Assembly: GCF_027497195.1 (NCBI RefSeq)
Contig: NZ_CP114905.1
Span: forward strand, 372,001-436,000
DNA length: 64,000 nt
Direction: 5' to 3'
From: Streptomyces sp. WMMC500
Lineage (GTDB): Bacteria > Actinomycetota > Actinomycetes > Streptomycetales > Streptomycetaceae
The position numbers were made by a program, and so were the translations under genes. Shown one piece after another: positions 1-64,000 of the stretch; positions within the stretch are counted from its first letter, which is position 1; every line of letters begins with the position of its first letter. The notes under the pieces were generated by a model that was given only the letters and a program-made list of their open reading frames with translations, did not search any database and was not told the DNA's origin.

Positions 1-1098
1 GGGCGACGGCGGGAGGCTGACCGTTCCGCCTTCGTCCGCGGAGCCCACGAACCCGAACTTCCAGTCCTGGTTGCGCAGCGCCGCCGAGGCCGAGGCGCGA
101 GCCGGCTCGGGCCGGCGCGGCGGTTCGGGGGCCACCATCCCGCGCCAGGCCAGGAAGGTCAGATACGGCACGCCGCGGCCGTGGTCGAGCTGGTCCGCCA
201 TCGGAAGCGGGTGCGGATGCTCCCGCAGGGCGGGCGTCGTACGCCACACGAACGCGTCCGCACCGTCGGCGAGCGAGACGAGCACCACCACCTGGCCGGG
301 GGCCGCCCGCTCCAACGCGGCCGCGAGCAGGAACGCCGGCTGCGCCGCTCCGGGGTTCCCGACCCGTCCGTCCAGCCGGTCGGTGACGGCCCCGGCCGGT
401 ACGCCCGAGCGCGCCGCGACCGCCTCGGCGGACTTCGCGTGCAGTCCCGCCACGACGAGGGCACCGACCTCGCCGGGGGCGACCCCGGCCGCGTCGAGGA
501 CGGACGTGACCACCTCGTGCCCCAGGTCGGCGTAGACCTTCTCGCCGAACCTCTCCTCCCACAGCCGCGACACCGGCTCCCCGGGGATGCGCCACCGGTC
601 CAGGAACTCCGCGGTGACCGACGCCGTGGCCACCAGTTCGGCCAGCACGGGGCCGTCGTCGTCGGAGCCGAGGACGAGTGCGGCGGCGGCATCGCCGCCG
701 GCGGCTTCGTCGGGCCCGCCGGGGCGGCCGGTTCGCAGGTCGGAGACCACCACGAGCGTCGGCCCCGCCGCGGTCAGGCCGGTACGCAGCGCTCCCGTCG
801 CGGAGCGCACCGAGCCGATCGCGTCGTAGGCGGTGCAGGTCCGGTCCAGGCGCAAGGCCGCATGCACGGCCGTCGCGTTGGTCCGGTCCAGATAGGGCGG
901 ATCAGCGGTGGCGAACCAGAGTTCGGTCGGCGCCGCCCGGGCGTGGCGGAGTGCCAGGCGCGCCGCCGCCACCCCCATCGTCGTCGCGTCCTCGTCGTAT
1001 CCGGCAACCGACCGCGCCCCGGACCGCGCCGGTGTGATCCGGCCCCGGTCAAGGCGCCAGAAGGGGACGTAGGTGCCCCAGCCAAGGATTCCTCGCAT
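1..1098 (-). CDS. HMG-CoA synthase-like / thiolase-fold protein with OB-fold tail (partial, runs off the left edge)
   Basis: I translated this by hand: an ATG at 1098 opens a frame that stays open through all 366 codons to base 1, so the C-terminus lies outside the window. The N-terminus MRGILGWGTYVPFWRLDRG and the following region (GYDEDATTMGVAAARLALR, then AYDAIGSVRSATGALRTGL) are typical of hydroxymethylglutaryl-CoA-synthase-like condensing-fold proteins. These are often fused to, or adjacent to, a zinc-ribbon/OB-fold (DUF35-type) domain. The last visible residues (LRNQDWKFGFVGSADEGGTV) look like the start of that domain. The usual catalytic Cys is not obvious: the nucleophile region reads CTAYDAIGSV. 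It is divergent from the CoA-transferase gene at 1155, and the 56-bp gap holds a shared regulatory element. I infer a role in acyl-CoA carbon-carbon bond making or breaking in the adjoining pathway. The exact reaction cannot be told. Confidence 0.75.
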   Translation of the reverse strand, partial: MRGILGWGTYVPFWRLDRGRITPARSGARSVAGYDEDATTMGVAAARLALRHARAAPTELWFATADPPYLDRTNATAVHAALRLDRTCTAYDAIGSVRSATGALRTGLTAAGPTLVVVSDLRTGRPGGPDEAAGGDAAAALVLGSDDDGPVLAELVATASVTAEFLDRWRIPGEPVSRLWEERFGEKVYADLGHEVVTSVLDAAGVAPGEVGALVVAGLHAKSAEAVAARSGVPAGAVTDRLDGRVGNPGAAQPAFLLAAALERAAPGQVVVLVSLADGADAFVWRTTPALREHPHPLPMADQLDHGRGVPYLTFLAWRGMVAPEPPRRPEPARASASAALRNQDWKFGFVGSADEGGTVSLPPSP

Positions 1099-1118
1099 GA
1101 CGTCAGGTTAACTCCATC

Positions 1119-1135
1119 TTGTATAAGATATCTAA
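1119..1135. promoter_or_regulatory. Copy 1 of a shared 17-bp AT-rich operator/promoter element
   Basis: TTGTATAAGATATCTAA lies in the 56-bp divergent gap between the HMG-CoA-synthase-like gene and the CaiB-type gene. Related copies are at 5339-5355, 9126-9142 and 11958-11974. The sequence stands out as AT-rich in very GC-rich DNA and is partly palindromic. It may be the operator of the FadR-type regulator at 5396-6142, and may include a -10 element. Confidence 0.6.
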
Positions 1136-1154
1136 TCTGCGATTGACTGGGCAC

Positions 1155-2384
1155 ATGACCCCGAGCACAGCGAGCACGTCCAGGGGACCTCTGACCGGCG
1201 TCCGGATCCTCGCGCTGGAGCAGATGCAGGCCCTTCCCTACGCCACCCAGCTCCTCGGCCGGCTCGGCGCCGACGTCGTCAAGATCGAGCCACCGGGCGG
1301 CGGCGACTCCGGGCGCGGCTCGCGGCCCGCGATGACCGACCCGTACGGGCGCAGCGTCGGCGCCACGTTCCTGCGCAACAACCTCGGCAAGCGCAGCGCC
1401 TGCATCGACCTCAAGGATCCGCGGGGCCGCGACCTCGTGCTGCGCCTCGCCCCCCGCTTCGACGTGATCGCCGAGAACTCCCGGCCCGGGCGTATGGCCC
1501 GGCTCGGTCTGGGCTACGAGGACATCCGGCGGGTCCACCCGCCAGGCGTCTACGTCTCCGTCTCCGGGTTCGGCAACACCGCGCCCTCGCCGTACCGTGA
1601 GTGGCCCGCGTACGCCCCCGTCGTGGAGGCCATGTCCGGCATCTACGAGATGAAGCGTGCGCAGGACGCACCGCCCACCGTCGCCCCGGTGGGCGCGCTC
1701 GGGGACATCGGCGCGGCCCTGTTCGCCGCGGTCGGCATCCTCGCCGCCCTCCGCCACCGGGGGGCGACAGGCCGCGGCCAGTACGTCGACATCGCGATGT
1801 TCGACGCGATGATCGCGATGACGGACATCGTCACGAACTTCTGGTCCATGGGCCTGCGCCACGGTGGCCTGGGACCGCTGATCATGCACGGCTTCCGTGC
1901 CAGGGACGGATGGTTCGTGCTCCAGGTGGGGCGCGAACCGCACTTCGCGAAGCTGGCCGAACTCGTCGGCCGCCCGGAGTGGACCACCGATCCCCGCCTC
2001 GCCACACGCGACGGGTGGCTCGCCCACCTCGAGGATGTCCTCCGCCCGGCCATCGAGGCCTGGGCCGCCGACCGCACCGCCGTCGAGGCCTGCGCGCTGC
2101 TGGCCGGGCACGGGATCGCCGCGGGCCCCTGCCTGTCGGACGCCCAGGTCGCGGCAGATCCGCACGTCCTGGCGCGCAACATGCTCGTGTCGCTTCCCCG
2201 GACGGACGGAGTCGCACAACCCGTGCTGGTACCGGGAAACCCGGTGAAGCTGAGCGACATGGCGGAGACCGGCGTACCGCGCCCGCCCTGGCTCGGTGAA
2301 CACACGGAAGAGGTGCTCACCGAGGAACTCGGCCTCTCCCCCGCGGAGGTCGCCGGACTCCGTACGGCACAGGTCATCGCCTGA
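1155..2384 (+). CDS. CaiB/BaiF family (class III) CoA-transferase
   Basis: A 409-aa protein of normal family length. It would move CoA between a carboxylic acid and an acyl-CoA through an aspartyl-CoA anhydride. The family pattern is clear: TGVRILALEQMQALPYATQ near the N-terminus, LGRLGADVVKIEPPGGGD, then DLKDPRGRDL and RFDVIAENSRPGRMARLGLG, where the catalytic Asp is expected just downstream in the family. GRGQYVDIAMFDAM and the C-terminal GEHTEEVLTELG-type ending are also typical. The ATG at 1155 is chosen because the conserved TGVRILALE block begins about 17 residues later. The ribosome site is weak. It is followed 90 bp later by a ferredoxin gene on the same strand. A second family member lies at 7933-9120. 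The substrate is unknown. Confidence 0.88.
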   Translation: MTPSTASTSRGPLTGVRILALEQMQALPYATQLLGRLGADVVKIEPPGGGDSGRGSRPAMTDPYGRSVGATFLRNNLGKRSACIDLKDPRGRDLVLRLAPRFDVIAENSRPGRMARLGLGYEDIRRVHPPGVYVSVSGFGNTAPSPYREWPAYAPVVEAMSGIYEMKRAQDAPPTVAPVGALGDIGAALFAAVGILAALRHRGATGRGQYVDIAMFDAMIAMTDIVTNFWSMGLRHGGLGPLIMHGFRARDGWFVLQVGREPHFAKLAELVGRPEWTTDPRLATRDGWLAHLEDVLRPAIEAWAADRTAVEACALLAGHGIAAGPCLSDAQVAADPHVLARNMLVSLPRTDGVAQPVLVPGNPVKLSDMAETGVPRPPWLGEHTEEVLTEELGLSPAEVAGLRTAQVIA

Positions 2385-2474
2385 GCGGCGCCGTCCGCCG
2401 CCGATCCGCCCCGGAGGCGCCCGGTGCCGTCACGGACGTGAAGGTGTTCCCACCGACCCATGAGGAGGGTGACG

Positions 2475-2705
2475 ATGTCCCGTCCGACGTGGCACATCGA
2501 GGTCGACCGCGAGACATGTCTCGGTACGGGCGGATGTGCCGTTCTCGCCGCGGACTACTTCGTCCTTTCCGGCAACCGCGCCCGCGCCGTCGAGAGCGCG
2601 GTGTCCCCGGACGAGGCGGTCCTCGACGCCGCCGCGTCCTGCCCGGTCGAGGCCATCTTGGTCCGCGACGCGGCCACGGGCCGGGTGCTCGCCCCGGAGG
2701 AGTAG
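2475..2705 (+). CDS. Small ferredoxin, [3Fe-4S]-type
   Basis: A 76-aa protein with the actinomycete P450-ferredoxin pattern: IEVDRETCLGTGGCAVLA gives Cys-x5-Cys, and SCPVEAI supplies the last Cys-Pro. This spacing lacks the fourth ligand and suits a [3Fe-4S] cluster. The ATG at 2475 is preferred over the in-frame ATG at 2460 because GGAGGG (2464-2469) sits 5 bases upstream of it. Such ferredoxins normally feed a cytochrome P450 or a Rieske oxygenase, yet neither lies in this catabolic island. The only P450 in the window is 49 kb away with its own ferredoxin. It ends 20 bp before the convergent hydratase gene. Confidence 0.85.
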   Translation: MSRPTWHIEVDRETCLGTGGCAVLAADYFVLSGNRARAVESAVSPDEAVLDAAASCPVEAILVRDAATGRVLAPEE

Positions 2706-2725
2706 CGCCCCGTTCCCGGGCGCCG

Positions 2726-3565
2726 TCAGAGGCGGCGGCCGGTGCGGAAGGCCTCGGGCACCCAGGACGGTTCCCGCTTCTCGGCGAAGGCCCGGGTGCC
2801 CTCGCACATCTCCTCCGAGTAGAGGAAGGCGTCCATGGTCGTGCGGTCGACCATGCCGTAACGCTCGTTGATGATGCGTTTGACCTGCAGCCGGGCCTGC
2901 GGAGCGGTGCGGCAGATCCCGACGGCGACCTCGCGCGCCGTCTCGCGCACCTCGTCGTCGGGCACCACGCGGGCGAACAGGCCCCAGCTCTCGGCCTCAC
3001 GGGCGCCGACCTCACGGCCGGTGAGGAGCATGTCGCGGGCCCGGGCGATGCCGATCTGCGCCGGGAGGTACGCGGCGTAGCCGGTGTCGGCGATCCCGCG
3101 CAGCAACTCGGGGGCGCGCACGGTGACGCTCTCGCCCACCACGGCGACGTCGGAGAGCATCGCGATGAGCAGGCCGCCGCCCTGCGCCTTGCCGTTCACG
3201 GCCGAGACGACCGGCTTGGGAGACCGGCGGATCGCCTCGAAGGGCGTGACGTCCACGCCCAGCAGATCCGGGAAGTCCAGCCAGCGGTCGGGCTCCCGGC
3301 CGCGGAGTTCGCCGCCGGGCATGAAGATGTCGCCGGTGCCGGTGATGATCAGGGCGGCGAGGCTCGCGTCGCGGTTGACCACGTCCACGGCCCGGCGGAT
3401 GCCGAAGTACATCGCGCTGGTGAGCGCGTTGCGGGAGTCGGGGCGGTCGACGACGCACCAGGCCAGCGGTCCGTCGCGGTCCAGGCGGAGGTAGGGCGTG
3501 CCCAGGTCGTCGCCGGTGGGGCCGGCCGGGTTGCCGGCGCCCTCCGGGCTCGGGTCGTCCGTCAT
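2726..3565 (-). CDS. Enoyl-CoA hydratase/isomerase (crotonase) family protein
   Basis: A 279-aa crotonase-fold protein expected to act on an acyl-CoA. Family marks seen: VDRPDSRNALTSAMYFGIRR, then LAALIITGTGDIFMPGGEL and VNGKAQGGGLLIAMLSDVAV, the oxyanion-hole region. In place of the usual AFSAGGDL it has IFMPGGEL, and the first Glu position of canonical hydratases is not clearly kept, so isomerase or other crotonase chemistry is possible. The N-terminus is about 25 residues longer than usual. The gene lies downstream of the ligase on the same strand, with a 118-bp gap that contains degenerate tandem repeats. Confidence 0.85.
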   Translation of the reverse strand: MTDDPSPEGAGNPAGPTGDDLGTPYLRLDRDGPLAWCVVDRPDSRNALTSAMYFGIRRAVDVVNRDASLAALIITGTGDIFMPGGELRGREPDRWLDFPDLLGVDVTPFEAIRRSPKPVVSAVNGKAQGGGLLIAMLSDVAVVGESVTVRAPELLRGIADTGYAAYLPAQIGIARARDMLLTGREVGAREAESWGLFARVVPDDEVRETAREVAVGICRTAPQARLQVKRIINERYGMVDRTTMDAFLYSEEMCEGTRAFAEKREPSWVPEAFRTGRRL

Positions 3566-3568
3566 CGG

Positions 3569-3660
3569 CGCGTCCTGGTCATCCGGGCGTCCTCGTCGTC
3601 AGTGCGTCTGCTCATCGGTGTGTCCTGGCCGTCCGTGCATCCTCGTCGTCCATGCATCCT
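3569..3660. repeat. Degenerate tandem repeat, about 16-17 bp unit, roughly six copies
   Basis: Successive units such as GCGTCCTGGTCATCCG, GCGTCCTCGTCGTCA, GTGTGTCCTGGCCGTCC, GTGCATCCTCGTCGTCC and ATGCATCCTCC fill the gap between the ligase and hydratase genes, right up to the hydratase start. The repeat is non-coding as far as I can tell. A short CCCGC/GCGGG hairpin follows at 3661-3675. Confidence 0.6.
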
Positions 3661-3683
3661 CCCGCTCTGTGCGGGCCTAGCCG

Positions 3684-5327
3684 TCAGCGACGCTCGAAGG
3701 TGACGCCCGCGGCTTCGCGGTCCCAGGTCGCCTCGGTCACACCCTGCGCCCGCAGCAGGTGCTTGGCGGAGCGCCCGGTCTCGCTCAACGGGAGGGCGTC
3801 GCGGAACTCGAAGTAGCGGGGAACGGCGTAGTACGGCAGGTGGTCGATCGACCAGCGGCACAGCGTCTCCTCGCTCGGCCGCTCCCCCTCGGCGGTCTCC
3901 CTGAGTACGAGCGTCACCTTGACGTCGTCCTCGGACACCGCGCTGGCCACGGCGTGGACGCAGACGTCACGCACCGCCGGGTGCTCGTGGAACACCTTCT
4001 CGATCTCCCAACTGGAGATGTTCTCACCGCGCCGCCGCAGGTAGTCGGCCTTGCGGTCGACGAAGTAGAGGTAGCCGTCCTCGTCCATCCGGCCGATGTC
4101 GCCGGTGTGGAACCACAGATTGCGCCACGCCTGGACCGTGGCCTCCGGCCGCTTCCAGTACCCCTCGAACATCGCGTGCGGTCTGCGGGGCCGGCAGACG
4201 ATCTCCCCTTGCGTCCCCGGCGGGACGGCGCGGTCGTCGTCGTCGAAGATCCCGACGATGAACGCCTCGGAGTTGACCAGTCCCGCGGACCCCGGCCTCC
4301 CCGGGTGCCCCGCCGGCAGCCACGAGATGAGCGACGCCTCGGTGGTCCCGTAGGCGTTGCTGAACGTGGTCACGCCGAACCTCGACCGGAAGATCTCGTC
4401 GATCTCCGGCGGCATCGGCGCACCGGTGACCAGACGCAGGGTGGTGTTGGCGCCGGCTACCCCGGAGTTCTTCGCTTCCGGGTGGTCCTCGGCCTTGGCC
4501 ACGAGTACGGCCAGGGAGCCGAGCATCGAGGCGATCGTGGCGCCGGTCCGGTTGATCTCCGGCCAGAAGCCCGATACGGAGAACCTGCGGGAGAGCGCCG
4601 CCCGGCCGCCGTTGAGCAGGGTACCGGTGAGCAGACACGAGATGGCGTTGAAGTGGAACAGCGGGAGCGGGCTCCACACCACGTCATCGGGCGTGCGACC
4701 CCAGGAGGAGATGATCTGGCGGGCGATCGACAGGTGGTACTGGTGGCTGAGGGCGCAGCCCTTCGACGGACCGGTCGTGCCGCCGGTGTAGACGATCGTG
4801 CCGAGGTCCGAGGGCCGGACGCGCACCCGGGGCCGGTTGCCGGACACCTTCCGCAGGTCCGCCCACGCGTGCACCGCCACCCGCGGTGTCTCGGGAAGGG
4901 GGCGCCCACGCTCGTCCACGACGACCAGATGGCGTACGCCTTCCAGGCTGTCGAGCACGCCCAGCGGCCGGTCCGCGAGCTCTCCGTGGACGACGACCAC
5001 GGCCGAGGCCGCGTCGTGCAACTGGTGCCGCAACAGGGCACCCTTCAGGGCGGTGTTGACCGGGACCGCGATGGCCCCGAGCCGGTGGATCGCGAACCAC
5101 GCGACCACCGCTTCCGGGCCGTTCTCCAGCATGGTCGCGACCGTCGCCCCCGGGCCCACACCCAGCTCGGCCAGGCCGAGCGCGATGTGCTCCACCTCCC
5201 GGTCGAGCGCGGCGGCGGAGTACGGCGTGCCGCACAGGTCCAGGAACTGCCCGTGCGGATCCGAGGACAGCCGTCGCTCCAGCAGATCGAGAAGGCTGTC
5301 CTGGTCGCCGTTCACCCAGTCGGCCAT
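3684..5327 (-). CDS. AMP-dependent acyl-CoA synthetase (CaiC-like)
   Basis: A 547-aa adenylate-forming ligase of normal length. It would activate a carboxylic acid as the acyl-AMP and transfer it to CoA. Motifs in order: P-loop-like TIVYTGGTTGPSKGC near residue 170, the AYGTTEASL block near 325, the hinge-region HTGDIGRMDEDGYLYFVDRK near 415, and the C-terminal SETGRSAKHLLRAQG, which carries the catalytic Lys. The ATG at 5327 has the element copy 2 directly upstream, so it probably has its own promoter although FadR lies behind it on the same strand. It most likely opens the pathway by making the CoA ester used by the transferases, hydratases and thiolase around it. The substrate is unknown. 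Confidence 0.9.
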   Translation of the reverse strand: MADWVNGDQDSLLDLLERRLSSDPHGQFLDLCGTPYSAAALDREVEHIALGLAELGVGPGATVATMLENGPEAVVAWFAIHRLGAIAVPVNTALKGALLRHQLHDAASAVVVVHGELADRPLGVLDSLEGVRHLVVVDERGRPLPETPRVAVHAWADLRKVSGNRPRVRVRPSDLGTIVYTGGTTGPSKGCALSHQYHLSIARQIISSWGRTPDDVVWSPLPLFHFNAISCLLTGTLLNGGRAALSRRFSVSGFWPEINRTGATIASMLGSLAVLVAKAEDHPEAKNSGVAGANTTLRLVTGAPMPPEIDEIFRSRFGVTTFSNAYGTTEASLISWLPAGHPGRPGSAGLVNSEAFIVGIFDDDDRAVPPGTQGEIVCRPRRPHAMFEGYWKRPEATVQAWRNLWFHTGDIGRMDEDGYLYFVDRKADYLRRRGENISSWEIEKVFHEHPAVRDVCVHAVASAVSEDDVKVTLVLRETAEGERPSEETLCRWSIDHLPYYAVPRYFEFRDALPLSETGRSAKHLLRAQGVTEATWDREAAGVTFERR

Positions 5328-5338
5328 GACGTCCCCAA

Positions 5339-5355
5339 TCGCATAAGATATTCAA
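5339..5355. promoter_or_regulatory. Copy 2 of the shared 17-bp element
   Basis: TCGCATAAGATATTCAA matches copy 1 at 13 of 17 positions and sits 11 bp upstream of the acyl-CoA ligase start (5327, - strand). This copy lies between FadR and the ligase, which would place the ligase promoter under the same control. Confidence 0.55.
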
Positions 5356-5395
5356 CCAGCGGGTGGGTCGCGCCGCCCGCCGGACCGGACCGGGG

Positions 5396-6142
5396 TCAGC
5401 CGGCCGACTCCGCCGCGGGCTCCGCGTCCAGCAACCCCTTCTCCCGGAAGAGTCCGACGACCAGATCGCCCTGGCGCCGCAGCATGGTGCCGTACTCGCG
5501 CTCGGCGATCTCCGAGTAGCCGCGCTCGATCGCGGCCACGATCGCCGCGGTGCCGTCCCGCTCGAGTGCGTCGGCCCCCGGGACCAGTTCGAAGAAGTTG
5601 CCGGGCACGATGTCGGTCATCTGCCGCACCACCGTCTTGAGCCGCGGCGATCGGGCCGCGTCGATGACGGTGCGGTGGAAGGAGAGGGTCAGCTCGTGCA
5701 GCCGGTCCGCGTCCTTCTCCTTGTGGATCTGCTCCTGGATGGGCTTCAGCCGCTGGGCGAGGTCGGCTCCCTGGCGCTCGACGGCCCGGCGCACGGCGAA
5801 CCCGTAGAACATGCCGTACAGCTCGTAGTGATCGCGTACGGAGTTCTCGTCGAGCGCGTTCACGAAGGCGCCGCGGTGCGGGATCATCGTCACCCAGCCC
5901 TCGCGCTCCAGGACGATGAGGGCCTCCCGCACCGGGATGCGGGAGACGCCCAGCGCCTCGGCGATCGCGTCCTGCGGGACCTTCTGGCCCGCCGTGAGGT
6001 AGCCGTCGAAGACCAGCCGCCGCACATAGAGGCGCACCTGCTCGCCGCTGCTGAGCCGGGGCAGGTTCTGGCCCGGCAGCGGCTTCTGCTCATCACTCGC
6101 CGGCAGGGCGGCGGTCTCCCGGACCTTGCTGATGGCCGTCAC
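5396..6142 (-). CDS. GntR family transcriptional regulator, FadR/FCD subfamily
   Basis: A 248-aa regulator. Its N-terminal winged helix-turn-helix is seen as VPQDAIAEALGVSRIPVREALIVLE (about residues 55-80), followed by the wing VTMIPHRGAFV. The all-helical FCD ligand domain contains the family's metal/ligand histidines in LSFHRTVIDAARSP and downstream. FadR-type proteins bind DNA as dimers and let go when an acyl-CoA or organic acid binds. It is the only regulator in the island and is placed centrally, so it is the best candidate to bind the 17-bp element found at four promoters. The start is GTG at 6142. Its own upstream region (6143-6191) is AT-rich but shows only a poor match to the element. 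Confidence 0.9.
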   Translation of the reverse strand: MTAISKVRETAALPASDEQKPLPGQNLPRLSSGEQVRLYVRRLVFDGYLTAGQKVPQDAIAEALGVSRIPVREALIVLEREGWVTMIPHRGAFVNALDENSVRDHYELYGMFYGFAVRRAVERQGADLAQRLKPIQEQIHKEKDADRLHELTLSFHRTVIDAARSPRLKTVVRQMTDIVPGNFFELVPGADALERDGTAAIVAAIERGYSEIAEREYGTMLRRQGDLVVGLFREKGLLDAEPAAESAG

Positions 6143-6191
6143 GTCCTCGACTCGAATCCCGCGTACCGATGATTGCAGATTACCTCAAATA

Positions 6192-7382
6192 TCAAACCGG
6201 CAGATCAAGGCCCAGCAGCCTGATGGCGTTCCCCCGGGCGATCTTGCGGACGGCTTCCTCGTCGAGGTGGCCGAACTGCTCGGCCGCCGCCTCACGCGAG
6301 CGTGGCCAGGTGCCGTCCTGGTGCGGATAGTCCGTCTCGAAGGTCGCGTTGTCGAGGCCGACCCGGTCGAGCAGTTCCACCCCCACGTGGTCCTTGAAGA
6401 AGCAGCTCGTGATCTGCCGGTAGTAGTAGGTGGACGGAGGCTCGGGGCACTGGTCCTGGCCCTTCGCCCAGCCGCGATGGGTCTCCCACACGTCGTCGAC
6501 CCGTTCGAGCAGGTACGGCACCCAGCCGATCTGCGCCTCGGCGTACAGCAGCTTCAGTCTCGGGAAGCGGTGCAGGACACCCGAGAACAGGAAGTCCGTC
6601 ATGCTGGCCACGCTGTTGCCGAAGATGATCGTCGCGCCGACCGCGCCGGGTGCGTCCGCGGAGGTCTGCGGAGTCCTGGTGCCGGAGCCGATGTGCATGG
6701 AGAGCACCGTGCCCGTCTCCTCGCATGCGGCGAAGAACGGATCCCAGTACCGGGAGTGCAGGCTCGGCAGGCCCAGGTAGGCGGGCAGTTCGCTGAACGC
6801 GACCGCGCGCACGCCGCGCGCCGCGTTGCGGCGCAGCTCGGCGACGGCGAGGTCGACGTCCCACAGCGGGATCAGGCACAGCGGGATGAGCCGTCCCCCG
6901 CTGGAGCCGCACCACTCCTCGACCATCCAGTCGTTGTAGGCCTGCACGGAGTGCAGCGCCAGCTCCCGGTCCTTGCCCCAGAGGAATATCTGGCCGCAGA
7001 AGCGCGGGTAGTTGGGGAAGCACATCTGCGCCTCGACGCCGTTGACCTCCATGTCCGCGATGCGCTCCGACGGGATCCAGCAGCCGGGGCGCATGTCCTC
7101 GTAGGTGACGCCTTCGTTGGTCACCTCGTCCGCCGGCACGCCCGCCGCGGCGACGTAGCGCTTGATCTGGGTCCAGGTGTCCTCGTACGCCCACCAGGCG
7201 ACGTCGGGCCCCTCGGTGCCCGGCCTCTCCACGTACTTGCCGTCGACCAACTGCACGTCGCCCTTCGGGGCGTACACGATGCGCGGGCCGCTCTCCCTGA
7301 GCCGCTCGGGCAGCCTGCTGCTCCACAGGGTCGGCGGCTCGACGACATGGGCGTCCACGTCGATCAGCTTCGGGATCTCCAT
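6192..7382 (-). CDS. Amidohydrolase family 2 (ACMSD-like TIM barrel) protein
   Basis: A 396-aa protein of the amidohydrolase-2 family, which performs metal-dependent hydrolysis or non-oxidative decarboxylation. Metal-site signatures: the N-terminal DVDAHVVEPP (D-x-H), the mid-barrel His in TVLSMHIGSGT, and the late Asp in ETDYPHQDGTWPRS. The start codon overlaps the DoxX stop by one base (TGATG), so the two are translationally coupled. This subgroup is often found in actinobacterial CoA-dependent degradation islands. The reaction here could be ring cleavage, decarboxylation or hydrolysis of a pathway acid. Confidence 0.85.
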   Translation of the reverse strand: MEIPKLIDVDAHVVEPPTLWSSRLPERLRESGPRIVYAPKGDVQLVDGKYVERPGTEGPDVAWWAYEDTWTQIKRYVAAAGVPADEVTNEGVTYEDMRPGCWIPSERIADMEVNGVEAQMCFPNYPRFCGQIFLWGKDRELALHSVQAYNDWMVEEWCGSSGGRLIPLCLIPLWDVDLAVAELRRNAARGVRAVAFSELPAYLGLPSLHSRYWDPFFAACEETGTVLSMHIGSGTRTPQTSADAPGAVGATIIFGNSVASMTDFLFSGVLHRFPRLKLLYAEAQIGWVPYLLERVDDVWETHRGWAKGQDQCPEPPSTYYYRQITSCFFKDHVGVELLDRVGLDNATFETDYPHQDGTWPRSREAAAEQFGHLDEEAVRKIARGNAIRLLGLDLPV

Positions 7383-7936
7383 CAGGCCTCCTCGGGCGAA
7401 GGGTTCCGTGCTCGGGCTGGTTGTGCGGGCTCGGCCGCCTCCCGCGCGGGCCGCCAGCAGATGGCCAGCAGGGCGGCCGCTCCGCCCGCGCCGACCGCCA
7501 CGGCGGTGGCGAGTCCCGTCCGGCCGTGGAGTCCGATGCCGAATAGGTGGTCCACGGAGATCCGGCCGGGGCCGAGCGCGGCCAGGGCCGCCGCCACCAC
7601 GATGATCATCAGGACGTACTCGCAGCCTTCCCCGGGCCGGAAGACGAAGTAGCCGTTCCGCAGGTGGACCGCGACCAGGGCGACGGTCATGGTGCCGATC
7701 ACCGCTCCGGACGACAGGGCGTGGAACAGGCCGGCCACCAGCAGCACACCGGCGCCGGTCTCCGTCAGCGTCGCGACCACCGCGTGGACCCTGCCGGGCC
7801 GGATGCCGACGGACTCGAACCAGCGCGCGGTGCCGGGCAGCCGCCCGCCGCCGAAGGCGTGGTTCAGGCCGTGGGCGATCATCGTCCCGCCGACGACGAG
7901 GCGGAGCAGGAGGGCGGCCAGGTCCGTGTCGCTCAT
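7382..7936 (-). CDS. DoxX family membrane protein
   Basis: A 184-aa protein with four likely membrane helices, beginning LAALLLRLVVGGTMIAHGLNHAFGG, followed by hydrophobic stretches around residues 55-75, 75-100 and 130-150. This is the DoxX/DoxD arrangement. The tail is Ala/Pro-rich. The ATG at 7936 overlaps the CaiB stop (ATGA) and has GAGGGG 8 bases upstream, so it is preferred over the GTG at 7945. Some DoxX proteins are quinone-linked membrane oxidoreductase subunits. Its job in this operon is unknown; membrane-associated electron transfer is one possibility. Confidence 0.82.
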   Translation of the reverse strand: MSDTDLAALLLRLVVGGTMIAHGLNHAFGGGRLPGTARWFESVGIRPGRVHAVVATLTETGAGVLLVAGLFHALSSGAVIGTMTVALVAVHLRNGYFVFRPGEGCEYVLMIIVVAAALAALGPGRISVDHLFGIGLHGRTGLATAVAVGAGGAAALLAICWRPAREAAEPAQPARARNPSPEEA

Positions 7937-9120
7937 GTGCCGCACCCCTCAGCGGGCGCCGCGATCTCCTCGATCTCCTCGGCGGCGTAGCCCAGCTCCT
8001 TGAGCACCGCCTCGGTGTGCTCGCCGAGGCCGGGCACCGGGTCCAGGCGCCAGGTCCAGGCGGCGGTCTGCGGCGGCGGGAGCAGCACCGTGACCGGCCC
8101 GGCGGGTGAGCCGACCTCGCGCCAGCGGTCGCGCGCGGTGAGCTGCGGGTGGTCGAGCACGTCGGTCGGGCGGTTCAGCCGTGCGTGCCCCAGGCCGGCG
8201 CGCTCGGCCTGGGCCCGGCACTCGGCGAGAGTGCGCCGCCCCGCCCACTGCCCGATCATCTCGTCGAGTTCGCCCCGCCGGGTCACCCGGGCGCTGTTCG
8301 TCGCGTACCGCGGATCGTCGGCGAGCTCGGCGCGGTCGAGCACCCTGGCCGCGAGCCGGCGCCACTCCGCGTCGTTGGTCGTGCCGAGCACCAGCGTCTG
8401 CCCGTCGGCCGTCCGGTAGGCGCCGTACGGCGCGACCATCGGCGAACTCACGCCGTTGGGCTCCACGTCGACCCCGCCGTACCGGGCCTGGTTGAGCGCG
8501 AAGCCCATCCATTCGGCGACGGCGTCGAAGAGCCCTACGGAGACCGAAGCACCCTCACCGGTCCGCTGCCTGGTGTAGAGCGCCGTGAGCACACTGGCGA
8601 ACGCGTACATGCCCGCGCCGATGTCGGCGAGGGGGATCCCGGGCTTGGCCGGGCCTCCCGCGGTGCCGGTGATGGCACACGAACCGGCCTCGGCCTGCAC
8701 GAGCAGGTCGTAGGCGCGGCCCCGCGCGTACGGGCCGCCGCTTCCGTAGCCGGAGATGTCGACGGTGATGAGCTCCGGCCTCCGGGCGCGCAGCTCCGCC
8801 GATCCCGCGCCGAGGCGGGCCGCCGCACCCGGCGCGAGGTTCTGCACGACGACGTCGGCTCGCGCGACGAGCCGGCCGAGCGCCTCGCGACCGGTGCGCC
8901 GTTTGAGGTCGAGCACCACGGACTCCTTGTTTCTGTTCACCCAGGTGAAGTGGGCCGACAGCCCGTGCACCACGTCGTCGTAGTGACGTGCGAAGTCGCC
9001 GCCGTCCGGGCTCTCGACCTTCACCACGCGCGCACCGAGGTCACCCAGGTGCCGCGTGCACAGCGGCGCCGCGACGGCCTGCTCGAGGGCCACGACGAGT
9101 ATTCCGGCGAGCGGCTGCAT
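7933..9120 (-). CDS. CaiB/BaiF family (class III) CoA-transferase
   Basis: A 395-aa family member that heads the CaiB-DoxX-amidohydrolase operon. Signatures: GILVVALEQAVAAPLCTRHLGDLGARVVKVE, FTWVNRNKESVVLDLKR, VVVQNLAPGAAARLG, ISGYGSGGPYARGRAYDLLVQAE (the catalytic Asp of the family falls in the RAYDLL block) and the ending GLGEHTEAVLKELGY. The start ATG at 9120 lies only 5 bp from copy 3 of the shared element, so its transcript would have almost no leader if that element is the promoter. It is divergent from the hydratase at 9165. Confidence 0.88.
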   Translation of the reverse strand: MQPLAGILVVALEQAVAAPLCTRHLGDLGARVVKVESPDGGDFARHYDDVVHGLSAHFTWVNRNKESVVLDLKRRTGREALGRLVARADVVVQNLAPGAAARLGAGSAELRARRPELITVDISGYGSGGPYARGRAYDLLVQAEAGSCAITGTAGGPAKPGIPLADIGAGMYAFASVLTALYTRQRTGEGASVSVGLFDAVAEWMGFALNQARYGGVDVEPNGVSSPMVAPYGAYRTADGQTLVLGTTNDAEWRRLAARVLDRAELADDPRYATNSARVTRRGELDEMIGQWAGRRTLAECRAQAERAGLGHARLNRPTDVLDHPQLTARDRWREVGSPAGPVTVLLPPPQTAAWTWRLDPVPGLGEHTEAVLKELGYAAEEIEEIAAPAEGCGT

Positions 9121-9125
9121 GCATC

Positions 9126-9142
9126 TTGTATATAATATTTAA
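9126..9142. promoter_or_regulatory. Copy 3 of the shared 17-bp element
   Basis: TTGTATATAATATTTAA lies in the 44-bp divergent gap between the CaiB gene (start 9120) and the hydratase gene (start 9165). It is the most symmetric copy: 6 of 8 half-site positions pair across the centre. Confidence 0.62.
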
Positions 9143-9164
9143 CACTGGAACGGAAGGGGCAGCC

Positions 9165-9932
9165 ATGCCGAAGCCCGCCGACCGCCTCGTCGCGTCGCGC
9201 CTCACCGATGGCGTGGCCGTACTGACCCTCGCCGACCCCGGGCACAGAAACGCCCTGTCCCGCCGACTGAGCGACGAACTCGCCGCCGCCGTCGGCGCCG
9301 CGCTGTCGGACGGTGCCCGCGCGCTGGTCCTGACCGCCGAACCGCCGGTGTTCTGCGCGGGCGGGTCGTTGAACGCGCTGCTGGAACGCGCCGACCCGCT
9401 GCGGGAGATGTTCGCGGGGATGACCGCTGTGGCCACCGCCCCCGTGCCGACGATCGCCGCCGTGGGCGGGCCCGCCATCGGCGCCGGCGTCAACCTCCCG
9501 CTGGCCTGCGACATCGTCATCACGACCCCGCAGGCCCGGTTCGACCCGCGCTTTCTCGACGTGGGCATCCACCCGGGCGGCGGACATCTCTTCCGCCTGG
9601 CCGGACGCGTCGGCGCGCAAGGGGCCGCCGCCATGGTCCTGTGCGGTGACGTCCTGACCGGGCCCGAGGCCGTCGAGCGCGGACTGGCCTGGCGCTGCGT
9701 CGCCGAGTCCGAGCTGGCGGAGACCGCCATGGCGCTGGCCGCGCGGGCGGCCGCACGGCCGGCGCGGCTGGTGCGCAGGACGAAGGAGAGCCTGCGGCGC
9801 AGTCTCACGCTGACCGACCCGGAGCAGGCGTTCGCACTCGAGCTCCAGGCCCAGGAGTGGTCCATGGACCAGCCGGAGTTCGCCGAGGCGCTGGCCCGCG
9901 TCCGGCTCAGGATCACAGCAGCTCGACGATGA
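9165..9932 (+). CDS. Enoyl-CoA hydratase/isomerase (crotonase) family protein
   Basis: A 255-aa crotonase protein. Signatures: VLTLADPGHRNALSRRL, LVLTAEPPVFCAGGSLNAL, and VGGPAIGAGVNLPLACDIVI with the oxyanion-hole Gly, followed by VGIHPGGGHLFRLAGRVG, where many hydratases have a Gly/Glu-rich catalytic segment. The ATG at 9165 follows GGAAGGGG with good spacing. Its last 20 bp overlap the 3' end of the convergent thiolase gene. It probably hydrates a pathway enoyl-CoA; the second copy at 2726-3565 suggests two different unsaturated intermediates. Confidence 0.88.
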   Translation: MPKPADRLVASRLTDGVAVLTLADPGHRNALSRRLSDELAAAVGAALSDGARALVLTAEPPVFCAGGSLNALLERADPLREMFAGMTAVATAPVPTIAAVGGPAIGAGVNLPLACDIVITTPQARFDPRFLDVGIHPGGGHLFRLAGRVGAQGAAAMVLCGDVLTGPEAVERGLAWRCVAESELAETAMALAARAAARPARLVRRTKESLRRSLTLTDPEQAFALELQAQEWSMDQPEFAEALARVRLRITAARR

Positions 9933-11076
9933 GGGCGGACCCCAGCCCGCCGCCCGCGCACATCGCGAGGCAGCCGAACGTCGCTCCACTGCGGCGCAGT
10001 TCGCCCAGCATCGTGACGGTCATGCGCGCTCCGGTCGCCGCGACCGGGTGACCGAGACCGCAGCCGCTCCCGTTCACGTTGAGCCTGGACTCCTCGATGC
10101 CGAGGAGCTCGGCGGCCGCCGCGACGACGGTGGTGAACGCCTCGTTGATCTCGAAGAGGTCGATGTCGTCGGCCTTGAGCCCAGCCCGCTCCAGTGCCCT
10201 GGGGATGGCCAGCGCCGGGGCGAAGCCGGTCCGCTCGGGTTTGACCCCGACCGATGCCCACGCGACCACCCGGCCGAGCGGAACCAGCCCGTGGGCCGCG
10301 GCATAGCCGTCCGACACGAGGACGAGGGCTGCGGCGCCGTCGTTCAGCCCGCTGGAGTTGCCCGCCGTGATGACGGCCCCGTCGAGCTCCGGATGGAGCA
10401 GGGGCAGTGCCGCGAGTTGCTCCGCCGACGTGTCGGGTCGCGGATGTTCGTCGACGTCGAAGACGCTTCCGTCGGGCAGGAGCACCGGCGTGATCTCCAT
10501 CGCGAAGTGCCCTGCGGCGACGGAGGCGGCCGCGCGGGTGTGCGAGGCGAGCGCCCAGGCGTCCGCCTTCTCCCGGCTGATCCCGGCGAGTCTCGCCGTG
10601 TTCTCGCCGATGGTGATCGACATGTCCACCGCGGGCGCCGCGGGGGTCTCGGGGTGGGTCGGCGACATCCAGGGGACGGGGTCGCCGGCGGCCCCGGGTA
10701 CGGACTTCAGCACCCGGGGCATGGTGCTGAGGCTCTCCGACCCACCGGCGACGACGACCCTCTCCATGCCCGACCGGATCCATGCCGCGGCAAGCTGGAC
10801 GGCGGAGAGCCCGCCGGCGCAGTGGCGGTTGACGGCCAGGCCGGGCACGGTCGTCATGCCGGCCTCCACTGCGACGTACCGCCCGATGACACCCCCGCCC
10901 TGCAGGGACTCGGCGAGGACCAGGTCGTCGATGTCCCCGACGGGGACGCCGGCGCGGTCGATCGCCGCGGTGACGGCCGTCCGGGCGAGGTGGAAGGCGT
11001 CGACCTCGCGCAGCGACCCCTTGTAGGACCGCCCGATCGGCGTGCGGGCAGTGGATACGATCACCGCTTCGGCCAT
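9913..11076 (-). CDS. Acetyl-CoA acetyltransferase / 3-ketoacyl-CoA thiolase
   Basis: A 387-aa thiolase of normal length. The nucleophile Cys is in VNRHCAGGLSAVQL (about residue 90), and the second half has FEINEAFT, then GCGLGHPVAATGARM with the catalytic His, and CLAMCAGGGLGSA with the second Cys. All catalytic residues are present. It would cleave a 3-ketoacyl-CoA to a shortened acyl-CoA plus acetyl- or propionyl-CoA, or run the condensation. It is encoded downstream of the SDR with a 64-bp gap, so the pair looks like the last two steps of a beta-oxidation-like sequence. Confidence 0.93.
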   Translation of the reverse strand: MAEAVIVSTARTPIGRSYKGSLREVDAFHLARTAVTAAIDRAGVPVGDIDDLVLAESLQGGGVIGRYVAVEAGMTTVPGLAVNRHCAGGLSAVQLAAAWIRSGMERVVVAGGSESLSTMPRVLKSVPGAAGDPVPWMSPTHPETPAAPAVDMSITIGENTARLAGISREKADAWALASHTRAAASVAAGHFAMEITPVLLPDGSVFDVDEHPRPDTSAEQLAALPLLHPELDGAVITAGNSSGLNDGAAALVLVSDGYAAAHGLVPLGRVVAWASVGVKPERTGFAPALAIPRALERAGLKADDIDLFEINEAFTTVVAAAAELLGIEESRLNVNGSGCGLGHPVAATGARMTVTMLGELRRSGATFGCLAMCAGGGLGSALIVELL

Positions 11077-11140
11077 GGGCTCCTCCTCGTTCAGCTCATC
11101 TCGGGCTCGTCTCGTTTCACGTCACCCGGGCTCGTTCACG

Positions 11141-11908
11141 TCACCTGGGTGCGAACCGCTGGCCCCCGTCGAGCCGAATCGTCTGCCCGTTGAGCATGGG
11201 ATTGCGCACGACGGCTTCCACGAGCCAGGCGTACTCGTCCGGCAGCCCGGCCCGCTTGGGGAAGGCCGCGTCCTTGGTGAGGGTGGCGATGACGTCCTCG
11301 GACGCGCCCTCCAGCGCGCCCGTCGCGAACAGGCTCGGGGCGACGGTCATCACGCGGATCCCGAGGCTGCCGAGATCGCGGGCCATGGTCAGGCTCATCC
11401 CGGCGATCCCCGCCTTGGCCGCCGAGTACGCGACCTGGCCGATCTGCCCCTCGAACGCGGCGATGGAGGAGGTGTTGACGATGACGCCCCGCTCACCGCC
11501 TTCGTCGGGCTCGTTCCTGCTCATGTGCCAGGCCTGCAGCCGGTCGAGGTTGAACGTCGCGACGAGGTTGAGTTCCACGAGCCGTCGGAACTCCGCCAGC
11601 GGCATCGGCCCGTCCTTGCTGATGATGCGTCTGCTGACACCGCCGCCCGCCGTGTTGACGGCGACGTGCAGGGCGCCATGCGCCTCGACCGCCTCCGCCA
11701 GCGCAGTCTCGACACCCTCGGCGTCCGTGACGTCGCACGGGTGGAAGGTCGCACCACCGCCGAGCTCCGCCGCCACGTCCGCGCCGGCGCTCGACGGCAG
11801 GTCGAGCACCGCCACAACGGCCCCCTGCCCGGCCAGGGTCCGCGCGGTCGCCCGGCCCATGCCGGACGCGCCGCCGGCCACGACGACGACCTTCTTCGCC
11901 ACCTCCAC
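11141..11908 (-). CDS. SDR-family 3-hydroxyacyl-CoA dehydrogenase (type II / HSD17B10-like)
   Basis: A 255-aa short-chain dehydrogenase. It has the NAD-binding loop VVAGGASGMGRATARTL, the NTAGGG turn, the catalytic Ser in IVNTSSIAAFEGQIGQ and the YSAAKAG (YxxxK) motif. The AYSAAKAGIAGMSLTMARDL and VMTVAPSLFATG segments resemble type II 3-hydroxyacyl-CoA dehydrogenases. It would oxidise the 3-hydroxyacyl-CoA made by a hydratase to the substrate of the neighbouring thiolase. I chose the GTG at 11908 because GAAGGG lies 7 bases upstream; a GTG at 11914 is also possible but is too close to that site. Copy 4 of the shared element lies 50 bp upstream. Confidence 0.88.
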   Translation of the reverse strand: MEVAKKVVVVAGGASGMGRATARTLAGQGAVVAVLDLPSSAGADVAAELGGGATFHPCDVTDAEGVETALAEAVEAHGALHVAVNTAGGGVSRRIISKDGPMPLAEFRRLVELNLVATFNLDRLQAWHMSRNEPDEGGERGVIVNTSSIAAFEGQIGQVAYSAAKAGIAGMSLTMARDLGSLGIRVMTVAPSLFATGALEGASEDVIATLTKDAAFPKRAGLPDEYAWLVEAVVRNPMLNGQTIRLDGGQRFAPR

Positions 11909-11957
11909 GGGCACACCCTTCTGACTGAGCTGGTCTGCGGCCTCTGCTCGTCAGAAT

Positions 11958-11974
11958 TTGTATATCATATTTGC
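11958..11974. promoter_or_regulatory. Copy 4 of the shared 17-bp element
   Basis: TTGTATATCATATTTGC lies 50 bp upstream of the SDR-thiolase operon. It matches copy 3 at 14 of 17 positions. No convincing gene starts on its right side, so it marks the right limit of the putative regulon. Confidence 0.58.
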
Positions 11975-12299
11975 ATCATGGATCCGAGGGGACTCGGCAG
12001 GCTCGATCACACCGGACTCCGTCCTACGGCAGGACCGCGGCGTTCGGCGCCCCCTGTGTGCCTGACAACGCGTCAGACTGACGGCGCGTCAGAGGTGGTG
12101 CCCTTCCACGCGTACGGCGGCGAAGCTTCACACGCTCGGCAGTCATCCTCAAAGGCTGCCCCGCCGCTGTCACTACCTGCGGCGTGGTCGCACCATCGAG
12201 GGGCGGTCTCCGTGAGACCGCCCCCGCACGATCGACATCCCGCTGCACTCCCGCCATCCAGCGAAAGGCCAGATCAGACAGCGCAATCCTGCTGGAGTA
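11975..12299. other. Gene-free stretch between the catabolic island and the MerR locus
   Basis: No reading frame here looks like protein: frames give low-complexity Arg/Pro/Ser runs. The one clear element is the hairpin at 12201-12223. Confidence 0.5.
12201..12223 (-). terminator. Stem-loop downstream of the quinone-oxidoreductase gene
   Basis: GGGCGGTCTC-CGT-GAGACCGCCC is a perfect 10-bp stem with a 3-base loop, 77 bases past the stop of the leftward gene at 12300. There is no T-run, as is common in actinomycete terminators. Confidence 0.5.
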
Positions 12300-13316
12300 C
12301 TAGCGCCAGGGGTCGAGGGCGTGCTTGCCACGGGTGGCGCCGGCTTCGAGATCCAGCAGTACTCCCGGTCCGTGGGCCAGGGGGTGGATCCGTGGGGTGC
12401 CCGGCGGGTAGACGCCGTCGGCTATGAGGGCCTCGAGCTCGGTGAGCAAGTCTCGGTACATGTCCGGGGCTGCGCCGGCCAGTGCCCCGATGTGCAGGCC
12501 CTTGACTTGCACCTGGTGTGTGAAGACCAGATCGTGTGTGGTCAGGGTGGCATCCCCGGAGGCGGCGCCGAAGACGATCACGCGCCCGAGGAACGGCTTG
12601 GTGACCGCCAGACTGACCGGGAAGGTGGCCTGCCCCACGGATTCCAGAACCACGTCCACGCCACCGGTCAACCGACTGATCTCCGCGGTCAGGTCTGGGC
12701 GTGCGCTGTCGAGGACCGCGTCGGCGCCGAGCGCGGTGACGGTGGCGTGCTTGGCCGCCGAGGCCGCGGCGATCACACGCGCTCCGTAGTAGCGGGCTAG
12801 GCGGACCGCGGCCTGTCCCACACCGCCGGCCGCGGCATGAACGAGCACCGTCTCGCCCCGCTTGACCTCGCCCAACGGCTTCAGCGCCGCCAACGCGGTG
12901 GCCCAGTTCAGCACCAGGCCGAGGGCTTGCGCGTCCGACCAGCCGGACGGAACGGGAAGCACCTGCGCGGCCGGCATCGTCATGTACTGCGCGAAGGCGC
13001 CGGGCCCGGTCCCGACCACGTGGCTGCCGAGAGGCAGAGGAGCGGCCACGCCCTTGCCGACGGCCACGATCTCGCCCGCGGCTTCGAATCCGGCCGGATA
13101 CGGCGGCTGCGGCCCGCCTCCGTAGGTTCCCCGGGTCTGCAGGACGTCCGCGAAATTGATCCCGGCGGCGCCGACACGGATCAGATACTCGGCTGGGCCC
13201 GGGGTGGGACGGCGACTCTCGGCGGCGAGGTGGAGGTCCTTCGGGCCAGCGTGGGAGTGCTGGACCAGGGCCCGCATCGTGGGTTCGAGGATGTGCTGCT
13301 GCTCGTTGATCTCCAT
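12300..13316 (-). CDS. Zinc-free quinone oxidoreductase-like MDR protein
   Basis: A 338-aa medium-chain dehydrogenase/reductase of the QOR type. It would reduce a quinone or an activated alkene with NADPH. It has GINFADVLQTRGTYGG near the N-terminus, YPAGFEAAGEIVAVGKGV, and the nucleotide-binding VLVHAAAGGVGQAAVRLARYYGARV, and it lacks the zinc-binding Cys set of alcohol dehydrogenases. The ATG at 13316 gives a normal N-terminus, but no ribosome site is visible. An inner ATG at 13277 (MRALVQHSH) is an equally good family start. The gene follows a MerR regulator on the same strand, with an operator-like repeat in the 50-bp gap, which suggests inducible expression by oxidant or electrophile. 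Confidence 0.87.
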   Translation of the reverse strand: MEINEQQHILEPTMRALVQHSHAGPKDLHLAAESRRPTPGPAEYLIRVGAAGINFADVLQTRGTYGGGPQPPYPAGFEAAGEIVAVGKGVAAPLPLGSHVVGTGPGAFAQYMTMPAAQVLPVPSGWSDAQALGLVLNWATALAALKPLGEVKRGETVLVHAAAGGVGQAAVRLARYYGARVIAAASAAKHATVTALGADAVLDSARPDLTAEISRLTGGVDVVLESVGQATFPVSLAVTKPFLGRVIVFGAASGDATLTTHDLVFTHQVQVKGLHIGALAGAAPDMYRDLLTELEALIADGVYPPGTPRIHPLAHGPGVLLDLEAGATRGKHALDPWR

Positions 13317-13330
13317 GCCCGGGAACGTAG

Positions 13331-13356
13331 AAGCTTCACACACACGTCAAGGTCAA
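13331..13356 (-). promoter_or_regulatory. Putative MerR operator/promoter of the oxidoreductase gene
   Basis: Read leftward, ACCTTGAC-GTGTGT-GTGAAGCT is an imperfect inverted repeat (6 of 8 positions pair), overlapping TTGAC -35-like hexamers. This is the usual place for a MerR site, inside a stretched spacer. It lies between MerR (ends 13367) and the oxidoreductase start (13316). Confidence 0.45.
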
Positions 13357-13366
13357 GCGGCGACCA

Positions 13367-13729
13367 TCAACCCGGGCGGCGCGCCTCCCGCAGATAGGCA
13401 TCGAGTGCCGACTGCTGCGCGCTGAGCTCGGCGATGCGGGCCGCGAGCCGATCGCGGTAGCTCTCCACCTCGTGTACGAACTCCGTGCACAGCACGCCCG
13501 AGTCGCCGTCGGCGCCGTCCGCGAGGTGGGGCAGGAACTCCTTGATCAACCGCACGGGCAGCCCGGACTCCAGCAGCGAGCGGATGACCAGCACCCGGTC
13601 GATGGTCGACTGGCAGTAGTCGCGATATCCGTTGCTGATCCGCCCAGGGACGATCAGGCCCTCGTCCTCGTAGTACCGCAACGACCTCGCACTCACTCCG
13701 CTGACGCTGGATGCTTCGCTGATCTTCAT
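13367..13729 (-). CDS. MerR family transcriptional regulator
   Basis: A 120-aa regulator. The N-terminal winged helix is KISEASSVSGVSARSLRYYEDEGLIVPGR, with the canonical LRYYE-GL core, then SNGYRDY. A dimerisation helix with SYRDRLAARIAELSAQQSALDAYL lies at the C-terminus. It has no cluster of effector-binding cysteines beyond a single Cys near residue 80 (GVLCTEF), so it is not an obvious metal sensor. ATG 13729 is used; a TTG at 13741 would add four residues. It probably controls the oxidoreductase directly downstream. Confidence 0.9.
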   Translation of the reverse strand: MKISEASSVSGVSARSLRYYEDEGLIVPGRISNGYRDYCQSTIDRVLVIRSLLESGLPVRLIKEFLPHLADGADGDSGVLCTEFVHEVESYRDRLAARIAELSAQQSALDAYLREARRPG

Positions 13730-13770
13730 GTCTGACAGCAACGCCCGGGGGGCGCCCCAGGCTTCCGAGC

Positions 13771-13832
13771 GTCAGCAACGTCCTGTCCTGCAACACCTGT
13801 ATGGATCACGAGCGTTGCTGACACTCGTGATC
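13771..13832. repeat. Overlapping inverted repeats (two mutually exclusive stem-loops)
   Basis: GATCACGAG (13804-13812) pairs with CTCGTGATC (13824-13832) around an 11-base loop. That loop contains CGTTGCTGAC (13813-13822), the exact complement of GTCAGCAACG at 13771-13780. Only one of the two stems could form at a time. It lies 42-103 bp upstream of merR and may be an IS end or a leader structure. Confidence 0.55.
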
Positions 13833-14708
13833 AATACACCCAGGTCGTGGCCCCGCTCCGGCGAGCGCGGCCCGGGTTCCGTGCGATTCGCTCCGGGCCG
13901 GTCCGCTGGTGATCGTGCACGTCGGACCGCCGTATGAAGTACTGGGTCGGTGACGTGAAGGGGCGGCGGGGAGAGGCGACGGGCCGCGAGGGCGGCAGTT
14001 GGTCGGTTCGCCGCGAGGCTCCGCCGAAAAGATTCTGCCAGCCGGCCCGGGTCTTGAGCCTGCCGGCATAGCCCCGCTGCATGCGGATCGGGGTTCCTGG
14101 CAGGTCGGCCTGGCGGGATGTCCATGCCGCGCAGGCTCCTGCGAGAGTCAGGGAAGCCGGCGGGCGGCGCCGGGCACGCTCTGGCCGGCGAAGACCCGGA
14201 GGCGAGGTCGGCGATCTCCGAGCGATCTCGCAGGAGCTGTCGCCCGTTCGCGTCGCGGCGCTCTCCAGCTCTGCGACGAACCTACGCAGCTCACGCGCAC
14301 ACTTCTGGCTCTTTCGCGGGCGAAGACCATACCGTCGGAGAAGAGCAGCAGGCGTTTGACGTGGTCGGTGTAACCACGGTCCGAATCCGTCCCCGGTAGG
14401 GCGCCAGGTCGGAAGACTCCCCTGAGTGCGCCCGAGTGGAGTTCCGCAGTCTGGCGCCGAACCCACACCGAAACACGTCACTTCGACGGCACTCCCGCAG
14501 CGGTCTCGGGCAGCCGGGCCGGCGAGACGTCAGCGGCCGGAAGGTTCGCGCTCTGGCTGGTTCGGGCTTCACCGGGAAAGCGCAGACGGTAACGTGTGGG
14601 CCGTGTTCGTGTGAAAGCTGCACAAACCCCGCAGTCAACTCGCGGATCCCCACCCGCGCGCAATCCCCACACGTCTCTGCACACCCACGGCGCATCCCGG
14701 AGCCAAGA
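13833..14708. other. Gene-poor stretch upstream of the MASE1 gene
   Basis: About 0.9 kb without a convincing gene. All frames are Arg/Pro/Ser-rich and overlap each other on both strands, with no family resemblance I can recognise. With the inverted repeats to its left it may be decayed mobile DNA. Confidence 0.4.
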
Positions 14709-15743
14709 GTGTCGGACCGGAAGAGGGCTCTCGTCCCGCTCGGCCAGAACGCGGGCATGGCACTGCGCATGATCGCCCTCGCCGTGGTCTACTACACGGG
14801 AGCGCGCTGCGGCCTCATGCTCGAAGTCGTGCGCGGGCCGGCGAGTCCGCTGTCGCCGGCCACCGGAGTGGCTCTGGCGGGGCTGCTGCTCTGGGGGCTG
14901 CGGGTGTGGCCTGCGATCTCGGTCGCCGCCCTGCTCGTCAATCTGCCGCACGGGCCGTCCGTGCTGGCCAGCGCGGGTATCTCCGCGGGGGACACCCTTG
15001 CCCCCCTCTGCGCCGTTCTCCTGTTGCGCAGATTCCGCTTCAACCCGGCGCTCGCCACACTGCGCGACACCCTGGTCCTCGTGTTCCTCGGCGCGCTGAC
15101 GGGAATGCTGGTCAGTGCCACCATCGGCAGCACGGTGCTGGCCGCAGCCGGTGGGCTGGGGCCCGCGGGGTTCTGGGCTACCTGGTCCGTGTGGTGGACG
15201 GGGGATGCCATGGGGGTGCTGCTGGTCGCGCCCATGCTGCTCATCCTGTCCGCACGCCGGTGGCCCACGAGTGTGCCGCCAAGACGGTGGGCGGAAGCGG
15301 TGGTGCTCGTGACGGCTACGGCCGCGGTGGCGTCGGTGGTGACGCGGACGTCCTTGAATCTGCCCTTCCTCGTCTTCCCGTGCCTGGTCTGGGCCGCGTA
15401 CCGCTTCCAGGTGGCCGGAGGTGTCGCGTGCGCACTGATCGTTTCCGTGCTCGCGGTGCCGGCTGCCGCTGCCGGGAGCGGCCCCTTCACCGGACACGAC
15501 GTGGCCGGACGGATGCTGATCCTCCAAGCGCTCAACGGGGCGGTGACGCTGACCTCCCTCGTGCTCGCCACAGTCGTCGCCGAGCGCAACCGCGCCCACG
15601 AACAGATCGCCGGCGTCTGCGCGCAGCTCAACGAACTGGTGGGCCAACTATCCCTGACGGCCCGGTTCTCGTCACAGAACCGGCCCGTGCCCGACCCGCG
15701 GGGCGCCCGACGGCGAGCGGTGAGCCTCCGAGACCACGCCTGA
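14709..15743 (+). CDS. MASE1 domain integral membrane protein
   Basis: A 344-aa protein made of about eight membrane helices. The MASE1 pattern is recognisable in YYTGARCGLMLE, then PASPLSPATGVALAGLLLWGL, the WATWSVWWTGDAMGVLLVAPM segment and FLVFPCLVWAAYRFQ. MASE1 is a sensory membrane domain, often found at the N-terminus of histidine kinases or diguanylate cyclases. Here only a short tail follows (to residue 344), with no kinase, PAS or GGDEF domain. It is either a stand-alone sensor or the surviving membrane half of a truncated receptor. The GTG at 14709 has GGAG 6 bases upstream; ATG 14757 has none. Confidence 0.82.
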   Translation: MSDRKRALVPLGQNAGMALRMIALAVVYYTGARCGLMLEVVRGPASPLSPATGVALAGLLLWGLRVWPAISVAALLVNLPHGPSVLASAGISAGDTLAPLCAVLLLRRFRFNPALATLRDTLVLVFLGALTGMLVSATIGSTVLAAAGGLGPAGFWATWSVWWTGDAMGVLLVAPMLLILSARRWPTSVPPRRWAEAVVLVTATAAVASVVTRTSLNLPFLVFPCLVWAAYRFQVAGGVACALIVSVLAVPAAAAGSGPFTGHDVAGRMLILQALNGAVTLTSLVLATVVAERNRAHEQIAGVCAQLNELVGQLSLTARFSSQNRPVPDPRGARRRAVSLRDHA

Positions 15744-16816
15744 ACGCCCGTGCCGGCACTCAGCGGAAGCGGCCGCGGCTCCGGGCGGCCGTGTACGACC
15801 CGGCGTACGCCTGCTACGGGGCGGCGTCCTTGCGGTAGCGCAGCAGCAGCGACGTAGGCGCAGGCCCCTTCGGGTGTGGAGGTGAGCAGGGGGCGACGGA
15901 CGATGCGATGCGGCGGGAAATCCTCACCGAACTCGATGTGTGCGTCACGCTGCATCCGCGCAGCCGGAGGCCGCGGGTGATGATGACGGGAACGAACATC
16001 CGTCGCGCCCAGGACTTCGGACAGCCGCCATCCGGCAGCGTGGTGGCCGAACCGGCCGACCAGACGCGTAGCCACGACCGGACAGCGGGTCCGTGCGCGC
16101 CAGTACATCAGCGTCTGGGGATCACGTGCGACCAGGCGACCGGGTCGGAACCATCCGGCCAGCAGGCCGCAACCGCGCGAGCACGGCGGACACGACGACA
16201 CGGGCGCCGGGCGAGAACAAGACGGGTGGCAGGCAGCAGAGGAGGAGTGCATGCAAGACCCCCGGGGGATCGATGGCCTCTTACTGCAAGAGGCCGGATC
16301 CGGGGGTACCAACGGACATTACGGAGCGCGTTTCCACCCGTGGGCTCCACCACCTCTCCGCCACCCGCCCCGACCGCTACCGCACGCCCGACGGGCGCCC
16401 CGATGCGCGCGCCCCGACACAGGATCGACCCGTGGACGCACAGCGGATCACGGACGCCGCGGCCCGCGTCGGCCGCTTCTTCGGGCCGCCGGTCACGGAC
16501 GAGGCAGTCGGCGCGGTGGAGCAGCAGGTCGAGGCTGTCTCGCAGGCTCGCCCTCTCATCCAGGCCGCGCTGGATGCCGCCCCGCGGCTGTCGGACGTCG
16601 CGGCGGTCCTGTCGAAGCCCACAGCGGCAGCCTCCCCGAGGCGCAGGAGGGAGGGCCACCGCCTGTGCCGCCGGGGGGTCGGCGCCGGCATCGGGGGTGT
16701 CCGGCTCTGATGCCGTGCAGCCGCGGCGCGGCATCGGCGGGATCCGCCCCGCGGCATCCTGCCGAAACCGGCGACCGACGCGCTCGGCTACCTCGCCGAG
16801 GTGGCGAACTCGCGGC
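15744..16816. other. Gene-poor stretch with decayed coding traces
   Basis: About 1.1 kb. A short + strand run at 16432-16620 (VDAQRITDAAARVGRFFG onward) and another at about 16755-16815 (ILPKPATDALGYLAEVANS) read like pieces of real proteins, but neither has a complete frame with a clear start. I take them as gene remnants. The hairpin at 16258-16307 is the one structured element. Confidence 0.45.
16258..16307. repeat. Long two-part hairpin with clustered restriction-site-like palindromes
   Basis: The outer stem ACCCCCGG (16258-16265) pairs with CCGGGGGT (16300-16307). The inner stem GGCCTCTT (16275-16282) pairs with AAGAGGCC (16288-16295) around a 5-base loop. A strong AGGAGGAG and an ATG (16251) lie just upstream. 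CCCGGG, ATCGAT, GGATCC and GGTACC all occur within 50 bp. Confidence 0.6.
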
Positions 16817-17569
16817 TCAGCGGCGCACCGCGTGCAGGTACCACACCTGCCCGGTGGCCCGGCCCCGCTCGTCGACCTCGATCTCGTCGGGCTTGACGGT
16901 GAGGCCGATGGAGGCGAGCCGCTTCAGGTCCATCGCGGCGATGCTCTCCTTGGTGAACGCGGTGACGTAACGCGCGGGCTCGATGTCCAGGATGTCCCAG
17001 TGCGGTCCCACCCTCGTGCGCAGGTCCTCCTGACTGATCGACTGCGGCAGCCGGAAACCGCCCCGGCCGCAGTCGGAGAACAGGTGCAGGTGGGCGCCGG
17101 GCTTGGCCACCCGGCGCAGCGTCGCGGCGTAGGTGCGCTGCTGCTCCGGGGTGAGGCAGTGGTAGAGCGCGCTGTCCAGCACCGTGGTGAAGCGCTCGTC
17201 GGCCAGCTCCTCGAGCCTGGTCGCGTCGGACTGGACGAATTCCACCTCGAGGCCGCGCTCGGTGGCCCGCTGCCGGGCCTGGTCCAGCGCGGTCGTCGAC
17301 ACGTCGATCCCGGTGACCCGGTATCCCTTGTCGGCGAGGAACATCGCGTTCTCGCCGAGGCCGCACCCCGCATCGAGGACCTCGCCGCTGAACTTCCCCG
17401 ACCGTTCCAGCTCGACGACGGCCGGCTGCGCCTCCCCGATGTCCCACGGCGTAGCCTTTGTGGCCTTTAAGGAGACGTCGGAACCCTCGACGGGTGGCTT
17501 GCCCTGGTAGATCGACTCGTAGTCGACGTCATCCCAGGCGAAGGTGGATTCTGCGGAATTATCCGGCAT
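16817..17569 (-). CDS. Class I SAM-dependent methyltransferase
   Basis: A 250-aa protein with the SAM-binding core: motif I VLDAGCGLGENAMFLADKGY, then VTGIDVSTTALDQARQRA with the acidic residue that binds the SAM ribose, and the SDATRLEEL adenine-loop region. The middle (SALYHCLTPEQQRTYAATLRRVAKPG) is typical of small-molecule methyltransferases of the methyltransf_25/TehB-like group. The acceptor is unknown. The ATG at 17569 has AAAGGGAG 5 bases upstream. It stands alone, followed by decayed DNA and preceded by a transposase fragment, so it may have arrived by transfer. Confidence 0.85.
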   Translation of the reverse strand: MPDNSAESTFAWDDVDYESIYQGKPPVEGSDVSLKATKATPWDIGEAQPAVVELERSGKFSGEVLDAGCGLGENAMFLADKGYRVTGIDVSTTALDQARQRATERGLEVEFVQSDATRLEELADERFTTVLDSALYHCLTPEQQRTYAATLRRVAKPGAHLHLFSDCGRGGFRLPQSISQEDLRTRVGPHWDILDIEPARYVTAFTKESIAAMDLKRLASIGLTVKPDEIEVDERGRATGQVWYLHAVRR

Positions 17570-17612
17570 GACTGCTCCCTTTCCCTAGCACCGTGCACTG
17601 AGCGGATCTCAT

Positions 17613-18077
17613 CTACGCCGCTGCGGCTGACGCGTTCTTCCGTTGGATGACGAATAGCGCGTGCAGCAGCGGGGTGATCTTGTTGGGGCTGATGCGGACT
17701 CGGTCGAGCACGCGCCAGCGTTTGAACGAGGCGAAGCCCCGTTCCACGGGTGCGCGCAACTTGGCCAGGGCGGTGCTCGCTTGTTCCTCCCAGCCGTTGT
17801 GACCCTTTCCGGCTGGTCGCTTGACCGGGGCGCGGATGGTGCCGCCGGCGCCCTGGTAGCCGGAGTCGGCGGTGGCGCGGATCGCCGTTGGCCTCGGTGG
17901 CCAGGGCGGCGCACCGCCAGGTCGGGATGTCGGAGGGGACGTCGAGGGTGGCACGATCGGAGACCACGAAGCTCCTTGTGTCGCGGGCGAGTTGGCACTC
18001 CCGTCAACGGCGAGGAGCTTCGCCGCGTCACGGGCACGGGGCGACCAGCCGCCGCCTCGTTCACCCCCACCGGTCAA
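17613..18077 (-). pseudogene. IS5-family transposase, C-terminal fragment, frameshifted
   Basis: The - strand frame ending at 17613 carries the end of a DDE transposase: GYQGAGGTIRAPVKRPAGKG, LAKLRAPVERGFASFKRWRV with the catalytic Glu, and ISPNKITPLLHALFVIQRKN. Upstream of about 17885 the matching coding sense moves to another frame (VVSDRATLDVPSDIPTWRCA), so there is at least one frameshift and the N-terminal half is missing. No terminal inverted repeats were found. Confidence 0.7.
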
Positions 18078-18089
18078 GATGAGGCCCGC

Positions 18090-18467
18090 TCAGTGCTGGT
18101 CGGCGGACGCGGGGAGCTGCGGGCCGAGCACCTGAGGCTCTGGACGGGCATACAACACCTTCCGGTCACACCACGTAGTGAAGATCACACCTGTGAGCGC
18201 CAGCACTCTCAGCATACGCGCCCCTGCGACCGTATGCAGCCGCTTCAACTCCCGTGCCGACGGGGCCAGTTCCCACGCTCCGGAAGCGAAACAGAATTCG
18301 CCCAGCCGCAGAGCGCCGGCGAGGTGGAAGACGATACCGGCGCGGTCTTTCCGGCGGAGGACGATCCGCGCACGGGTCGAAGTGGTCGCCACCTCCCACG
18401 AACCGTCCCCGGCGGACATGACGTCATCGCCGCTATGGCCGAGAATCCGGGCGGCTTCCCGCGCCAC
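18090..18467 (-). CDS. Hypothetical protein
   Basis: A 125-aa frame that I do not recognise. It starts at GTG 18467 (MAREAARILGHSGDDVMSAG) and has strongly GC-biased third positions, as expected of a real gene here. The composition is balanced rather than Arg/Pro-rich. The middle, VLRRKDRAGIVFHLAGAL, and ARMLRVLALTGVIFTTW near the end are mildly hydrophobic. No ribosome site is obvious. It lies just upstream of the transposase relic, so it could be a truncated gene. Confidence 0.4.
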   Translation of the reverse strand: MAREAARILGHSGDDVMSAGDGSWEVATTSTRARIVLRRKDRAGIVFHLAGALRLGEFCFASGAWELAPSARELKRLHTVAGARMLRVLALTGVIFTTWCDRKVLYARPEPQVLGPQLPASADQH

Positions 18468-19131
18468 ATGCGCATACCGGGTGACCTCCCGCCAACGGGT
18501 CAGCGGCTCTCAGCGATGGCCGATCGGACGGCCGGGAAGAAACCGACCATGCCATCAAGGAAACAAGATGAGGTGATATCGAAGAAGAATCGTCGCGGTC
18601 CGCGACGGGCATCAGGGAACCTCCAAGAACGCCAGAAAGTCGAGGGTGGGTCGCGGCAGTCCATAAACAGCTCCTGCGCTCGCGGCCCGGGATACACCCG
18701 CTTCCCGGGCTCGTCGTCACTCGTCCTTGCATGCTGGCATGCGGTACTGACCTTCAGCTCAGCCCACGGCCACGCGTCGGTCACCCTGCTCGGCCTCTCG
18801 GCCGCCGCCCTGGCACTGCTCGCCACGACGGTCACCCTCACCGACGCGCGAACGAGCCACTCGAAGACCCCGGCGCGGGTGCCGGAGCCCGAGTACGTCC
18901 CGTGACACGGTGAGGCCCTCCCGGCCGTACGGGAGAAATCAGCGTGCCGTGACCCGCTCCACGGGACCTGGGACGCGTCCGTCATCCCGAACGGGTCGCC
19001 GCCAGGTACTCGAACTCGTTGCGGTGGTTCGGGCCGGCGGTGGAATCCGTGGAGACGCGTCCGGGCGCGGCACGGCGGTCCTACGCTGGGCCCCGTCGCT
19101 GCCGTGGCGGCACCCGGGGAGGGACGGCGTT
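18468..19131. other. Stretch without a convincing gene
   Basis: A + strand frame ending at 18905 has a hydrophobic run (HASVTLLGLSAAALALLATT) that could be a small membrane protein or a remnant, but I see no clear start or ribosome site. Nothing else is recognised. Confidence 0.4.
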
Positions 19132-19491
19132 GTGCATCTGATCGAGTTTCCGCTGGCCGGGGACGGGGCCGGCAGTGTTCGGATCGAGGCCGACGAGGAG
19201 GCGGACGGCATCGTCCGTGCCGCCAGGCCCGGGGAGGTCGCGGCGAGCGCGGGGCGGACGCTGCAGGACGCCCTCGATGGCATCCGCCCCGTGGCGGCGG
19301 CCGTGCACGAGCGGTTGCGCGCGCTGCCGGCGGCGCCGGACCGGGTGACCGTCGAGTTCGGCGTCAAGCTGTCGGCGGAGGCCGGGGTGATCGTGGCCCG
19401 TGGCACCGCGGAGGCGAACTTCACCGTGACGCTGGAGTGGGAGTCCGGCCAGGGCCACCGGGACCGGGACCGGAACGACGACCCCGCGTGA
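19132..19491 (+). CDS. Trypsin-co-occurring domain protein (trypco1, CU044_2847 family)
   Basis: A 119-aa protein. The C-terminal half carries the family block VTVEFGVKLSAEAGVIVARG and EANFTVTLEW. These small proteins co-occur with trypsin-like proteases in actinobacterial conflict-type systems, and a trypsin-like gene lies in the same locus at 29160-30146. The GTG at 19132 has GGAGGG (19118-19123) 8 bases upstream. It is followed, after 141 bp with a promoter-like sequence, by the FxsA-like peptide gene. The molecular function is not known. Confidence 0.8.
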   Translation: MHLIEFPLAGDGAGSVRIEADEEADGIVRAARPGEVAASAGRTLQDALDGIRPVAAAVHERLRALPAAPDRVTVEFGVKLSAEAGVIVARGTAEANFTVTLEWESGQGHRDRDRNDDPA

Positions 19492-19561
19492 CCACCCGTA
19501 CGTCCCGCCGCGCGCTGGCGCAAAACCATACGGTGGCGCCCCGGGCGCGCGATGCCCTCTG

Positions 19562-19590
19562 TTGCGCCCCTCGCTGACGGCGCATCATAT
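19562..19590 (+). promoter_or_regulatory. Possible promoter of the peptide-HExxH operon
   Basis: TTGCGC (19562-19567), a 17-base spacer, then TCATAT (19585-19590). It lies 42 bp upstream of the FxsA-like gene start in otherwise GC-rich DNA. Confidence 0.35.
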
Positions 19591-19632
19591 CCTCAGGGCA
19601 GATGTCAGCTTGAGGACAGGGGGTACCGCGGA

Positions 19633-19806
19633 GTGGAGCGGTACGAAGAGTTCATCGAGACGGAACTGGTGGACGTGGCCGGCCTGTCGCTGGATGAGAT
19701 CCTCCTGTGCGACATGGCTGCGCTGGAAGGTTCCGCCCGGCGCGTCCTACTCCAGGTCGACCTGCCGAAGCCGCTGGTGGCCAGCAAGGACAGTGGAGGT
19801 TGCTGA
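19633..19806 (+). CDS. FxsA-like small peptide, probable substrate of the HExxH enzyme
   Basis: A 57-aa peptide. The central block ELVDVAGLSLDEILLCDM plus ALEGSARRVLLQVDLP matches the conserved region of FxSxx-COOH (FxsA) peptides, which runs D(V/L)-x-G-L-x-L-x-E-L ... L-x-x-A-L-R-R-V-L. FxsA peptides end with Phe-x-Ser-x-x; this one ends PLVASKDSGGC, so the signature tail is absent and a Ser/Asp/Cys-containing tail replaces it. GTG 19633 follows AGGGGG by 9 bases. A longer frame to an ATG at 19552 exists but lacks a ribosome site and family similarity. Its stop is 32 bp before the HExxH gene, so the two should be co-translated. I infer that it is a ribosomally made peptide modified by that enzyme. 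Confidence 0.65.
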   Translation: MERYEEFIETELVDVAGLSLDEILLCDMAALEGSARRVLLQVDLPKPLVASKDSGGC

Positions 19807-19838
19807 GCCCCGGCCGACCGCCGACAGCGGGAGCCCCC

Positions 19839-21752
19839 GTGGTGCCGAGCGGTGCGCTGCCGTCGTCCGCGACCCCGCCGCCGCCCCGGCCCGCGGCCCC
19901 GGTCGGCGAGGGGTTCGGCGCGCATGTGCTGCCTGCGCGCGCGTACACTCAACTCGCCGCCGGCGGCGGTGACCGCGAGACCGCACGGCTCCTCGGCCGC
20001 GCCCAGCGCAGCAAGAGGCTGCTCCTGCTGCGGATGGTGCACGACGCGATCGCGGAGGACCCCGCCGTCCTGGGGCGATTACCGACGCCCGCGGTGGCAT
20101 GGGGGTTGCTGACCAGAGCCCAGCGTGCCGACGCCGCCGCCTTCGACGCCGTCCTGATGCATCCGTCCACCGGTGTGTGGGCGTCCGGGCTGCTGCGCCG
20201 TCTACGCGGTGTCGCGGCGGCCGACGTACCGCTGTGGGTCGAGGCCGGGCACCTGCACACGCTCGCCGCCGCGGCGGCGATCAGGGCCGGGACGGATTTC
20301 GAGATCAATGTGCCGGTACGGGACGGCCGTTGCGTCCATCTGCCCTCGCTGGGCACCGTGTTCTTCCCCGGCGACCTCCCCTACACCGGCCGGCGGGAGC
20401 AGAACCCGGGCCTCGCCGGCGTGCGGCGCGCCGGTGGCAGCGTCGCCGTCATCACCCCCCGGCTGTCGTGCGTCCTGCTGCCCGACGACGTACGCGCCGA
20501 GACCCGCGGCTGGCGGCCCATACCGGCCGTCCGGGCGACCGCCGGGACGCGGCAGTGGTCGGTCGGGCTGGACGACGCGGACCCGTACGGCCCGTTCGTC
20601 CGCGGCCGGGAGGTGCCGCGGCTGAGCCCGCAGCGGCTGCGTAGCTGGCAGTCGTTGCTGGACGGAGCCTGGGAAATGCTGTGTCGGGACCAGCCCGAGC
20701 TGGCCGGCAGCCTCGCCGAGACGATGCGCTCTCTCGTACCGCTGGCGCCCGCAGTGCGCGGCGAGCCGTACAGCGCGACGTCACCCGAGTCGTACGGCAG
20801 CGCCATGGTCGGCCTGCCGCGCACGCCCACAAGCCTGGCAGTCGCCCTCGTCCACGAGTTCCAGCACGTCAAACTGGGGGCTCTGCTCGACCTGGCGAGC
20901 CTGTGCCGCCCGGACGGCGAAGAGGTGCTGTACGCGCCGTGGCGTACGGATCCCCGGCCCGCGGCCGGGGTGCTGCAGGGCGTGTACGCGCACGTGGGCA
21001 TTACCGGCTTCTGGCGCGGCCGGCGGCTGACGGCACCGGAGGGGGCGGCGAGCCTCGCGCACTTCGAGTTCGCGTTGTGGCGCAAGGGCACCCTGCGGGC
21101 CATCGACGACCTGGACGCCCGAGACGAGCTCACGGACCTCGGGCGGCACTTCGTGGCGCAGTTGCGCGCGGTTCTGGCGCCCTGGTGCGAGGAGTCGGTG
21201 CCGGAGCGCGAGGCGGCGGACGCGGGGCTGCTCGCCACGGACCACCGGGCCATGTGGCGGCTGCGCAACACGCAACCGCCGGCCGATGCCGTCGGGCGGC
21301 TGGCGCGTGCCTGGGCGCGCCGGGAAGGGCCGCGAGCAGGGGCTCTGGAACCGGCCGTGTCCGCGATCCGTGGCGAGGTGCTGCCGGGCGAACAGTCCCA
21401 TCGGGCGCGGCTGGTGAAGTCGCGCTGGCGCGATCCGGACGAGTTCGCTTGGTGGAACGGGCGGCCCGAGCGGTCCGGGGCGCCGGCCGCGGACGTCGCC
21501 TTGGTCGAGCGCGAGTACGCCGCTGCGGCGCTCGGCTACACGGAAGAAGTACGCCAGCGGCCCGAGGCGTCGAGCCCGTGGGTCGGCCTCGGCCTTGCCC
21601 TGGCCGGCCTCGGCGAGGAACGGGCCGCTGCCGCGCTGCTCGACCGCCCCGAACTCGTACGGGCCGTCTGGCTGCACCACGGCTCCGCAACCCGGTCCGG
21701 GGCAGGAGCATCCCCGGTGTCGCTGGCCGAATGGCTCGGCACCGCCGACTGA
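19839..21752 (+). CDS. HExxH motif-containing putative peptide-modification enzyme (aKG-HExxH peptide beta-hydroxylase family)
   Basis: A protein of about 637 aa. The key motif is HEFQHVKLGALLDL, with H339, E340 and H343, the mark of this actinobacterial family found next to FxsA-type or other precursor peptides. Family members have been proposed or shown to be Fe(II)/2-oxoglutarate-type peptide hydroxylases despite the protease-like motif. The segment before it, EPYSATSPESYGSAMVGLPR, and the later YAPWRTDPRPAAGVLQGVYAHVGITGFW are also typical. No CxxxCxxC radical-SAM motif is present, so this enzyme is not FxsB. GTG 19839 with GGGAG 5 bases upstream is my choice; TTG 19800 and coupling to the peptide stop are alternatives. 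A strong hairpin follows the stop. Confidence 0.75.
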   Translation: MVPSGALPSSATPPPPRPAAPVGEGFGAHVLPARAYTQLAAGGGDRETARLLGRAQRSKRLLLLRMVHDAIAEDPAVLGRLPTPAVAWGLLTRAQRADAAAFDAVLMHPSTGVWASGLLRRLRGVAAADVPLWVEAGHLHTLAAAAAIRAGTDFEINVPVRDGRCVHLPSLGTVFFPGDLPYTGRREQNPGLAGVRRAGGSVAVITPRLSCVLLPDDVRAETRGWRPIPAVRATAGTRQWSVGLDDADPYGPFVRGREVPRLSPQRLRSWQSLLDGAWEMLCRDQPELAGSLAETMRSLVPLAPAVRGEPYSATSPESYGSAMVGLPRTPTSLAVALVHEFQHVKLGALLDLASLCRPDGEEVLYAPWRTDPRPAAGVLQGVYAHVGITGFWRGRRLTAPEGAASLAHFEFALWRKGTLRAIDDLDARDELTDLGRHFVAQLRAVLAPWCEESVPEREAADAGLLATDHRAMWRLRNTQPPADAVGRLARAWARREGPRAGALEPAVSAIRGEVLPGEQSHRARLVKSRWRDPDEFAWWNGRPERSGAPAADVALVEREYAAAALGYTEEVRQRPEASSPWVGLGLALAGLGEERAAAALLDRPELVRAVWLHHGSATRSGAGASPVSLAEWLGTAD

Positions 21753-21760
21753 ACACAGCG

Positions 21761-21788
21761 TGGCGGAGGGAGCCTTCTCCCTCCGCCA
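21761..21788. terminator. Bidirectional terminator between convergent HExxH and FxsT genes
   Basis: TGGCGGAGGGA (21761-21771), loop GCCTTC, TCCCTCCGCCA (21778-21788): a perfect 11-bp stem, 9 bases after the HExxH stop and 62 bases past the FxsT stop on the other strand. Confidence 0.75.
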
Positions 21789-21810
21789 CACCGCGCCGGC
21801 GTACTCGGAA

Positions 21811-21835
21811 CACTCACCTCCGCAGCGGAGGAGTG
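21811..21835 (-). terminator. Second stem-loop after FxsT
   Basis: CACT-CA-CCTCCG, loop CAG, CGGAGG-AGTG: a 10-bp stem with a 2-base bulge, 15 bases downstream of the FxsT stop (21851, - strand). Confidence 0.5.
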
Positions 21836-21850
21836 TGCCCCGGCCCGCCT

Positions 21851-24800
21851 TCAGATCACCATGACCTCCGCGTCGCAGTCGGCACGGTCGCCACGCGTTG
21901 CCGCGGTCGTCGCGGGGTGGCCCTGCCCCAGGCTCTGCCGCAGGCTGGAGAGCGCGGCGGCGTAGAGCGTCTCGGCCCGCTTGCTCTTGCCGAGCGTACG
22001 CAGGTCGGCGGCGAGGTTCAGAGCGCAGGCGAGTGTCGTCGGGTGACTCGCGCCGAGCGCCTGGTGCGTCCGCCGGTAGGTGTCCTCGTCCAGCTCGGCC
22101 GCCGCCTGGTCCTGCCCCTGGCCGGACAGGTCGCTGGCGAGGTTGATGGCCGCGGCCAGCGTGTAGGGGTGCTCGGGGCCCAGGGTGGAGGTCAGCCCGT
22201 CGACCGCCTCCTGGTCGAGCGCATGCGCCTGCTCGGTCTCGCCGAGGTGGCGCAGCGCGACGGCGAGGTTGGTGCCGACCGCGTAGGTGTACGGGTGCGT
22301 GTCGCCGAGGTTTCGGCGTAGCCGCTCCAGCAGCTCCTGCCCGGTCGTGCATGCTTCCTCGACCTGGCCCGCCTGGCGCTGGGCGATGGCGAGGCTGGAC
22401 GCCGCGCACTGGGTGTCGAAGTGGTCGTCACCGTAGCGGCGCCGGTAGCGCTGCCACGCATCCGCGCAGGCTTCGAGCGCCCCGTCGTGGTCACCGGCCT
22501 TGCGCCGGGCGACCCCGAGGTGCCGCAGCGCGAGCAGGGTGGCGGGCGTCTCGATGCCCGCCAGTTGCTCGAACCTGGTCGAGTTGATCTCCTGAACCTC
22601 GCTGGCCCCGATGTAGTCACCGCACTCCCGCAGGTCGACCGCGAGCAGGCTGCCGAGGAGCAGGGTGAGGAGCGCGTTCTCCCCCAGCACCTCGACGGCG
22701 AGCTGGAGGGTCACGGCGTCGACGTTGCGGGCCGTCTGGAAGTCACCGACGGTGCGCAGCGCCGTGCCGTAGTCGACCGCGCTGCCCAGGGTGTACGGGT
22801 CGCGCTCGCCGAAGGAGCGCATGGCGCGGTCGTAGGCGTCCTTGTTGAGCTTCACCGACGATTCGAAGTCGCCGGCGGCACGCAGGTCGACGGCCACCGC
22901 ACGGGTGGCGAGCAGGGTGTCCTCGTGCGACTCGCCGACGATCCGACGGAGCCGGTCCAGGCTGTCCCTGTTCAGTTCTGCGGCCTCGGTGTACCGGCCG
23001 AGCGAGCGGAGCGCGTGGCCGACGGTGCGGGCCACGGACAGCGCCTGCGAGTCGTCGGGACCGTGCACCTCCCGCCATGTCGTCAGCGCCTCGGTGCCGA
23101 GTTCGCGGCATGCCTCGTGGTCGCCCCAGGTGTAGAGGTACACGACGGTGTTGGCCACGAGTCCGCGGACCCAGCGGTCCTCGCTCTTGACCGCGTCGGA
23201 CGCCCGGATGTGCGGCAGCAGCTCCGCGTACCTGGCCCAGTTCGCGGTGACGGCGGGCTCCCTCGGGTCGCCGCCGGCCATCAGCAGGTGCGCGGCGTCG
23301 CGCATCGAGACGCGCTCGTCCTCGGTCATCTGGTCGATGAGCACCGCCTGGACCAGCCGGTGGAGCTGGATGCTGTTGGTGCGGTGGTCGATACGGGCGA
23401 GGGCGTACCGGTTGACCTCGCGGAGCGCGTGGCCGAGCCGGATCGGGTCGCTCAGCACGTCGCCGAGCAGCCCCGGCAGGGAGGCGTTGCGCCCCGCCAT
23501 GAACAGGGTCCTGGAGACCGGCTCCGGTGCGAAGTAGGCGCACACCTGGAGAAGCTGCAGGGCGGCCGGATTGGTGTCGCGCAGACGGTCCAGCGACACG
23601 TTCCACGCGGCCGCCACCGGGAGCTGGTAGTCCATCGGCGGGGCCAGTTCGAGGAGTTCGCTGCGGCGGTTCACGAACTCCGCCCGCTTGCCCTGGAAGA
23701 GTTCGAGATATTCCTCGGCCGGCATGCCGGTCTCGGCCAGCCAGACCGCGGCCTGCTCGATCGCCAGCGGCAGGTCGCCGAGCTCCTCTGAGAGGTGGTC
23801 GGCCTGCTGGTCGGTCAGCTCGGGACCGCGGCGCCGCAGCAGCGCGACGCTCTCGTCACGGGCGAAAACATCCACCTCGATAGTCCGCGCCATGTTGACC
23901 CATTGTCCGTTCCGGGAAGTGACGAGAATCCGGCCCGTGCCGCCCTGAGGGAAGAAGGGGAGCACGGACTCTGGATTTTCGGCGTTGTCGAATACGAGTA
24001 GCCAATTGCGGTACGGCTCGCCCAGCCGGAGCGCTTCCAGCACCGCGGGAATCGCGGTGTTGGCCTCCGCACCGGTCGGAAGTCGCAGCCGCTGCGCCAG
24101 GTCCACGTATCCCGCGCGGATCTGAGCAGGCTGCCCGGCCGGAATCCACCAGACGATGTCGTACTCCGAACTGTGCCGGTAGGCATACTCGATCGCAATC
24201 TGGGTTTTTCCGACACCGCCCATCCCGTGCAGCGTCTCCGGCAGCACGGCGGTGGTCCCCTGCGTCAGTCTGTTATGCAAATCGCGGAGCGCATCGACCC
24301 GGCCGATGAAGTTGACATTGCGGGGCGGCACGTTGCCCCAGACGGGGGGTGGACTGCCCGACTTGCGCCTGTCGGCGATGGCCCGCTCCACCACTCCCGG
24401 CCGCGGCAAGTGCCTTCCCACCGTCGCACCCGATTCGAGATCGGATGCCCCGCTATCGTTCCTGGACAGTGGACTCTCCGCTGATTCAGCCGGGGTGCCG
24501 GGATCAGTTAAGGGATTCTCGGGCACAGCAACCGCCTCATATCGTAGCGTAACGGACTTAACAACTGGAGCAGTGCGCGAGCGCGAGTCGCCGCCGGAGC
24601 GCGCAGCCGACTCGTCCCCGGAAGGCCGCAACCTGCTCAACCTGCCCGCCCACGGGCGGTAGGGGCCGGACAGCGCGTGCAGCGCCCGGACGACCGGAGC
24701 GTAGTAGTCCCAGTGCTCGTCCCCCGCCGGCATGCGCACCTCGCCGGCCACCCGCGAGGGTTCCGCCAGCACTTCGCCCAGTTTCCGCAGCTCGGGCAGC

Positions 24801-26494
24801 GAGGGCGTGAGGTGGTCGATGACCCGCCGCATCACCTCGGCGGTCTCCGTCCGCCGCCCCGAGGCCAGCAGTTCCTCGGCGACCCCCGGCAGGAACGTGT
24901 AGCGCACGGTGTCGAGGGCGGCGTCTCCGGAGGCGGCCGCCTCCGTGGCGACCAGCAGGCCCGACGTGATGACCTCGGCGAGATCGGCGGGACGGGAGCC
25001 CGGTTCCGCGAAGAACTGGACCATCTCCATCACCGGAAGGGACAGCGGTGCGACCGCCAGGTGACGGGCCAGCCGGAACGCCACCGGGGAGGCGGCGGCG
25101 CGGAAACCGACGACCCGCTCGGCCGGGGTGGGCAGCGCGCTCTCCACCTCGTCGTCATCCGCCTCGGGGACCGCCGACAGCACCCGGGCGCCGGCCCACT
25201 CGCCGCGCTCCCCCGTCAGCAACTGCGCCCAGCGGCCGAGCCAGCGCGGCTCGAGGCCGACCACCGGCACGACTGGCTCGTCCGGGCCGGACTCGGCCTC
25301 GGTGCCGGTCGCGAGCCAGGGCTCGGCCGGCTCCGCCACGATCCGCAGTCCGGACGCCCGCAGCCGTGCGGGGCGCGTACCGAGCCAGGTCCTGTGCCAC
25401 GAGAGATGTGACAGCAAATGAGTGATGACGACGGGGGCGTTTTCCCCCCATCGGGTGACGAGTCGCTGGCCCGCACCCGACCGCCAGGCAGGACCGATCC
25501 CGTCGGTGACCACCATGACGATCCGGCGGCGGGCCGCCGCCGGATCGAGACGGCCGTACGCCGGCCCGCCGCTGCCCGGACCGCGCAGCGCGAGCCGCGA
25601 GTCCTGCTCCGCGTCGGTGTCCAGCAGCCGGACGGTGACCGTACGGAACGCTCCGATGCTGCGCAGCAGGTCGGAGAACTCGGCCACGGTGTGCCGCCAC
25701 ACCGCCATCGACGCGCCGGCATCGACGACCAGGACGAGGTCGAGCCACCGCTCCCGGGCCGGGTGGAACCGGGGCAGCCGCGGCTCCGGCTCGACGAGGG
25801 CGTCCGCGGTGGCCTCCTCGTCCAGCTCCGTCGCGTGCACCGAGGGGACCGTCCGGCGTAAAGGGCGTAACGACCGCTCCAGGAGCCGGTGGTCGGTCAG
25901 CCCCGGTACGGCCGGCCAGGCGACCGGCGCCTCCTCCGCCGGGAGGGGGTCCACGGACGGGCCGCCGGCGCCCCGTGCGGACCGGGCCGGCGGCTGCGGG
26001 CCGTCGGGCCCCGTGAAGCCGTCGCACCACGCGCCCGCCTCACCGGAGCTGCCGTGCCCGCCGCCGACGCGCTCGCCGGGCGGCGGGGTGCGCGGAAGCG
26101 GGAGGTGCGGCCCGGCGCCGGGCACCAGACCGCCGGCATCGTGCCCGGGCAGACGGCCCTCGCCTGAGCGGCGGTGCTCCACCCGGCTGTGCTCGCCGTG
26201 GGGGTGTCCGCTGTGGTGGTGCTCGTCGTGAGGGCGGCCGTCGTGGCGCCGGTCGCCGGGACGGGGCCCGTCGTGGCGGGGCTCCTCCCGGCCGGACGTG
26301 CCGGGCGGCGGTGCGGCCCGGCGCGGGTACGCCGGACCGCCGGGCCACGGACCCGGCGGCAGCCTGTCCGGCGGACGGGTACGCCCGGCCAGGCACATGG
26401 CCAGCCACAGCGCATCCGCCATCTCGTGGGGGGAGAGATCCTCGCTGTGGAGTGGCTCCGGCGGAGGGTCGGGTGCCGTCCGCCCGGTGGTCAT
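21851..26494 (-). CDS. fxsT: FxSxx-COOH system protein FxsT: SAV_2336-like N-terminus, NB-ARC NTPase, TPR
   Basis: A 1547-aa protein. The N-terminus (SPHEMADALWLAMCLAG) and the Pro/His-rich stretch after it resemble SAV_2336-type proteins. Near residues 250-300, LDLVLVVDAGASMAVWRHT looks like a vWA fold whose DxSxS motif has become DxGxS. Near 730-800 lies an NB-ARC STAND NTPase: NFIGRVDALRDLHNRL, Walker A LHGMGGVGKTQIAIEYAYRH, and ILVTSRNGQW as the sensor/RNBS-B region. From about 1150 to 1530 there are repeated TPR-like units with EVLGENALLTLLLGSLLAVD and LGPEHPYTLAAAINLASDL patterns. NB-ARC-TPR proteins oligomerise after sensing a signal. It is the last gene of a four-gene overlapping operon (ATGA with the MoxR stop). 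It links the peptide module across the terminator to the protease/VMAP module. Confidence 0.85.
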   Translation of the reverse strand: MTTGRTAPDPPPEPLHSEDLSPHEMADALWLAMCLAGRTRPPDRLPPGPWPGGPAYPRRAAPPPGTSGREEPRHDGPRPGDRRHDGRPHDEHHHSGHPHGEHSRVEHRRSGEGRLPGHDAGGLVPGAGPHLPLPRTPPPGERVGGGHGSSGEAGAWCDGFTGPDGPQPPARSARGAGGPSVDPLPAEEAPVAWPAVPGLTDHRLLERSLRPLRRTVPSVHATELDEEATADALVEPEPRLPRFHPARERWLDLVLVVDAGASMAVWRHTVAEFSDLLRSIGAFRTVTVRLLDTDAEQDSRLALRGPGSGGPAYGRLDPAAARRRIVMVVTDGIGPAWRSGAGQRLVTRWGENAPVVITHLLSHLSWHRTWLGTRPARLRASGLRIVAEPAEPWLATGTEAESGPDEPVVPVVGLEPRWLGRWAQLLTGERGEWAGARVLSAVPEADDDEVESALPTPAERVVGFRAAASPVAFRLARHLAVAPLSLPVMEMVQFFAEPGSRPADLAEVITSGLLVATEAAASGDAALDTVRYTFLPGVAEELLASGRRTETAEVMRRVIDHLTPSLPELRKLGEVLAEPSRVAGEVRMPAGDEHWDYYAPVVRALHALSGPYRPWAGRLSRLRPSGDESAARSGGDSRSRTAPVVKSVTLRYEAVAVPENPLTDPGTPAESAESPLSRNDSGASDLESGATVGRHLPRPGVVERAIADRRKSGSPPPVWGNVPPRNVNFIGRVDALRDLHNRLTQGTTAVLPETLHGMGGVGKTQIAIEYAYRHSSEYDIVWWIPAGQPAQIRAGYVDLAQRLRLPTGAEANTAIPAVLEALRLGEPYRNWLLVFDNAENPESVLPFFPQGGTGRILVTSRNGQWVNMARTIEVDVFARDESVALLRRRGPELTDQQADHLSEELGDLPLAIEQAAVWLAETGMPAEEYLELFQGKRAEFVNRRSELLELAPPMDYQLPVAAAWNVSLDRLRDTNPAALQLLQVCAYFAPEPVSRTLFMAGRNASLPGLLGDVLSDPIRLGHALREVNRYALARIDHRTNSIQLHRLVQAVLIDQMTEDERVSMRDAAHLLMAGGDPREPAVTANWARYAELLPHIRASDAVKSEDRWVRGLVANTVVYLYTWGDHEACRELGTEALTTWREVHGPDDSQALSVARTVGHALRSLGRYTEAAELNRDSLDRLRRIVGESHEDTLLATRAVAVDLRAAGDFESSVKLNKDAYDRAMRSFGERDPYTLGSAVDYGTALRTVGDFQTARNVDAVTLQLAVEVLGENALLTLLLGSLLAVDLRECGDYIGASEVQEINSTRFEQLAGIETPATLLALRHLGVARRKAGDHDGALEACADAWQRYRRRYGDDHFDTQCAASSLAIAQRQAGQVEEACTTGQELLERLRRNLGDTHPYTYAVGTNLAVALRHLGETEQAHALDQEAVDGLTSTLGPEHPYTLAAAINLASDLSGQGQDQAAAELDEDTYRRTHQALGASHPTTLACALNLAADLRTLGKSKRAETLYAAALSSLRQSLGQGHPATTAATRGDRADCDAEVMVI

Positions 26495-27621
26495 CCCGGC
26501 CTCGCAGCATCGAAATTGCGCCAGAGCGAGGCCAGCAGCCGCTCCCAGTCGCCGTCCGGGGTGAAGCGGTCGGAGGTCGCCAGATAGACACTGTTGAGCA
26601 GTTGGTCCGCGGGCAGGCCGCCCTCGCGGGCGCTGCGGGCCACGAAAAGACGCACCAACTCGTCGCCGCGGCCGCCGGCCTCAAGACCGAACCTGGCGGC
26701 CACCATGGCGGCCAGCTCCTCCTGGTCGGGAACGGGCATCTCCAGGCGCAGGCACCGCCGGAGCAATGCGGGCGGGAATTCCCTCTCGCCGTTCGAGGTG
26801 ATGATGATCAGCGGAAAGGCACGGCAGCGCACCCTTCCGTCGCGGATACGCGCCGTCACCCCCGGGTCGTCGGTGAGGACGGTCGCCTCGGGCTCGCGGG
26901 AAGCGCTCCGCACGAGCTCGGGAATGGTGTATTCGCCTTCCTCGAAGACGTTCAGCAGGTCGTTCGGTAGATCAATGTCCGATTTATCCAGTTCGTCAAT
27001 GAGAAGCACGCGCGGTAGCCGATGCGGCAGGAGAGCCGTACCGAGCGGGCCCAGTTGTATGTAGTCGCCGATCCTGGCCTTGTCCACGATCCGGTCGTCG
27101 GCGCTCTCGGCTCCCGCCTCGGCGGCGGCGCGGTAGGTCGCCGCGTCCTGCGCGCGGGCGATGGCGTCGTAGTCGTACAAACCCGACCGGAGGGTCGTTC
27201 TCGTCGTCACGGGCCAGCGCAGCACCCGACCCAGCCGCAGTTCCCGGGTGATCCGGTAGGCGAGAGCGGACTTGCCCGAGCCGGGCCGGCCGGTGATCAG
27301 GAGGGGGCGCCGCAGGTACAGGGCGGCATTCACCATGTCCGCCTCGTCGACGTTGACGGGACGCCCGGTGCCGGATCCCTGATCGGCGGGGCCGATACGG
27401 CGGGTCACCTCGGCCTCGTCCTCGGGCGGACGCGGCTGCAGCGGCTCGCCGTCGAATCTGCGCCACGGCGGCGGGCCCATCAGTACCTCGTCGAGATCAC
27501 GTGCGGCGAGCTTCCCGCCGTCGCCGCGGTACACCCACCACGCAGGGGGGCCGCCGGCAGGGCCGTTCCCGCCGCCGGTTACCGGATCCGCCCCATCGCG
27601 GGTAGGCCGATCGTCATTCAT
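26491..27621 (-). CDS. MoxR-family AAA ATPase of a VMAP-type system
   Basis: A 376-aa ATPase. Walker A is LLITGRPGSGKSALAYRI (about residues 105-120), Walker B RVLLIDELDKSDIDLPNDLL, then the sensor-1 region PLIIITSNGEREFPPALLRRC. The N-terminal 75 residues are Gly/Pro-rich. MoxR ATPases of this kind are encoded with vWA and VMAP proteins in ternary NTP-dependent systems, where they are thought to remodel or assemble partners. ATG 27621 overlaps the upstream VMAP stop by 4 bp, and its own stop overlaps the FxsT start by 4 bp. Confidence 0.88.
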   Translation of the reverse strand: MNDDRPTRDGADPVTGGGNGPAGGPPAWWVYRGDGGKLAARDLDEVLMGPPPWRRFDGEPLQPRPPEDEAEVTRRIGPADQGSGTGRPVNVDEADMVNAALYLRRPLLITGRPGSGKSALAYRITRELRLGRVLRWPVTTRTTLRSGLYDYDAIARAQDAATYRAAAEAGAESADDRIVDKARIGDYIQLGPLGTALLPHRLPRVLLIDELDKSDIDLPNDLLNVFEEGEYTIPELVRSASREPEATVLTDDPGVTARIRDGRVRCRAFPLIIITSNGEREFPPALLRRCLRLEMPVPDQEELAAMVAARFGLEAGGRGDELVRLFVARSAREGGLPADQLLNSVYLATSDRFTPDGDWERLLASLWRNFDAARPG

Positions 27622-29096
27622 CGCTCTGTCCTCCCCATGACCCTCGGCGACTGCCGACGCGTCGGCTGCGTATAGATGTTGCCCGGGTCGTCGTGGAGCA
27701 AAATCACCCCGCCCCGGATCTGCGTTCCCCGCCATTCGTGGACGCGCGCCGGCAGGCCGGCGATCATCCCTCCGTCGAACAGGTGTTCCGCAAGCGTGTG
27801 AACGAGGTCCCCTCCGGCACTGTCGTTGTGCCACAACATCGCGGGGATCCCCTCACGTAACGCCACGTCGTAGGCGTGCGGCGCCGCGGTGCGGGGCCGC
27901 CGCGGCGCGTCGGCGAGGGCAACCGCGACGACCCGCGTGTCGGTGTCCTTGTTCAGGATGTCCTGGAGGCCGGCGGCGCCGATTCCCTCCGGGCCGCCGC
28001 AGAGTTGCCATCCGCAGTCGCCGGGGTTGTCGCTCATCGTCCGCCAGCGCCGGTTCCAGACCCGTTGCAGCGTCCGGTCCCGCTGCCGCTCCAGACACCG
28101 CAGCACGACGGGGTAGTGCTGGACGATGGGGCGGGGCAGTCCCGACTCGCGGTGGGTGGCCCATTCGTCGACGGGCAGCCAGATCAGCTCCCTGCCGAGC
28201 AGGAACTCCACCTGAACCTGGATGTCGAGGCTCGCCAGAGTGTCCTCGCCGTCGGCTATGACCTCCGCCACGGCGCTCTCCAGGTCCTCGCCCGTGCACC
28301 GGTAGTGCGCGAAACCGGGGACGGCGGCCGACGACGCGTCCTCCTTCGTCCAGGACGACAGCACGTACTCGTCCGTCTCCACGTCGAACCACTCGACCTG
28401 TATGGCGAGATAGGCGGTCGGCTCGCCGTCGGGCGCCGGCACGGGAGCCAGGGTGCGGCGCAGCTCCTCCCACGCGGGGAGCAGGCCGAGCGCCGTCGCC
28501 ACCGCGGCGTTCCAGTCGCGCAGCCGGCCGGCGGGCCCGGCGGGCGCGAAGGCGGCGAGGTGTTCGACGTAGACCATGCATGGCAGCAGGCCGTCGGCCC
28601 GCGCGTTCGCCTCCATGAGGTGCTCGAAGGCGCGCAGAACGTCGGGAGGGCCGGGTGGCAGCCGCTCGTAGACGCCGCGCGCCGCACGGTGCAGCTCCGC
28701 CACGGGCAGCCCCGGCAGCCCGGCCAGCCCGGTCAGCAGCCCGCGGATCTCGGCCAGTTCCTCAGTCGTCAGCGCCGGCTGGGCGGGCACCTCGAAGACC
28801 AGTTGCCGGAACGCCTCTGTGGACCGGGCCTCGGGCGCCAGGAACTCGATCGAGTCGGCGAGTGCCCTGAGCCCGCCCCTCCGGTCCTGCAGATACCGGA
28901 CGACCTCGTATAACTGGCCCCGCGGTGCCGAGACGGTCCGCAGCACGGCGACAAGGTTGACGCTCAGCCGGTCCCCCGTGATCTCCAGGCACTGCCGGCG
29001 CAGTTCAATGTCGCTCATCGGTCTGGTCCGTTCCAGGGCCTCGACGAGTCTGCTCACACGCTGCCAGTCCGACTGCCCACTGAGAGCGTGTGTCAT
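27618..29096 (-). CDS. VMAP-C domain protein with N-terminal effector-associated domain
   Basis: A 492-aa protein. Residues about 1-100 (MTHALSGQSDWQRVSRLVEA, then GDRLSVNLVAVLRTVSAPRG) look like an effector-associated helical domain. The C-terminal half has the VMAP-C pattern, including VEFLLGRELIWLPVDEW and the later WRTMSDNPGDCGWQLCGGP and VHEWRGTQIRGGVILLHDDP. VMAP proteins act as the hub between the vWA/NTPase and the effector in three-part systems described for multicellular bacteria. ATG 29096 is preceded by a near-perfect ribosome site, AAAGGAGGT. The homotypic effector-associated domain is expected to recruit the protease encoded directly upstream. Confidence 0.8.
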   Translation of the reverse strand: MTHALSGQSDWQRVSRLVEALERTRPMSDIELRRQCLEITGDRLSVNLVAVLRTVSAPRGQLYEVVRYLQDRRGGLRALADSIEFLAPEARSTEAFRQLVFEVPAQPALTTEELAEIRGLLTGLAGLPGLPVAELHRAARGVYERLPPGPPDVLRAFEHLMEANARADGLLPCMVYVEHLAAFAPAGPAGRLRDWNAAVATALGLLPAWEELRRTLAPVPAPDGEPTAYLAIQVEWFDVETDEYVLSSWTKEDASSAAVPGFAHYRCTGEDLESAVAEVIADGEDTLASLDIQVQVEFLLGRELIWLPVDEWATHRESGLPRPIVQHYPVVLRCLERQRDRTLQRVWNRRWRTMSDNPGDCGWQLCGGPEGIGAAGLQDILNKDTDTRVVAVALADAPRRPRTAAPHAYDVALREGIPAMLWHNDSAGGDLVHTLAEHLFDGGMIAGLPARVHEWRGTQIRGGVILLHDDPGNIYTQPTRRQSPRVMGRTER

Positions 29097-29159
29097 GCGA
29101 ACCTCCTTTGGCCCTGCGGCCCGAGACAAAACCGATCGCGTCTGAATCCCGCCGCCCGC

Positions 29160-30146
29160 TCATGCCTGCGCCTCGCCTTTGAAGCGCCGGACGGCTTCCG
29201 CCACGGACCGTGCGGCTGCCGAGCTCCCGACCAGGTCTTCGATGGCCTGTACGAGTTCGTCGACTCCCCCGTCGTAGTCGGTGCTGGTCCGCACGATCTG
29301 ATACATGTGCGGCATCGGCTCCGAACGCTCGGCGATCAGCAGGCGGATCTCGGGACGCAGCAGGGACACCAGGTCCTGCCGACCGGAAAGGGACGCGAAG
29401 AGCGGAATCGCCAGGATGAAGTGCGCCAACTGGGTGCACTGGCGCGGCGACAGCTCATTCGTGCCGTTCGAGCGCCCCTCGACCGGTTCTCCGAGCATCC
29501 CCGCGAGCGGGCGCCACTCGCGGGCGACGGCGCCCAGGGGGAACATCCAGGCGAGCTGCTCACGACCGGGCCCGTACACCGCCACGAGCAGCCCCACGAC
29601 GCTGTCCGGCCGCGGGTCCCACACCCCCGCGCCGCTGAAGCCCTGCTGTACGGGGACACCGCCCCCGCCCGCACCGTCGAGCTGCCGCCAGGCGTGGTTC
29701 GGCCCACCGGCTCCGGAGACCCGGACATCGCGCCACACCCCGTCCGCCAGACCCGGGTTGGGATACCCGTAGACGCGGACGACCCGGGGCTCCGCCCCCT
29801 CCCCCGCCGCCAGCGCCGCCGGCCGGGCCGCGGCGGGCGGCTCACCGGACTCCAGCGCCAGCACGGCGATGTCCCCGGAGCGCGGCGCAGCGGGGAACCA
29901 GCCGCCGGACACCACCCGGGCGGGCCGCGACTTGAGGTCACCGACGGCGGAGAAGTCGACGTCGACGGGGCGGTCGGGCACGGAGGGGTCAGCCTCGGAC
30001 CGCCCGAGGGCGCTGTCGACGACGTGGGCACAGGTCAGGATCAGCCCACGGGGAAGCAGCACCCCGGCACCGCACACGACGTCGCGACCAGGGATGCATA
30101 ACCTGACCCGCCACTCGCCGGACACCCTTCGCCCCCTCTGCGCCAC
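29160..30146 (-). CDS. Trypsin-like serine protease with C-terminal effector-associated domain
   Basis: A 328-aa protein. The catalytic triad is visible: His in LILTCAHVVDSAL, Asp in SGDIAVLALESGEP, Ser in VQQGFSGAGVWDP. There is no signal peptide, so it should act inside the cell. The last 100 residues (LSPRQCTQLAHFILAIPLFA onward) resemble effector-associated domain 2, found on proteases and nucleases that partner VMAP proteins by EAD-EAD contacts. I chose GTG 30146 because GGAG lies 8 bases upstream; a GTG at 30152 is only 2 bases from it. It is the first gene of the operon and is most likely the toxic or signalling effector, held inactive until FxsT/VMAP/MoxR respond. Confidence 0.85.
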   Translation of the reverse strand: MAQRGRRVSGEWRVRLCIPGRDVVCGAGVLLPRGLILTCAHVVDSALGRSEADPSVPDRPVDVDFSAVGDLKSRPARVVSGGWFPAAPRSGDIAVLALESGEPPAAARPAALAAGEGAEPRVVRVYGYPNPGLADGVWRDVRVSGAGGPNHAWRQLDGAGGGGVPVQQGFSGAGVWDPRPDSVVGLLVAVYGPGREQLAWMFPLGAVAREWRPLAGMLGEPVEGRSNGTNELSPRQCTQLAHFILAIPLFASLSGRQDLVSLLRPEIRLLIAERSEPMPHMYQIVRTSTDYDGGVDELVQAIEDLVGSSAAARSVAEAVRRFKGEAQA

Positions 30147-30864
30147 GTGCACGGCTCCGCCAGTGCCTGCGAACGCCCGTACGCCAGACCTGAGAGCGTA
30201 GTGAAGAGGCTACGCACACCAGGGCAGTTGTGCGAGATCCTCGGTACTCATTTGACAGGTGCCCGGACAGCAAGAACCTGCGGCTACCGGAGATCGTCTC
30301 GCCGCGCCCCCCCGTTGACGGCCTCATCGACCGCGCGATGGGAGGTATCCGCGCCGACGAGGTACCGGCCGTCCGACACCGAGAGCCATGAACGCCTGTC
30401 CTCGGGGGCGAGCCCGCGCCACATGCCGGTGCGGTTCAGGCGATGCGTGCAGGCCAGGCCCCCCGTTCCGCTTCTCCTTGCAGAGTCCCACGGTCCCCGG
30501 CAACGGCGTCACGAGCCCGATCCTTGATAGCCGATTCCCTACACCTACGGGCGACGGCGTGCGCCTGCGAGGAGCCGGTGGGCCAGGTCAGGCCTTGCTG
30601 CGGCGGGGAAGCCCGCCCGCTCGCGGCGGGTGCGGAGGTTGGCCGCGTCCCGGCCGGCCGGCTGCCAAGTGCCAGCCAAGGGGGATCCAAGGGCGGTCGG
30701 CGATAGTTCCAGCCTGGACCCGGCCCGCTCGCGGAGCCGCAGGAGCGCTCACCGCGGGAAGGATCCCGGGCGTCGGCTATCTCCCGAACGCGAAGGAGAC
30801 GAGTGAGGATGAGGTGTCTCACGGAGGAAGGCCGCGTTGCGGCCGGACGAGGGATCTCTTCGTA
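30147..30864. other. Divergent intergenic region between the protease operon and the LAL regulator
   Basis: About 0.7 kb with no gene I can support. It must hold the promoters of the leftward protease operon and the rightward regulator. I see no clear repeat or operator in it. Confidence 0.4.
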
Positions 30865-33318
30865 ATGCGCGGAACCCCCCGCCTGGACACCGTTCCCCTT
30901 GTCGAGCGCGACTACCAGACGGGTCTGCTGGACGTCGCTCTCGACTCCTGCCGGAACGGTGCCGGCGGCGTGGTCGTCGTCGAAGGGGGCTTCGGGACCG
31001 GGAAGACCGCCCTCCTGCGGGCCGCGCAGGACCGGGCCGCCGCCGCCGGTTTCACGGTTCTCCGCGCGCGCAGCAGTGAGTTCGAGAGCACCTTCCCCTA
31101 CGGGATCGTCCGCCAGCTCTTCGAGCCGTACTTCGCGGCCGCCCCGGCCGACGCGCGCGCCGCGGCCGTCGACGGGCCCGCGGTGCTGGCCTCGCCGCTC
31201 TTCGACCACCGGCATCCCGTCGCGCATGGCGACATCTCGCCCCGGCAACACGAATCGATCCTGCGCGGGCTGCACTGGATGCTCGTCAACATGAGCCGGC
31301 GCAGCTCCGTCCTGTTGGTCCTCGACGACCTGCACTGGGCTGACGCCGCGTCGCTGCGCTTCCTTCAGTACATCGAGAGCCGGCTCAGGCGCGATCGCGT
31401 CCTGTGCGTCGCCGCCACCGCGTCCGTCGACTGCGGCGCGTACCCCGACATCACCGATGCGCTGCGCGGTTCGCCCGCGGTGCGCTCCGTTCCCGTGGAC
31501 GTGCTCAGCGAGAAGGCCGTGGGGGAGATCCTCGGTGCCGTGCTGGACGTGGCCCCGGACCCGGAGTCGGCGTACACGGCCCGGCTGGTCACGGGCGGGA
31601 ACCCCGGGTTGCTCCACGAACTCGTCAGCGAGCTGCGGCGCGCCCCTGGGCCGGGGGTGCCGTGGGGTCCCGGGCTCGTGGCCAGGGCAAGCCCCCGGAT
31701 GGTCGCGAGAGCCGTGCAGCGCTGGGTGGGGCACGTACCGCAGGACGACAGGGAAGGTGCCCGGCGCCTGACCGACGCGCTGGCCGTCGTGGGCGGCTCC
31801 GCCGGGTACGCCGAACTCGCCGACGTCACCGGGCTCACCCCGCGCGAGGTCAGGGAGGCGGTCGGCGTGCTCACCGACATCGGCGTCGTCGAGCCCGGTG
31901 TCCCGCCCCGCCTGGCCCACCCCATCGTGCGCAACGCCGTGTACGAGCACATGCCCCGCGCCGGCCGCTACCGCGCGCACGCCGCCGCGGCGCAGGCGCT
32001 CGCCCGCAGCGGCGCCCCGCCGGAGAAGGTCGCCGAGCACCTGCTGCACATCCCGCCGGTACGGAACGACCGGCTCGCCACCGCCCGCCCCGCCGTGGGC
32101 GACACCGCCGAACTCCCACCCGCCCGGCGCGCCTTCGCCGCGCTGCTCGACGGCGCGAGCGGGGCTGACGTGGGCCGGCTGGCGGAGGAGGCCTGGCAGC
32201 GTGGGCCGCGCGGCCCCGAGGCGAAGGGCGACGCCCTCGCCCCCGGCCTGATCGCCCTGTGCCTGTCCTGCTGCGGGCGCCTGTCCGAGGCCGCGGCCCT
32301 CCTCGACGACTCCGTCCGGCGCGTGGAGGCGCTGGGACTGGTGCCGGCCTCGCGCGACTTACGGTCCCTGCGGGCGTACGTCCAGCTCAGCCGCGGCCTC
32401 CTCGCGGAGGCGGATACGGACGCCACGGCCGCGCTCAGCGATGCCGCCCCGGACAACGCGACAGTCCTCGGCCGCCCCTTCGCCGTCTACGCACTCACCG
32501 AAGTCCTCCTGCTGCGGAACCAGATCGGCGCCGCGGCCGCCGCGTTCGCCCGGCACGGAACGCCCGGCGACGCGGCGCACGCGACACACCCCGCGCTGTC
32601 CCTGCCGCTGACGGCTGCCCGCGGCCGGCTGCGCCTCGCCGAGGGCGACACCGTAGCGGGCGCGCTCGACCTCCTGCACGTCCACGAGCTGCTGACCGAA
32701 CACGGCGTCCGCTCCCCCGCGTTCGACCACGCGGTACGCGCCGTGCCGGCGCTCACCGCGCTCGGCAGGGCCGACGAGGCCCGCGCCCTCGCCGCGGAGC
32801 GGCTGCTCGCCGCGCGCGCCTTCGGCGACCCCCGCACCCTCGCGTGCGCGCTGACCGCCCGCGCCACCACGGTGAGCGGCGACTCCTCGCTCGCGATGCT
32901 GACCGAGGCGGCGGAGCACATCGACGGCACCGGCGCGGTCGTCGACCGATGCGAGATCCTCGTACGGCTCGGCGCCGGACTCCGGGAGGCCGGGCGTACC
33001 GCACAGGCCCGCCGCACGCTGGGCGAGGCCATCGAGGTTGCCGACTCCGCCGGCCTCACGGCGCCCGGCAAGCAGGCCCGGCGCGAGCTGTCCGCGATGG
33101 GCGTGCGCGTACGCCGGGTGGTGCGCACCGGCGTCGCGGGGCTGACCCCCCGTGAGCACCGCGTCTCGCTACTGGCGGTGGAGGGCAAGAGCAACCGGCA
33201 GATCGCACGCATCCTCTTCGTCACGGTGAAGACGGTGGAGTGGCACCTGAGCCAGGTCTACCGGAAGCTGGGCATCGCCTCGCGGAGAGAACTCGGAGCC
33301 GCCCTGGCCGGCGACTGA
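30865..33318 (+). CDS. LuxR family regulator, LAL (large ATP-binding) type
   Basis: An 817-aa regulator. Walker A GGFGTGKTALLRAA lies near residue 37 and Walker B VLLVLDDLHWADAASLRFLQ near 155, with a long helical, TPR-like middle. The C-terminal LuxR helix-turn-helix is LTPREHRVSLLAVEGKSNRQ, then FVTVKTVEWHLSQVYRKLGI. LALs of this kind are typical cluster-linked activators of polyketide clusters (the MalT-like group). ATG 30865 leaves the usual 10-residue lead into VPLVERDYQ. It converges with a paralogous LAL 30 bp away. Confidence 0.88.
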   Translation: MRGTPRLDTVPLVERDYQTGLLDVALDSCRNGAGGVVVVEGGFGTGKTALLRAAQDRAAAAGFTVLRARSSEFESTFPYGIVRQLFEPYFAAAPADARAAAVDGPAVLASPLFDHRHPVAHGDISPRQHESILRGLHWMLVNMSRRSSVLLVLDDLHWADAASLRFLQYIESRLRRDRVLCVAATASVDCGAYPDITDALRGSPAVRSVPVDVLSEKAVGEILGAVLDVAPDPESAYTARLVTGGNPGLLHELVSELRRAPGPGVPWGPGLVARASPRMVARAVQRWVGHVPQDDREGARRLTDALAVVGGSAGYAELADVTGLTPREVREAVGVLTDIGVVEPGVPPRLAHPIVRNAVYEHMPRAGRYRAHAAAAQALARSGAPPEKVAEHLLHIPPVRNDRLATARPAVGDTAELPPARRAFAALLDGASGADVGRLAEEAWQRGPRGPEAKGDALAPGLIALCLSCCGRLSEAAALLDDSVRRVEALGLVPASRDLRSLRAYVQLSRGLLAEADTDATAALSDAAPDNATVLGRPFAVYALTEVLLLRNQIGAAAAAFARHGTPGDAAHATHPALSLPLTAARGRLRLAEGDTVAGALDLLHVHELLTEHGVRSPAFDHAVRAVPALTALGRADEARALAAERLLAARAFGDPRTLACALTARATTVSGDSSLAMLTEAAEHIDGTGAVVDRCEILVRLGAGLREAGRTAQARRTLGEAIEVADSAGLTAPGKQARRELSAMGVRVRRVVRTGVAGLTPREHRVSLLAVEGKSNRQIARILFVTVKTVEWHLSQVYRKLGIASRRELGAALAGD

Positions 33319-33348
33319 GACCCGCCGGCACCCACCCGACCCGTCGTC

Positions 33349-36234
33349 TCAGACGGCCGCGGCACGCTGCCGCGCCAGTGCCTTCGGCAGCTCGTGCCGT
33401 GAGGTGATGCCCAGCTTCCGGTAGGCCCGGTTGAGGTGCCACTCCACGGTCTTCACGGTGACGAAGAGGGTCTGCGCGATGTCCCGGTTGCGGATGCCCT
33501 CCGCCGCCAGGGCCGCCACCCGCCGCTCCCGGGAGGTGAGGGTGCCGTTTCCCTCCTCGGCGACGCGGACCCGTACCCCCATCGCCGACAGCTCGGACCT
33601 GGCGTCGTTCACCAGCCCCCACGCCCCGCAGCGCCGGGCCACGGCCAGGCCCTGGTGCAGAGTCTGCCTGGCCCGGGCCCACCGCTCGCACCGGCGCAGG
33701 GCCGCGCCGAGGTCGACGAGCACCGTGGCGTGGTCGAGCCTTGCCTCGGAGCCGGCGAGCAGCTCGGCGGCCTCCTCCAGGTACCGCACCGCCGGGCCGG
33801 GCGCCGCCGTCAGGCCGCGCACCCGGAGCGTGGCGGCGATCACCCGCCGGGAGGCGAAGGCCCGTACGCGCGGGCGCAGCCGCTCCACCATGGCGCCGGC
33901 CTCTTCCGTGCGCCCCGCCCGGTTCAGCAGGACCGCGGCGTCCAGGGTCTGGAGGAGGGCCGGGTTCCGCAGCCCCCAGTCCTCCATCAGCCGGCACCCG
34001 TGGAGGATGTCCTCGACGGCGGTGTCGACGTCGCCCCGGGCGCCGTGCAGGCGGCCGCGGGCGAACAGCACGGGAACGTAGATCGCGGACCTCCGCATCG
34101 ACGCGCTGAAGTCGTGGGTGCGTACGACGGCCGCCGCGGCGTCCAGTTCGTGGCGCGCGATCAGCACCCGGGTCAGCGCGCCGACGGCGAACACCGCCAT
34201 GGGGCTGCGCAGGCCGGCGCCGTCGGCCCGCTCCAGCACGTGCCGCGCGTCCGTCTCCGCCTCGGCCAGCCGTCCGCGCTGGTACCGCGCCCAGGCGCGC
34301 ACGGCGCGGTAGGAGTCCGCGGCGATCGGCGCGCCGGTCTCCTCCGCGTCCGCCAGCGCGTGGGTGAGCAGGCGCTCGGCGTCCCCCAGCAGGTCGCAGC
34401 AGACGAGGACGGCGGCGACCCGGCACCAGAGCTGCGCGGACACCTCGTGGTCGTACGACGCGAGGCCGTCGGCGAACACGGTCGCCAGGGCCTTCTCGGT
34501 CAGCTCGCCGATCCGGGCCGCGGGCTCCCCGCGGCGCAGTGCGGCGGCCGGTTCGTCGAGGGCCAGGAGCCGGGCCGCGACGGGGCTGGCGGCGTCGGTG
34601 CGGGCCAGCTCGCGCAGCCGCTCCTTCGCGATGTGCCGCAGGTGGGACGCCTGGCTCGCGGTGACGACGAGCGCGACGTCCAGTCGGCCGCCGAGGGTCT
34701 CGTCGCGGTCGCCGACCTCCTCGCGTAGCTGCTGGAGGAGGGATACGGCCTCCTCCACCCGGTCGGCGGTCACGAGGCCCGTCGCGAGGTCGAGCCCGAT
34801 CCTGCCGCGCTGTACGGGGTCCGCGCTCAACTCCATCGCCTGGCCGAGGTGGTCCAGGGCCGCGACCAGGCGGGCGCGTACCTCGGCCCGGCCGAGTTCG
34901 GTGAGCACGGCCACCTCGTCCTCGGCCGCCGGCGGTTCCTGGAGGGCGCGGGTCAGGTACGCCACCGCGGCGGTCGGCCGGTCGTCGGCGACCGCTTTGC
35001 GGGCCGCCCGGCGCAGCAGGGCGACCGCCTCCCGGTTGCCGGTCACGTCGGCGTGCAGCAGGTGCCGGGCGATGTCGTCGACGGGGGCGGCGGCGCGGGC
35101 GAGGACGTGCGCCGCCCGGGCGTGGACCGCGTTGCGCCGGGTGGCGGGCAGGCTGTGATAGATCGCGGCGCGGACGACGGGGTAGAGGAAGCGCGGCGGC
35201 AGGTCGGGCCGGAGAAGCCCGCCGTCCACGAGCGCCCCCAGCGCGCCGGCGACGGCTCCCTGGTCGATGCCGGCGACGCCGCCGGCGTACGTGAGGCCCG
35301 GTTCGGTGCCCAGGACGGCCATGGCCTCGACGAGGGCGACGGCCGGCGCGGGCAGCGACCGCAGCCGGCGCAGCATGCCGTGCACGACCCTGGGCGGAGC
35401 GAGGCCGGGCACGAGGGCCGCGGGCGGCGGTCCGCCGTCCGGCCGGGCGGCGGCGGCCAGTTCGTCGACCAGCTCGCGGAGGTAGAAGGGGGTGCCGCCG
35501 GTCGCCTGGTGGCATGCGTCCCCGAGTACGGAACCGGTTTCCTCGCCGAGTCGCGCGGCGAGACAGGCCCTCACCCCCGACACGCTGAGCGGCGTGAGGC
35601 GCAGCAACTCCGCTGCGGGCAGGCTGACGACGGCGTGGGCACCGCTGATCCGGGGCCCCTTCTGGGCCGGGTCGGTGGTGACGCCGAGCAGGATCGGCCG
35701 GCTGTCCAGGCGCGTGGCGAGGTAGTGCAGGAAGCGGAGCGAGGGGGCGTCGCCCCACCACACGTCGTCGAGCAGCAGCGACAGGGGTCTGCGTTCCGCG
35801 AGGTGAACGCACATCCAGTAGAGGCCGTTCAGGAGTACGTGCTGCCGGTCGCCGGCGGAGGGAGCGGCGTCCCGGCCGACGGGTGGCGCGTCCTGGGGCC
35901 CGTACTCGAAGAGCCGGCGCGCCGGCCCCGCCGGTCCCCGGAACACCCGGCACCGCTCGTCCGGGGGTGCCGAGGCCAGCCAGCCCTCGAAGAGCTGGCG
36001 CACGACCCCGTACGGGAATCCCCCCTCCGACTCGTCACTCCTGGCCTGCAGGACACGGCAGCCCTCCGCCTCCGACCTGCGCCGCAGGGCGGCGAGCAGG
36101 GCGCTCTTGCCCATCCCCGGACCGCCCTCGATCAGGAGAAGTTGCCCGGCGCCACGCCGGCATCGCGTGACCGCGGCTTCGAGGACTGCGAGTTCGTGGT
36201 CCCGCTCGATCAGCGGCACGTCTGCTGTGCGCAT
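33349..36234 (-). CDS. LuxR family regulator, LAL type (second copy, co-directional with the PKS genes)
   Basis: A 961-aa regulator. The N-terminus VPLIERDHELAVLEAAV leads into Walker A GGPGMGKSALLAAL; Walker B is LSLLLDDVWWGDAPSLRFLH. The C-terminal helix-turn-helix is LTSRERRVAALAAEGIRNRD, then FVTVKTVEWHLNRAYRKLGI. ATG 36234 has GGAAGGAC just upstream. It lies 58 bp downstream of the KSQ polyketide synthase on the same strand, so it is likely co-transcribed and could form a positive loop. The close likeness to the LAL at 30865 (shared FVTVKTVEWHL recognition helix) suggests they may read similar sites. Confidence 0.9.
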   Translation of the reverse strand: MRTADVPLIERDHELAVLEAAVTRCRRGAGQLLLIEGGPGMGKSALLAALRRRSEAEGCRVLQARSDESEGGFPYGVVRQLFEGWLASAPPDERCRVFRGPAGPARRLFEYGPQDAPPVGRDAAPSAGDRQHVLLNGLYWMCVHLAERRPLSLLLDDVWWGDAPSLRFLHYLATRLDSRPILLGVTTDPAQKGPRISGAHAVVSLPAAELLRLTPLSVSGVRACLAARLGEETGSVLGDACHQATGGTPFYLRELVDELAAAARPDGGPPPAALVPGLAPPRVVHGMLRRLRSLPAPAVALVEAMAVLGTEPGLTYAGGVAGIDQGAVAGALGALVDGGLLRPDLPPRFLYPVVRAAIYHSLPATRRNAVHARAAHVLARAAAPVDDIARHLLHADVTGNREAVALLRRAARKAVADDRPTAAVAYLTRALQEPPAAEDEVAVLTELGRAEVRARLVAALDHLGQAMELSADPVQRGRIGLDLATGLVTADRVEEAVSLLQQLREEVGDRDETLGGRLDVALVVTASQASHLRHIAKERLRELARTDAASPVAARLLALDEPAAALRRGEPAARIGELTEKALATVFADGLASYDHEVSAQLWCRVAAVLVCCDLLGDAERLLTHALADAEETGAPIAADSYRAVRAWARYQRGRLAEAETDARHVLERADGAGLRSPMAVFAVGALTRVLIARHELDAAAAVVRTHDFSASMRRSAIYVPVLFARGRLHGARGDVDTAVEDILHGCRLMEDWGLRNPALLQTLDAAVLLNRAGRTEEAGAMVERLRPRVRAFASRRVIAATLRVRGLTAAPGPAVRYLEEAAELLAGSEARLDHATVLVDLGAALRRCERWARARQTLHQGLAVARRCGAWGLVNDARSELSAMGVRVRVAEEGNGTLTSRERRVAALAAEGIRNRDIAQTLFVTVKTVEWHLNRAYRKLGITSRHELPKALARQRAAAV

Positions 36235-36292
36235 GATGTCCTTCCCCGTCGGTGACGAACTGTCGGTGCAGGTGAGTCGGAGCTACGGCGCG

Positions 36293-39200
36293 TCACTCGC
36301 CCTCCACCGCCCTGTCGATGAGGGCGAGCAGCTCGTCGTCCACGATCGGCACGTGCTCTGCGGCCGGGCCCGTCGTGGTGAGCCCGTCGGTCCGGGTGGT
36401 CGGTGTGGACGCGGCGTGCTCGGGGCCGGGTGGGAAGAGTTCTGTGTGGATCCGGTCCGCCAGTTCGGCGGGGGTGGGGTGCCGGAACACCACCGTGCTC
36501 GGTAGCCGCACGCCCGCCGCGGCGGTGAGCCGGTTGCGCAGTTCCACCGCGGTGAGGGAGTCGAACCCCAGCTCCCGGAAGGGGCGGTCCGGGACGATCT
36601 CCTGCGCGGTGCCGTGCCGCAGGACCGTGGCCGCCTGCGACCGGACGAGGCCCAGCAGCACGCGCCGCCGTTCCTCGGGCGGCGCGCCGGCCAACTGCCG
36701 GGCCAGGGCCCCGTCGTCGGCACCGGGCTCCCCCGCGGGCCTGCCGGCCGCGGCCCGCGGCCGGACCGTGCCGACCAGACCGCGGAACAGGGCCGGCAAC
36801 TCGCCGGCGGCGGCCTGCCGCCGCAGGCCCGGCAGGTCCAGCCGGGCGGCGACCTGGACCGGTTCGCCGCCGGTCAGCGCCGCGTCGAACAGCGCGAGCC
36901 CGGCGGCGGAGTCGAGCGGTGCCACGCCGGCGTCCGCCAGCCGCTGGACGTCCCGCTCGTGCAGGTGCCCGGTCATGCCGCCGGCCTCCCGCCAGAGTCC
37001 CCAGGCGAGGGAGACGGCGGGAAGCCCGCGGCTCCGGCGGCGCCGGGCCAGGGCGTCCAGGGTGGCGTTCGCCGCGGCGTAGTTGGCCTGGCCCGCGGTG
37101 CCCAGCAGCCCGGCGACGGAGGAGAACAGCACGAAGGCGTCCAGGTCGAGTCCCGCCGTCAGCTCGTCCAGGTGCTGCGCGGCCTGCGTCTTGGCGCGCA
37201 GCACCCGCGCCAGCCGCGCGGGCGTGAGGGTCTCCACGACGCCGTCGTCGAGCGTCCCGGCGGCGTGGACCACGGCGCCCAGCGGCCGGTCGGCCGGGAC
37301 GGCCGCGAGCAGGTCGCCCAGCGCCCGGCGGTCGCCGACGTCGCAGGCCGCCACGTGCACCTGTGCGCCGAGGCCGGTGAGTTCGGCGGCGAACGCCTCC
37401 GCGCCGTCAGCGCCGAGGCCGCGCCGGCCGGCCAGCAGCAGGTGCCGGATCCCGTGCCGGGTCACCAGGTGGCGGGCCAGCAGGCGGCCGAGCGTCCCCG
37501 TACCTCCGGTGACGAGGACCGTCCGGTCCGGGTCCAGGCGGCGGGGCAGGGTGAGCACGGCCTTGCCGAGGTGACCGGCGTCCTTCAGCGTCTCGAACGC
37601 GTCCGGCGCCTCCCGGATGTCCCACGAGGTGATCGGCGGCGGCGGGAGCGTGCCCGCGGCGAAGAGGCCGACGAGGCGGCACAGTACGTCCCCGACCCGG
37701 CCGGGGTCCTCGGCCAGCAGGTCGAAGGGCCGGTAGACGACGCCGGGCCGGTCCGCGGCCACGGCGTCGGCGTCGCGGACGTCGGTCTTGCCCAGCTCGA
37801 CGAACCGGCCGCCGCGGGGCAGCAGGTCGAGCGACGCGTCGGTGAACTCGCCGGCGAGAGTGTGGAGGACGACGTCCATGCCGGCGCCGCCGGTGGCGTC
37901 CCGGAACCGCCGCCGGAAGTCCAGGTCGCGGCTGGAGGCGATGTGGTCCTCGTCGAGTCCGAGGCGGCGCAGCAGGTGCTGTTTGGCGGGGGCGGCGGTG
38001 GCGAAGACCTCGGCGCCCACATGGCGGGCGACGTGCAGCGCCGCCAGTCCGAGCCCGCCGGTGGCGGTGTGGACGAGGACCCGCTCGCCGCGGGCGAGGC
38101 CGGCCCCGTCGACCAGTCCCATCCAGGCGGTGAGGTACCCCACGGGCACGGCCGCGCCCTGCGCGAACGTCCAGCCTTCCGGCATCCGCACGAGGGTGCG
38201 GGCGTCGGCCACGGCCACGGGGCCCAGGGCGCCGCGGACCAGGCCCAGCACGCGGTCGCCGACGGCCGGTCGGGTCACGCCGGGCCCGACGGCGGTCACC
38301 GTACCCGCGCCCTCGACACCCAGGTCCCCCTGCCCGGGATACATGTCGAGCGCGACCAGCACGTCGCGGAAGTTGAGCCCCGCGGCACCCATCGCGATAC
38401 GGACGTGGCCCTCGGGCAGGGGCCCGGCCGCCTCCGGGGCGGGGACGGCCGCCAAGCCGTCGAGCGTGCCCCGGACGGCGGCGTCGATCCGCCACACCTC
38501 GTCCGCCGGCGGGGTTGGGAGGCGGCCGGCGGCGCTCGCCAGCCGCGGGACGGCCACCTGCCCGGCCACCACGCGGATCTCCGGCTCGTCCGGCCCCGCG
38601 AGGGCGGCGGCCGTGGCCCGGTACCCCGGGTCGTCGGTGACGTGCGCGAGCGCGAAGCGGCCGGGGTGTTCGGTACGGGCCGTACGCACCAGGCCCGCCA
38701 CGGCGGCCTGGGCCGGACCCTCGCCGGTGACGGCGAAGGCGAGCCGGGAGCCGGCGAACCGCTCGTCGGCCAGCCACTCCTGGACGAGTCCCAGCGCGCG
38801 GGAGGCGGCGTCCTCGGCGGTGCCCGCGTCGGGAACGGGGGCGATCACGGTGGCCGGTACGGGGTCGGCGAGGGCGGCGAGGAGGGGTGCGCGCTCGTCC
38901 AGGACGCAGGGGGGACCGGGCAGACCGCTCGCGGCGGGCGAGGCGGGCGGGACGGGCCGTGAGCGGATCCGGTACAGCCGCCCGGAGTCCTCCGCCCGGG
39001 CGGCGGCGTCAGCGGTGCTCTCACGGAGCGTCAGGGAGTCGACCGCCGCCAGCGGACGGCCGGTGGCATCGGCCACGTGCAGGGCGAAGGTCCCCTCCCC
39101 GTTCGGGACGACATGCACGCGCGCCGCCGTGGCGCCGGTGGCGAACAGTTCCACCCCGCTCCAGGCGAACGGCAGGGCCGGGCGGGCGGCCCGCTCCTCG

Positions 39201-42200
39201 ATCCGGCCGAGCAGCGCGCCATGCAGGCAGGCGTCGAGGAGCGCGGGATGGATGCCGTAGCCGGCGACTGCGGAGGGAGGTCCGCCCGCAGGCCCGGAAG
39301 GGAGCGAGACCTCCGCGAACAACTCGCAGCCCCGCCGCCAGGCCGCGCCCAGGCCGCGGAAGGCCGGTCCGTAGTCGTAGCCGAGCGCCGCCAGCTCCGC
39401 GTACAGCTTGTCGACGGTCACCGACTCGGTGCCGGCGGGCGGCCATTCGCTGAGGACGGGGCCGCCGGACGCTCCCCGTGTGGGCGCGAGGACACCCGTG
39501 GCGTGCCGGGCCCACGGCTCCCCGCGCGCGGCACCGGCCGGGCGAGCATGGACCACGACGGGGCGGCGGGGCACCGTTGCCGAATCGTCCTCCGGAGGGC
39601 CTACCGCTATCTGGAGCTGGACCGCGTCACTCTCAGGCAGGTGGAGTGGAGCGTGCAGGACCAGTTCCTCCAGCCGCCCGCAGCCGACTTCCTCGCCCGC
39701 GCGGAGAACCAGTTCGACGAGGGCGGCGCCGGGCAGCAGCACGCTGCCGGAGACGACGTGATCGGCGAGCCACGGCACGGTGCGGGGGGACAGCGTGGCC
39801 GCCAGCAGGGCGGAGTCGGAGCCGGCCACCTGGGTGACGGACCGGGCCAGGGGGTGGTCGCCGGTCTCGGCGGCGGGCGCCGGAGCGGCCATCCAGTAGC
39901 GGCGGCCCTCGAAGGCGTACGTCGGCAGGTCCACCACGCGGGCGCGGCGGAAGGCGGGGGCCCAGTCGACGGCGGCACCGTGCACGTGGGCCTCGGCGAG
40001 CGAGGTGAGGAACCGTTCCGTCCCGCCGTCGCCGCGGCGCAGGGATCCCACGGCGACCGCGTCCGCCTCGGCGGTCTCCTGGACGCCCATGGTGAGAACG
40101 GGGTGGGCGCTGGTCTCGATGAACATACGGTGGCCCTGACCGACCAGTTTGCGCACGGCGTCGGAGAAGCGCACCGTGGCCCGCAGGTTGCGCACCCAGT
40201 AGCCGGCGTCCAGCTCCCGGCCGTCGAGCATCTCCCCGGTGACCGTCGAGAAGAACGGCACGTGACACGGCCGCGTACGGATCCCGCCCAGTTCCTCGGC
40301 CAGCTCCGCGGCGATGGCGTCGACCTGCGGGGAGTGGGACGCGTAGTCGACGTTGGTACGGCGTACGCGGACCTGCTCGGCCTCCAGCGCCGACGTCAGT
40401 TCCGCAAGTTCCGCCGCCGGCCCGCTGACGACCGTGGTGGCCGGGCCGTTGACCGCCGCCACGCACAGCCCGCCGCCCAGGGCGCCGAGCCGCTCACGTA
40501 CCGCGTCCGCCGGCAGTGCCACCGACGCCATCCCTCCCCGGCCGGCCAGCCGCCGGGCGATGACCCGGCTGCGCAGCGCGGCGACCCGGGCACCGTCCTC
40601 CAGAGTCAACGCCCCCGCCACCACCGCCGCCGCGATCTCACCCTGCGAATGACCCACCACCGCGGACGGCACCACACCGAACGACTCCCACAACCGCGCC
40701 AGCGACACCATCACCGCCCACAACGCGGGCTGCACCACATCGCCTCGCCGGAGATCGCCGTCGAGATCCTGCAGCAACGACCGCCCCGTGAAAGGCGCCA
40801 GCGCCGCGGCGCACTCGTCCAGCGCCCCCGCGAACGCCGCCGACTGCCCGTACAACTCCAGCGCCATCCCCCGCCACTGCGACCCCTGCCCCGGAAACAC
40901 GAACACCGGACCGGCTCCGACGCCGGTGGCCCGGCCCGTGACGAGGCGGGCCGCGGGCTCCCCCGCGGCCAGCGCGGCCAGTGCATTGGCCAGTTCGCCG
41001 GCGTCCCTGCCGACCGCCACGGCCCGGTGCTCCAGCGCCGCCCGGGTCCCGGCCAGCGACCAGCCGACGTCCGCCGCGGAATGCTCGGGGTGCGCCCCGG
41101 CGAAGTCGCGCAGCCGCGCGGCCTGGGCGGCCAGCCCGCGGGGGGTGTCTCCGGACACGGGCCACACCAGCACTCCAGCCGCCGGTGCCGGCCGCGGTCC
41201 GGCGGGCTCGGCCGACTTCTCCGGCTCGGCGGGCTCGGCGGCCTCTTCCACGATCACGTGCGCGTTGGTGCCGCTGATGCCGAACGAGGAGACCCCGGCC
41301 CGGCGCACCCGGCCGCGGCTGGGCCAGGGGCGCTCGCCGGCCAGCAGCGCCACGGCGCCGGACGACCAGTCGACGTGCGGGGACGGCTGGTCGGCGTGGA
41401 GGGTGCGCGGCAGTACCCCGTGCCGCATCGCCATCACCATCTTGATCACGCCGCCTACGCCCGCGGCGGCCTGCGCGTGGCCGATGTTGGACTTCAGCGA
41501 CCCCAGGTACAGCGGCTCGCCGGGCTCGCGGTCCTGACCGTACGTCGCCAGCAGGGCGTGCGCCTCGACCGGGTCGCCCAGGCGGGTGCCCGTACCGTGC
41601 GCCTCGACGGCATCGACGTCCCCGGCCGTCAGCCCGGCCACGGCCAGGGCCCGGCGGACGACCTCTTCCTGGGCGGGGCCGCTGGGGGCGGTCAGTCCGT
41701 TGGACGCGCCGTCCTGGTTGACGGCCGAGCCGCGCACCAGGGCGAGGATCCGGTGCCCGTTGCGGCGGGCGTGCGACAGCCGCTCCAGCACGAGCATCCC
41801 CGCGCCCTCCGCCCAGCTCGTGCCGTCGGCGGCGGCCCCGAACGCCTTGCAGCGGCCGTCGGCGGACAGCCCGCCCTGGTGGCCGAACTCCAGGAACATG
41901 CCCGGGTTCGCCATGACGGCCACGCCGCCGGCGAGGGCCAGGGTGCAGTCCCCCTGCCGCAGTGACTGCGCCGCGAGGTGGAGGGAGACCAGCGACGAGG
42001 AACAGGCGGTGTCGACGGTGAGCGCCGGACCCCGCAGGCCCAGCGTGTACGCCACGCGCCCGGACAGCACGCTGGGCGTACCGCCGGTGAGGATCTGCCC
42101 CTCGAAGCCCTCCGGCGCCTGGTCGAGCCGGGCACCGTACTCCTGCGCCATGGCGCCGACGAAGACACCGGTGGCCGTGGACCGCAGCGTCGCCGGGATG

Positions 42201-45200
42201 ATCCCCGCCCGCTCGACGGCCTCCCAGCAGACCTCCAGAAGCACGCGCTGCTGCGGGTCCATGGTCAGCGCCTCGCGGGGTGAGATCCCGAAGAACCCGG
42301 CGTCGAACTCGGTGGCGCCGTCGAGGAAGCCGCCCCGCCAGGTGCGGCCGGCGCCGCCGGCGTCCCAGCCCCGGTCGTCCGGGAAGTCGCTGATCGCGTC
42401 GGTGCCATCGGTCACGAGCCGCCACAGGTCCTCGGGAGACCGGACGCCACCGGGGAACCGGCAGGCCATGCCGACCACCGCGATCGGATCGTCCCCGTTC
42501 TCGTCGCCGGGGCGGTCCGACCGCTCGGGTACGCCCCTCGCGGCGGGCCCGTCCGTCAGCCCGGCGCGCAGCCGCTCGGCCAGGGCGGCCGGTGTGGGGA
42601 AGGAGAACAGGACATCGGAGGGCAGGCGCAGGCCGGTGGCGGTGCCGAGGCGGTCACGTAGCTCGACGGACATGTGCGAGTCGAAGCCGGCGTCCTTGAA
42701 CGTCGTCTTCTCGTCGACACGTGCGGGGTCGGTGTATCCGAGCACGGCCGCCGCGTGGCCGCGTACGAAGTCGAGCAACCGCGCTCGCTGCCGGCCCTCC
42801 CCGCGACCGGCCGGGTCAGCGGTGACCCGGGCCTCGGGGGGCTCCGGTTCCGCCGCGGTGCCTGCCTCGTCGTTGCCCGCGGGCAGCCAGTGGCTGGTGC
42901 GCTGGAAGGGGTACGTGGGCAGCGGGACGCGCCGGGCGCCGAGACCGTCGAACGCCGCCTCCCAGGTGACGGCCGCCCCGCGCGTCCACGCCTGCGCGAC
43001 GCCGGTGAGGAACCCCCGCCGGCTGCCGTCGCCGCGCCGGAGGCCGCCGACGACACCGGCTTCGACACCGCGTGCGTCGGCGGTCTCGGAGACGGCGGTG
43101 CTCAGCACGGGGTGGGGGCTGGTCTCGATGAACAGGCGGTGGCCCCGGTCGAGCAGGTTCCCCACGACGTCGGAGAAGCGCACCGTGCGGCGCAGGTTGC
43201 TCACCCAGTACGCGGCGTCCAGCTCCCGGCCGTCCAGGATCTCCCCGGTCACCGTCGAGGGGAACGGCACCCGGCACGACCGGGTGGGGATCTCGCCGAG
43301 GACGTCGAGGAGTTCCGGCACGACGGCGTCGACCTGCGCGGAGTGGGACGCGTAGTCGATGTCGACGCGGCGTACGCGGATCTGCCGGGCCACCAGGACC
43401 GCCGTCAGCTTCTCCAAGGCCGCCGGGGGCCCGCTGACCACCGTGGCCGCGGGGCCGTTCACCGCGCCCACGCACAGCCCGCCGCCGAGCGTGGTGAGCA
43501 GCTCCCGCACCTCGTCCGCCGGGAGCGCCACCGAGGCCAGCCCGCCCCGGCCCGCCAGCCGCCGGGCGATGACCCGGCTGCGCAGCGCGGCGACCCGGGC
43601 ACCGTCCTCCAGAGTCAACGCCCCCGCCACCACCGCCGCCGCGATCTCACCCTGCGAATGACCCACCACCGCGGACGGCACCACACCGAACGACTCCCAC
43701 AACCGCGCCAGCGACACCATCACCGCCCACAACGCGGGCTGCACCACATCGCCTCGCCGGAGATCGCCGTCGAGATCCTGCAGCAACGACCGCCCCGTGA
43801 AAGGCGCCAATGCCTCGGCACACTCGTCCAGCGCCCCCGCGAACGCCGCCGACTGCCCGTACAACTCCAGCGCCATCCCCCGCCACTGCGACCCCTGCCC
43901 CGGAAACACCAGCACCGGACCCGCACCGGGGAGGGCGACGCCCTCCACGACGCCGGGGGCGGGCTCGCCCCGGGACAGGCGCGCGGCTGCGTCGCGCAGG
44001 CCGTCCTCGCCGGATCCGATGACGACGGCGCGGTGGCCGAACTGCGCGCGTGTGGTGGCCAGGGAGAGTCCGACGTCCTGCGGGGTACGCCCGGGGTGGT
44101 CGAGCAGGTCGCGCAGGAGCCGTGCCGGCTGGTCCCGCAGTGCCGGAAGGCTGCGGCCCGAGAACACCCACGGCAGCGGCCGGTCGTCCGTACCGTCGCG
44201 CTGCAAGCCGTCCCCGGCGCCGGCGGCGGGGGCGGGGTCGGGGGCGTCGGGCTGGGCCACCACGACGTGGCAGTTGGTGCCGCCGAGGCCGAACGACGAA
44301 ACCCCCGCCACCAGTGGCCGCTCGGGACGCGGCCAGCCCTCGCGGGCCACCTGCACCCGCAGGTTGAGCCGGTCCAGCGGGATCCCCGGATGCGGTGTGG
44401 CGTAGTGGAGGCTGGGCGGGAGTTCGCGATGGCGGATGCTGAGGACCGCCTTGAGCAGGCCGACGACGCCGGCCGCGCCCTCCAGGTGGCCGACGTTGGT
44501 CTTGACCGAGCCGACCGGCACCGGGTCGCCCGCGGGGCGGGCCGCGCCGACCACCGCGCCGAGGGCCGCTGCCTCGACGGGGTCCCCGGCGGGGGTGCCG
44601 GTGCCGTGCAGCTCGACGAACTGGACGTCGCCGGGGTCCGTGCCGGCGTGCCGGTAGGCCAGCCGGAGCACCTCCTCCTGTGTGCTGCGGCGCGGGGCTC
44701 CGAGGGAGTCGCCGCCCCCGTCGTTGTTCACGGCGCTGCCGCGGAGCACGCAGGACACGGTGTCGCCTTCGGCCAGGGCCCGTTGGAGCAGCTTGAGGAC
44801 GAGCACGGCGCCGCCCTCGCCGCGGACGTAGCCGTCGGCGGCGGCGTCGAAGGTGCGGCAGCGTCCGGAGGCGGACAGCGCGCCCATGCGGTCGGAGGTG
44901 GCGGTGGAGTCCGGGGCGAGGACCAGGTTCACGCCGCCGACGAGGGCCAGGGTGGATTCCCCGCGGCGCAGGCTGTCGCACGCGAGGTGGACGGCGACGA
45001 GGGAGGAGGACTGCCCGGTGTCCACCGTGAGGCTCGGGCCGGTGAGACCGAGGGCGTACGACACCCGGTTGGCCAGCATCGCCCGCCGGGTACCGGCGAA
45101 GGTGTGGTGCGTACGGGCCGCGTCGCCGCGCCGGTGCGCCAGTTCCGCGTAGTCGTCCCAGACGGCGGAGGCGTAGACGGCGGTCGCGGTCTGGGAGAGG

Positions 45201-45502
45201 TCGTACGGGACGATGCCCGCGTCCTCCAACGCTTCCCACGCCAGCTCCAGCATCAGACGCTGCTGCGGGTCCGTGACCGCGGCCTCGCGCGGGGAGATGC
45301 CGAAGAACTCCGGGTCGAAGGCGTCGACGTGCTCCAGGAATGCGCCGTGCACCGCTCCGCCGGTGTGCCGCCTGCGGCCGTCGGGCACCTCGCCGACGGC
45401 GTCGATCCCGTCGCGCAGCAGCCGCCAGAACTCCGCCGGGCTCGACGCCCCCGGCAACCGGCAGGCGAGTCCGACGACGGCGATCGGATCCATCCCGGTC
45501 AT
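36293..45502 (-). CDS. Type I polyketide synthase: KSQ-AT-ACP (loading) + KS-AT-DH-ER-KR-ACP
   Basis: About 3069 aa. The first KS has Gln at the nucleophile position (VDTGQSSSLV, Q164), so it is a decarboxylating KSQ loading domain. Both ATs carry GHSQGE and YASHS, which predict methylmalonyl-CoA; the first should therefore give a propionyl starter. The first ACP has AGFDSHMSVELRD (about 937). In the extension module: KS C1167 in DTACSSS; DH with DHVVSGSVLLPG and HPALLDACLH; ER GLNFRDVLVALDMYPGQG with TATGGLGLAALH; KR GGTGTLGR with LDD (B-type) and intact Ser/Tyr/Asn; and ACP GFDSLTAVELRN (about 2979). Full reduction predicts 2-methylpentanoyl-ACP. The end, VDDELLALIDRAVEGE, is a C-terminal docking helix. 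ATG 45502 has GGGGAG 8 bases upstream; the frame stays open further but without family similarity. No thioesterase. Confidence 0.92.
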   Translation of the reverse strand: MTGMDPIAVVGLACRLPGASSPAEFWRLLRDGIDAVGEVPDGRRRHTGGAVHGAFLEHVDAFDPEFFGISPREAAVTDPQQRLMLELAWEALEDAGIVPYDLSQTATAVYASAVWDDYAELAHRRGDAARTHHTFAGTRRAMLANRVSYALGLTGPSLTVDTGQSSSLVAVHLACDSLRRGESTLALVGGVNLVLAPDSTATSDRMGALSASGRCRTFDAAADGYVRGEGGAVLVLKLLQRALAEGDTVSCVLRGSAVNNDGGGDSLGAPRRSTQEEVLRLAYRHAGTDPGDVQFVELHGTGTPAGDPVEAAALGAVVGAARPAGDPVPVGSVKTNVGHLEGAAGVVGLLKAVLSIRHRELPPSLHYATPHPGIPLDRLNLRVQVAREGWPRPERPLVAGVSSFGLGGTNCHVVVAQPDAPDPAPAAGAGDGLQRDGTDDRPLPWVFSGRSLPALRDQPARLLRDLLDHPGRTPQDVGLSLATTRAQFGHRAVVIGSGEDGLRDAAARLSRGEPAPGVVEGVALPGAGPVLVFPGQGSQWRGMALELYGQSAAFAGALDECAEALAPFTGRSLLQDLDGDLRRGDVVQPALWAVMVSLARLWESFGVVPSAVVGHSQGEIAAAVVAGALTLEDGARVAALRSRVIARRLAGRGGLASVALPADEVRELLTTLGGGLCVGAVNGPAATVVSGPPAALEKLTAVLVARQIRVRRVDIDYASHSAQVDAVVPELLDVLGEIPTRSCRVPFPSTVTGEILDGRELDAAYWVSNLRRTVRFSDVVGNLLDRGHRLFIETSPHPVLSTAVSETADARGVEAGVVGGLRRGDGSRRGFLTGVAQAWTRGAAVTWEAAFDGLGARRVPLPTYPFQRTSHWLPAGNDEAGTAAEPEPPEARVTADPAGRGEGRQRARLLDFVRGHAAAVLGYTDPARVDEKTTFKDAGFDSHMSVELRDRLGTATGLRLPSDVLFSFPTPAALAERLRAGLTDGPAARGVPERSDRPGDENGDDPIAVVGMACRFPGGVRSPEDLWRLVTDGTDAISDFPDDRGWDAGGAGRTWRGGFLDGATEFDAGFFGISPREALTMDPQQRVLLEVCWEAVERAGIIPATLRSTATGVFVGAMAQEYGARLDQAPEGFEGQILTGGTPSVLSGRVAYTLGLRGPALTVDTACSSSLVSLHLAAQSLRQGDCTLALAGGVAVMANPGMFLEFGHQGGLSADGRCKAFGAAADGTSWAEGAGMLVLERLSHARRNGHRILALVRGSAVNQDGASNGLTAPSGPAQEEVVRRALAVAGLTAGDVDAVEAHGTGTRLGDPVEAHALLATYGQDREPGEPLYLGSLKSNIGHAQAAAGVGGVIKMVMAMRHGVLPRTLHADQPSPHVDWSSGAVALLAGERPWPSRGRVRRAGVSSFGISGTNAHVIVEEAAEPAEPEKSAEPAGPRPAPAAGVLVWPVSGDTPRGLAAQAARLRDFAGAHPEHSAADVGWSLAGTRAALEHRAVAVGRDAGELANALAALAAGEPAARLVTGRATGVGAGPVFVFPGQGSQWRGMALELYGQSAAFAGALDECAAALAPFTGRSLLQDLDGDLRRGDVVQPALWAVMVSLARLWESFGVVPSAVVGHSQGEIAAAVVAGALTLEDGARVAALRSRVIARRLAGRGGMASVALPADAVRERLGALGGGLCVAAVNGPATTVVSGPAAELAELTSALEAEQVRVRRTNVDYASHSPQVDAIAAELAEELGGIRTRPCHVPFFSTVTGEMLDGRELDAGYWVRNLRATVRFSDAVRKLVGQGHRMFIETSAHPVLTMGVQETAEADAVAVGSLRRGDGGTERFLTSLAEAHVHGAAVDWAPAFRRARVVDLPTYAFEGRRYWMAAPAPAAETGDHPLARSVTQVAGSDSALLAATLSPRTVPWLADHVVSGSVLLPGAALVELVLRAGEEVGCGRLEELVLHAPLHLPESDAVQLQIAVGPPEDDSATVPRRPVVVHARPAGAARGEPWARHATGVLAPTRGASGGPVLSEWPPAGTESVTVDKLYAELAALGYDYGPAFRGLGAAWRRGCELFAEVSLPSGPAGGPPSAVAGYGIHPALLDACLHGALLGRIEERAARPALPFAWSGVELFATGATAARVHVVPNGEGTFALHVADATGRPLAAVDSLTLRESTADAAARAEDSGRLYRIRSRPVPPASPAASGLPGPPCVLDERAPLLAALADPVPATVIAPVPDAGTAEDAASRALGLVQEWLADERFAGSRLAFAVTGEGPAQAAVAGLVRTARTEHPGRFALAHVTDDPGYRATAAALAGPDEPEIRVVAGQVAVPRLASAAGRLPTPPADEVWRIDAAVRGTLDGLAAVPAPEAAGPLPEGHVRIAMGAAGLNFRDVLVALDMYPGQGDLGVEGAGTVTAVGPGVTRPAVGDRVLGLVRGALGPVAVADARTLVRMPEGWTFAQGAAVPVGYLTAWMGLVDGAGLARGERVLVHTATGGLGLAALHVARHVGAEVFATAAPAKQHLLRRLGLDEDHIASSRDLDFRRRFRDATGGAGMDVVLHTLAGEFTDASLDLLPRGGRFVELGKTDVRDADAVAADRPGVVYRPFDLLAEDPGRVGDVLCRLVGLFAAGTLPPPPITSWDIREAPDAFETLKDAGHLGKAVLTLPRRLDPDRTVLVTGGTGTLGRLLARHLVTRHGIRHLLLAGRRGLGADGAEAFAAELTGLGAQVHVAACDVGDRRALGDLLAAVPADRPLGAVVHAAGTLDDGVVETLTPARLARVLRAKTQAAQHLDELTAGLDLDAFVLFSSVAGLLGTAGQANYAAANATLDALARRRRSRGLPAVSLAWGLWREAGGMTGHLHERDVQRLADAGVAPLDSAAGLALFDAALTGGEPVQVAARLDLPGLRRQAAAGELPALFRGLVGTVRPRAAAGRPAGEPGADDGALARQLAGAPPEERRRVLLGLVRSQAATVLRHGTAQEIVPDRPFRELGFDSLTAVELRNRLTAAAGVRLPSTVVFRHPTPAELADRIHTELFPPGPEHAASTPTTRTDGLTTTGPAAEHVPIVDDELLALIDRAVEGE
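40551..40900. repeat. AT-domain block nearly identical to 43560-43909 (copy in the extension module)
   Basis: About 350 bp covering the GHSQGE active-site part of the extender AT are the same, base for base, as in the loading AT 3009 bp away, except for a few differences near 40803-40814. Flanking AT sequence diverges quickly, so this looks like recent gene conversion. Confidence 0.8.
43560..43909. repeat. AT-domain block nearly identical to 40551-40900 (copy in the loading module)
   Basis: The partner of the repeat above, at a fixed offset of 3009 bp within the same gene. It includes the start of the AT (FPGQGSQWRGMALELYGQS) through the GHSQGE motif. Confidence 0.8.
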
Positions 45503-45565
45503 ACGCGGCGCTCCCCGTGCCATGTCACCGGTGCCGTGGCTCTGCCGCCGCACCGTCGCGGTCTC

Positions 45566-45606
45566 GTCGTTGCAGGGACGAACAGATGTCGTTGCAGGGA
45601 CGAACA
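45566..45606. promoter_or_regulatory. Perfect 19-bp tandem direct repeat, 22-bp period, upstream of the KSQ synthase
   Basis: GTCGTTGCAGGGACGAACA occurs at 45566-45584 and again at 45588-45606. The 22-bp period equals two helical turns. It lies 63-104 bp upstream of the KSQ-PKS start in the 202-bp gap behind the previous synthase, the longest gap inside the cluster. It is probably a binding site for a cluster activator. Confidence 0.65.
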
Positions 45607-45704
45607 AATTCTGTGCACCCGTACCAGCCGCCCACCCCGGTGCACACCCCCGGCCAGACCCCAGCCATCCCGGGGCTGGGCGGCAGCCGGATGGGGTGCT
45701 AAGG

Positions 45705-48700
45705 CTACGAGGAGCGCAGGTCAGGGGGTTTCGCGGCGTCCCAGAGAGAGAGGAGGTGATCGGTGAGTTCCGCCGGGCTGGGGTGCTCGAAGACGGCCGT
45801 GGCGGTGAGCCGCACACCGGTTGCGGCGACCAGGCGGTTGCGCAGCTCGATCGCAGCCAGGGAGTCGAACCCGGCGTCACGGAAGGGCCGTTCGGCATCG
45901 CGGAAGGCCCCCTCCACCGCAGCGGCCCCGGCGTCGCTCCCGCCGTGGCCGAGGGCCACGGCCGCGTGCGTACGCACCAGGTCGAGGAGAACGCGGCGGC
46001 GTTCGTCGGCGGAGGCGCCGGCGAGGGCGAGTGCCACATCCTCCGGGCCGGGCGGGGCGGCCGCGTCAGGTGCGGGTACGGCGCGCCGGGCCGGAGCGGG
46101 GACGAGGGACCGCAGCAACGGCGCGATGCCGCCTTCGGCCGCCGCGCGGACCCGTAGGGCAGCCGAGTCGATCCGGACGGGTACGAGGGCGGCCCCACCG
46201 GCCTCGTTGGCCCCCGAACGGGCCAGCGCCGCGTCGAACAGCGCCAGAGCCTCCTCCGTGCCGAGCCCGCGCAGGCCCCACCGGCCCAGCCGGGCCCGGT
46301 CCGCCGCACTCAGCCCGGCCGTCATACCACCGGTCTCCGCCCACGGGCCCCAGGCCAGCGACACCGCGGGCAGGCCGCGTTCACGGCGGCGGGCGGCGAG
46401 CGCGTCGAGGAAGGCGTTGGCCGCCGCGTAGTTGCCCTGACCGGGAGTGCCGAGCACGCCCGCGACCGAGGAGAACAGCACGAACGCCGACAGGTCCGTC
46501 CCGGCGGTGAGTTCGTCCAGCGCGAGCGCCGCGTCGGCCTTGGGCGCCAGGACGCGGTCCACCTGCTCGTCCGTGAGGGAGGTGACGACCGCGTCGTCCA
46601 CCACGCCCGCGGCGTGCACCACAGCCCGTAGCGGGAACTCCGCCGGGATGTCCGCGAGAAGGCGCGCCAGCGCGGCGCGGTCGGCCACGTCGCAGGCGAC
46701 CACCTGCACCCTGGCTCCCAGCCGGGTCAGCTCCGCCGCCCACGCCTCGACGCCCTCGGCGCCCGTCCCGCGCCGTCCGGCCACCAGCAGACGCCGTACG
46801 CCGTGGCGGGTCACCAGGTGGCGGGCCAGCAGCCGGCCCAGGTGTCCCGTCCCGCCGGTGAGGAGCACGGTGCCGTCGCCGGCCAGCGGCGAGGGCCCGG
46901 CTGTGTTCCCGGAGCCGGCCCGGACCAGGCGCGGGCGGAGAACGGCACCGTCGCGCAGGCGAACGTGGTCCTCATCGCCGGCTGTCACCCTCCCCGCGAT
47001 GTCGGCGTGCCCCGCGGGGTCGCCGTCGGTGGTCACCAGCACGAACCGGCCGGGGTGTTCGGCCTGCGCCGAGCGGATCAGCCCCTCGGCCGCGGCGTGC
47101 GCCGGCAGGCCGGCGCGGGTGACGATCGCCAGCCGCTCCGCGGCGGGCACCTCCGCGCCGAGCCGGCCGCGTACGAGCGAAAGGGCCTGATGTACGGCTC
47201 CCCGCACGTCGGTGTCCTCGTCGAGCCGGGCGACGACGAGATCGGGGTCGCGTACGGGTTCGGGTGCGGGGGCGGGCTCGCCGGGGACGGGCTCCCACGC
47301 GACCCTGTACAGGGAGTTCCGGGCGGCCGGGGCGTGGCCGGCGCCCTCGGCGGGAGCGTTCCTGAACGTCAGGGAGGCGACGGTGGCCACGGGCCGGCCG
47401 GACCCGTCCGCGACGGTCACGGAGACCGCGTCCGCGGCGACCGGGGTGAGCGCGACGCGCAGCGTGGTGGCGCCGGTGGCGAGGAGTTCCGCCCCTTCGA
47501 CGGAGAAGGGCAGGGCCGGTGTGCCGTCGGTGGCCACCATGCCGGCGAGGACCACGGGGTGGAGTGCGGCGTCGAGGAGCGCCGGGTGGAGACCGAAGCC
47601 CCGTACGTCCACGTCCGCGGCCAGGGCGGCTTCGGCGAACACCTGGTCGTCGCGCCGCCAGACGGCACGCAGGGCCTGGAAGTCGGCCCCGTAGTGCAGG
47701 CCGGCGGCGGCGAGACGTGGGTAGCAGTCGGTGAGGTCGAGGCGCTCGGCACCGGGCGGGGGCCATGCGGTGAGGTCGGCGGGCGGGGACGGCGCGGCCT
47801 GCGCCAGCACGCCCGTGGCATGCCGAGTCCACGGCGCCTTCGGCTCACCGTCGGGCCGGGCGTACAGGTCGAACGGGCACCGCCCCCCGGCGTCCGCGCC
47901 GTCCACCACGATCTGCAGCTCCACGCCGCCGTGTTCGGGGACGACCAGCGGGGTGTGCAGGGTGAGTTCGTCCAGCCGGCCGCAGCCGGCCTCGTCACCG
48001 GCGCGCAAGGCCAGGTCGACGAACGCCGTGCCGGGCACGATTGCCCGCTCCCCCACGCGGTGTGCGGCCAGCCAGGGCTGCGCCGACCGCGCCAGCCGGC
48101 CGGTGAGGACCACGCCCCGGCCGTCGGCCGTGTCCACCGCGCCACCGAGCACCGGGTGGCCGGCGGCGCGTACCCCGAGGCCGGCGGCCGCCGCCGCACC
48201 TCCCGGCGCGGGCCGGAGCCAGAACCGCCGCCGCTGGAAGGCGTACGTGGGCAGCTCGACGCGGCGACCGCCGGAGCACACGGCCTGCCAGTCGACGTCG
48301 ACGCCTGCGCACCAGGCGCGGGCAAGCCCCTCGACGGCGGCCAGCGGCTCGGGGCGGTCGCCACGGCCCAGCGGGCAGAACACCACGCCTTCGGGGTCCG
48401 CGAGGGCTTCGGAGGCCATCGCGCTGAGCGTGGCGTCGGGCCCGATCTCCAGCGCGTGCCGGACACCCTCGGCCGCCAGTGCGCGTACGGCGTCGTGGAA
48501 GCGCACGCCCTCCCGCGCGTGCCGTACCCAGTAGTCCGCGGACGCCAGGTCACCCGCGCCGACGCGCCGGCCGGTCAGCGTGGAGACGGCCGGGATCCGC
48601 GGCGCGTGGAACCGCAGGCCCTCCGCCACCGCGCGGAAGTCCGCCAGAACGGGCTCCATCAGCGGCGAGTGGAAGGCGTGGCTCACCCGCAGAGGACGGG

Positions 48701-50987
48701 TCTTCACCCCGCGTTCCGTGAACCGCCGGGCGATGGCCGCCACCACCGGTTGCGCCCCGGAGACGACCACCGCGCGGGGGCCGTTGACGGCGGCGATGCC
48801 GGCGGCGTCCTCGTGGCCGGCCAGGGCGGACGCGACCTCGTCCTCGGGCGCGGCCACGGCGACCATGGTGCCGCCCGCGGGCAGGGCCTGCATCAGCCGG
48901 CCGCGCGCCACCGCCAGCGTGCAGGCGTCCTCCAGGGAGAGGATGCCGGCCACGTGTGCGAGCGCGATCTCCCCCACCGAGTGGCCCACCATCAGACCCG
49001 GCCGGACGCCCCACGACTCCACCAGCCGGAACAGCGCCACCTCGTGGGCGACGAGGGCCGGTTGCGCCCACTCGGTGCGGCGCAGGATCTCCTCGTCCGC
49101 GCCGAAGACGACGTCGTTCAGCGGGCCGGGCAGCAGCTTGTCGAGGATCTCGCACGCCTCGTCCCAGGCCGCCGCGAACGCCGGGAACGCCTCGTACAGC
49201 CCCCGGCCCATGCCCGGCCGCTGCGCGCCCTGCCCGGCGAACAGCAGGCCCACGCCGGCGGCGTCGCTACGCGCCACACCGCCGACGACGCCGGGCTGTT
49301 CGGCCCCGGCGGCCACGGCGCCGAGGCGGTGGGTCAGCTCCGCCGGCGTACCACCGACGACAACCGCGCGGTACTCCAGGGGCGTACGAGTACGGGCCAG
49401 CGACCAGCCGACGTCCACGGGGCGGGGGTACGGTTCCGTGCCGGCCGCGAACTCCCGTAGCCGGACCGCCTGCTGCCGCAGCGCGGTCTCGTCGCGGGCG
49501 GAGAGGATCCACGGGACGACGGCGGCCGGGGCGGCGGTGCCGGCGTACGACGGACGCTCCCCCGGCGCGGCGGCCTGCCCCGCTTCGCGTGTCTCCTCCC
49601 CGGCTTCCTCAAGGATCACGTGCGCGTTGGTGCCGGTGATGCCGAACGACGACACCCCCGCACGCCGGGGCCCCTCCCGCTCCGGCCACGGCCTCGCCTC
49701 CGTCACCAGCTCCAGCACCCCCGCCGCCCAGTCCACATGGGGCGACGGCGCATCGACATGCAGCGTCGCGGGCACTACCGCGTGGCGCATCGCCAGGACC
49801 GTCTTCATGACTCCGGCCATGCCCGCCGCCGCCTGGGTATGGCCGATGTTCGACTTCACGCTTCCCAGCAGCAGCGGCCGTCCGGCCGGCCGCCCCCGGC
49901 CGTAGACGGCGATCAGCGCCTGGGCCTCGATCGGGTCGCCGAGCCTGGTGCCGGTGCCGTGGGCCTCCACCGCGTCCACGTCGGCGGCGGAGAGCCGGGC
50001 GTCGGCCAGGGCGGCGCGGATGACCTCTTCCTGCGCCTCGTCGTTGGGGGCGGTCAGGCCGTTGCTCGCGCCGTCCTGGCCCACCGCCGTGCCCCGTACG
50101 ACGGCCAGCACCGGGTGGCCGTGGCGCCGGGCGTCGGACAGCCGCTCCAGCAGCAGCACGCCCACGCCCTCGGCGGGGCCGAAGCCGTCGGCCGCCGCGG
50201 CGAACGGCTTGCAGCGGCCGTCGGCGGCCAGCGCCTGCTGGCGGCTGAGGTCGACGATCCAGTTCGGCGAGGACATGACGGTGACACCACCGGCCAGCGC
50301 CATGGTGCACTCGCCGCGCCGCAGGGCCTGCACGGCGAGGTGCAGGGCGGTCAGCGAGGACGAGCAGGCGGTGTCGACGGTGAGGGCGGGGCCGCGCAGT
50401 CCGAAGGCGTACGCGATCCGGCCCGACATCCCGCTCGTGGTGGTGCCGACGGCCAGGTAGCCCTCCAGGTCCCGCGCCGCCGGGTCACCGTGGCGTGGCG
50501 CGTACTCCTGCGGCGTCCCCCCGACGAAGACGCCGACGGGCTCCCCGCGCAGCTCGCCGACCGGGAGGCCGGCACGTTCGAACGACTCCCACGCCACTTC
50601 GAGCAGCAGCCGCTGCTGCGGATCCGTCGCCAGCGCCTCGCGGGGCGAGATCCCGAACAGCTCGGCATCGAAGTCGCCCGCTCCGCCCAGGAATCCGCCG
50701 GCGCGCAGATACGTCCGGCCGGGCACCAGGGGGTCGGGGTCGCAGAGCGTGTGCAGGTCCCAGCCGCGGTCGGCGGGCAGGGGCGACAGGCCCTCCGCGC
50801 CGTCGGCGACGAGGCGCCACAGGTCCTCGGGGGACGTCACTCCCCCGGGGAAGCGGCAGGCCATGGCGGTCACGGCGACGGGCTCGTGCCGGCTCGCCTC
50901 CGCCTCTTCGAGGCGCTGCCTGGTCCGGCGGAGGTCGGCGGTCACCAGCCTGAGGTAGTCGCGCAGTTGTTGTTCGTTGGCAGACAC
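45705..50987 (-). CDS. Type I polyketide synthase module: KS-AT-DH-KR-ACP
   Basis: A 1760-aa single module. The N-terminal 35 residues ([20 protein letters not shown], then RQRLEEAEA) form a docking coiled coil, the natural partner of the C-terminal helix of the KSQ synthase. KS: C208 in DTACSSS. AT: GHSVGE and HAFHS, predicting malonyl-Co[15 protein letters not shown] and LLDAALH; the catalytic His and Asp are kept, but the usual Gly at His+4 is Glu. [10 protein letters not shown] with VDD (B-type) and Ser/Tyr/Asn intact. [16 protein letters not shown]. There is no ER, so the product should be an alpha,beta-unsaturated thioester, by prediction 4-methylhept-2-enoyl-ACP. The C-terminus ([11 protein letters not shown]) has neither docking helix nor thioesterase. 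GTG 50987 has GGGAG 9 bases upstream. Confidence 0.92.
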
Positions 50988-51084
50988 CGGAAGAGACTCC
51001 CGTCGGTGACATGGAGCGCGGAGACGGGAGCGCGGACGCTCGGCGAGGTCGGCGGACCACGTCACCCGCGGCTCCCGGGGCGGG

Positions 51085-51276
51085 CTACTCGACGTCGATC
51101 ACCTGCGCGGGGCACCTCACGGCCGCCTCGTGCACCGCGTCGAGCTGGTCCTCCGGCGGGTCCCGGATCCTGATCACGACGACGCCGTCCTCCGCCCTCT
51201 GGTCGAAGACCTCGGGCGCCACGAACGCGCACATGCCGGAGGCCACGCACTTGGCGGTGTCGACGCTGATCCTCAT
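51085..51276 (-). CDS. Ferredoxin, [3Fe-4S]-type, partner of the P450
   Basis: A 63-aa protein with [18 protein letters not shown] (Cys-x5-Cys), PEVFDQ and [10 protein letters not shown], the pattern of actinomycete P450 ferredoxins. ATG 51276 has GGAGG 7 bases upstream; an in-frame GTG at 51282 is too close to it. It lies 22 bp downstream of the P450 gene, so it should pass electrons to that enzyme. Confidence 0.92.
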
Positions 51277-51298
51277 CGGCACGCCTCCGCGTCCCCCG

Positions 51299-52558
51299 TC
51301 ATCCCGCCACTTCCGCGGGAAGAACGGCGTCCCAGGTCACCGGGACCTCGGCGGGTCCGTACACGATGCTCCCGGTCTTGAACGGAACGTCCTCCAGCGG
51401 CACCGCGAGGCGCAGCGACGGGACGCGGCGCAGCAGGGTCTCCAGGGTCATCGTCAGCTCCAGCCGCGCCGTCTGCTGGCCGAAGCACTGGTGCGTGCCG
51501 TAGCCGAAGCCCAGATGGTTGTTGGGCCGCCGGCCCACGTCCAGCCGGTCGGGGTCGGGGAACGCCTCGGTGTCGCGATCGGCCGCCTGCATGGCGAGAA
51601 CGACGTAGTCGCCGCCGGCGACGGGGTGGCCGCCGATCTCCGTGTCCCGCGTCGCCTGGCGGACGATGCCCGGGGCGCCCCCGAGGAAGCGCACGATCTC
51701 CTCGACCCCGGAGGGGATCAGCGACGGCTCCGCGTGCAGCCGGGCCAGCTCCCCCGGGTGTGCGAGCAGGGTGAGGAGGCCGTGGGCCATGACGGTCGCG
51801 CTGGTGTCGAAGCCGGGGACCAGCAGGGCGGCGCAGATCCCCACCAGCTCCACGTCGGTGTACGGGCGTTCGCTCGCCTCGCTGCGCGCGATGATGCGGC
51901 TGAGGCTGTCGTCCAGGGGCGTCGCGCGGCGGGTCACGACCATCTTGAAGAGGTATTCGTGGAGCGGACGCATCGCCGCCAGCACGTCCGCCCGGCTGGT
52001 GGCGCCGCTGAACATCACCGCCGCCGCGTTGTGGAAGAGCTCCCGGTCGGCGTACGGCACGCCGACGAGCCCGCCGATCACGGCGGTGGTGACGGGGACG
52101 GCGAAGTCGGCGTAGAAGTCGGCGGGCGGCCCCGCGACGGCGAGAGTGTCGAGCCGCTCGTCGACGAGGGCCTGCACCATCGGCCGCAGCTCCGCCATGC
52201 GCTGGGCGGTGGACAGCTCCGGGCCGATGGTCCGGCGGAAGCGCTGGTAGTCCGCGCCGTCCATGCGCGAGAACTCCAGTTCGCCGACCGGCCGCTCGGG
52301 ATCGGCGTGCGCCATCAGGTGGATCGCCTGGCCGGCGCGGCTGCTGAAGCGTTCCGCGTCGCCGAGCACCTCGCGCACGTCGTCGTAGCGGGTGACCAAC
52401 CAGGCCGTCAGGCCGGTCGGGCACTTCACCCGGACCACCGGCGTCCGCTCCCGCAGCCCGGCCATCTCCGGCGGCGGCCCGAACGGGCACTCCCCCGGCT
52501 TCGGCAACGGCAGTTCCAGAAGATCCGGCCCGCCCGGCCGGTCCGTACGCTCGTCCAT
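51299..52558 (-). CDS. Cytochrome P450
   Basis: A 419-aa bacterial P450. The heme-binding motif is FGYGTHQCFG with ligand C358. ExxR is in EEIVRFLGG. The I-helix reads LLVPGFDTSATVM; the usual Ala/Gly-Gly is Pro-Gly, while the acid-Thr pair (DT) is kept. It sits between the ligase and a ferredoxin in the synthase operon, so it probably oxidises the polyketide, by hydroxylation, epoxidation or ketone formation. ATG 52558 is used; the AAGGAG lies 12 bases upstream, a little far. A GTG at 52582 would overlap the ligase end. Confidence 0.93.
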   Translation of the reverse strand: MDERTDRPGGPDLLELPLPKPGECPFGPPPEMAGLRERTPVVRVKCPTGLTAWLVTRYDDVREVLGDAERFSSRAGQAIHLMAHADPERPVGELEFSRMDGADYQRFRRTIGPELSTAQRMAELRPMVQALVDERLDTLAVAGPPADFYADFAVPVTTAVIGGLVGVPYADRELFHNAAAVMFSGATSRADVLAAMRPLHEYLFKMVVTRRATPLDDSLSRIIARSEASERPYTDVELVGICAALLVPGFDTSATVMAHGLLTLLAHPGELARLHAEPSLIPSGVEEIVRFLGGAPGIVRQATRDTEIGGHPVAGGDYVVLAMQAADRDTEAFPDPDRLDVGRRPNNHLGFGYGTHQCFGQQTARLELTMTLETLLRRVPSLRLAVPLEDVPFKTGSIVYGPAEVPVTWDAVLPAEVAG

Positions 52559-52574
52559 GGTCTGTCCGGTCTCC

Positions 52575-54137
52575 TTAGGCACGGCCGCGCAGCTCGCGGC
52601 GGAGGATCTTGCCGCTCGCGGTGCGCGGCAGGGTGTCCACGAAGGCGTAGTCCGTGGGGCTCTTGTAGTCGGCGAGCCGGTCCTTGAGGAACGTCGTCAG
52701 CTCACGGGCCGTCGGCCGCTCCCCCGGCCGGGCGAGGACGTACGCCCGGACCGCCTCGCCGCGCACCCGGTCGGGCACCCCCACCACCGCGACCTCGGCC
52801 ACGGCCGGGTGCTTGCCCAGGGCGTTCTCGACCTCGGCCGGGTACACGTTCTCGCCGGCGACGAGGATGACGTCCTTGATGCGGTCGCGGACGTGGACGT
52901 AGCCGTCCTCGTCGAGGAAGCCCGCGTCGCCGGTGTGGAGCCAACTGTCGACGAGGGTGCGTGCGGTGTCGTCGGGACGGTTCCAGTAGCCGTCCATGAC
53001 GGCGGGGGTGTCGAGCAGGATCTCGCCGACCTCGCCGGCCGGCAGCGGCTCGCCGGCGCGGTCCACGACCTGGACGGCCACGCCGGGGTAGGCCCGGCCG
53101 GCGGCGGTGAGGCGGGGCCCGCCGGGCACGTGGTCGGCCGGCGGGAGGCAGAGGGCGGAGGCGCAGGTCTCGGTGAGGCCGAAGATCTGCGCGAACTCGC
53201 AGCCCATCATCTCCAGGCACCTGCGCAGCAGCGCTTCGGGCATCGGCGAGCCGCCGTAGACGACCTTGCGCAGACCCGCGAAGTCGGCCGGGCCGACGCC
53301 CGGTTCGTCAAGGAGGACCTGCAGCATGGAGGGCACCATCAGCGTGGTCGTGATGCCGGCCTCGCGGATCGTACGGAGGGTCCGGCCGCCCTCGAAGCCC
53401 TGCCCGAGCACGTTGACGGCCCCGGCGCGAAAGCCCTGGAGGAACCACCACGGGCCGCCGATGTGGTGCCCCGGCAGGACGTGCAGGACCCGGTCGTCCG
53501 CGTGCCAGTCGATCCAGTCCAGCCGGTGCCGGGCCAGCAGGTCGTTGATCGCCCAGTAGCTGCCCTGGCTGAGCACCACGCCCTTGGGCGCGCCGGTCGT
53601 GCCACTGGTGTAGATCTGCGTCAGCGGCTGACGGGGTCCGGGGACGGCGTCGGGGGCGGGATCGGTGGCGGGGTGGCCGGCGGTCCAGCCTGGGAAGCCG
53701 CCGTGCGGCGCGTCCTCGTCGAGGCCGATCACGGTGTGCAGCGCGGGGAGCGCGGGGCGGATCCCCTCGACACCGGGCAGCCGCCGGGCGTCGGTGATCA
53801 GCAGGACGGTCCCGGAGTCGCGCAGTACGTGCTCGATCTCGCCCGGGGTGAGCCGCGGGTCGACCGGGACCAGCACGGCGCCGGTCTTGGCACAGGCCAG
53901 GAGGAGGTCGTAGTAGTGCTCGGTGTCCTGGGCGAGGTACGCGACGCGGGAGCCGGCGGTGACGTCCGCGGCGGACAGTGCGTGGGCCGTACGGTTGCTG
54001 CGCCGGTGCAGGTCGAGGAAGGTGACGCGGCGGCCGGCGCACTCGACGGCGACGGCGTCGGGGCGGACCCCGGCGTGGTGGGCCGCGGTGGCGGCGATGG
54101 TGGGGAGCCGGACGGAGGTTCCCGTGGCATGGCTCAT
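52575..54137 (-). CDS. AMP-dependent acyl-CoA/acyl-ACP ligase (possible ScoC/FadD10 counterpart)
   Basis: A 520-aa adenylate-forming enzyme. QIYTSGTTGAPKGVVLS is the P-loop-like motif (about residue 170); FGLTETCASA, then HTGDAGFLDEDGYVHVRDRI and DVILVAGENVYPAEVE follow; TASGKILRRELRGRA carries the catalytic Lys. The start ATG overlaps the stop of the upstream synthase (ATGA), so they are translationally coupled. In isonitrile lipopeptide clusters a ligase of this fold loads the unsaturated acid onto a carrier protein for the FcoT-like and oxidase steps. This is the best candidate for that role. It could instead feed a starter acid to the synthase encoded just upstream. Confidence 0.9.
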   Translation of the reverse strand: MSHATGTSVRLPTIAATAAHHAGVRPDAVAVECAGRRVTFLDLHRRSNRTAHALSAADVTAGSRVAYLAQDTEHYYDLLLACAKTGAVLVPVDPRLTPGEIEHVLRDSGTVLLITDARRLPGVEGIRPALPALHTVIGLDEDAPHGGFPGWTAGHPATDPAPDAVPGPRQPLTQIYTSGTTGAPKGVVLSQGSYWAINDLLARHRLDWIDWHADDRVLHVLPGHHIGGPWWFLQGFRAGAVNVLGQGFEGGRTLRTIREAGITTTLMVPSMLQVLLDEPGVGPADFAGLRKVVYGGSPMPEALLRRCLEMMGCEFAQIFGLTETCASALCLPPADHVPGGPRLTAAGRAYPGVAVQVVDRAGEPLPAGEVGEILLDTPAVMDGYWNRPDDTARTLVDSWLHTGDAGFLDEDGYVHVRDRIKDVILVAGENVYPAEVENALGKHPAVAEVAVVGVPDRVRGEAVRAYVLARPGERPTARELTTFLKDRLADYKSPTDYAFVDTLPRTASGKILRRELRGRA

Positions 54138-57100
54138 CGCGTGTCTCCGTTCGTGCTCTCGGTGTTGTCGCCGCCCGCGGTGTTCCCCCGACCGGCAGCG
54201 GCGGTCAGTTGCCCGTCGACGAACGTCGCGAGCTGGGAGACGGACGGGTGGTCGAAGATGCTGGTGGCCGAGAGCGGCAGGCGGAAGCACAGCTCCAGCG
54301 CGTTCTTCAACTCGACGGCGGCCAGGGAGTCCAGGCCCACCTCGAAGAAGCGGGCGTCGGGTGACACCTCGTCGGCGCTGTCGTAGTGCAGCAGGTCGGC
54401 GATGAGCCCGCGGAGGACACGGGAGACGGTCTCCCGCCGCTCGGCCGGGGGGAGCGCCAGCAGGGCGTCCGGGTCGACGTCGGCGGTCCGGCGCCGCGGG
54501 CCGCGTACGACCTTCTGGTAGAGGGCGTTGTGCTGCGGACGGGTCGCGGCGAAACGGTCCCAGTCGACCTCGGCGATGGTGACCTGGGCTGGCGGCCGTT
54601 CCAGCAACCGGAACAGGGCGCGGATCCCGGCCGCCGGCCGGAAGAAGGTGAACCCCTGGCGTTCGACGTTCGCGGCGTGCTGCGCGTCCGCGGCGGCGGC
54701 CAGGCCGATCTCCCCCCAGGCGCCCCAGTTGACGCTCGTCCCGGGCAGCCCGGCGGCGTGGCGGCGGCACATCAGGGTGTCGAGGAACGCGCTGCCCGCC
54801 GCGTAGTTCGCCTGGCCGCCGTTGCCGAGGATCGAGGTCACGGTCGAATAGCCGATGAAGAACCGCAGTTCCGGGAGGGAGAGAGCGGCCTGGTGCAGCA
54901 GCCAACTGCCGTACACCTTGGTCCGGAATATCGTGTCGATGCTCTCCCAGGTCTGCGCCGCCACCGGCGCGTCGGCCAGTGTGCCCGCCGCGTGCACGAT
55001 GCCGCCGAGCGGCCACGCCCGGGCGCGCAGGTCCGTGAACACGCGCTCCACGTCCCCGGCGTCGCCGATGTCGGCCGCGTATGCGACGAGTTCGGTGTCC
55101 GGGCCGAGGCGGGCCCGGAGGGCGGCGAGATCCTCGTCCGCCGGGGTGTGCCGGCCCAGCAGGGCGATGTGGCGGGCGCCGAGGGCGGCGAGGCGCTCGG
55201 CGACGAGGCGGCCGAGCGCGCCGAACCCGCCGGTGACGAGATAGGTGTGGTCGGCGTCGATGTGGGCGGGCCGTGCCGCGGGCGGGGGTTCGGCGCCGAG
55301 CCAGTCGTCGAAACCGACCACGAGCTTGCCGACGTTGGTGCCGCGGCCGATCGCCCTGCACGCCTCGTCGACCTCGTCGACGGCGTAGACGGTGGTGGGG
55401 AGGGGGGTCAGCTCCCCGGCGTCCGTCAGCTCCATGACGGGGCCGAGCACGTCCCGGATCAGCCGCAGGCGCTGTTCGGCGGTGAAGTGCATGAAGTCGA
55501 AGGTGTGATAGGCGACGTCGGGCCGGACCCGGCGGATCTCGTCCGGAGTCCAGGTGCCGACGTTTCCCAGTTCGACGAAGCGGCCGTCGCGCCCGAGGGA
55601 GCGGAGGCTGGACTCGACGCGGTCGCCGCCGAGGCTGTGGAGCACGATGTCCGCGCCGTGGCCGTCCGTTGCGGCCAGCACCTCGTCGGGGAAGGTGAGC
55701 GTGCGGGAGTTCATGACGTGGCGGATGCCCTGGGCCCGCAGCAGCGACCACTTCTGCGGGCTGGCGGTGGTCAGCACCTCCGCGCCGGCCCGCTGCGCGA
55801 GCCGCACCGCGGCCTGGCCGACTCCGCCGGCCGCGGAGTGGATCAGGACCCGGTCGCCGCGCCGCATCCCCGCCAGGTCGTGCAGCGCGTGGTGGGCGGT
55901 GAGGTACGCGATGGGCAGAGCGGCGGCCTCGGCGAAGCCGAGCCGCGCGGGCTTGCGGACCGCGGTCTCCGACTCGACCGTCACCTCCCGGCGCAGCACA
56001 CCGAGGTGCGCCGCGACGACGGCGTCACCCACCCGGAACGCGGCGTCGGGCCCGGCGGCCGTCACCACGCCCGCGCACTCCATTCCCAGCGGAAGCTCCG
56101 CCAGCGCATCCGGGACCTCTTCGGCCGCGCGGTGCAGCCCCAGGGCGTTCGCCGCATCCACGTAGTTCAGGCCCGCCGCGTGGACCCGCACACGGGTCCG
56201 GCCGCCCGTGGGAGCGGGCTCCTCCGCCAGCGGCACCGCGACGACGCCGATCTGCCCGTCCCCCGTGACCAGCTCGACCTCGGTGCGCGGGCCGCCAAGC
56301 TCGGTGGACACGCGGCGCACGTGCCGCACCCCCGAGCGGTAGGCCACCTGGAAGTCGGCGGAGTCCATGGCGGTCCACTCGTCCAGCAGCCACGGATAAC
56401 CGGCGCCGGCGTCGGCGCCGTCCGCGGCCGGTCGCGGCAGATCGACGAGGGTGACGCCGTACGACGGGTACTCGGTCCACATCACGTGCCCGAACCCCCA
56501 CAGCGTGGCGGCCGCCGGAGGCACCTGCCCGACACCGTCCGGTCCTTCCGGCCGGTCGCCGGGGACCCACTGGCCGGCCTCGGTGACCAGCCACAGCCGC
56601 TGCGCCTGCCCGAACCCCGTCTCCTCCAGCGCGTCGCGCAGCGCCAGCAGGTCGCGGTAGTTGCGTTCGCACTCGGCGGGCAGCGGTTCCCCGGGCTCCT
56701 GCGGCGGCCGCCAGAACCAGCACACGTCGGTGGGTCGCTTCCGCAGGAGCGCGACGGCCTCGGCGGTGGTGGCGGCGACCGACAGGGTCACGTCGCGCTC
56801 CTTGGCGGGCCCGGCCAGGGCGTCGAGGCCGGCGGGCGGGGCGCCGACGAGCAGCACCCGGCGCGGCTCGCCCGCGCCGGTCTGCAGCGAGCGCTTGACC
56901 CACCGCACCTCGGCGTACATCCGGTCGCGGTCGGGGGCGGCGTTCGCGACCCGCCGCAGGGTGAGGCCCTCCAGGACGAAGACCGTACGGTCCCCGTCCA
57001 GGATCAGGAGATCCACCGTGGGCAGCTCCCCTTCCTCACCGGCGGCGGGCGGGGTGGTGCGCAGGACGCTGCGCAGGGTGTGGCCGCGGGGCTTCCGCAG

Positions 57101-60100
57101 CAGCCGGCAGCGGCCGAATCCCACGGGCATGGCGAGGGTGTCGTCGGCGGCGAGCGCGGTGAGGGTCTGGAGTGCGGCGTCGAGGACGGCGGGCGGCAGG
57201 TGCTCCGCCGAAGTCGCCTCCCTGCCGCGCAGATCGCCGACGGCGAGGTGGTCGCCGTACCTGTCGATGCTCCGTACGCCCTGGTAGTGCGGGCCGTACT
57301 CCACGCCCAGCTCGGCGAAGTCCGCGTAGAGGTCGTCGGCCGGCCGCCGGGAGCGGGGCTCGCCCGCCCGGTCCGCCAGGACGTGCAGGGACCGTGCCGT
57401 CTCGTCGAGTCCGGCCGCGGCGCCGGTGTCCGCGAGCCCGTCGGCGTCGACGGTGGCGGTGAAGTGGCGCCGTTCGAGGGGCGCGGCGCCCGGGTCCTCA
57501 CTCTCCACCAGGCTGACGATCTCCACCTCCGCGGGCTCTCCCGGGCCGGTGCGCAGCCGCGTGCGCAGCTCGACGGTGCCCTCGTCGGGGAGGAGCAGTG
57601 CCTCGTGGATGGTCACGCCGGTGACGGGGAGACTCGTCTCGCCGTACACCGCGTCCTGGAGCGCGAGCACCGTCTCCACATAGCCGGCGGCGGGGAAGAC
57701 GACCCGGCCCATCACCTTGTGGTCGGCGAGATAGGGCCGGCGGGCGTCGAGCCGGGTGGAGAACGTCCGTATCCCGGCGGCGCGCTGCTCGTCGGTGGAG
57801 ACCTCGCGGCCGAGGAGGGGGTGTACGCCGCCACCGCCGCGGGCCGCGTCGGCGCCGCCCGGGGCGGGGAGCCAGTGCCGGCGGCGGTCGAAGGCGTACG
57901 TCGGCAGCGTGAGCCGGGTGGGCGGGCGGTCGCCGTAGTAGCCGGCCCAGGACACGGGGACGCCGGCGGCGTAGAGCTGGGCGAGGGACTGGCGGGCCAC
58001 GGTGCCGTCGGCGTCCTCGGCGTGCAGGCTGCTCAGCCACAGGTGATCACCGGGTGCGTCGAGGACCTGCTTGCCCATGCCGATCAGCTCACTCGCCGGG
58101 CCGGCCTCCAGGAAGGCGTGCCGGCCCCGCTCGGCGACGGCGCGTACGCCCTCTTCGAACCTCACCGGCTCGCGCAGGTGGCGGGCCCAGTAGTCAGGGG
58201 TGGACAGCTCTGCGGGGTCGGCGACCCGGCCGGTCAGGTTGGAGACGAGGGTGAACTCGGGCGGGTGGAAGGTGAGCCCCCCGGCGACCGAGCGCAGCTC
58301 CTCGGTGGCCTCGGCCATCAGCGGCGAGTGCGAGGCGCAGGACACGGCGAGCCGCCGCGTCTTGACCCCGCGCCCGGCCAGGGCCTCCTCGACGCTCTCC
58401 AGGGACGCCTTGCCGCCGGAGAGGACGATCTGCCGGGCGCCGTTGACGGCGGCCACCGACAGGTCGTCGTGCTCCGCCAGCAGGTCGGCGACCTCGGCCG
58501 GCGACGCCTCCGCGGCGGCCATGGCGCCGGGCGGCGAGGCGTCCATGAGGCGGGCCCGGGCGGCCATGAGGGTGACGGCGTCGTCGAGGGAGAACAGGCC
58601 GGCGACAGTGGCGGCGACGATCTCGCCGATGCTGTGGCCCGCCAGGACCGACGGCCGGATGCCCCAGGAGAGCCAGAGCCGGGCCACGGCGTACTCCAGC
58701 GCGAAGAGCGCGGGCTGCATGTACCGGATCTGGTGGATCAGCTCGGCGTCGTCCGCGTCGCCGAGCACCATGTCCCGTATCGACCGGCCCAGGTGCGGCG
58801 TGAACAGCCGGTCGCAGGCGTCGAGGTGCTCGCGGAAGGCGGCGAATCGCTCGTACAACGGCCGCCCCATGCCCACGTACTGGGTGCCGCCGCCGGAGAA
58901 GAGGAACGCCACCTGGGGGGCGGCGGACGGCCGGCCCGGCCGGGTGGAGCGGGTCAGGGCGTTGTCGAGGAACCGGGCGACGTCGTCGTGGTCGCGGACG
59001 ACTCCCGCGGTGCGCAGGTCGAAGTGGGCCCGGGCGGTGGCGGCGGCGTGGCACAGGTCGGCCACGTCGGTCTCGGGGCGGTCGCGCAGGAGTCGCTGGT
59101 AACGCTGGACCTGCCCGCGCAGCGCGCCGGGGCTCCGCGCGGAGAGAGTGAGGACGTGTGCCTCGCCGGGAGGGGCGGGAGCCGCCGGCCCGGCGGGGGT
59201 TTCCGGGGGCGCTTCTTCGAGTACGACCGAACCGATGATGCCCGTCAGGCCGAACGAACTCACCACCGCCCGCCGGGTGTCGGCGGTCCACGGGCGTTTC
59301 TCGGTGGGGACGGTGACGGGGAGGTCTTCCCAGGGGATGCGCTGGGACGGAGTGTCGAGGTTCAGGTGCGGATAGAGCGCGCCCTCCTGCATCTGCAGAA
59401 CGGTCTTGATGACGCCGCCGATCCCCGCGGCCGACTCCATGTGCCCGATGTTCGTCTTGAGAGAGGCGACCGCCAGCGGGTTCTCGCGGGTGTGCGAGTC
59501 GCCGAACACGGCACCCAGGGCGCCCATCTCGATCGGGTCGCCGAGCGGCGTGCCCGTGCCGTGGGCCTCGACGTACGAGACGTCTCCCGGCTCCAGACCG
59601 GCGCTCGCCACGGCCGTGCGGATCAGCCGCTCCTGGGCGGTGCCGTTGGGCACCATGAGGGAGCTGCTCTCGCCGTCCTGGCCCACCGCGGAGCCGCGCA
59701 CGAGGGCGTAGATCCGGTCGCCGTCGCGTCGTGCGTCGGAGAGCCGCTTGAGCACGATGACGCCGCAGCCCTCGCTGCGGCAGTAGCCGTCGGCCGCGTC
59801 GTCGAAGGTCTTGCACACGCCGTCGGGGGCGAGCATGTTTCCGCTGCTGGCCATGGCGTACGGGCGCGGGCTGTGGATGGTGTTGACCCCGCCGCAGAGC
59901 GCGAGGTCGGTCTCGCCGGCCCGCAGACCCTGCGCGGCGAGGTGCACCGCGACCAGGGACGCCGAACAGGCGGTGTCCACCGTCATGCAGGGACCGCGCC
60001 AGCCCAGGAAGTAGGAGAGCCGGCCGGAGAGCGCGCTGAACGTCGCCCCGGTGGCCATGTAGGTGTTCAGTTCGTCCACGGAGTACGCGGACATCTCCCC

Positions 60101-60502
60101 GACGTAGTCGACGTTGCTGACGGCCATGTAGACGCCGCCGGTGCCGTGGCGCAGCGGGACCGGGTCGATGCCGGCGTCCTCCAGCGCCTCCCAGGCGACC
60201 TCCAGGGCAACCCGGTGCTGGGGATCGACGTAATCGGCCTCCTTCGGCGAGATGTTGAAGAACTTCGCGTCGAAGTGGTCCACCTTGTCGATGAACCCGC
60301 CCTGCGCGCACCGGATGACGCCCGGGGCTCCGGGGCCGTCCTGGTCCGCGTCCACCGGGTCCCACCGGTCGGTGGGCAGAGGCCGCAGGCCGGAGCGCCC
60401 GTCGCGGAGGAACTCGGCGAATCCACCGGGTGTGGTGTTGCCGCCGGGGAACCGCAGGCCGATACCGACGACGGCGATGGGCTCCGCATGGGGTGTGGAC
60501 AT
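54134..60502 (-). CDS. Stand-alone type I polyketide synthase: KS-AT-DH-ER-KR-ACP, atypical AT and KR
   Basis: A 2122-aa fully reducing module with no N- or C-terminal docking segment. KS: DTACSASLV with C179. AT: FLFSGGGTQYVGMG, GHSIGE (about 620) and, in the specificity position, CASHS (about 722), neither HAFH nor YASH, so the extender cannot be read with confidence. DH: DHKVMGRVVFP (about 926) and VLDAALQ. ER: HAAGLNYVDAANALGLH, then SAAGGVGQAAVRLAQ (about 1560). KR: GGFGALGRLV; LAD replaces LDD, and the active-site stretch NYAAGSAFLD has Ser where the catalytic-tetrad Asn is expected. ACP: VGLDSLAAVELKN (about 2055). The style differs from the two other synthases and resembles iterative, highly reducing enzymes. 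It starts 25 bp after the FcoT-like gene, with GGGAG before ATG 60502. Confidence 0.9.
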   Translation of the reverse strand: MSTPHAEPIAVVGIGLRFPGGNTTPGGFAEFLRDGRSGLRPLPTDRWDPVDADQDGPGAPGVIRCAQGGFIDKVDHFDAKFFNISPKEADYVDPQHRVALEVAWEALEDAGIDPVPLRHGTGGVYMAVSNVDYVGEMSAYSVDELNTYMATGATFSALSGRLSYFLGWRGPCMTVDTACSASLVAVHLAAQGLRAGETDLALCGGVNTIHSPRPYAMASSGNMLAPDGVCKTFDDAADGYCRSEGCGVIVLKRLSDARRDGDRIYALVRGSAVGQDGESSSLMVPNGTAQERLIRTAVASAGLEPGDVSYVEAHGTGTPLGDPIEMGALGAVFGDSHTRENPLAVASLKTNIGHMESAAGIGGVIKTVLQMQEGALYPHLNLDTPSQRIPWEDLPVTVPTEKRPWTADTRRAVVSSFGLTGIIGSVVLEEAPPETPAGPAAPAPPGEAHVLTLSARSPGALRGQVQRYQRLLRDRPETDVADLCHAAATARAHFDLRTAGVVRDHDDVARFLDNALTRSTRPGRPSAAPQVAFLFSGGGTQYVGMGRPLYERFAAFREHLDACDRLFTPHLGRSIRDMVLGDADDAELIHQIRYMQPALFALEYAVARLWLSWGIRPSVLAGHSIGEIVAATVAGLFSLDDAVTLMAARARLMDASPPGAMAAAEASPAEVADLLAEHDDLSVAAVNGARQIVLSGGKASLESVEEALAGRGVKTRRLAVSCASHSPLMAEATEELRSVAGGLTFHPPEFTLVSNLTGRVADPAELSTPDYWARHLREPVRFEEGVRAVAERGRHAFLEAGPASELIGMGKQVLDAPGDHLWLSSLHAEDADGTVARQSLAQLYAAGVPVSWAGYYGDRPPTRLTLPTYAFDRRRHWLPAPGGADAARGGGGVHPLLGREVSTDEQRAAGIRTFSTRLDARRPYLADHKVMGRVVFPAAGYVETVLALQDAVYGETSLPVTGVTIHEALLLPDEGTVELRTRLRTGPGEPAEVEIVSLVESEDPGAAPLERRHFTATVDADGLADTGAAAGLDETARSLHVLADRAGEPRSRRPADDLYADFAELGVEYGPHYQGVRSIDRYGDHLAVGDLRGREATSAEHLPPAVLDAALQTLTALAADDTLAMPVGFGRCRLLRKPRGHTLRSVLRTTPPAAGEEGELPTVDLLILDGDRTVFVLEGLTLRRVANAAPDRDRMYAEVRWVKRSLQTGAGEPRRVLLVGAPPAGLDALAGPAKERDVTLSVAATTAEAVALLRKRPTDVCWFWRPPQEPGEPLPAECERNYRDLLALRDALEETGFGQAQRLWLVTEAGQWVPGDRPEGPDGVGQVPPAAATLWGFGHVMWTEYPSYGVTLVDLPRPAADGADAGAGYPWLLDEWTAMDSADFQVAYRSGVRHVRRVSTELGGPRTEVELVTGDGQIGVVAVPLAEEPAPTGGRTRVRVHAAGLNYVDAANALGLHRAAEEVPDALAELPLGMECAGVVTAAGPDAAFRVGDAVVAAHLGVLRREVTVESETAVRKPARLGFAEAAALPIAYLTAHHALHDLAGMRRGDRVLIHSAAGGVGQAAVRLAQRAGAEVLTTASPQKWSLLRAQGIRHVMNSRTLTFPDEVLAATDGHGADIVLHSLGGDRVESSLRSLGRDGRFVELGNVGTWTPDEIRRVRPDVAYHTFDFMHFTAEQRLRLIRDVLGPVMELTDAGELTPLPTTVYAVDEVDEACRAIGRGTNVGKLVVGFDDWLGAEPPPAARPAHIDADHTYLVTGGFGALGRLVAERLAALGARHIALLGRHTPADEDLAALRARLGPDTELVAYAADIGDAGDVERVFTDLRARAWPLGGIVHAAGTLADAPVAAQTWESIDTIFRTKVYGSWLLHQAALSLPELRFFIGYSTVTSILGNGGQANYAAGSAFLDTLMCRRHAAGLPGTSVNWGAWGEIGLAAAADAQHAANVERQGFTFFRPAAGIRALFRLLERPPAQVTIAEVDWDRFAATRPQHNALYQKVVRGPRRRTADVDPDALLALPPAERRETVSRVLRGLIADLLHYDSADEVSPDARFFEVGLDSLAAVELKNALELCFRLPLSATSIFDHPSVSQLATFVDGQLTAAAGRGNTAGGDNTESTNGDTR

Positions 60503-60527
60503 GTCCGTACTCCCGTGTCATCCGTGG

Positions 60528-61091
60528 TCAGGTCTGGACGGGCTCCACCGCCGGGGCGGCGGAGCCCGCGGCGCCGGCGGGGGCCTTCACGGCGACCAGC
60601 ACCTTGCCGTGTGCGGCGACCTCCTCCGTCTCGCCGAACCGGCACGTCGTACGGAAGAACAGGAACGGCCCGTTTCCCCAGTCGCCCTGGAACGCCTCGA
60701 CGACGTCGAGTTCTCCCCAGAAACGGCGGCCGCGCATGGACCGGCGGAAGGAACTGTGGAAGTCGACGATGAACATGTCCTCCAACTGCCGCGCCCAGAA
60801 GTCGTCCAGGGACCAGCCGGCGAAGGATCGCGTCAGCCGCTCGTGGACCGACTTCGCCATGAGGAGGTAGACCATCTGGTTGTAGCAGATGTTGAACTCG
60901 ACGGCGTTGAAGTGCCCGGTGTCGTCGATGTAGCAGGATTCGGGGATGTGGAAGCTGCCGCGTACGCCGATCCGCCCGCCCTCGTCCACCGGATCTCCCT
61001 TGGCCGTCACGGTGGCAGAACCCAGATACCGGCAGTGGGGCTTGTAGACCCGGAGAACGCGTGCCAGCAATGCGTCGTCGCCGACGGTCAC
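60528..61091 (-). CDS. FcoT-like hot-dog protein (ScoD/Rv0098-type, glycine adduct-forming thioesterase homologue)
   Basis: A 187-aa protein close in length to mycobacterial FcoT (Rv0098). The segments [18 protein letters not shown], then [20 protein letters not shown] and [20 protein letters not shown] mark the family. FcoT was first called a long-chain acyl-CoA thioesterase. In isonitrile lipopeptide pathways its homologue (ScoD) adds glycine to the beta carbon of an alpha,beta-unsaturated acyl-ACP. The GTG start overlaps the stop of the oxidase gene (GTGA), so the two are translationally coupled, as the Rv0097-Rv0098 gene order predicts. It should act between carrier-bound enoyl thioester and the oxidase. 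The exact catalytic residues were not checked by alignment. Confidence 0.85.
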
Positions 61092-61978
61092 GGCTGCCCG
61101 ATACCGGGGTAGAACTCGTACTCGTCGTGGACCGTCACACGGAAGGACACCGTGGGCTCGGGATTGACCGTGTGCAGGGCGCGGTGCACCAGGCTGCGGT
61201 TGTCCCAGACCAGCAGGTCCCCCTCGTCGAACCGCTGCAGGTGGATGCCGGGGTGGGTGAAGGTGGCGTCGGCCTGGCCGGACGCCTCGAAGAGATCCTC
61301 CAGCAGCCCGTCGCGCAGCGCCTTGCCGTCGCCGTCCACGAGTTGGTAGCTGACCGCTTCGCTGATGTAGAGCACCGGCCGGCCGGTGACCGGGTGCGGA
61401 AACACGGTGGGGTGGGCGACCCCCGGGGTCGTTTCCTCGATCTCCGCGATGATCTCGGATATCGGACGGTAGACGTCGGTCGGCCGTATCTTGAAGTACC
61501 GCCGCACGCTGTTCATGACGCGGCTGCCCGCGATCTCGTTCTTCAGCGTTTCCGGAAGTTCCTCGTACGCCTTCTCCAGGTCGATGAAGAAGGTGCCGCG
61601 CTCTCCGCGCGGAATGACCTGGGGATAGATCAGGGTCAGGCCGAACGGGCGCGGCATGAAGGAGTAGTCGTGGTGCCAGAACTTCCCCGTCTGCGGGACG
61701 CCGACCTGCTCCCCCTCCTTCTTCACGTTGGAGGAGACGAAGATCTCCCGGTGCTCGGGGTGGTGGTACATCGGCTGGTAGTAGGTCTCCACCTCGCCGA
61801 GTCGCCTGCCCAGCGCCACGAAGTCGGCCGGGTCCAGCTTCTGGTTCTTCAGCACCACGATCTTGTGGGTGTAGACGAGCTGCTTCAGCGACGCGAGGTC
61901 CGCGTCCGGTGCGCCGAGGACGTCCATCTCGTCGACGGCCACACCCATCAGGGACTTCTCTTGCGGAATAGTGATCAC
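61088..61978 (-). CDS. Isonitrile-forming non-heme iron/2-oxoglutarate oxidase (ScoE/Rv0097-like)
   Basis: A 296-aa TauD-fold dioxygenase. The iron triad is visible: H102 and D104 in [10 protein letters not shown] and H265 in [11 protein letters not shown]280 in [10 protein letters not shown] should bind 2-oxoglutarate. The segment [20 protein letters not shown], with its Tyr pair, is specific to the ScoE/Rv0097 group rather than taurine dioxygenase. In that group the enzyme converts an N-carboxymethyl-3-amino acid (the glycine adduct) to a 3-isocyano acid with two rounds of oxidation and loss of CO2. GTG 61978 has GGAG 8 bases upstream. It is the first gene of the leftward cluster. Confidence 0.87.
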
Positions 61979-62485
61979 GTGCACCGCTCCAACCTGGCGC
62001 TTCACTGAGCCGAAGCTCACCGTAGAGGCGCGCCGGCGGCAGGGGCCTGACCCCGCTGTCGAACCTGGGGTGGAGGCTGGGGTAACCCCCAGAGCCGGCA
62101 AGTCGACCGATGGACCGGCCCGGTGCACGTGCGGCGAGAAGGTCGACGACCGTGCTGGTGTAGGCGTGTGCGGTGGACTCGCTGATGCCGAAACCGGCGG
62201 CGATCTTCGCCAGAGTGGTGTGCTCGCGCAGGTACACCGGCGCCACCATCGCGCGAGGAGACGGGCGGAGCGGGCAGTGGCGGCTCGATCTGCACCGGGC
62301 CGACGGACAGCGCGGCGCGCCCGTGCCAGGGCGCGGACCCGATCGGAACGCCGCGCCGCCGCGTCGACGACGGGGCGCCCGGGTGCCGGCTCCGGCGCCC
62401 GTGTCCACGGACGCGCCCTGTCGGTCGCCTTTCGCGTGTCGGATGATGAGGCGGGGCGCAATCCGCGGGGGCGAGAGGGTGTGAA
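61979..62485. other. Divergent intergenic region with an IS relic
   Basis: About 0.5 kb between the oxidase gene and the FAD-enzyme gene. It must hold the main leftward promoter of the cluster. Apart from the transposase fragment at 62110-62249, I see no gene, and no repeat like that at 45566-45606. Confidence 0.45.
62110..62249 (-). pseudogene. IS5-family transposase, N-terminal helix-turn-helix fragment
   Basis: Read leftward from 62249, [20 protein letters not shown] and [20 protein letters not shown] match the N-terminal helix-turn-helix of IS5-type transposases. The frame then loses sense, and no DDE domain follows. The IS end may mark the right border of the cluster. Confidence 0.65.
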
Positions 62486-63853
62486 GTGGCGGTCGACGCG
62501 ATGAGCCATGCGGTGGTGGTGGGAGCCGGGGTCTCCGGTCTGCTCGCCGCTCACGTGCTGGCGAGCAGCTTTGAGCGGGTGACGGTGGTCGAGCGGGATG
62601 AGTTCGCCGACGGGGCGCCCGCGTTCCGGTCCGGGGTGCCGCAGTCGCGACATGTGCACGTCCTGTGGTCCCGCGGGCAGGCCGCGGTGGACGCGCTCTT
62701 ACCGGGGGTCGTCACCGACCTCGAAGCCGCCGGGGCCACCGTCGTGCGCGCCCCTGATCAGATGCGCTGGCTCTCTCCGGCCAGGTGGTTCGCCGACGTC
62801 CCGGGAGCGCACTACCTCTCCGCCTCGCGCGAACTGCTGGAGGCGACCCTACGGCGCCGGATCGACGACCATCCCGCGATCGCATGGATGCCCCGCCATG
62901 AGGTGACCGCTCTGGTGCCCGGGCGAAACGGGGCGGCCGCGGTGTCCGGTGTACGGCTGCGCGAGCGTGGCAAGGACGGCCGGGAGTCCACGGTGCACGC
63001 GGACCTGGTGGTCGTCGCCACCGGCCGCAGCTCCCGTACCACCCGGTGGCTGGTCGAACTCGGTCACGCCGCGCCGGTCACGGAGAGGTTCGACGCGCAC
63101 CTCGGCTACTCCTCGCGCTACTACCGGCGCCCGGCCGCCGAGGGCCCCTGGAAGGCCATGTACGTGCAGGGCACCCCCGATGTTCCGCGCGGCGGGGTGA
63201 TCGTGCCGATCGAAGGCGGGCGCTGGCTGGTCACGTTGCTGGGGCAGGCTGAACACCAGCCACCGGTCGAGGAGAAGGACTGGCTCGCCTTCGCCGCATC
63301 GCTGCGCACCGATGAGCTGGCAGAGGCGCTCGCGGGTCTGGAGCCGTTGTCGGACGCGGTCGCCTTCCGGGCGACGGCGAACGAGTGGACGCACTTCGAG
63401 CGGGCGAGGCGGTGGCCCCGGGGACTGCTGGTGATCGGTGACGCCCTGTGCCGCTTCAACCCGGTCTACGGGCACGGGATGACGGTCGCGGCGATGCAGG
63501 CGCAGGCCATCGCCTCCCGGATCGCGGCGCTCAGGCCGGCGGAGGTCCCCGCACGCGCACCGGAGCTGCAGAAAGCCGTGGCGAAGTGCGTGCGCGGCGC
63601 CTGGATGATCGCCACGGGCGAGGACGCCCGATACCCGAGCACGGACGGGCCGAAGCCGGGGCCACTGGGCAGGATGCAGCAGCGCTACATGTCGCGGGTG
63701 GTGGCTGCAGCCAACACCGACCCGGTGGTGTCCGAGGCGTTCTTCGCGGTGCTGTCACTCAACCGCCCCCCTGAGTCGCTGCTGACGCCGCGGATCGCGG
63801 CGCGCGCGAGGCGCTTCGCGGCGCGCGAGGCGCTGACCGACCGGCTCGCCTGA
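62486..63853 (+). CDS. FAD-dependent oxidoreductase / monooxygenase-like protein
   Basis: A 455-aa flavoprotein. The N-terminal Rossmann motif is [20 protein letters not shown], followed by VTVVERDEF (ribose-binding Glu), a middle [11 protein letters not shown], and the second FAD motif [19 protein letters not shown]. This layout fits aromatic-hydroxylase-like or geranylgeranyl-reductase-like flavoproteins. The W-x-W-x-x-I motif of tryptophan halogenases is not seen. GTG 62486 has GAGAGGG 6 bases upstream. It is divergent from the isonitrile cluster. It may be a tailoring enzyme or simply the neighbouring gene; the IS relic in between favours the latter slightly. Confidence 0.8.
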
Positions 63854-64000
63854 CCGCTGCTCACGGCACCGTGCGTCGGCTGCCCGGCTCGCCGCGCGCC
63901 GCGACCGCGGCGCCGAACCGGCCGCCCCCGCGGCGACGGGGCTTCCACGGCGCCGACGGGACCCGACTTGCCCGCGGCGATCCGGTGTACGGCTGTGCTG
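63854..64000. other. Right edge, no gene seen
   Basis: 147 bp after the FAD-enzyme stop with no start or element I can support. Confidence 0.4.

Follow-up and report, generated by a model that had tools for sequence, protein, structure and literature searches.

What could be made by an operon that sets predicted isonitrile-forming enzymes beside three type I polyketide synthases (PKSs)? The question is raised by a locus in a stretch of 64,000 nucleotides from Streptomyces sp. WMMC500 (contig NZ_CP114905.1), here called the window. The cluster seems to use one PKS line to make a short, branched acid, which is then converted to an isonitrile acid and lengthened by a second enzyme; this would make it a distinct relative of the clusters for epoxy-isonitrile antibiotics such as amycomicin.

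The operon and its predicted isonitrile-forming enzymes

Positions 36,293-61,978 hold eight genes, all on the minus strand (Table 1), which confirms the single leftward operon described in an earlier, sequence-only reading. The operon encodes a ScoE-type oxidase, a FcoT/SAV606-type thioesterase, PKS1, an AMP ligase, a cytochrome P450, a ferredoxin, PKS2, and PKS3. The oxidase and fcoT genes overlap in GTGA and the PKS1 and ligase genes in ATGA. A rough composition-based gene caller listed six of the eight, preferred a plus-strand ORF (52,392-54,386) at the ligase position, and left out both the FcoT-like protein and the ligase, so these two gene calls rest on family matches. Since rough callers missed real genes, ligases among them, gene order was taken from open frames with homology matches. 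The stretch from 30.8 to 62.1 kb is 86.5-91.4% identical to S. aculeolatus and is taken as the conserved unit because no further alignment longer than 300 bp to the S. aculeolatus stretch lies beyond it. Pfam found no condensation domain of a nonribosomal peptide synthetase (NRPS) and no thioesterase (TE) domain in any operon protein. A search for a free ACP among window ORFs of at least 60 codons, with the PKSs' own ACPs as queries, gave matches above 30 bits only inside the PKSs.

Table 1. Features of the cluster and its borders, in window coordinates
Feature	Position	Strand	Basis and remarks
Second large LuxR-type (LAL) regulator	30388..33318	+	Pfam AAA_16 and GerE; conserved stretch ends within gene
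Large LuxR-type (LAL) regulator	33349..36234	-	Pfam AAA_16 and GerE; kept beside cluster in S. aculeolatus
PKS3: KSQ-AT(YASH)-ACP, then KS-AT(YASH)-DH-ER-KR-ACP	36293..~45502	-	Pfam; starts possible up to 45523
TTCGTCCCTGCAACGAC, two exact copies, 22 bp apart	45566..45604	-	Between PKS2 and PKS3; 2 matches vs 0.02 expected
PKS2: N-terminal docking-KS-AT(HAFH)-DH-KR-ACP	45705..~50987	-	Pfam, including Docking PF08990 (8.1e-9); GTG start possible at 51065
Small ferredoxin, 65 aa	51085..51282	-	Pfam Fer4_13 (3.1e-10); start GTG 51282 or ATG 51276
Cytochrome P450	51299..52558	-	Pfam PF00067
AMP-dependent acyl ligase (ScoC-like), predicted loader of isonitrile acid onto ACP	52575..54137	-	Pfam AMP-binding and C-terminal domain
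PKS1: KS-AT-DH-ER-KR-ACP, predicted extender of isonitrile acid	54134..60502	-	Pfam
FcoT/SAV606/ScoD-like thioesterase, predicted to act on 2-enoyl-ACP by glycine addition and hydrolysis	60528..61091	-	Pfam, PDB
ScoE-type Fe(II)/2-oxoglutarate oxidase/decarboxylase, predicted isonitrile-forming	61088..61978	-	PDB, NCBIfam, site comparison

The oxidase is of the ScoE type by sequence, residues, and curated model. Its PDB match to ScoE (6dch, E = 3.9e-119) is far ahead of that to taurine dioxygenase (4.1e-18), it scores 457.5 bits against the NCBIfam ScoE equivalog NF049937 (cut-off 400), and it is 61.5% identical to ScoE. All 14 checked sites are kept, among them Y96, Y101, R195, K193, R157, H299, and R310 as well as the iron ligands, which we take to be H132, D134, and H295; the same 14 are identical in all 12 oxidases compared from the group A and B loci. 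The roles of the activity and substrate residues are those given in the accessible part of PMC7949033. The ScoE-like assignment of the sequence-only reading thus holds, and the two signs named against it, grouping with taurine dioxygenases and loss of the Tyr/Lys residues, were looked for and did not appear. In the oxidase tree the group A and B oxidases form their own group (support 99/91), and 17 oxidases form a separate one (100/99), in which 16 have fcoT and then a ligase in view. An oxidase search among plasmids returned three records.

The FcoT-like protein matches Pfam FcoT (PF10862) at 178.7 bits (cut-off 27) and, in the PDB, 5wsy, presumably SAV606 (E = 4.8e-40), and Rv0098 (2pfc, E = 8.7e-18). 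These matches back the kinship proposed earlier; the NCBIfam ScoD equivalog NF049938 gives 176.5 bits, below its cut-off of 250, and the protein is therefore named ScoD-like and not ScoD. According to the accessible part of a review (PMC11284099), CmiS1 adds glycine and then hydrolyzes the product, the CmiS1/SAV606 type serves isonitrile formation, and the enoyl-making PKS of cremimycin has no TE. The AMP ligase, also anticipated in the operon and borne out by its Pfam domains, shares 45-51% identity, in alignments of partial length, with ligases from those of the loci L034-L055 that have the order oxidase-fcoT-ligase. The best PDB match of the P450 is compactin hydroxylase (2z36, E = 1.1e-80), and the ferredoxin is likely its partner.

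Two proposed polyketide synthase systems

PKS3 begins with a KSQ loader (motif VDTGQSSS) and so cannot take the isonitrile acid as its starter. The earlier proposal that PKSs stand in place of the NRPS and ACP is correct in that no NRPS or free ACP was found in the operon, but the three PKSs do not form one line. The C-terminus of PKS3 features a docking-like tail and lacks a TE, and docking-type ends can be recognized by eye on this tail and on the head of PKS2. PKS2 lacks an ER and a TE by Pfam, and comparison of the ends by eye showed no C-terminal docking tail of the kind found in its homologue from Streptomyces sp. MP131-18, whose line continues. Since PKS2 ends in DH-KR-ACP without an ER, a TE, or such a tail, it would deliver a 2-enoyl-ACP, the substrate of FcoT-type glycine adders. 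Four more isonitrile loci (G042, G157, G584, and G709) have a KSQ protein that ends in DH-KR-ACP with no ER or TE by Pfam, whereas at G353 a nearby KSQ protein on the other strand ends in DH-ER-KR. The agreement of these few supply lines is modest evidence because DH-KR modules are widespread. PKS3 and PKS2 appear to supply the enoyl substrate, and PKS1 appears to be an extender in its own right.

PKS1 can be aligned from one end to the other with mycocerosic acid synthase (MAS; 9d2y, 5-2096 against 6-2095, E = 2.2e-219), with which it has the whole domain order and the length in common. The AT motif is CASH in PKS1 and VASH in MAS, PKS1 adjoins isonitrile enzymes, and its iteration is a prediction. 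The PKS1 KS falls in a clade of isonitrile-cluster KSs, and PKS1-type KSs stand apart from supply-line KSs (SH-aLRT 100). AT and DH motifs were scored by short patterns, and KS active sites missed by pattern were then read by alignment. In PKS1 the DH pattern had no match, Pfam detects both DH halves, and HKVMGRVVFP is readable by eye; the KR reads NYAAGS instead of the usual YAAAN. Because of this KR motif and the unmatched DH pattern, reducing activity is assumed for PKS1. Pfam and motif reading revealed neither docking ends nor a TE in PKS1, and no release enzyme for it was found. PKS1 is read as separate from the PKS3-PKS2 line and as MAS-like, and it is probably the extender of the isonitrile acid.

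It is unlikely that PKS3, PKS2, and PKS1 form one ordinary line with the isonitrile installed on the finished chain. Such a line would suit the shared operon, and homologous modules do continue in MP131-18, where the PKS3 and PKS2 homologues are followed by further modules of a long PKS, an ER is present in the PKS2 homologue, and PKS1 is a ~500-aa remnant; that arrangement does not fit a simple two-system scheme. However, the docking ends expected at a PKS2-PKS1 junction were not seen, and the DH, ER, and KR of PKS1, if active, would give a saturated thioester. We know of no use of saturated thioesters by FcoT-type enzymes. In group B, moreover, PKS1 is present without adjoining PKS2 and PKS3. 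A point against the two-system scheme is that no KSQ supply line was seen in the flanks examined at 7 of 10 group B loci (L011 spans just 11 kb, and the contig of G073 breaks off inside the closest PKS); at these loci the enoyl substrate would have to come from elsewhere.

With moderate confidence we favor a route to an isonitrile lipid that employs two distinct PKS systems. By collinearity, and with the AT motifs YASH for methylmalonyl and HAFH for malonyl, PKS3 would decarboxylate methylmalonyl to propionyl, add one fully reduced methylmalonyl unit, and pass the chain to PKS2, which would add malonyl and halt at the 2-enoyl stage, giving 4-methylhept-2-enoyl-ACP. As in characterized relatives, the FcoT-type enzyme would then add glycine to the beta carbon and hydrolyze the thioester, and the ScoE-type oxidase would convert the N-carboxymethyl-3-amino acid to a 3-isocyano acid. 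For the later steps, release, and the final structure, we infer that the ligase would activate this acid and load it onto PKS1, that PKS1 would extend it with reduction, probably for more than one round, and that the P450 and ferredoxin would oxidize the product, perhaps forming an epoxide like that of amycomicin. A more specific version, in which the changed AT of the MAS-like PKS takes a branched extender so that the branched 2-enoyl starter ends in methyl-branched isonitrile lipids, is put forward tentatively; no such product class was found in the literature searched.

Relatives and competing readings

The six-gene core (oxidase-fcoT-PKS1-ligase-P450-ferredoxin) occurs in the same order in at least ten further Streptomyces genomes, and according to the accessible part of PMC13273461 PKS-linked isonitrile clusters are already known for amycomicin and aerocyanidin, so the gene set, for which the sequence-only reading knew no cluster, is not unique. 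The gene set was not found in the literature searched, in which PMC13311259 mentions isonitriles only in its reference list. PKS2 and PKS3 follow the core only in S. aculeolatus among the relatives compared, with pieces of PKS2 in S. phytophilus. The sister loci of groups C and D share the oxidase, thioesterase, ligase, and a PKS1-type PKS, but their P450 differs and an extra KS lies between the PKS and the ligase, where group A and B loci have none. In the group C loci at least one P450 is present, beside the oxidase; in groups A and B the P450 is placed elsewhere and accompanied by the ferredoxin. At the group C locus G042, this additional KS shows 98% identity to a named protein of S. virginiae, and the amycomicin cluster is reported from S. 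virginiae in the part of PMC13273461 available. Through this link and the PKS1-type PKS of the sister clusters, isonitrile formation combined with a PKS is of an already known kind. The comparison with amycomicin (BGC0001504) and aerocyanidin is made via the group C and D loci; the amycomicin link rests on S. virginiae, and that between group D and aerocyanidin is a guess.

These shared enzymes and the S. virginiae link would fit a plain amycomicin cluster, or one for a straight-chain epoxy-isonitrile acid of the amycomicin type. This is nevertheless improbable: the cluster lacks the extra KS, has a two-protein branched supply line, and features one P450 with its own ferredoxin, whereas the amycomicin route uses three P450s in the accessible text of PMC13273461. 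In the AT of PKS1, CASH was read in 10 of 12 group A and B rows (no pattern matched in the other two) against HAFH in all eight C/D-type rows, and the group A and B oxidases group apart.

A disguised cluster for a copper-binding isonitrile lipopeptide, with its NRPS located elsewhere, is very unlikely. The Sco and Rv0096-Rv0101 clusters do share the ScoE, ScoD-like, and ScoC-like enzymes, but they use an NRPS and a free ACP where this operon has PKSs, the 17 oxidases mentioned above form a separate group, and the conserved unit ends at PKSs and regulators. Least probable is a cremimycin-type pathway to a beta-amino acid starter, with the glycine arm removed to leave an amine: the accessible part of PMC11284099 describes the same succession of a TE-less PKS, a 2-enoyl thioester, and a glycine-adding thioesterase close to this FcoT (CmiP4-P3-P2, CmiS1), but cremimycin has the FAD enzyme CmiS2 and a macrolactam line, whereas this operon has a ScoE-type oxidase, a single PKS1, and neither a TE nor a macrolactam line, and the conserved unit holds no CmiS2-like FAD oxidase. 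A FAD gene at 62,486 was dropped as a stand-in for CmiS2 because it is divergent and unmatched in the S. aculeolatus stretch.

Under the favored two-system pathway, what is new here is the branched-enoyl line and the changed extender motif in the PKS1 AT. Isonitriles are capable of metal binding, and epoxy-isonitrile lipids can be very potent antibiotics, as amycomicin shows. If true, the pathway would be a modular route in which a dedicated PKS line tailors the isonitrile-bearing acid. It would offer a testable rule, namely that supply lines for glycine-adding thioesterases have no thioesterase of their own and stop once the enoyl intermediate is formed. It would also mark a family of Streptomyces clusters with products predicted well enough to look for.

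Oxidase, thioesterase and extent of the operon

The oxidase that opens the operon matches solved ScoE with E=3.9e-119 and the best taurine dioxygenase with 4.1e-18, and it passes the NCBI ScoE equivalog (457.5, cut-off 400). All 14 ScoE positions checked are kept, including the Tyr/Lys pocket residues to which the sequence-only reading had pointed. These positions include Tyr96, Tyr101 and Arg195, whose substitution leaves ScoE without product, and Lys193, Arg157, His299 and Arg310, which are tied to substrate or cosubstrate, according to PMC7949033. In 54 aligned oxidase rows the 14 sites are near-invariant, with two single gaps and substitutions at four sites (K193 in 1 row, R201 in 2, E209 in 3, H299 in 3). 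Judged from this alignment, the sites are family marks that do not set the PKS-linked oxidases apart.

The thioesterase features an FcoT domain. Its nearest PDB entries are 5wsy/5wsx (E about 5e-40), which we take to be SAV606, with Rv0098 weaker at 9e-18, and the YIDDTGH segment is identical in the thioesterase and 5wsy. The NCBI ScoD equivalog cut-off is not reached, so the protein is named ScoD-like. A review (PMC11284099) describes CmiS1 as adding glycine to an enoyl thioester, which it then hydrolyses, notes that the enoyl PKS of cremimycin lacks a TE, and assigns CmiS1/SAV606-type enzymes a role in isonitrile formation.

The genome is a single 8.6-Mb contig that carries the window at 372,001-436,000; one FcoT gene was detected in it. 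S. aculeolatus aligns with the window over 61,098-62,094 (91.4%) and 30,826-61,083 (86.5%), and the remaining alignments >300 bp, at 64-72% identity, pair PKS or LAL sequences with one another within this region; the first two alignments therefore set the limits of the conserved unit. The eight minus-strand genes and this alignment confirm that the isonitrile gene set with PKSs in one leftward operon, as first described from the sequence, is real and well conserved.

Features of the operon and its flanks
Feature	Position	Strand	Remark
Oxidase, fcoT, PKS1, ligase, P450, ferredoxin, PKS2, PKS3, in that order	61,978 down to 36,293	minus	
Two large LAL regulators	after PKS3		
17-bp exact direct repeat	45566-45604		between PKS2 and PKS3; 2 copies, 0.02 expected; possible regulator site
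Transposase helix-turn-helix remnant (HTH_Tnp_4)	62121-62261	minus	just upstream of oxidase, in the same frame as fcoT
NB-ARC/TPR protein, MoxR-like AAA ATPase, EAD2-VMAP protein, trypsin-EAD2 protein	21851-30152	minus	four-gene run beside the cluster; resembles a conflict or defence system of the vWA-MoxR-associated (EAD) type
Acyl-CoA-type catabolic genes (CoA-transferases, enoyl-CoA hydratase, ligase, thiolase) and GntR regulator	1119-11076		outside the unit conserved with S. aculeolatus

PKS architecture and a proposed pathway

PKS3 begins with a KSQ (VDTGQSSS) and AT(YASH)-ACP, followed by KS-AT(YASH)-DH-ER-KR-ACP. PKS2 carries a docking domain at its N-terminus (Pfam 8.1e-9), together with KS-AT(HAFH)-DH-KR-ACP. 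Pfam reports no TE in PKS1, PKS2 or PKS3. Collinearity and the usual AT extender-motif rules predict 4-methylhept-2-enoyl-ACP as the PKS3-PKS2 product. PKS1 is KS-AT-DH-ER-KR-ACP without docking ends, and among PDB entries mycocerosic acid synthase (MAS) matches it best over the full length. Its AT motif is CASH, whereas that of MAS is VASH and that of CurL is HAFH. Its KR motif is NYAAGS rather than the usual YAAAN, and its DH was missed by the DH motif pattern and found by Pfam, so full reduction by PKS1 is an assumption.

In the proposed pathway, PKS3-PKS2 would make the enoyl, the FcoT-type enzyme would add glycine to it and release the acid, and the oxidase would form the isonitrile on the released acid. 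The ligase would then load the isonitrile acid onto PKS1, which would extend it, and the P450 and ferredoxin would oxidise the extended product. In group B loci, which have the core block without adjoining PKS2/PKS3, the enoyl or its acid would be supplied by general metabolism. We infer loading on PKS1 because the operon has no other carrier except PKS2/PKS3 and because a PKS1-type PKS occurs in all four arrangements, groups A to D; no whole PKS1-type PKS is present in G222 and Streptomyces sp. MP131-18. No release enzyme for PKS1 was found; MAS, for comparison, depends on a partner acyltransferase for release.

A line that feeds a glycine adder should end at the enoyl and need no TE. Beyond the window and S. 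aculeolatus (where PKS order comes from homology hits only), a KSQ protein lies at most one gene from the ligase in four genomes (G042, G157, G584, G709). Gln is at the first-KS active site in 4/4, and all four end DH-KR-ACP, with neither ER nor TE found by Pfam. Since DH-KR modules are common, these enoyl-ending lines are support and not proof. The supply-line PKSs of G584 and G709 have KSQ and DH-KR and no AT domain in Pfam, which suggests an acyltransferase acting in trans. In G153 and G396 a similar protein lies >20 kb downstream, adjoining a PKS with its own KSQ, and is suggestive only. Against the supply-line idea, the MP131-18 line continues and has an ER in its PKS2 homologue, and in G353 a nearby KSQ protein encoded on the opposite strand ends DH-ER-KR. 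Nor was a KSQ line seen in the flanks fetched for the other seven group B loci, of which two lie on short or cut contigs. The window PKS2, in contrast to the MP131-18 homologue, has no ER and, by eye, no C-terminal docking tail, and both differences fit the supply-line idea. In MP131-18, PKS1 is a ~500-aa remnant with a KS start and DH and ACP pieces, either a real deletion or an assembly collapse, and it adjoins PKS3/PKS2 homologues that run on into a long modular PKS.

Distribution and trees

Scanning named genomes yielded 24 loci (L001-L024). The six core genes are in order in 8/24 (L002-L009), and the block is present up to the contig limits in L001 and L011, the latter cut within the P450. 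L010 has the oxidase, fcoT, PKS1 pieces and ligase, L015 and L024 the oxidase, fcoT and a PKS, L012 and L013 the oxidase only, and the remaining nine the oxidase, fcoT and ligase. In cyanobacteria, eight loci (L016-L023) combine a ScoE-like oxidase with FcoT and a ligase, and the best ligase match there lies upstream of the oxidase. With longer flanks, six genes in order were found in the window and ten further genomes (G392, G353, G058, G073, G153, G393, G400, G394, G395, G396). A single open frame spans ligase and P450 in G393 (S. sp. AJS327), either a fusion or a sequence error. Among the loci read, the window and S. aculeolatus (G392) are the only two in which PKS2/PKS3 follow the core; a search with PKS2 in S. 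phytophilus (G050) hit pieces 81-89% identical to it, located on other contigs. Of 392 genomes drawn from the genus, 32 had an oxidase match at E<=1e-80 (37 places, 30 given as loci), and of 394 genomes of the class, 9 had a match at E<=1e-60. The PKS1 block begins in 7/392 genus genomes including the window's own, with oxidases at least 72% identical. The protein search gave 754 relatives at E<=1e-60, of which 120 were listed.

The oxidase tree (54 rows; near copies and L001, L008, L017, L018, L021 and L023 left out) places the window, the PKS-block relatives, MP131-18 and L013 in one group of 13 rows (99/91), or 14 with Catenulispora (83/86). A separate group of 17 rows (100/99) has fcoT then ligase in 16, L037 being cut before the ligase. 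Three loci (L100, L101, L107) were labelled lipopeptide-like in this tree, but PKSs were found there. In a quick tree of 70 KS domains, PKS1-type KSs form one group (23 rows, support 100, including one stray G073 KS), with supply-line and other modular KSs outside it; those of MP131-18 are nearest to the PKS3 and PKS2 KSs. The PKS1 ATs also form one group (22 of 42 rows, 96/99). Within it, CASH occurs in 10/12 group A and B rows (L011 and G393 matched no pattern), HAFH in all 8 rows of groups C and D, G584 and G709, and VASH in L024 and G343. This difference suggests an altered extender in groups A and B, whose identity the motif does not give.

Relationship to amycomicin-type clusters

Group C (G112, G134, G189, G042, G157) features oxidase, P450, fcoT, a PKS1-type PKS with AT HAFH, an extra KS and ligase; its oxidases are not one group in the tree, for which the program issued a long-branch warning. 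Group D, represented by a gammaproteobacterial MAG (G398), is arranged similarly to group C, with no P450 detected. The PKS of L024 and G343 is KS-AT-DH-ACP, and that after fcoT in G222 is of KS-AT-DH-KR type, outside the PKS1 group. Among 120 matches listed of 8,000 candidates scored, the extra KS of G042 reaches 98% identity with a protein named S. virginiae; other relatives in the list carry the names Amycolatopsis and Micromonospora. According to PMC13273461 (2026), the amycomicin cluster (BGC0001504) is one of the type I PKS clusters of S. virginiae genomes. Group C is therefore probably amycomicin-type, a link made through the S. virginiae name. A gene just upstream of the G157 oxidase (L074, 8173-9201) is FabH-like by eye, with homologues in the flanks of G042, G112 and G134 and a weak one near the group B locus G073. 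Since FabH is the amycomicin target reported in the same source, this gene, FabH-like by eye, may serve self-resistance.

No paper on the gene set was found in the literature searched, whose coverage left out most subscription journals. With its ScoE-type oxidase, FcoT-type thioesterase and three PKSs, the cluster was rightly read from the sequence as an isonitrile pathway with PKSs, and it is a new variant of amycomicin-type clusters rather than a new category.
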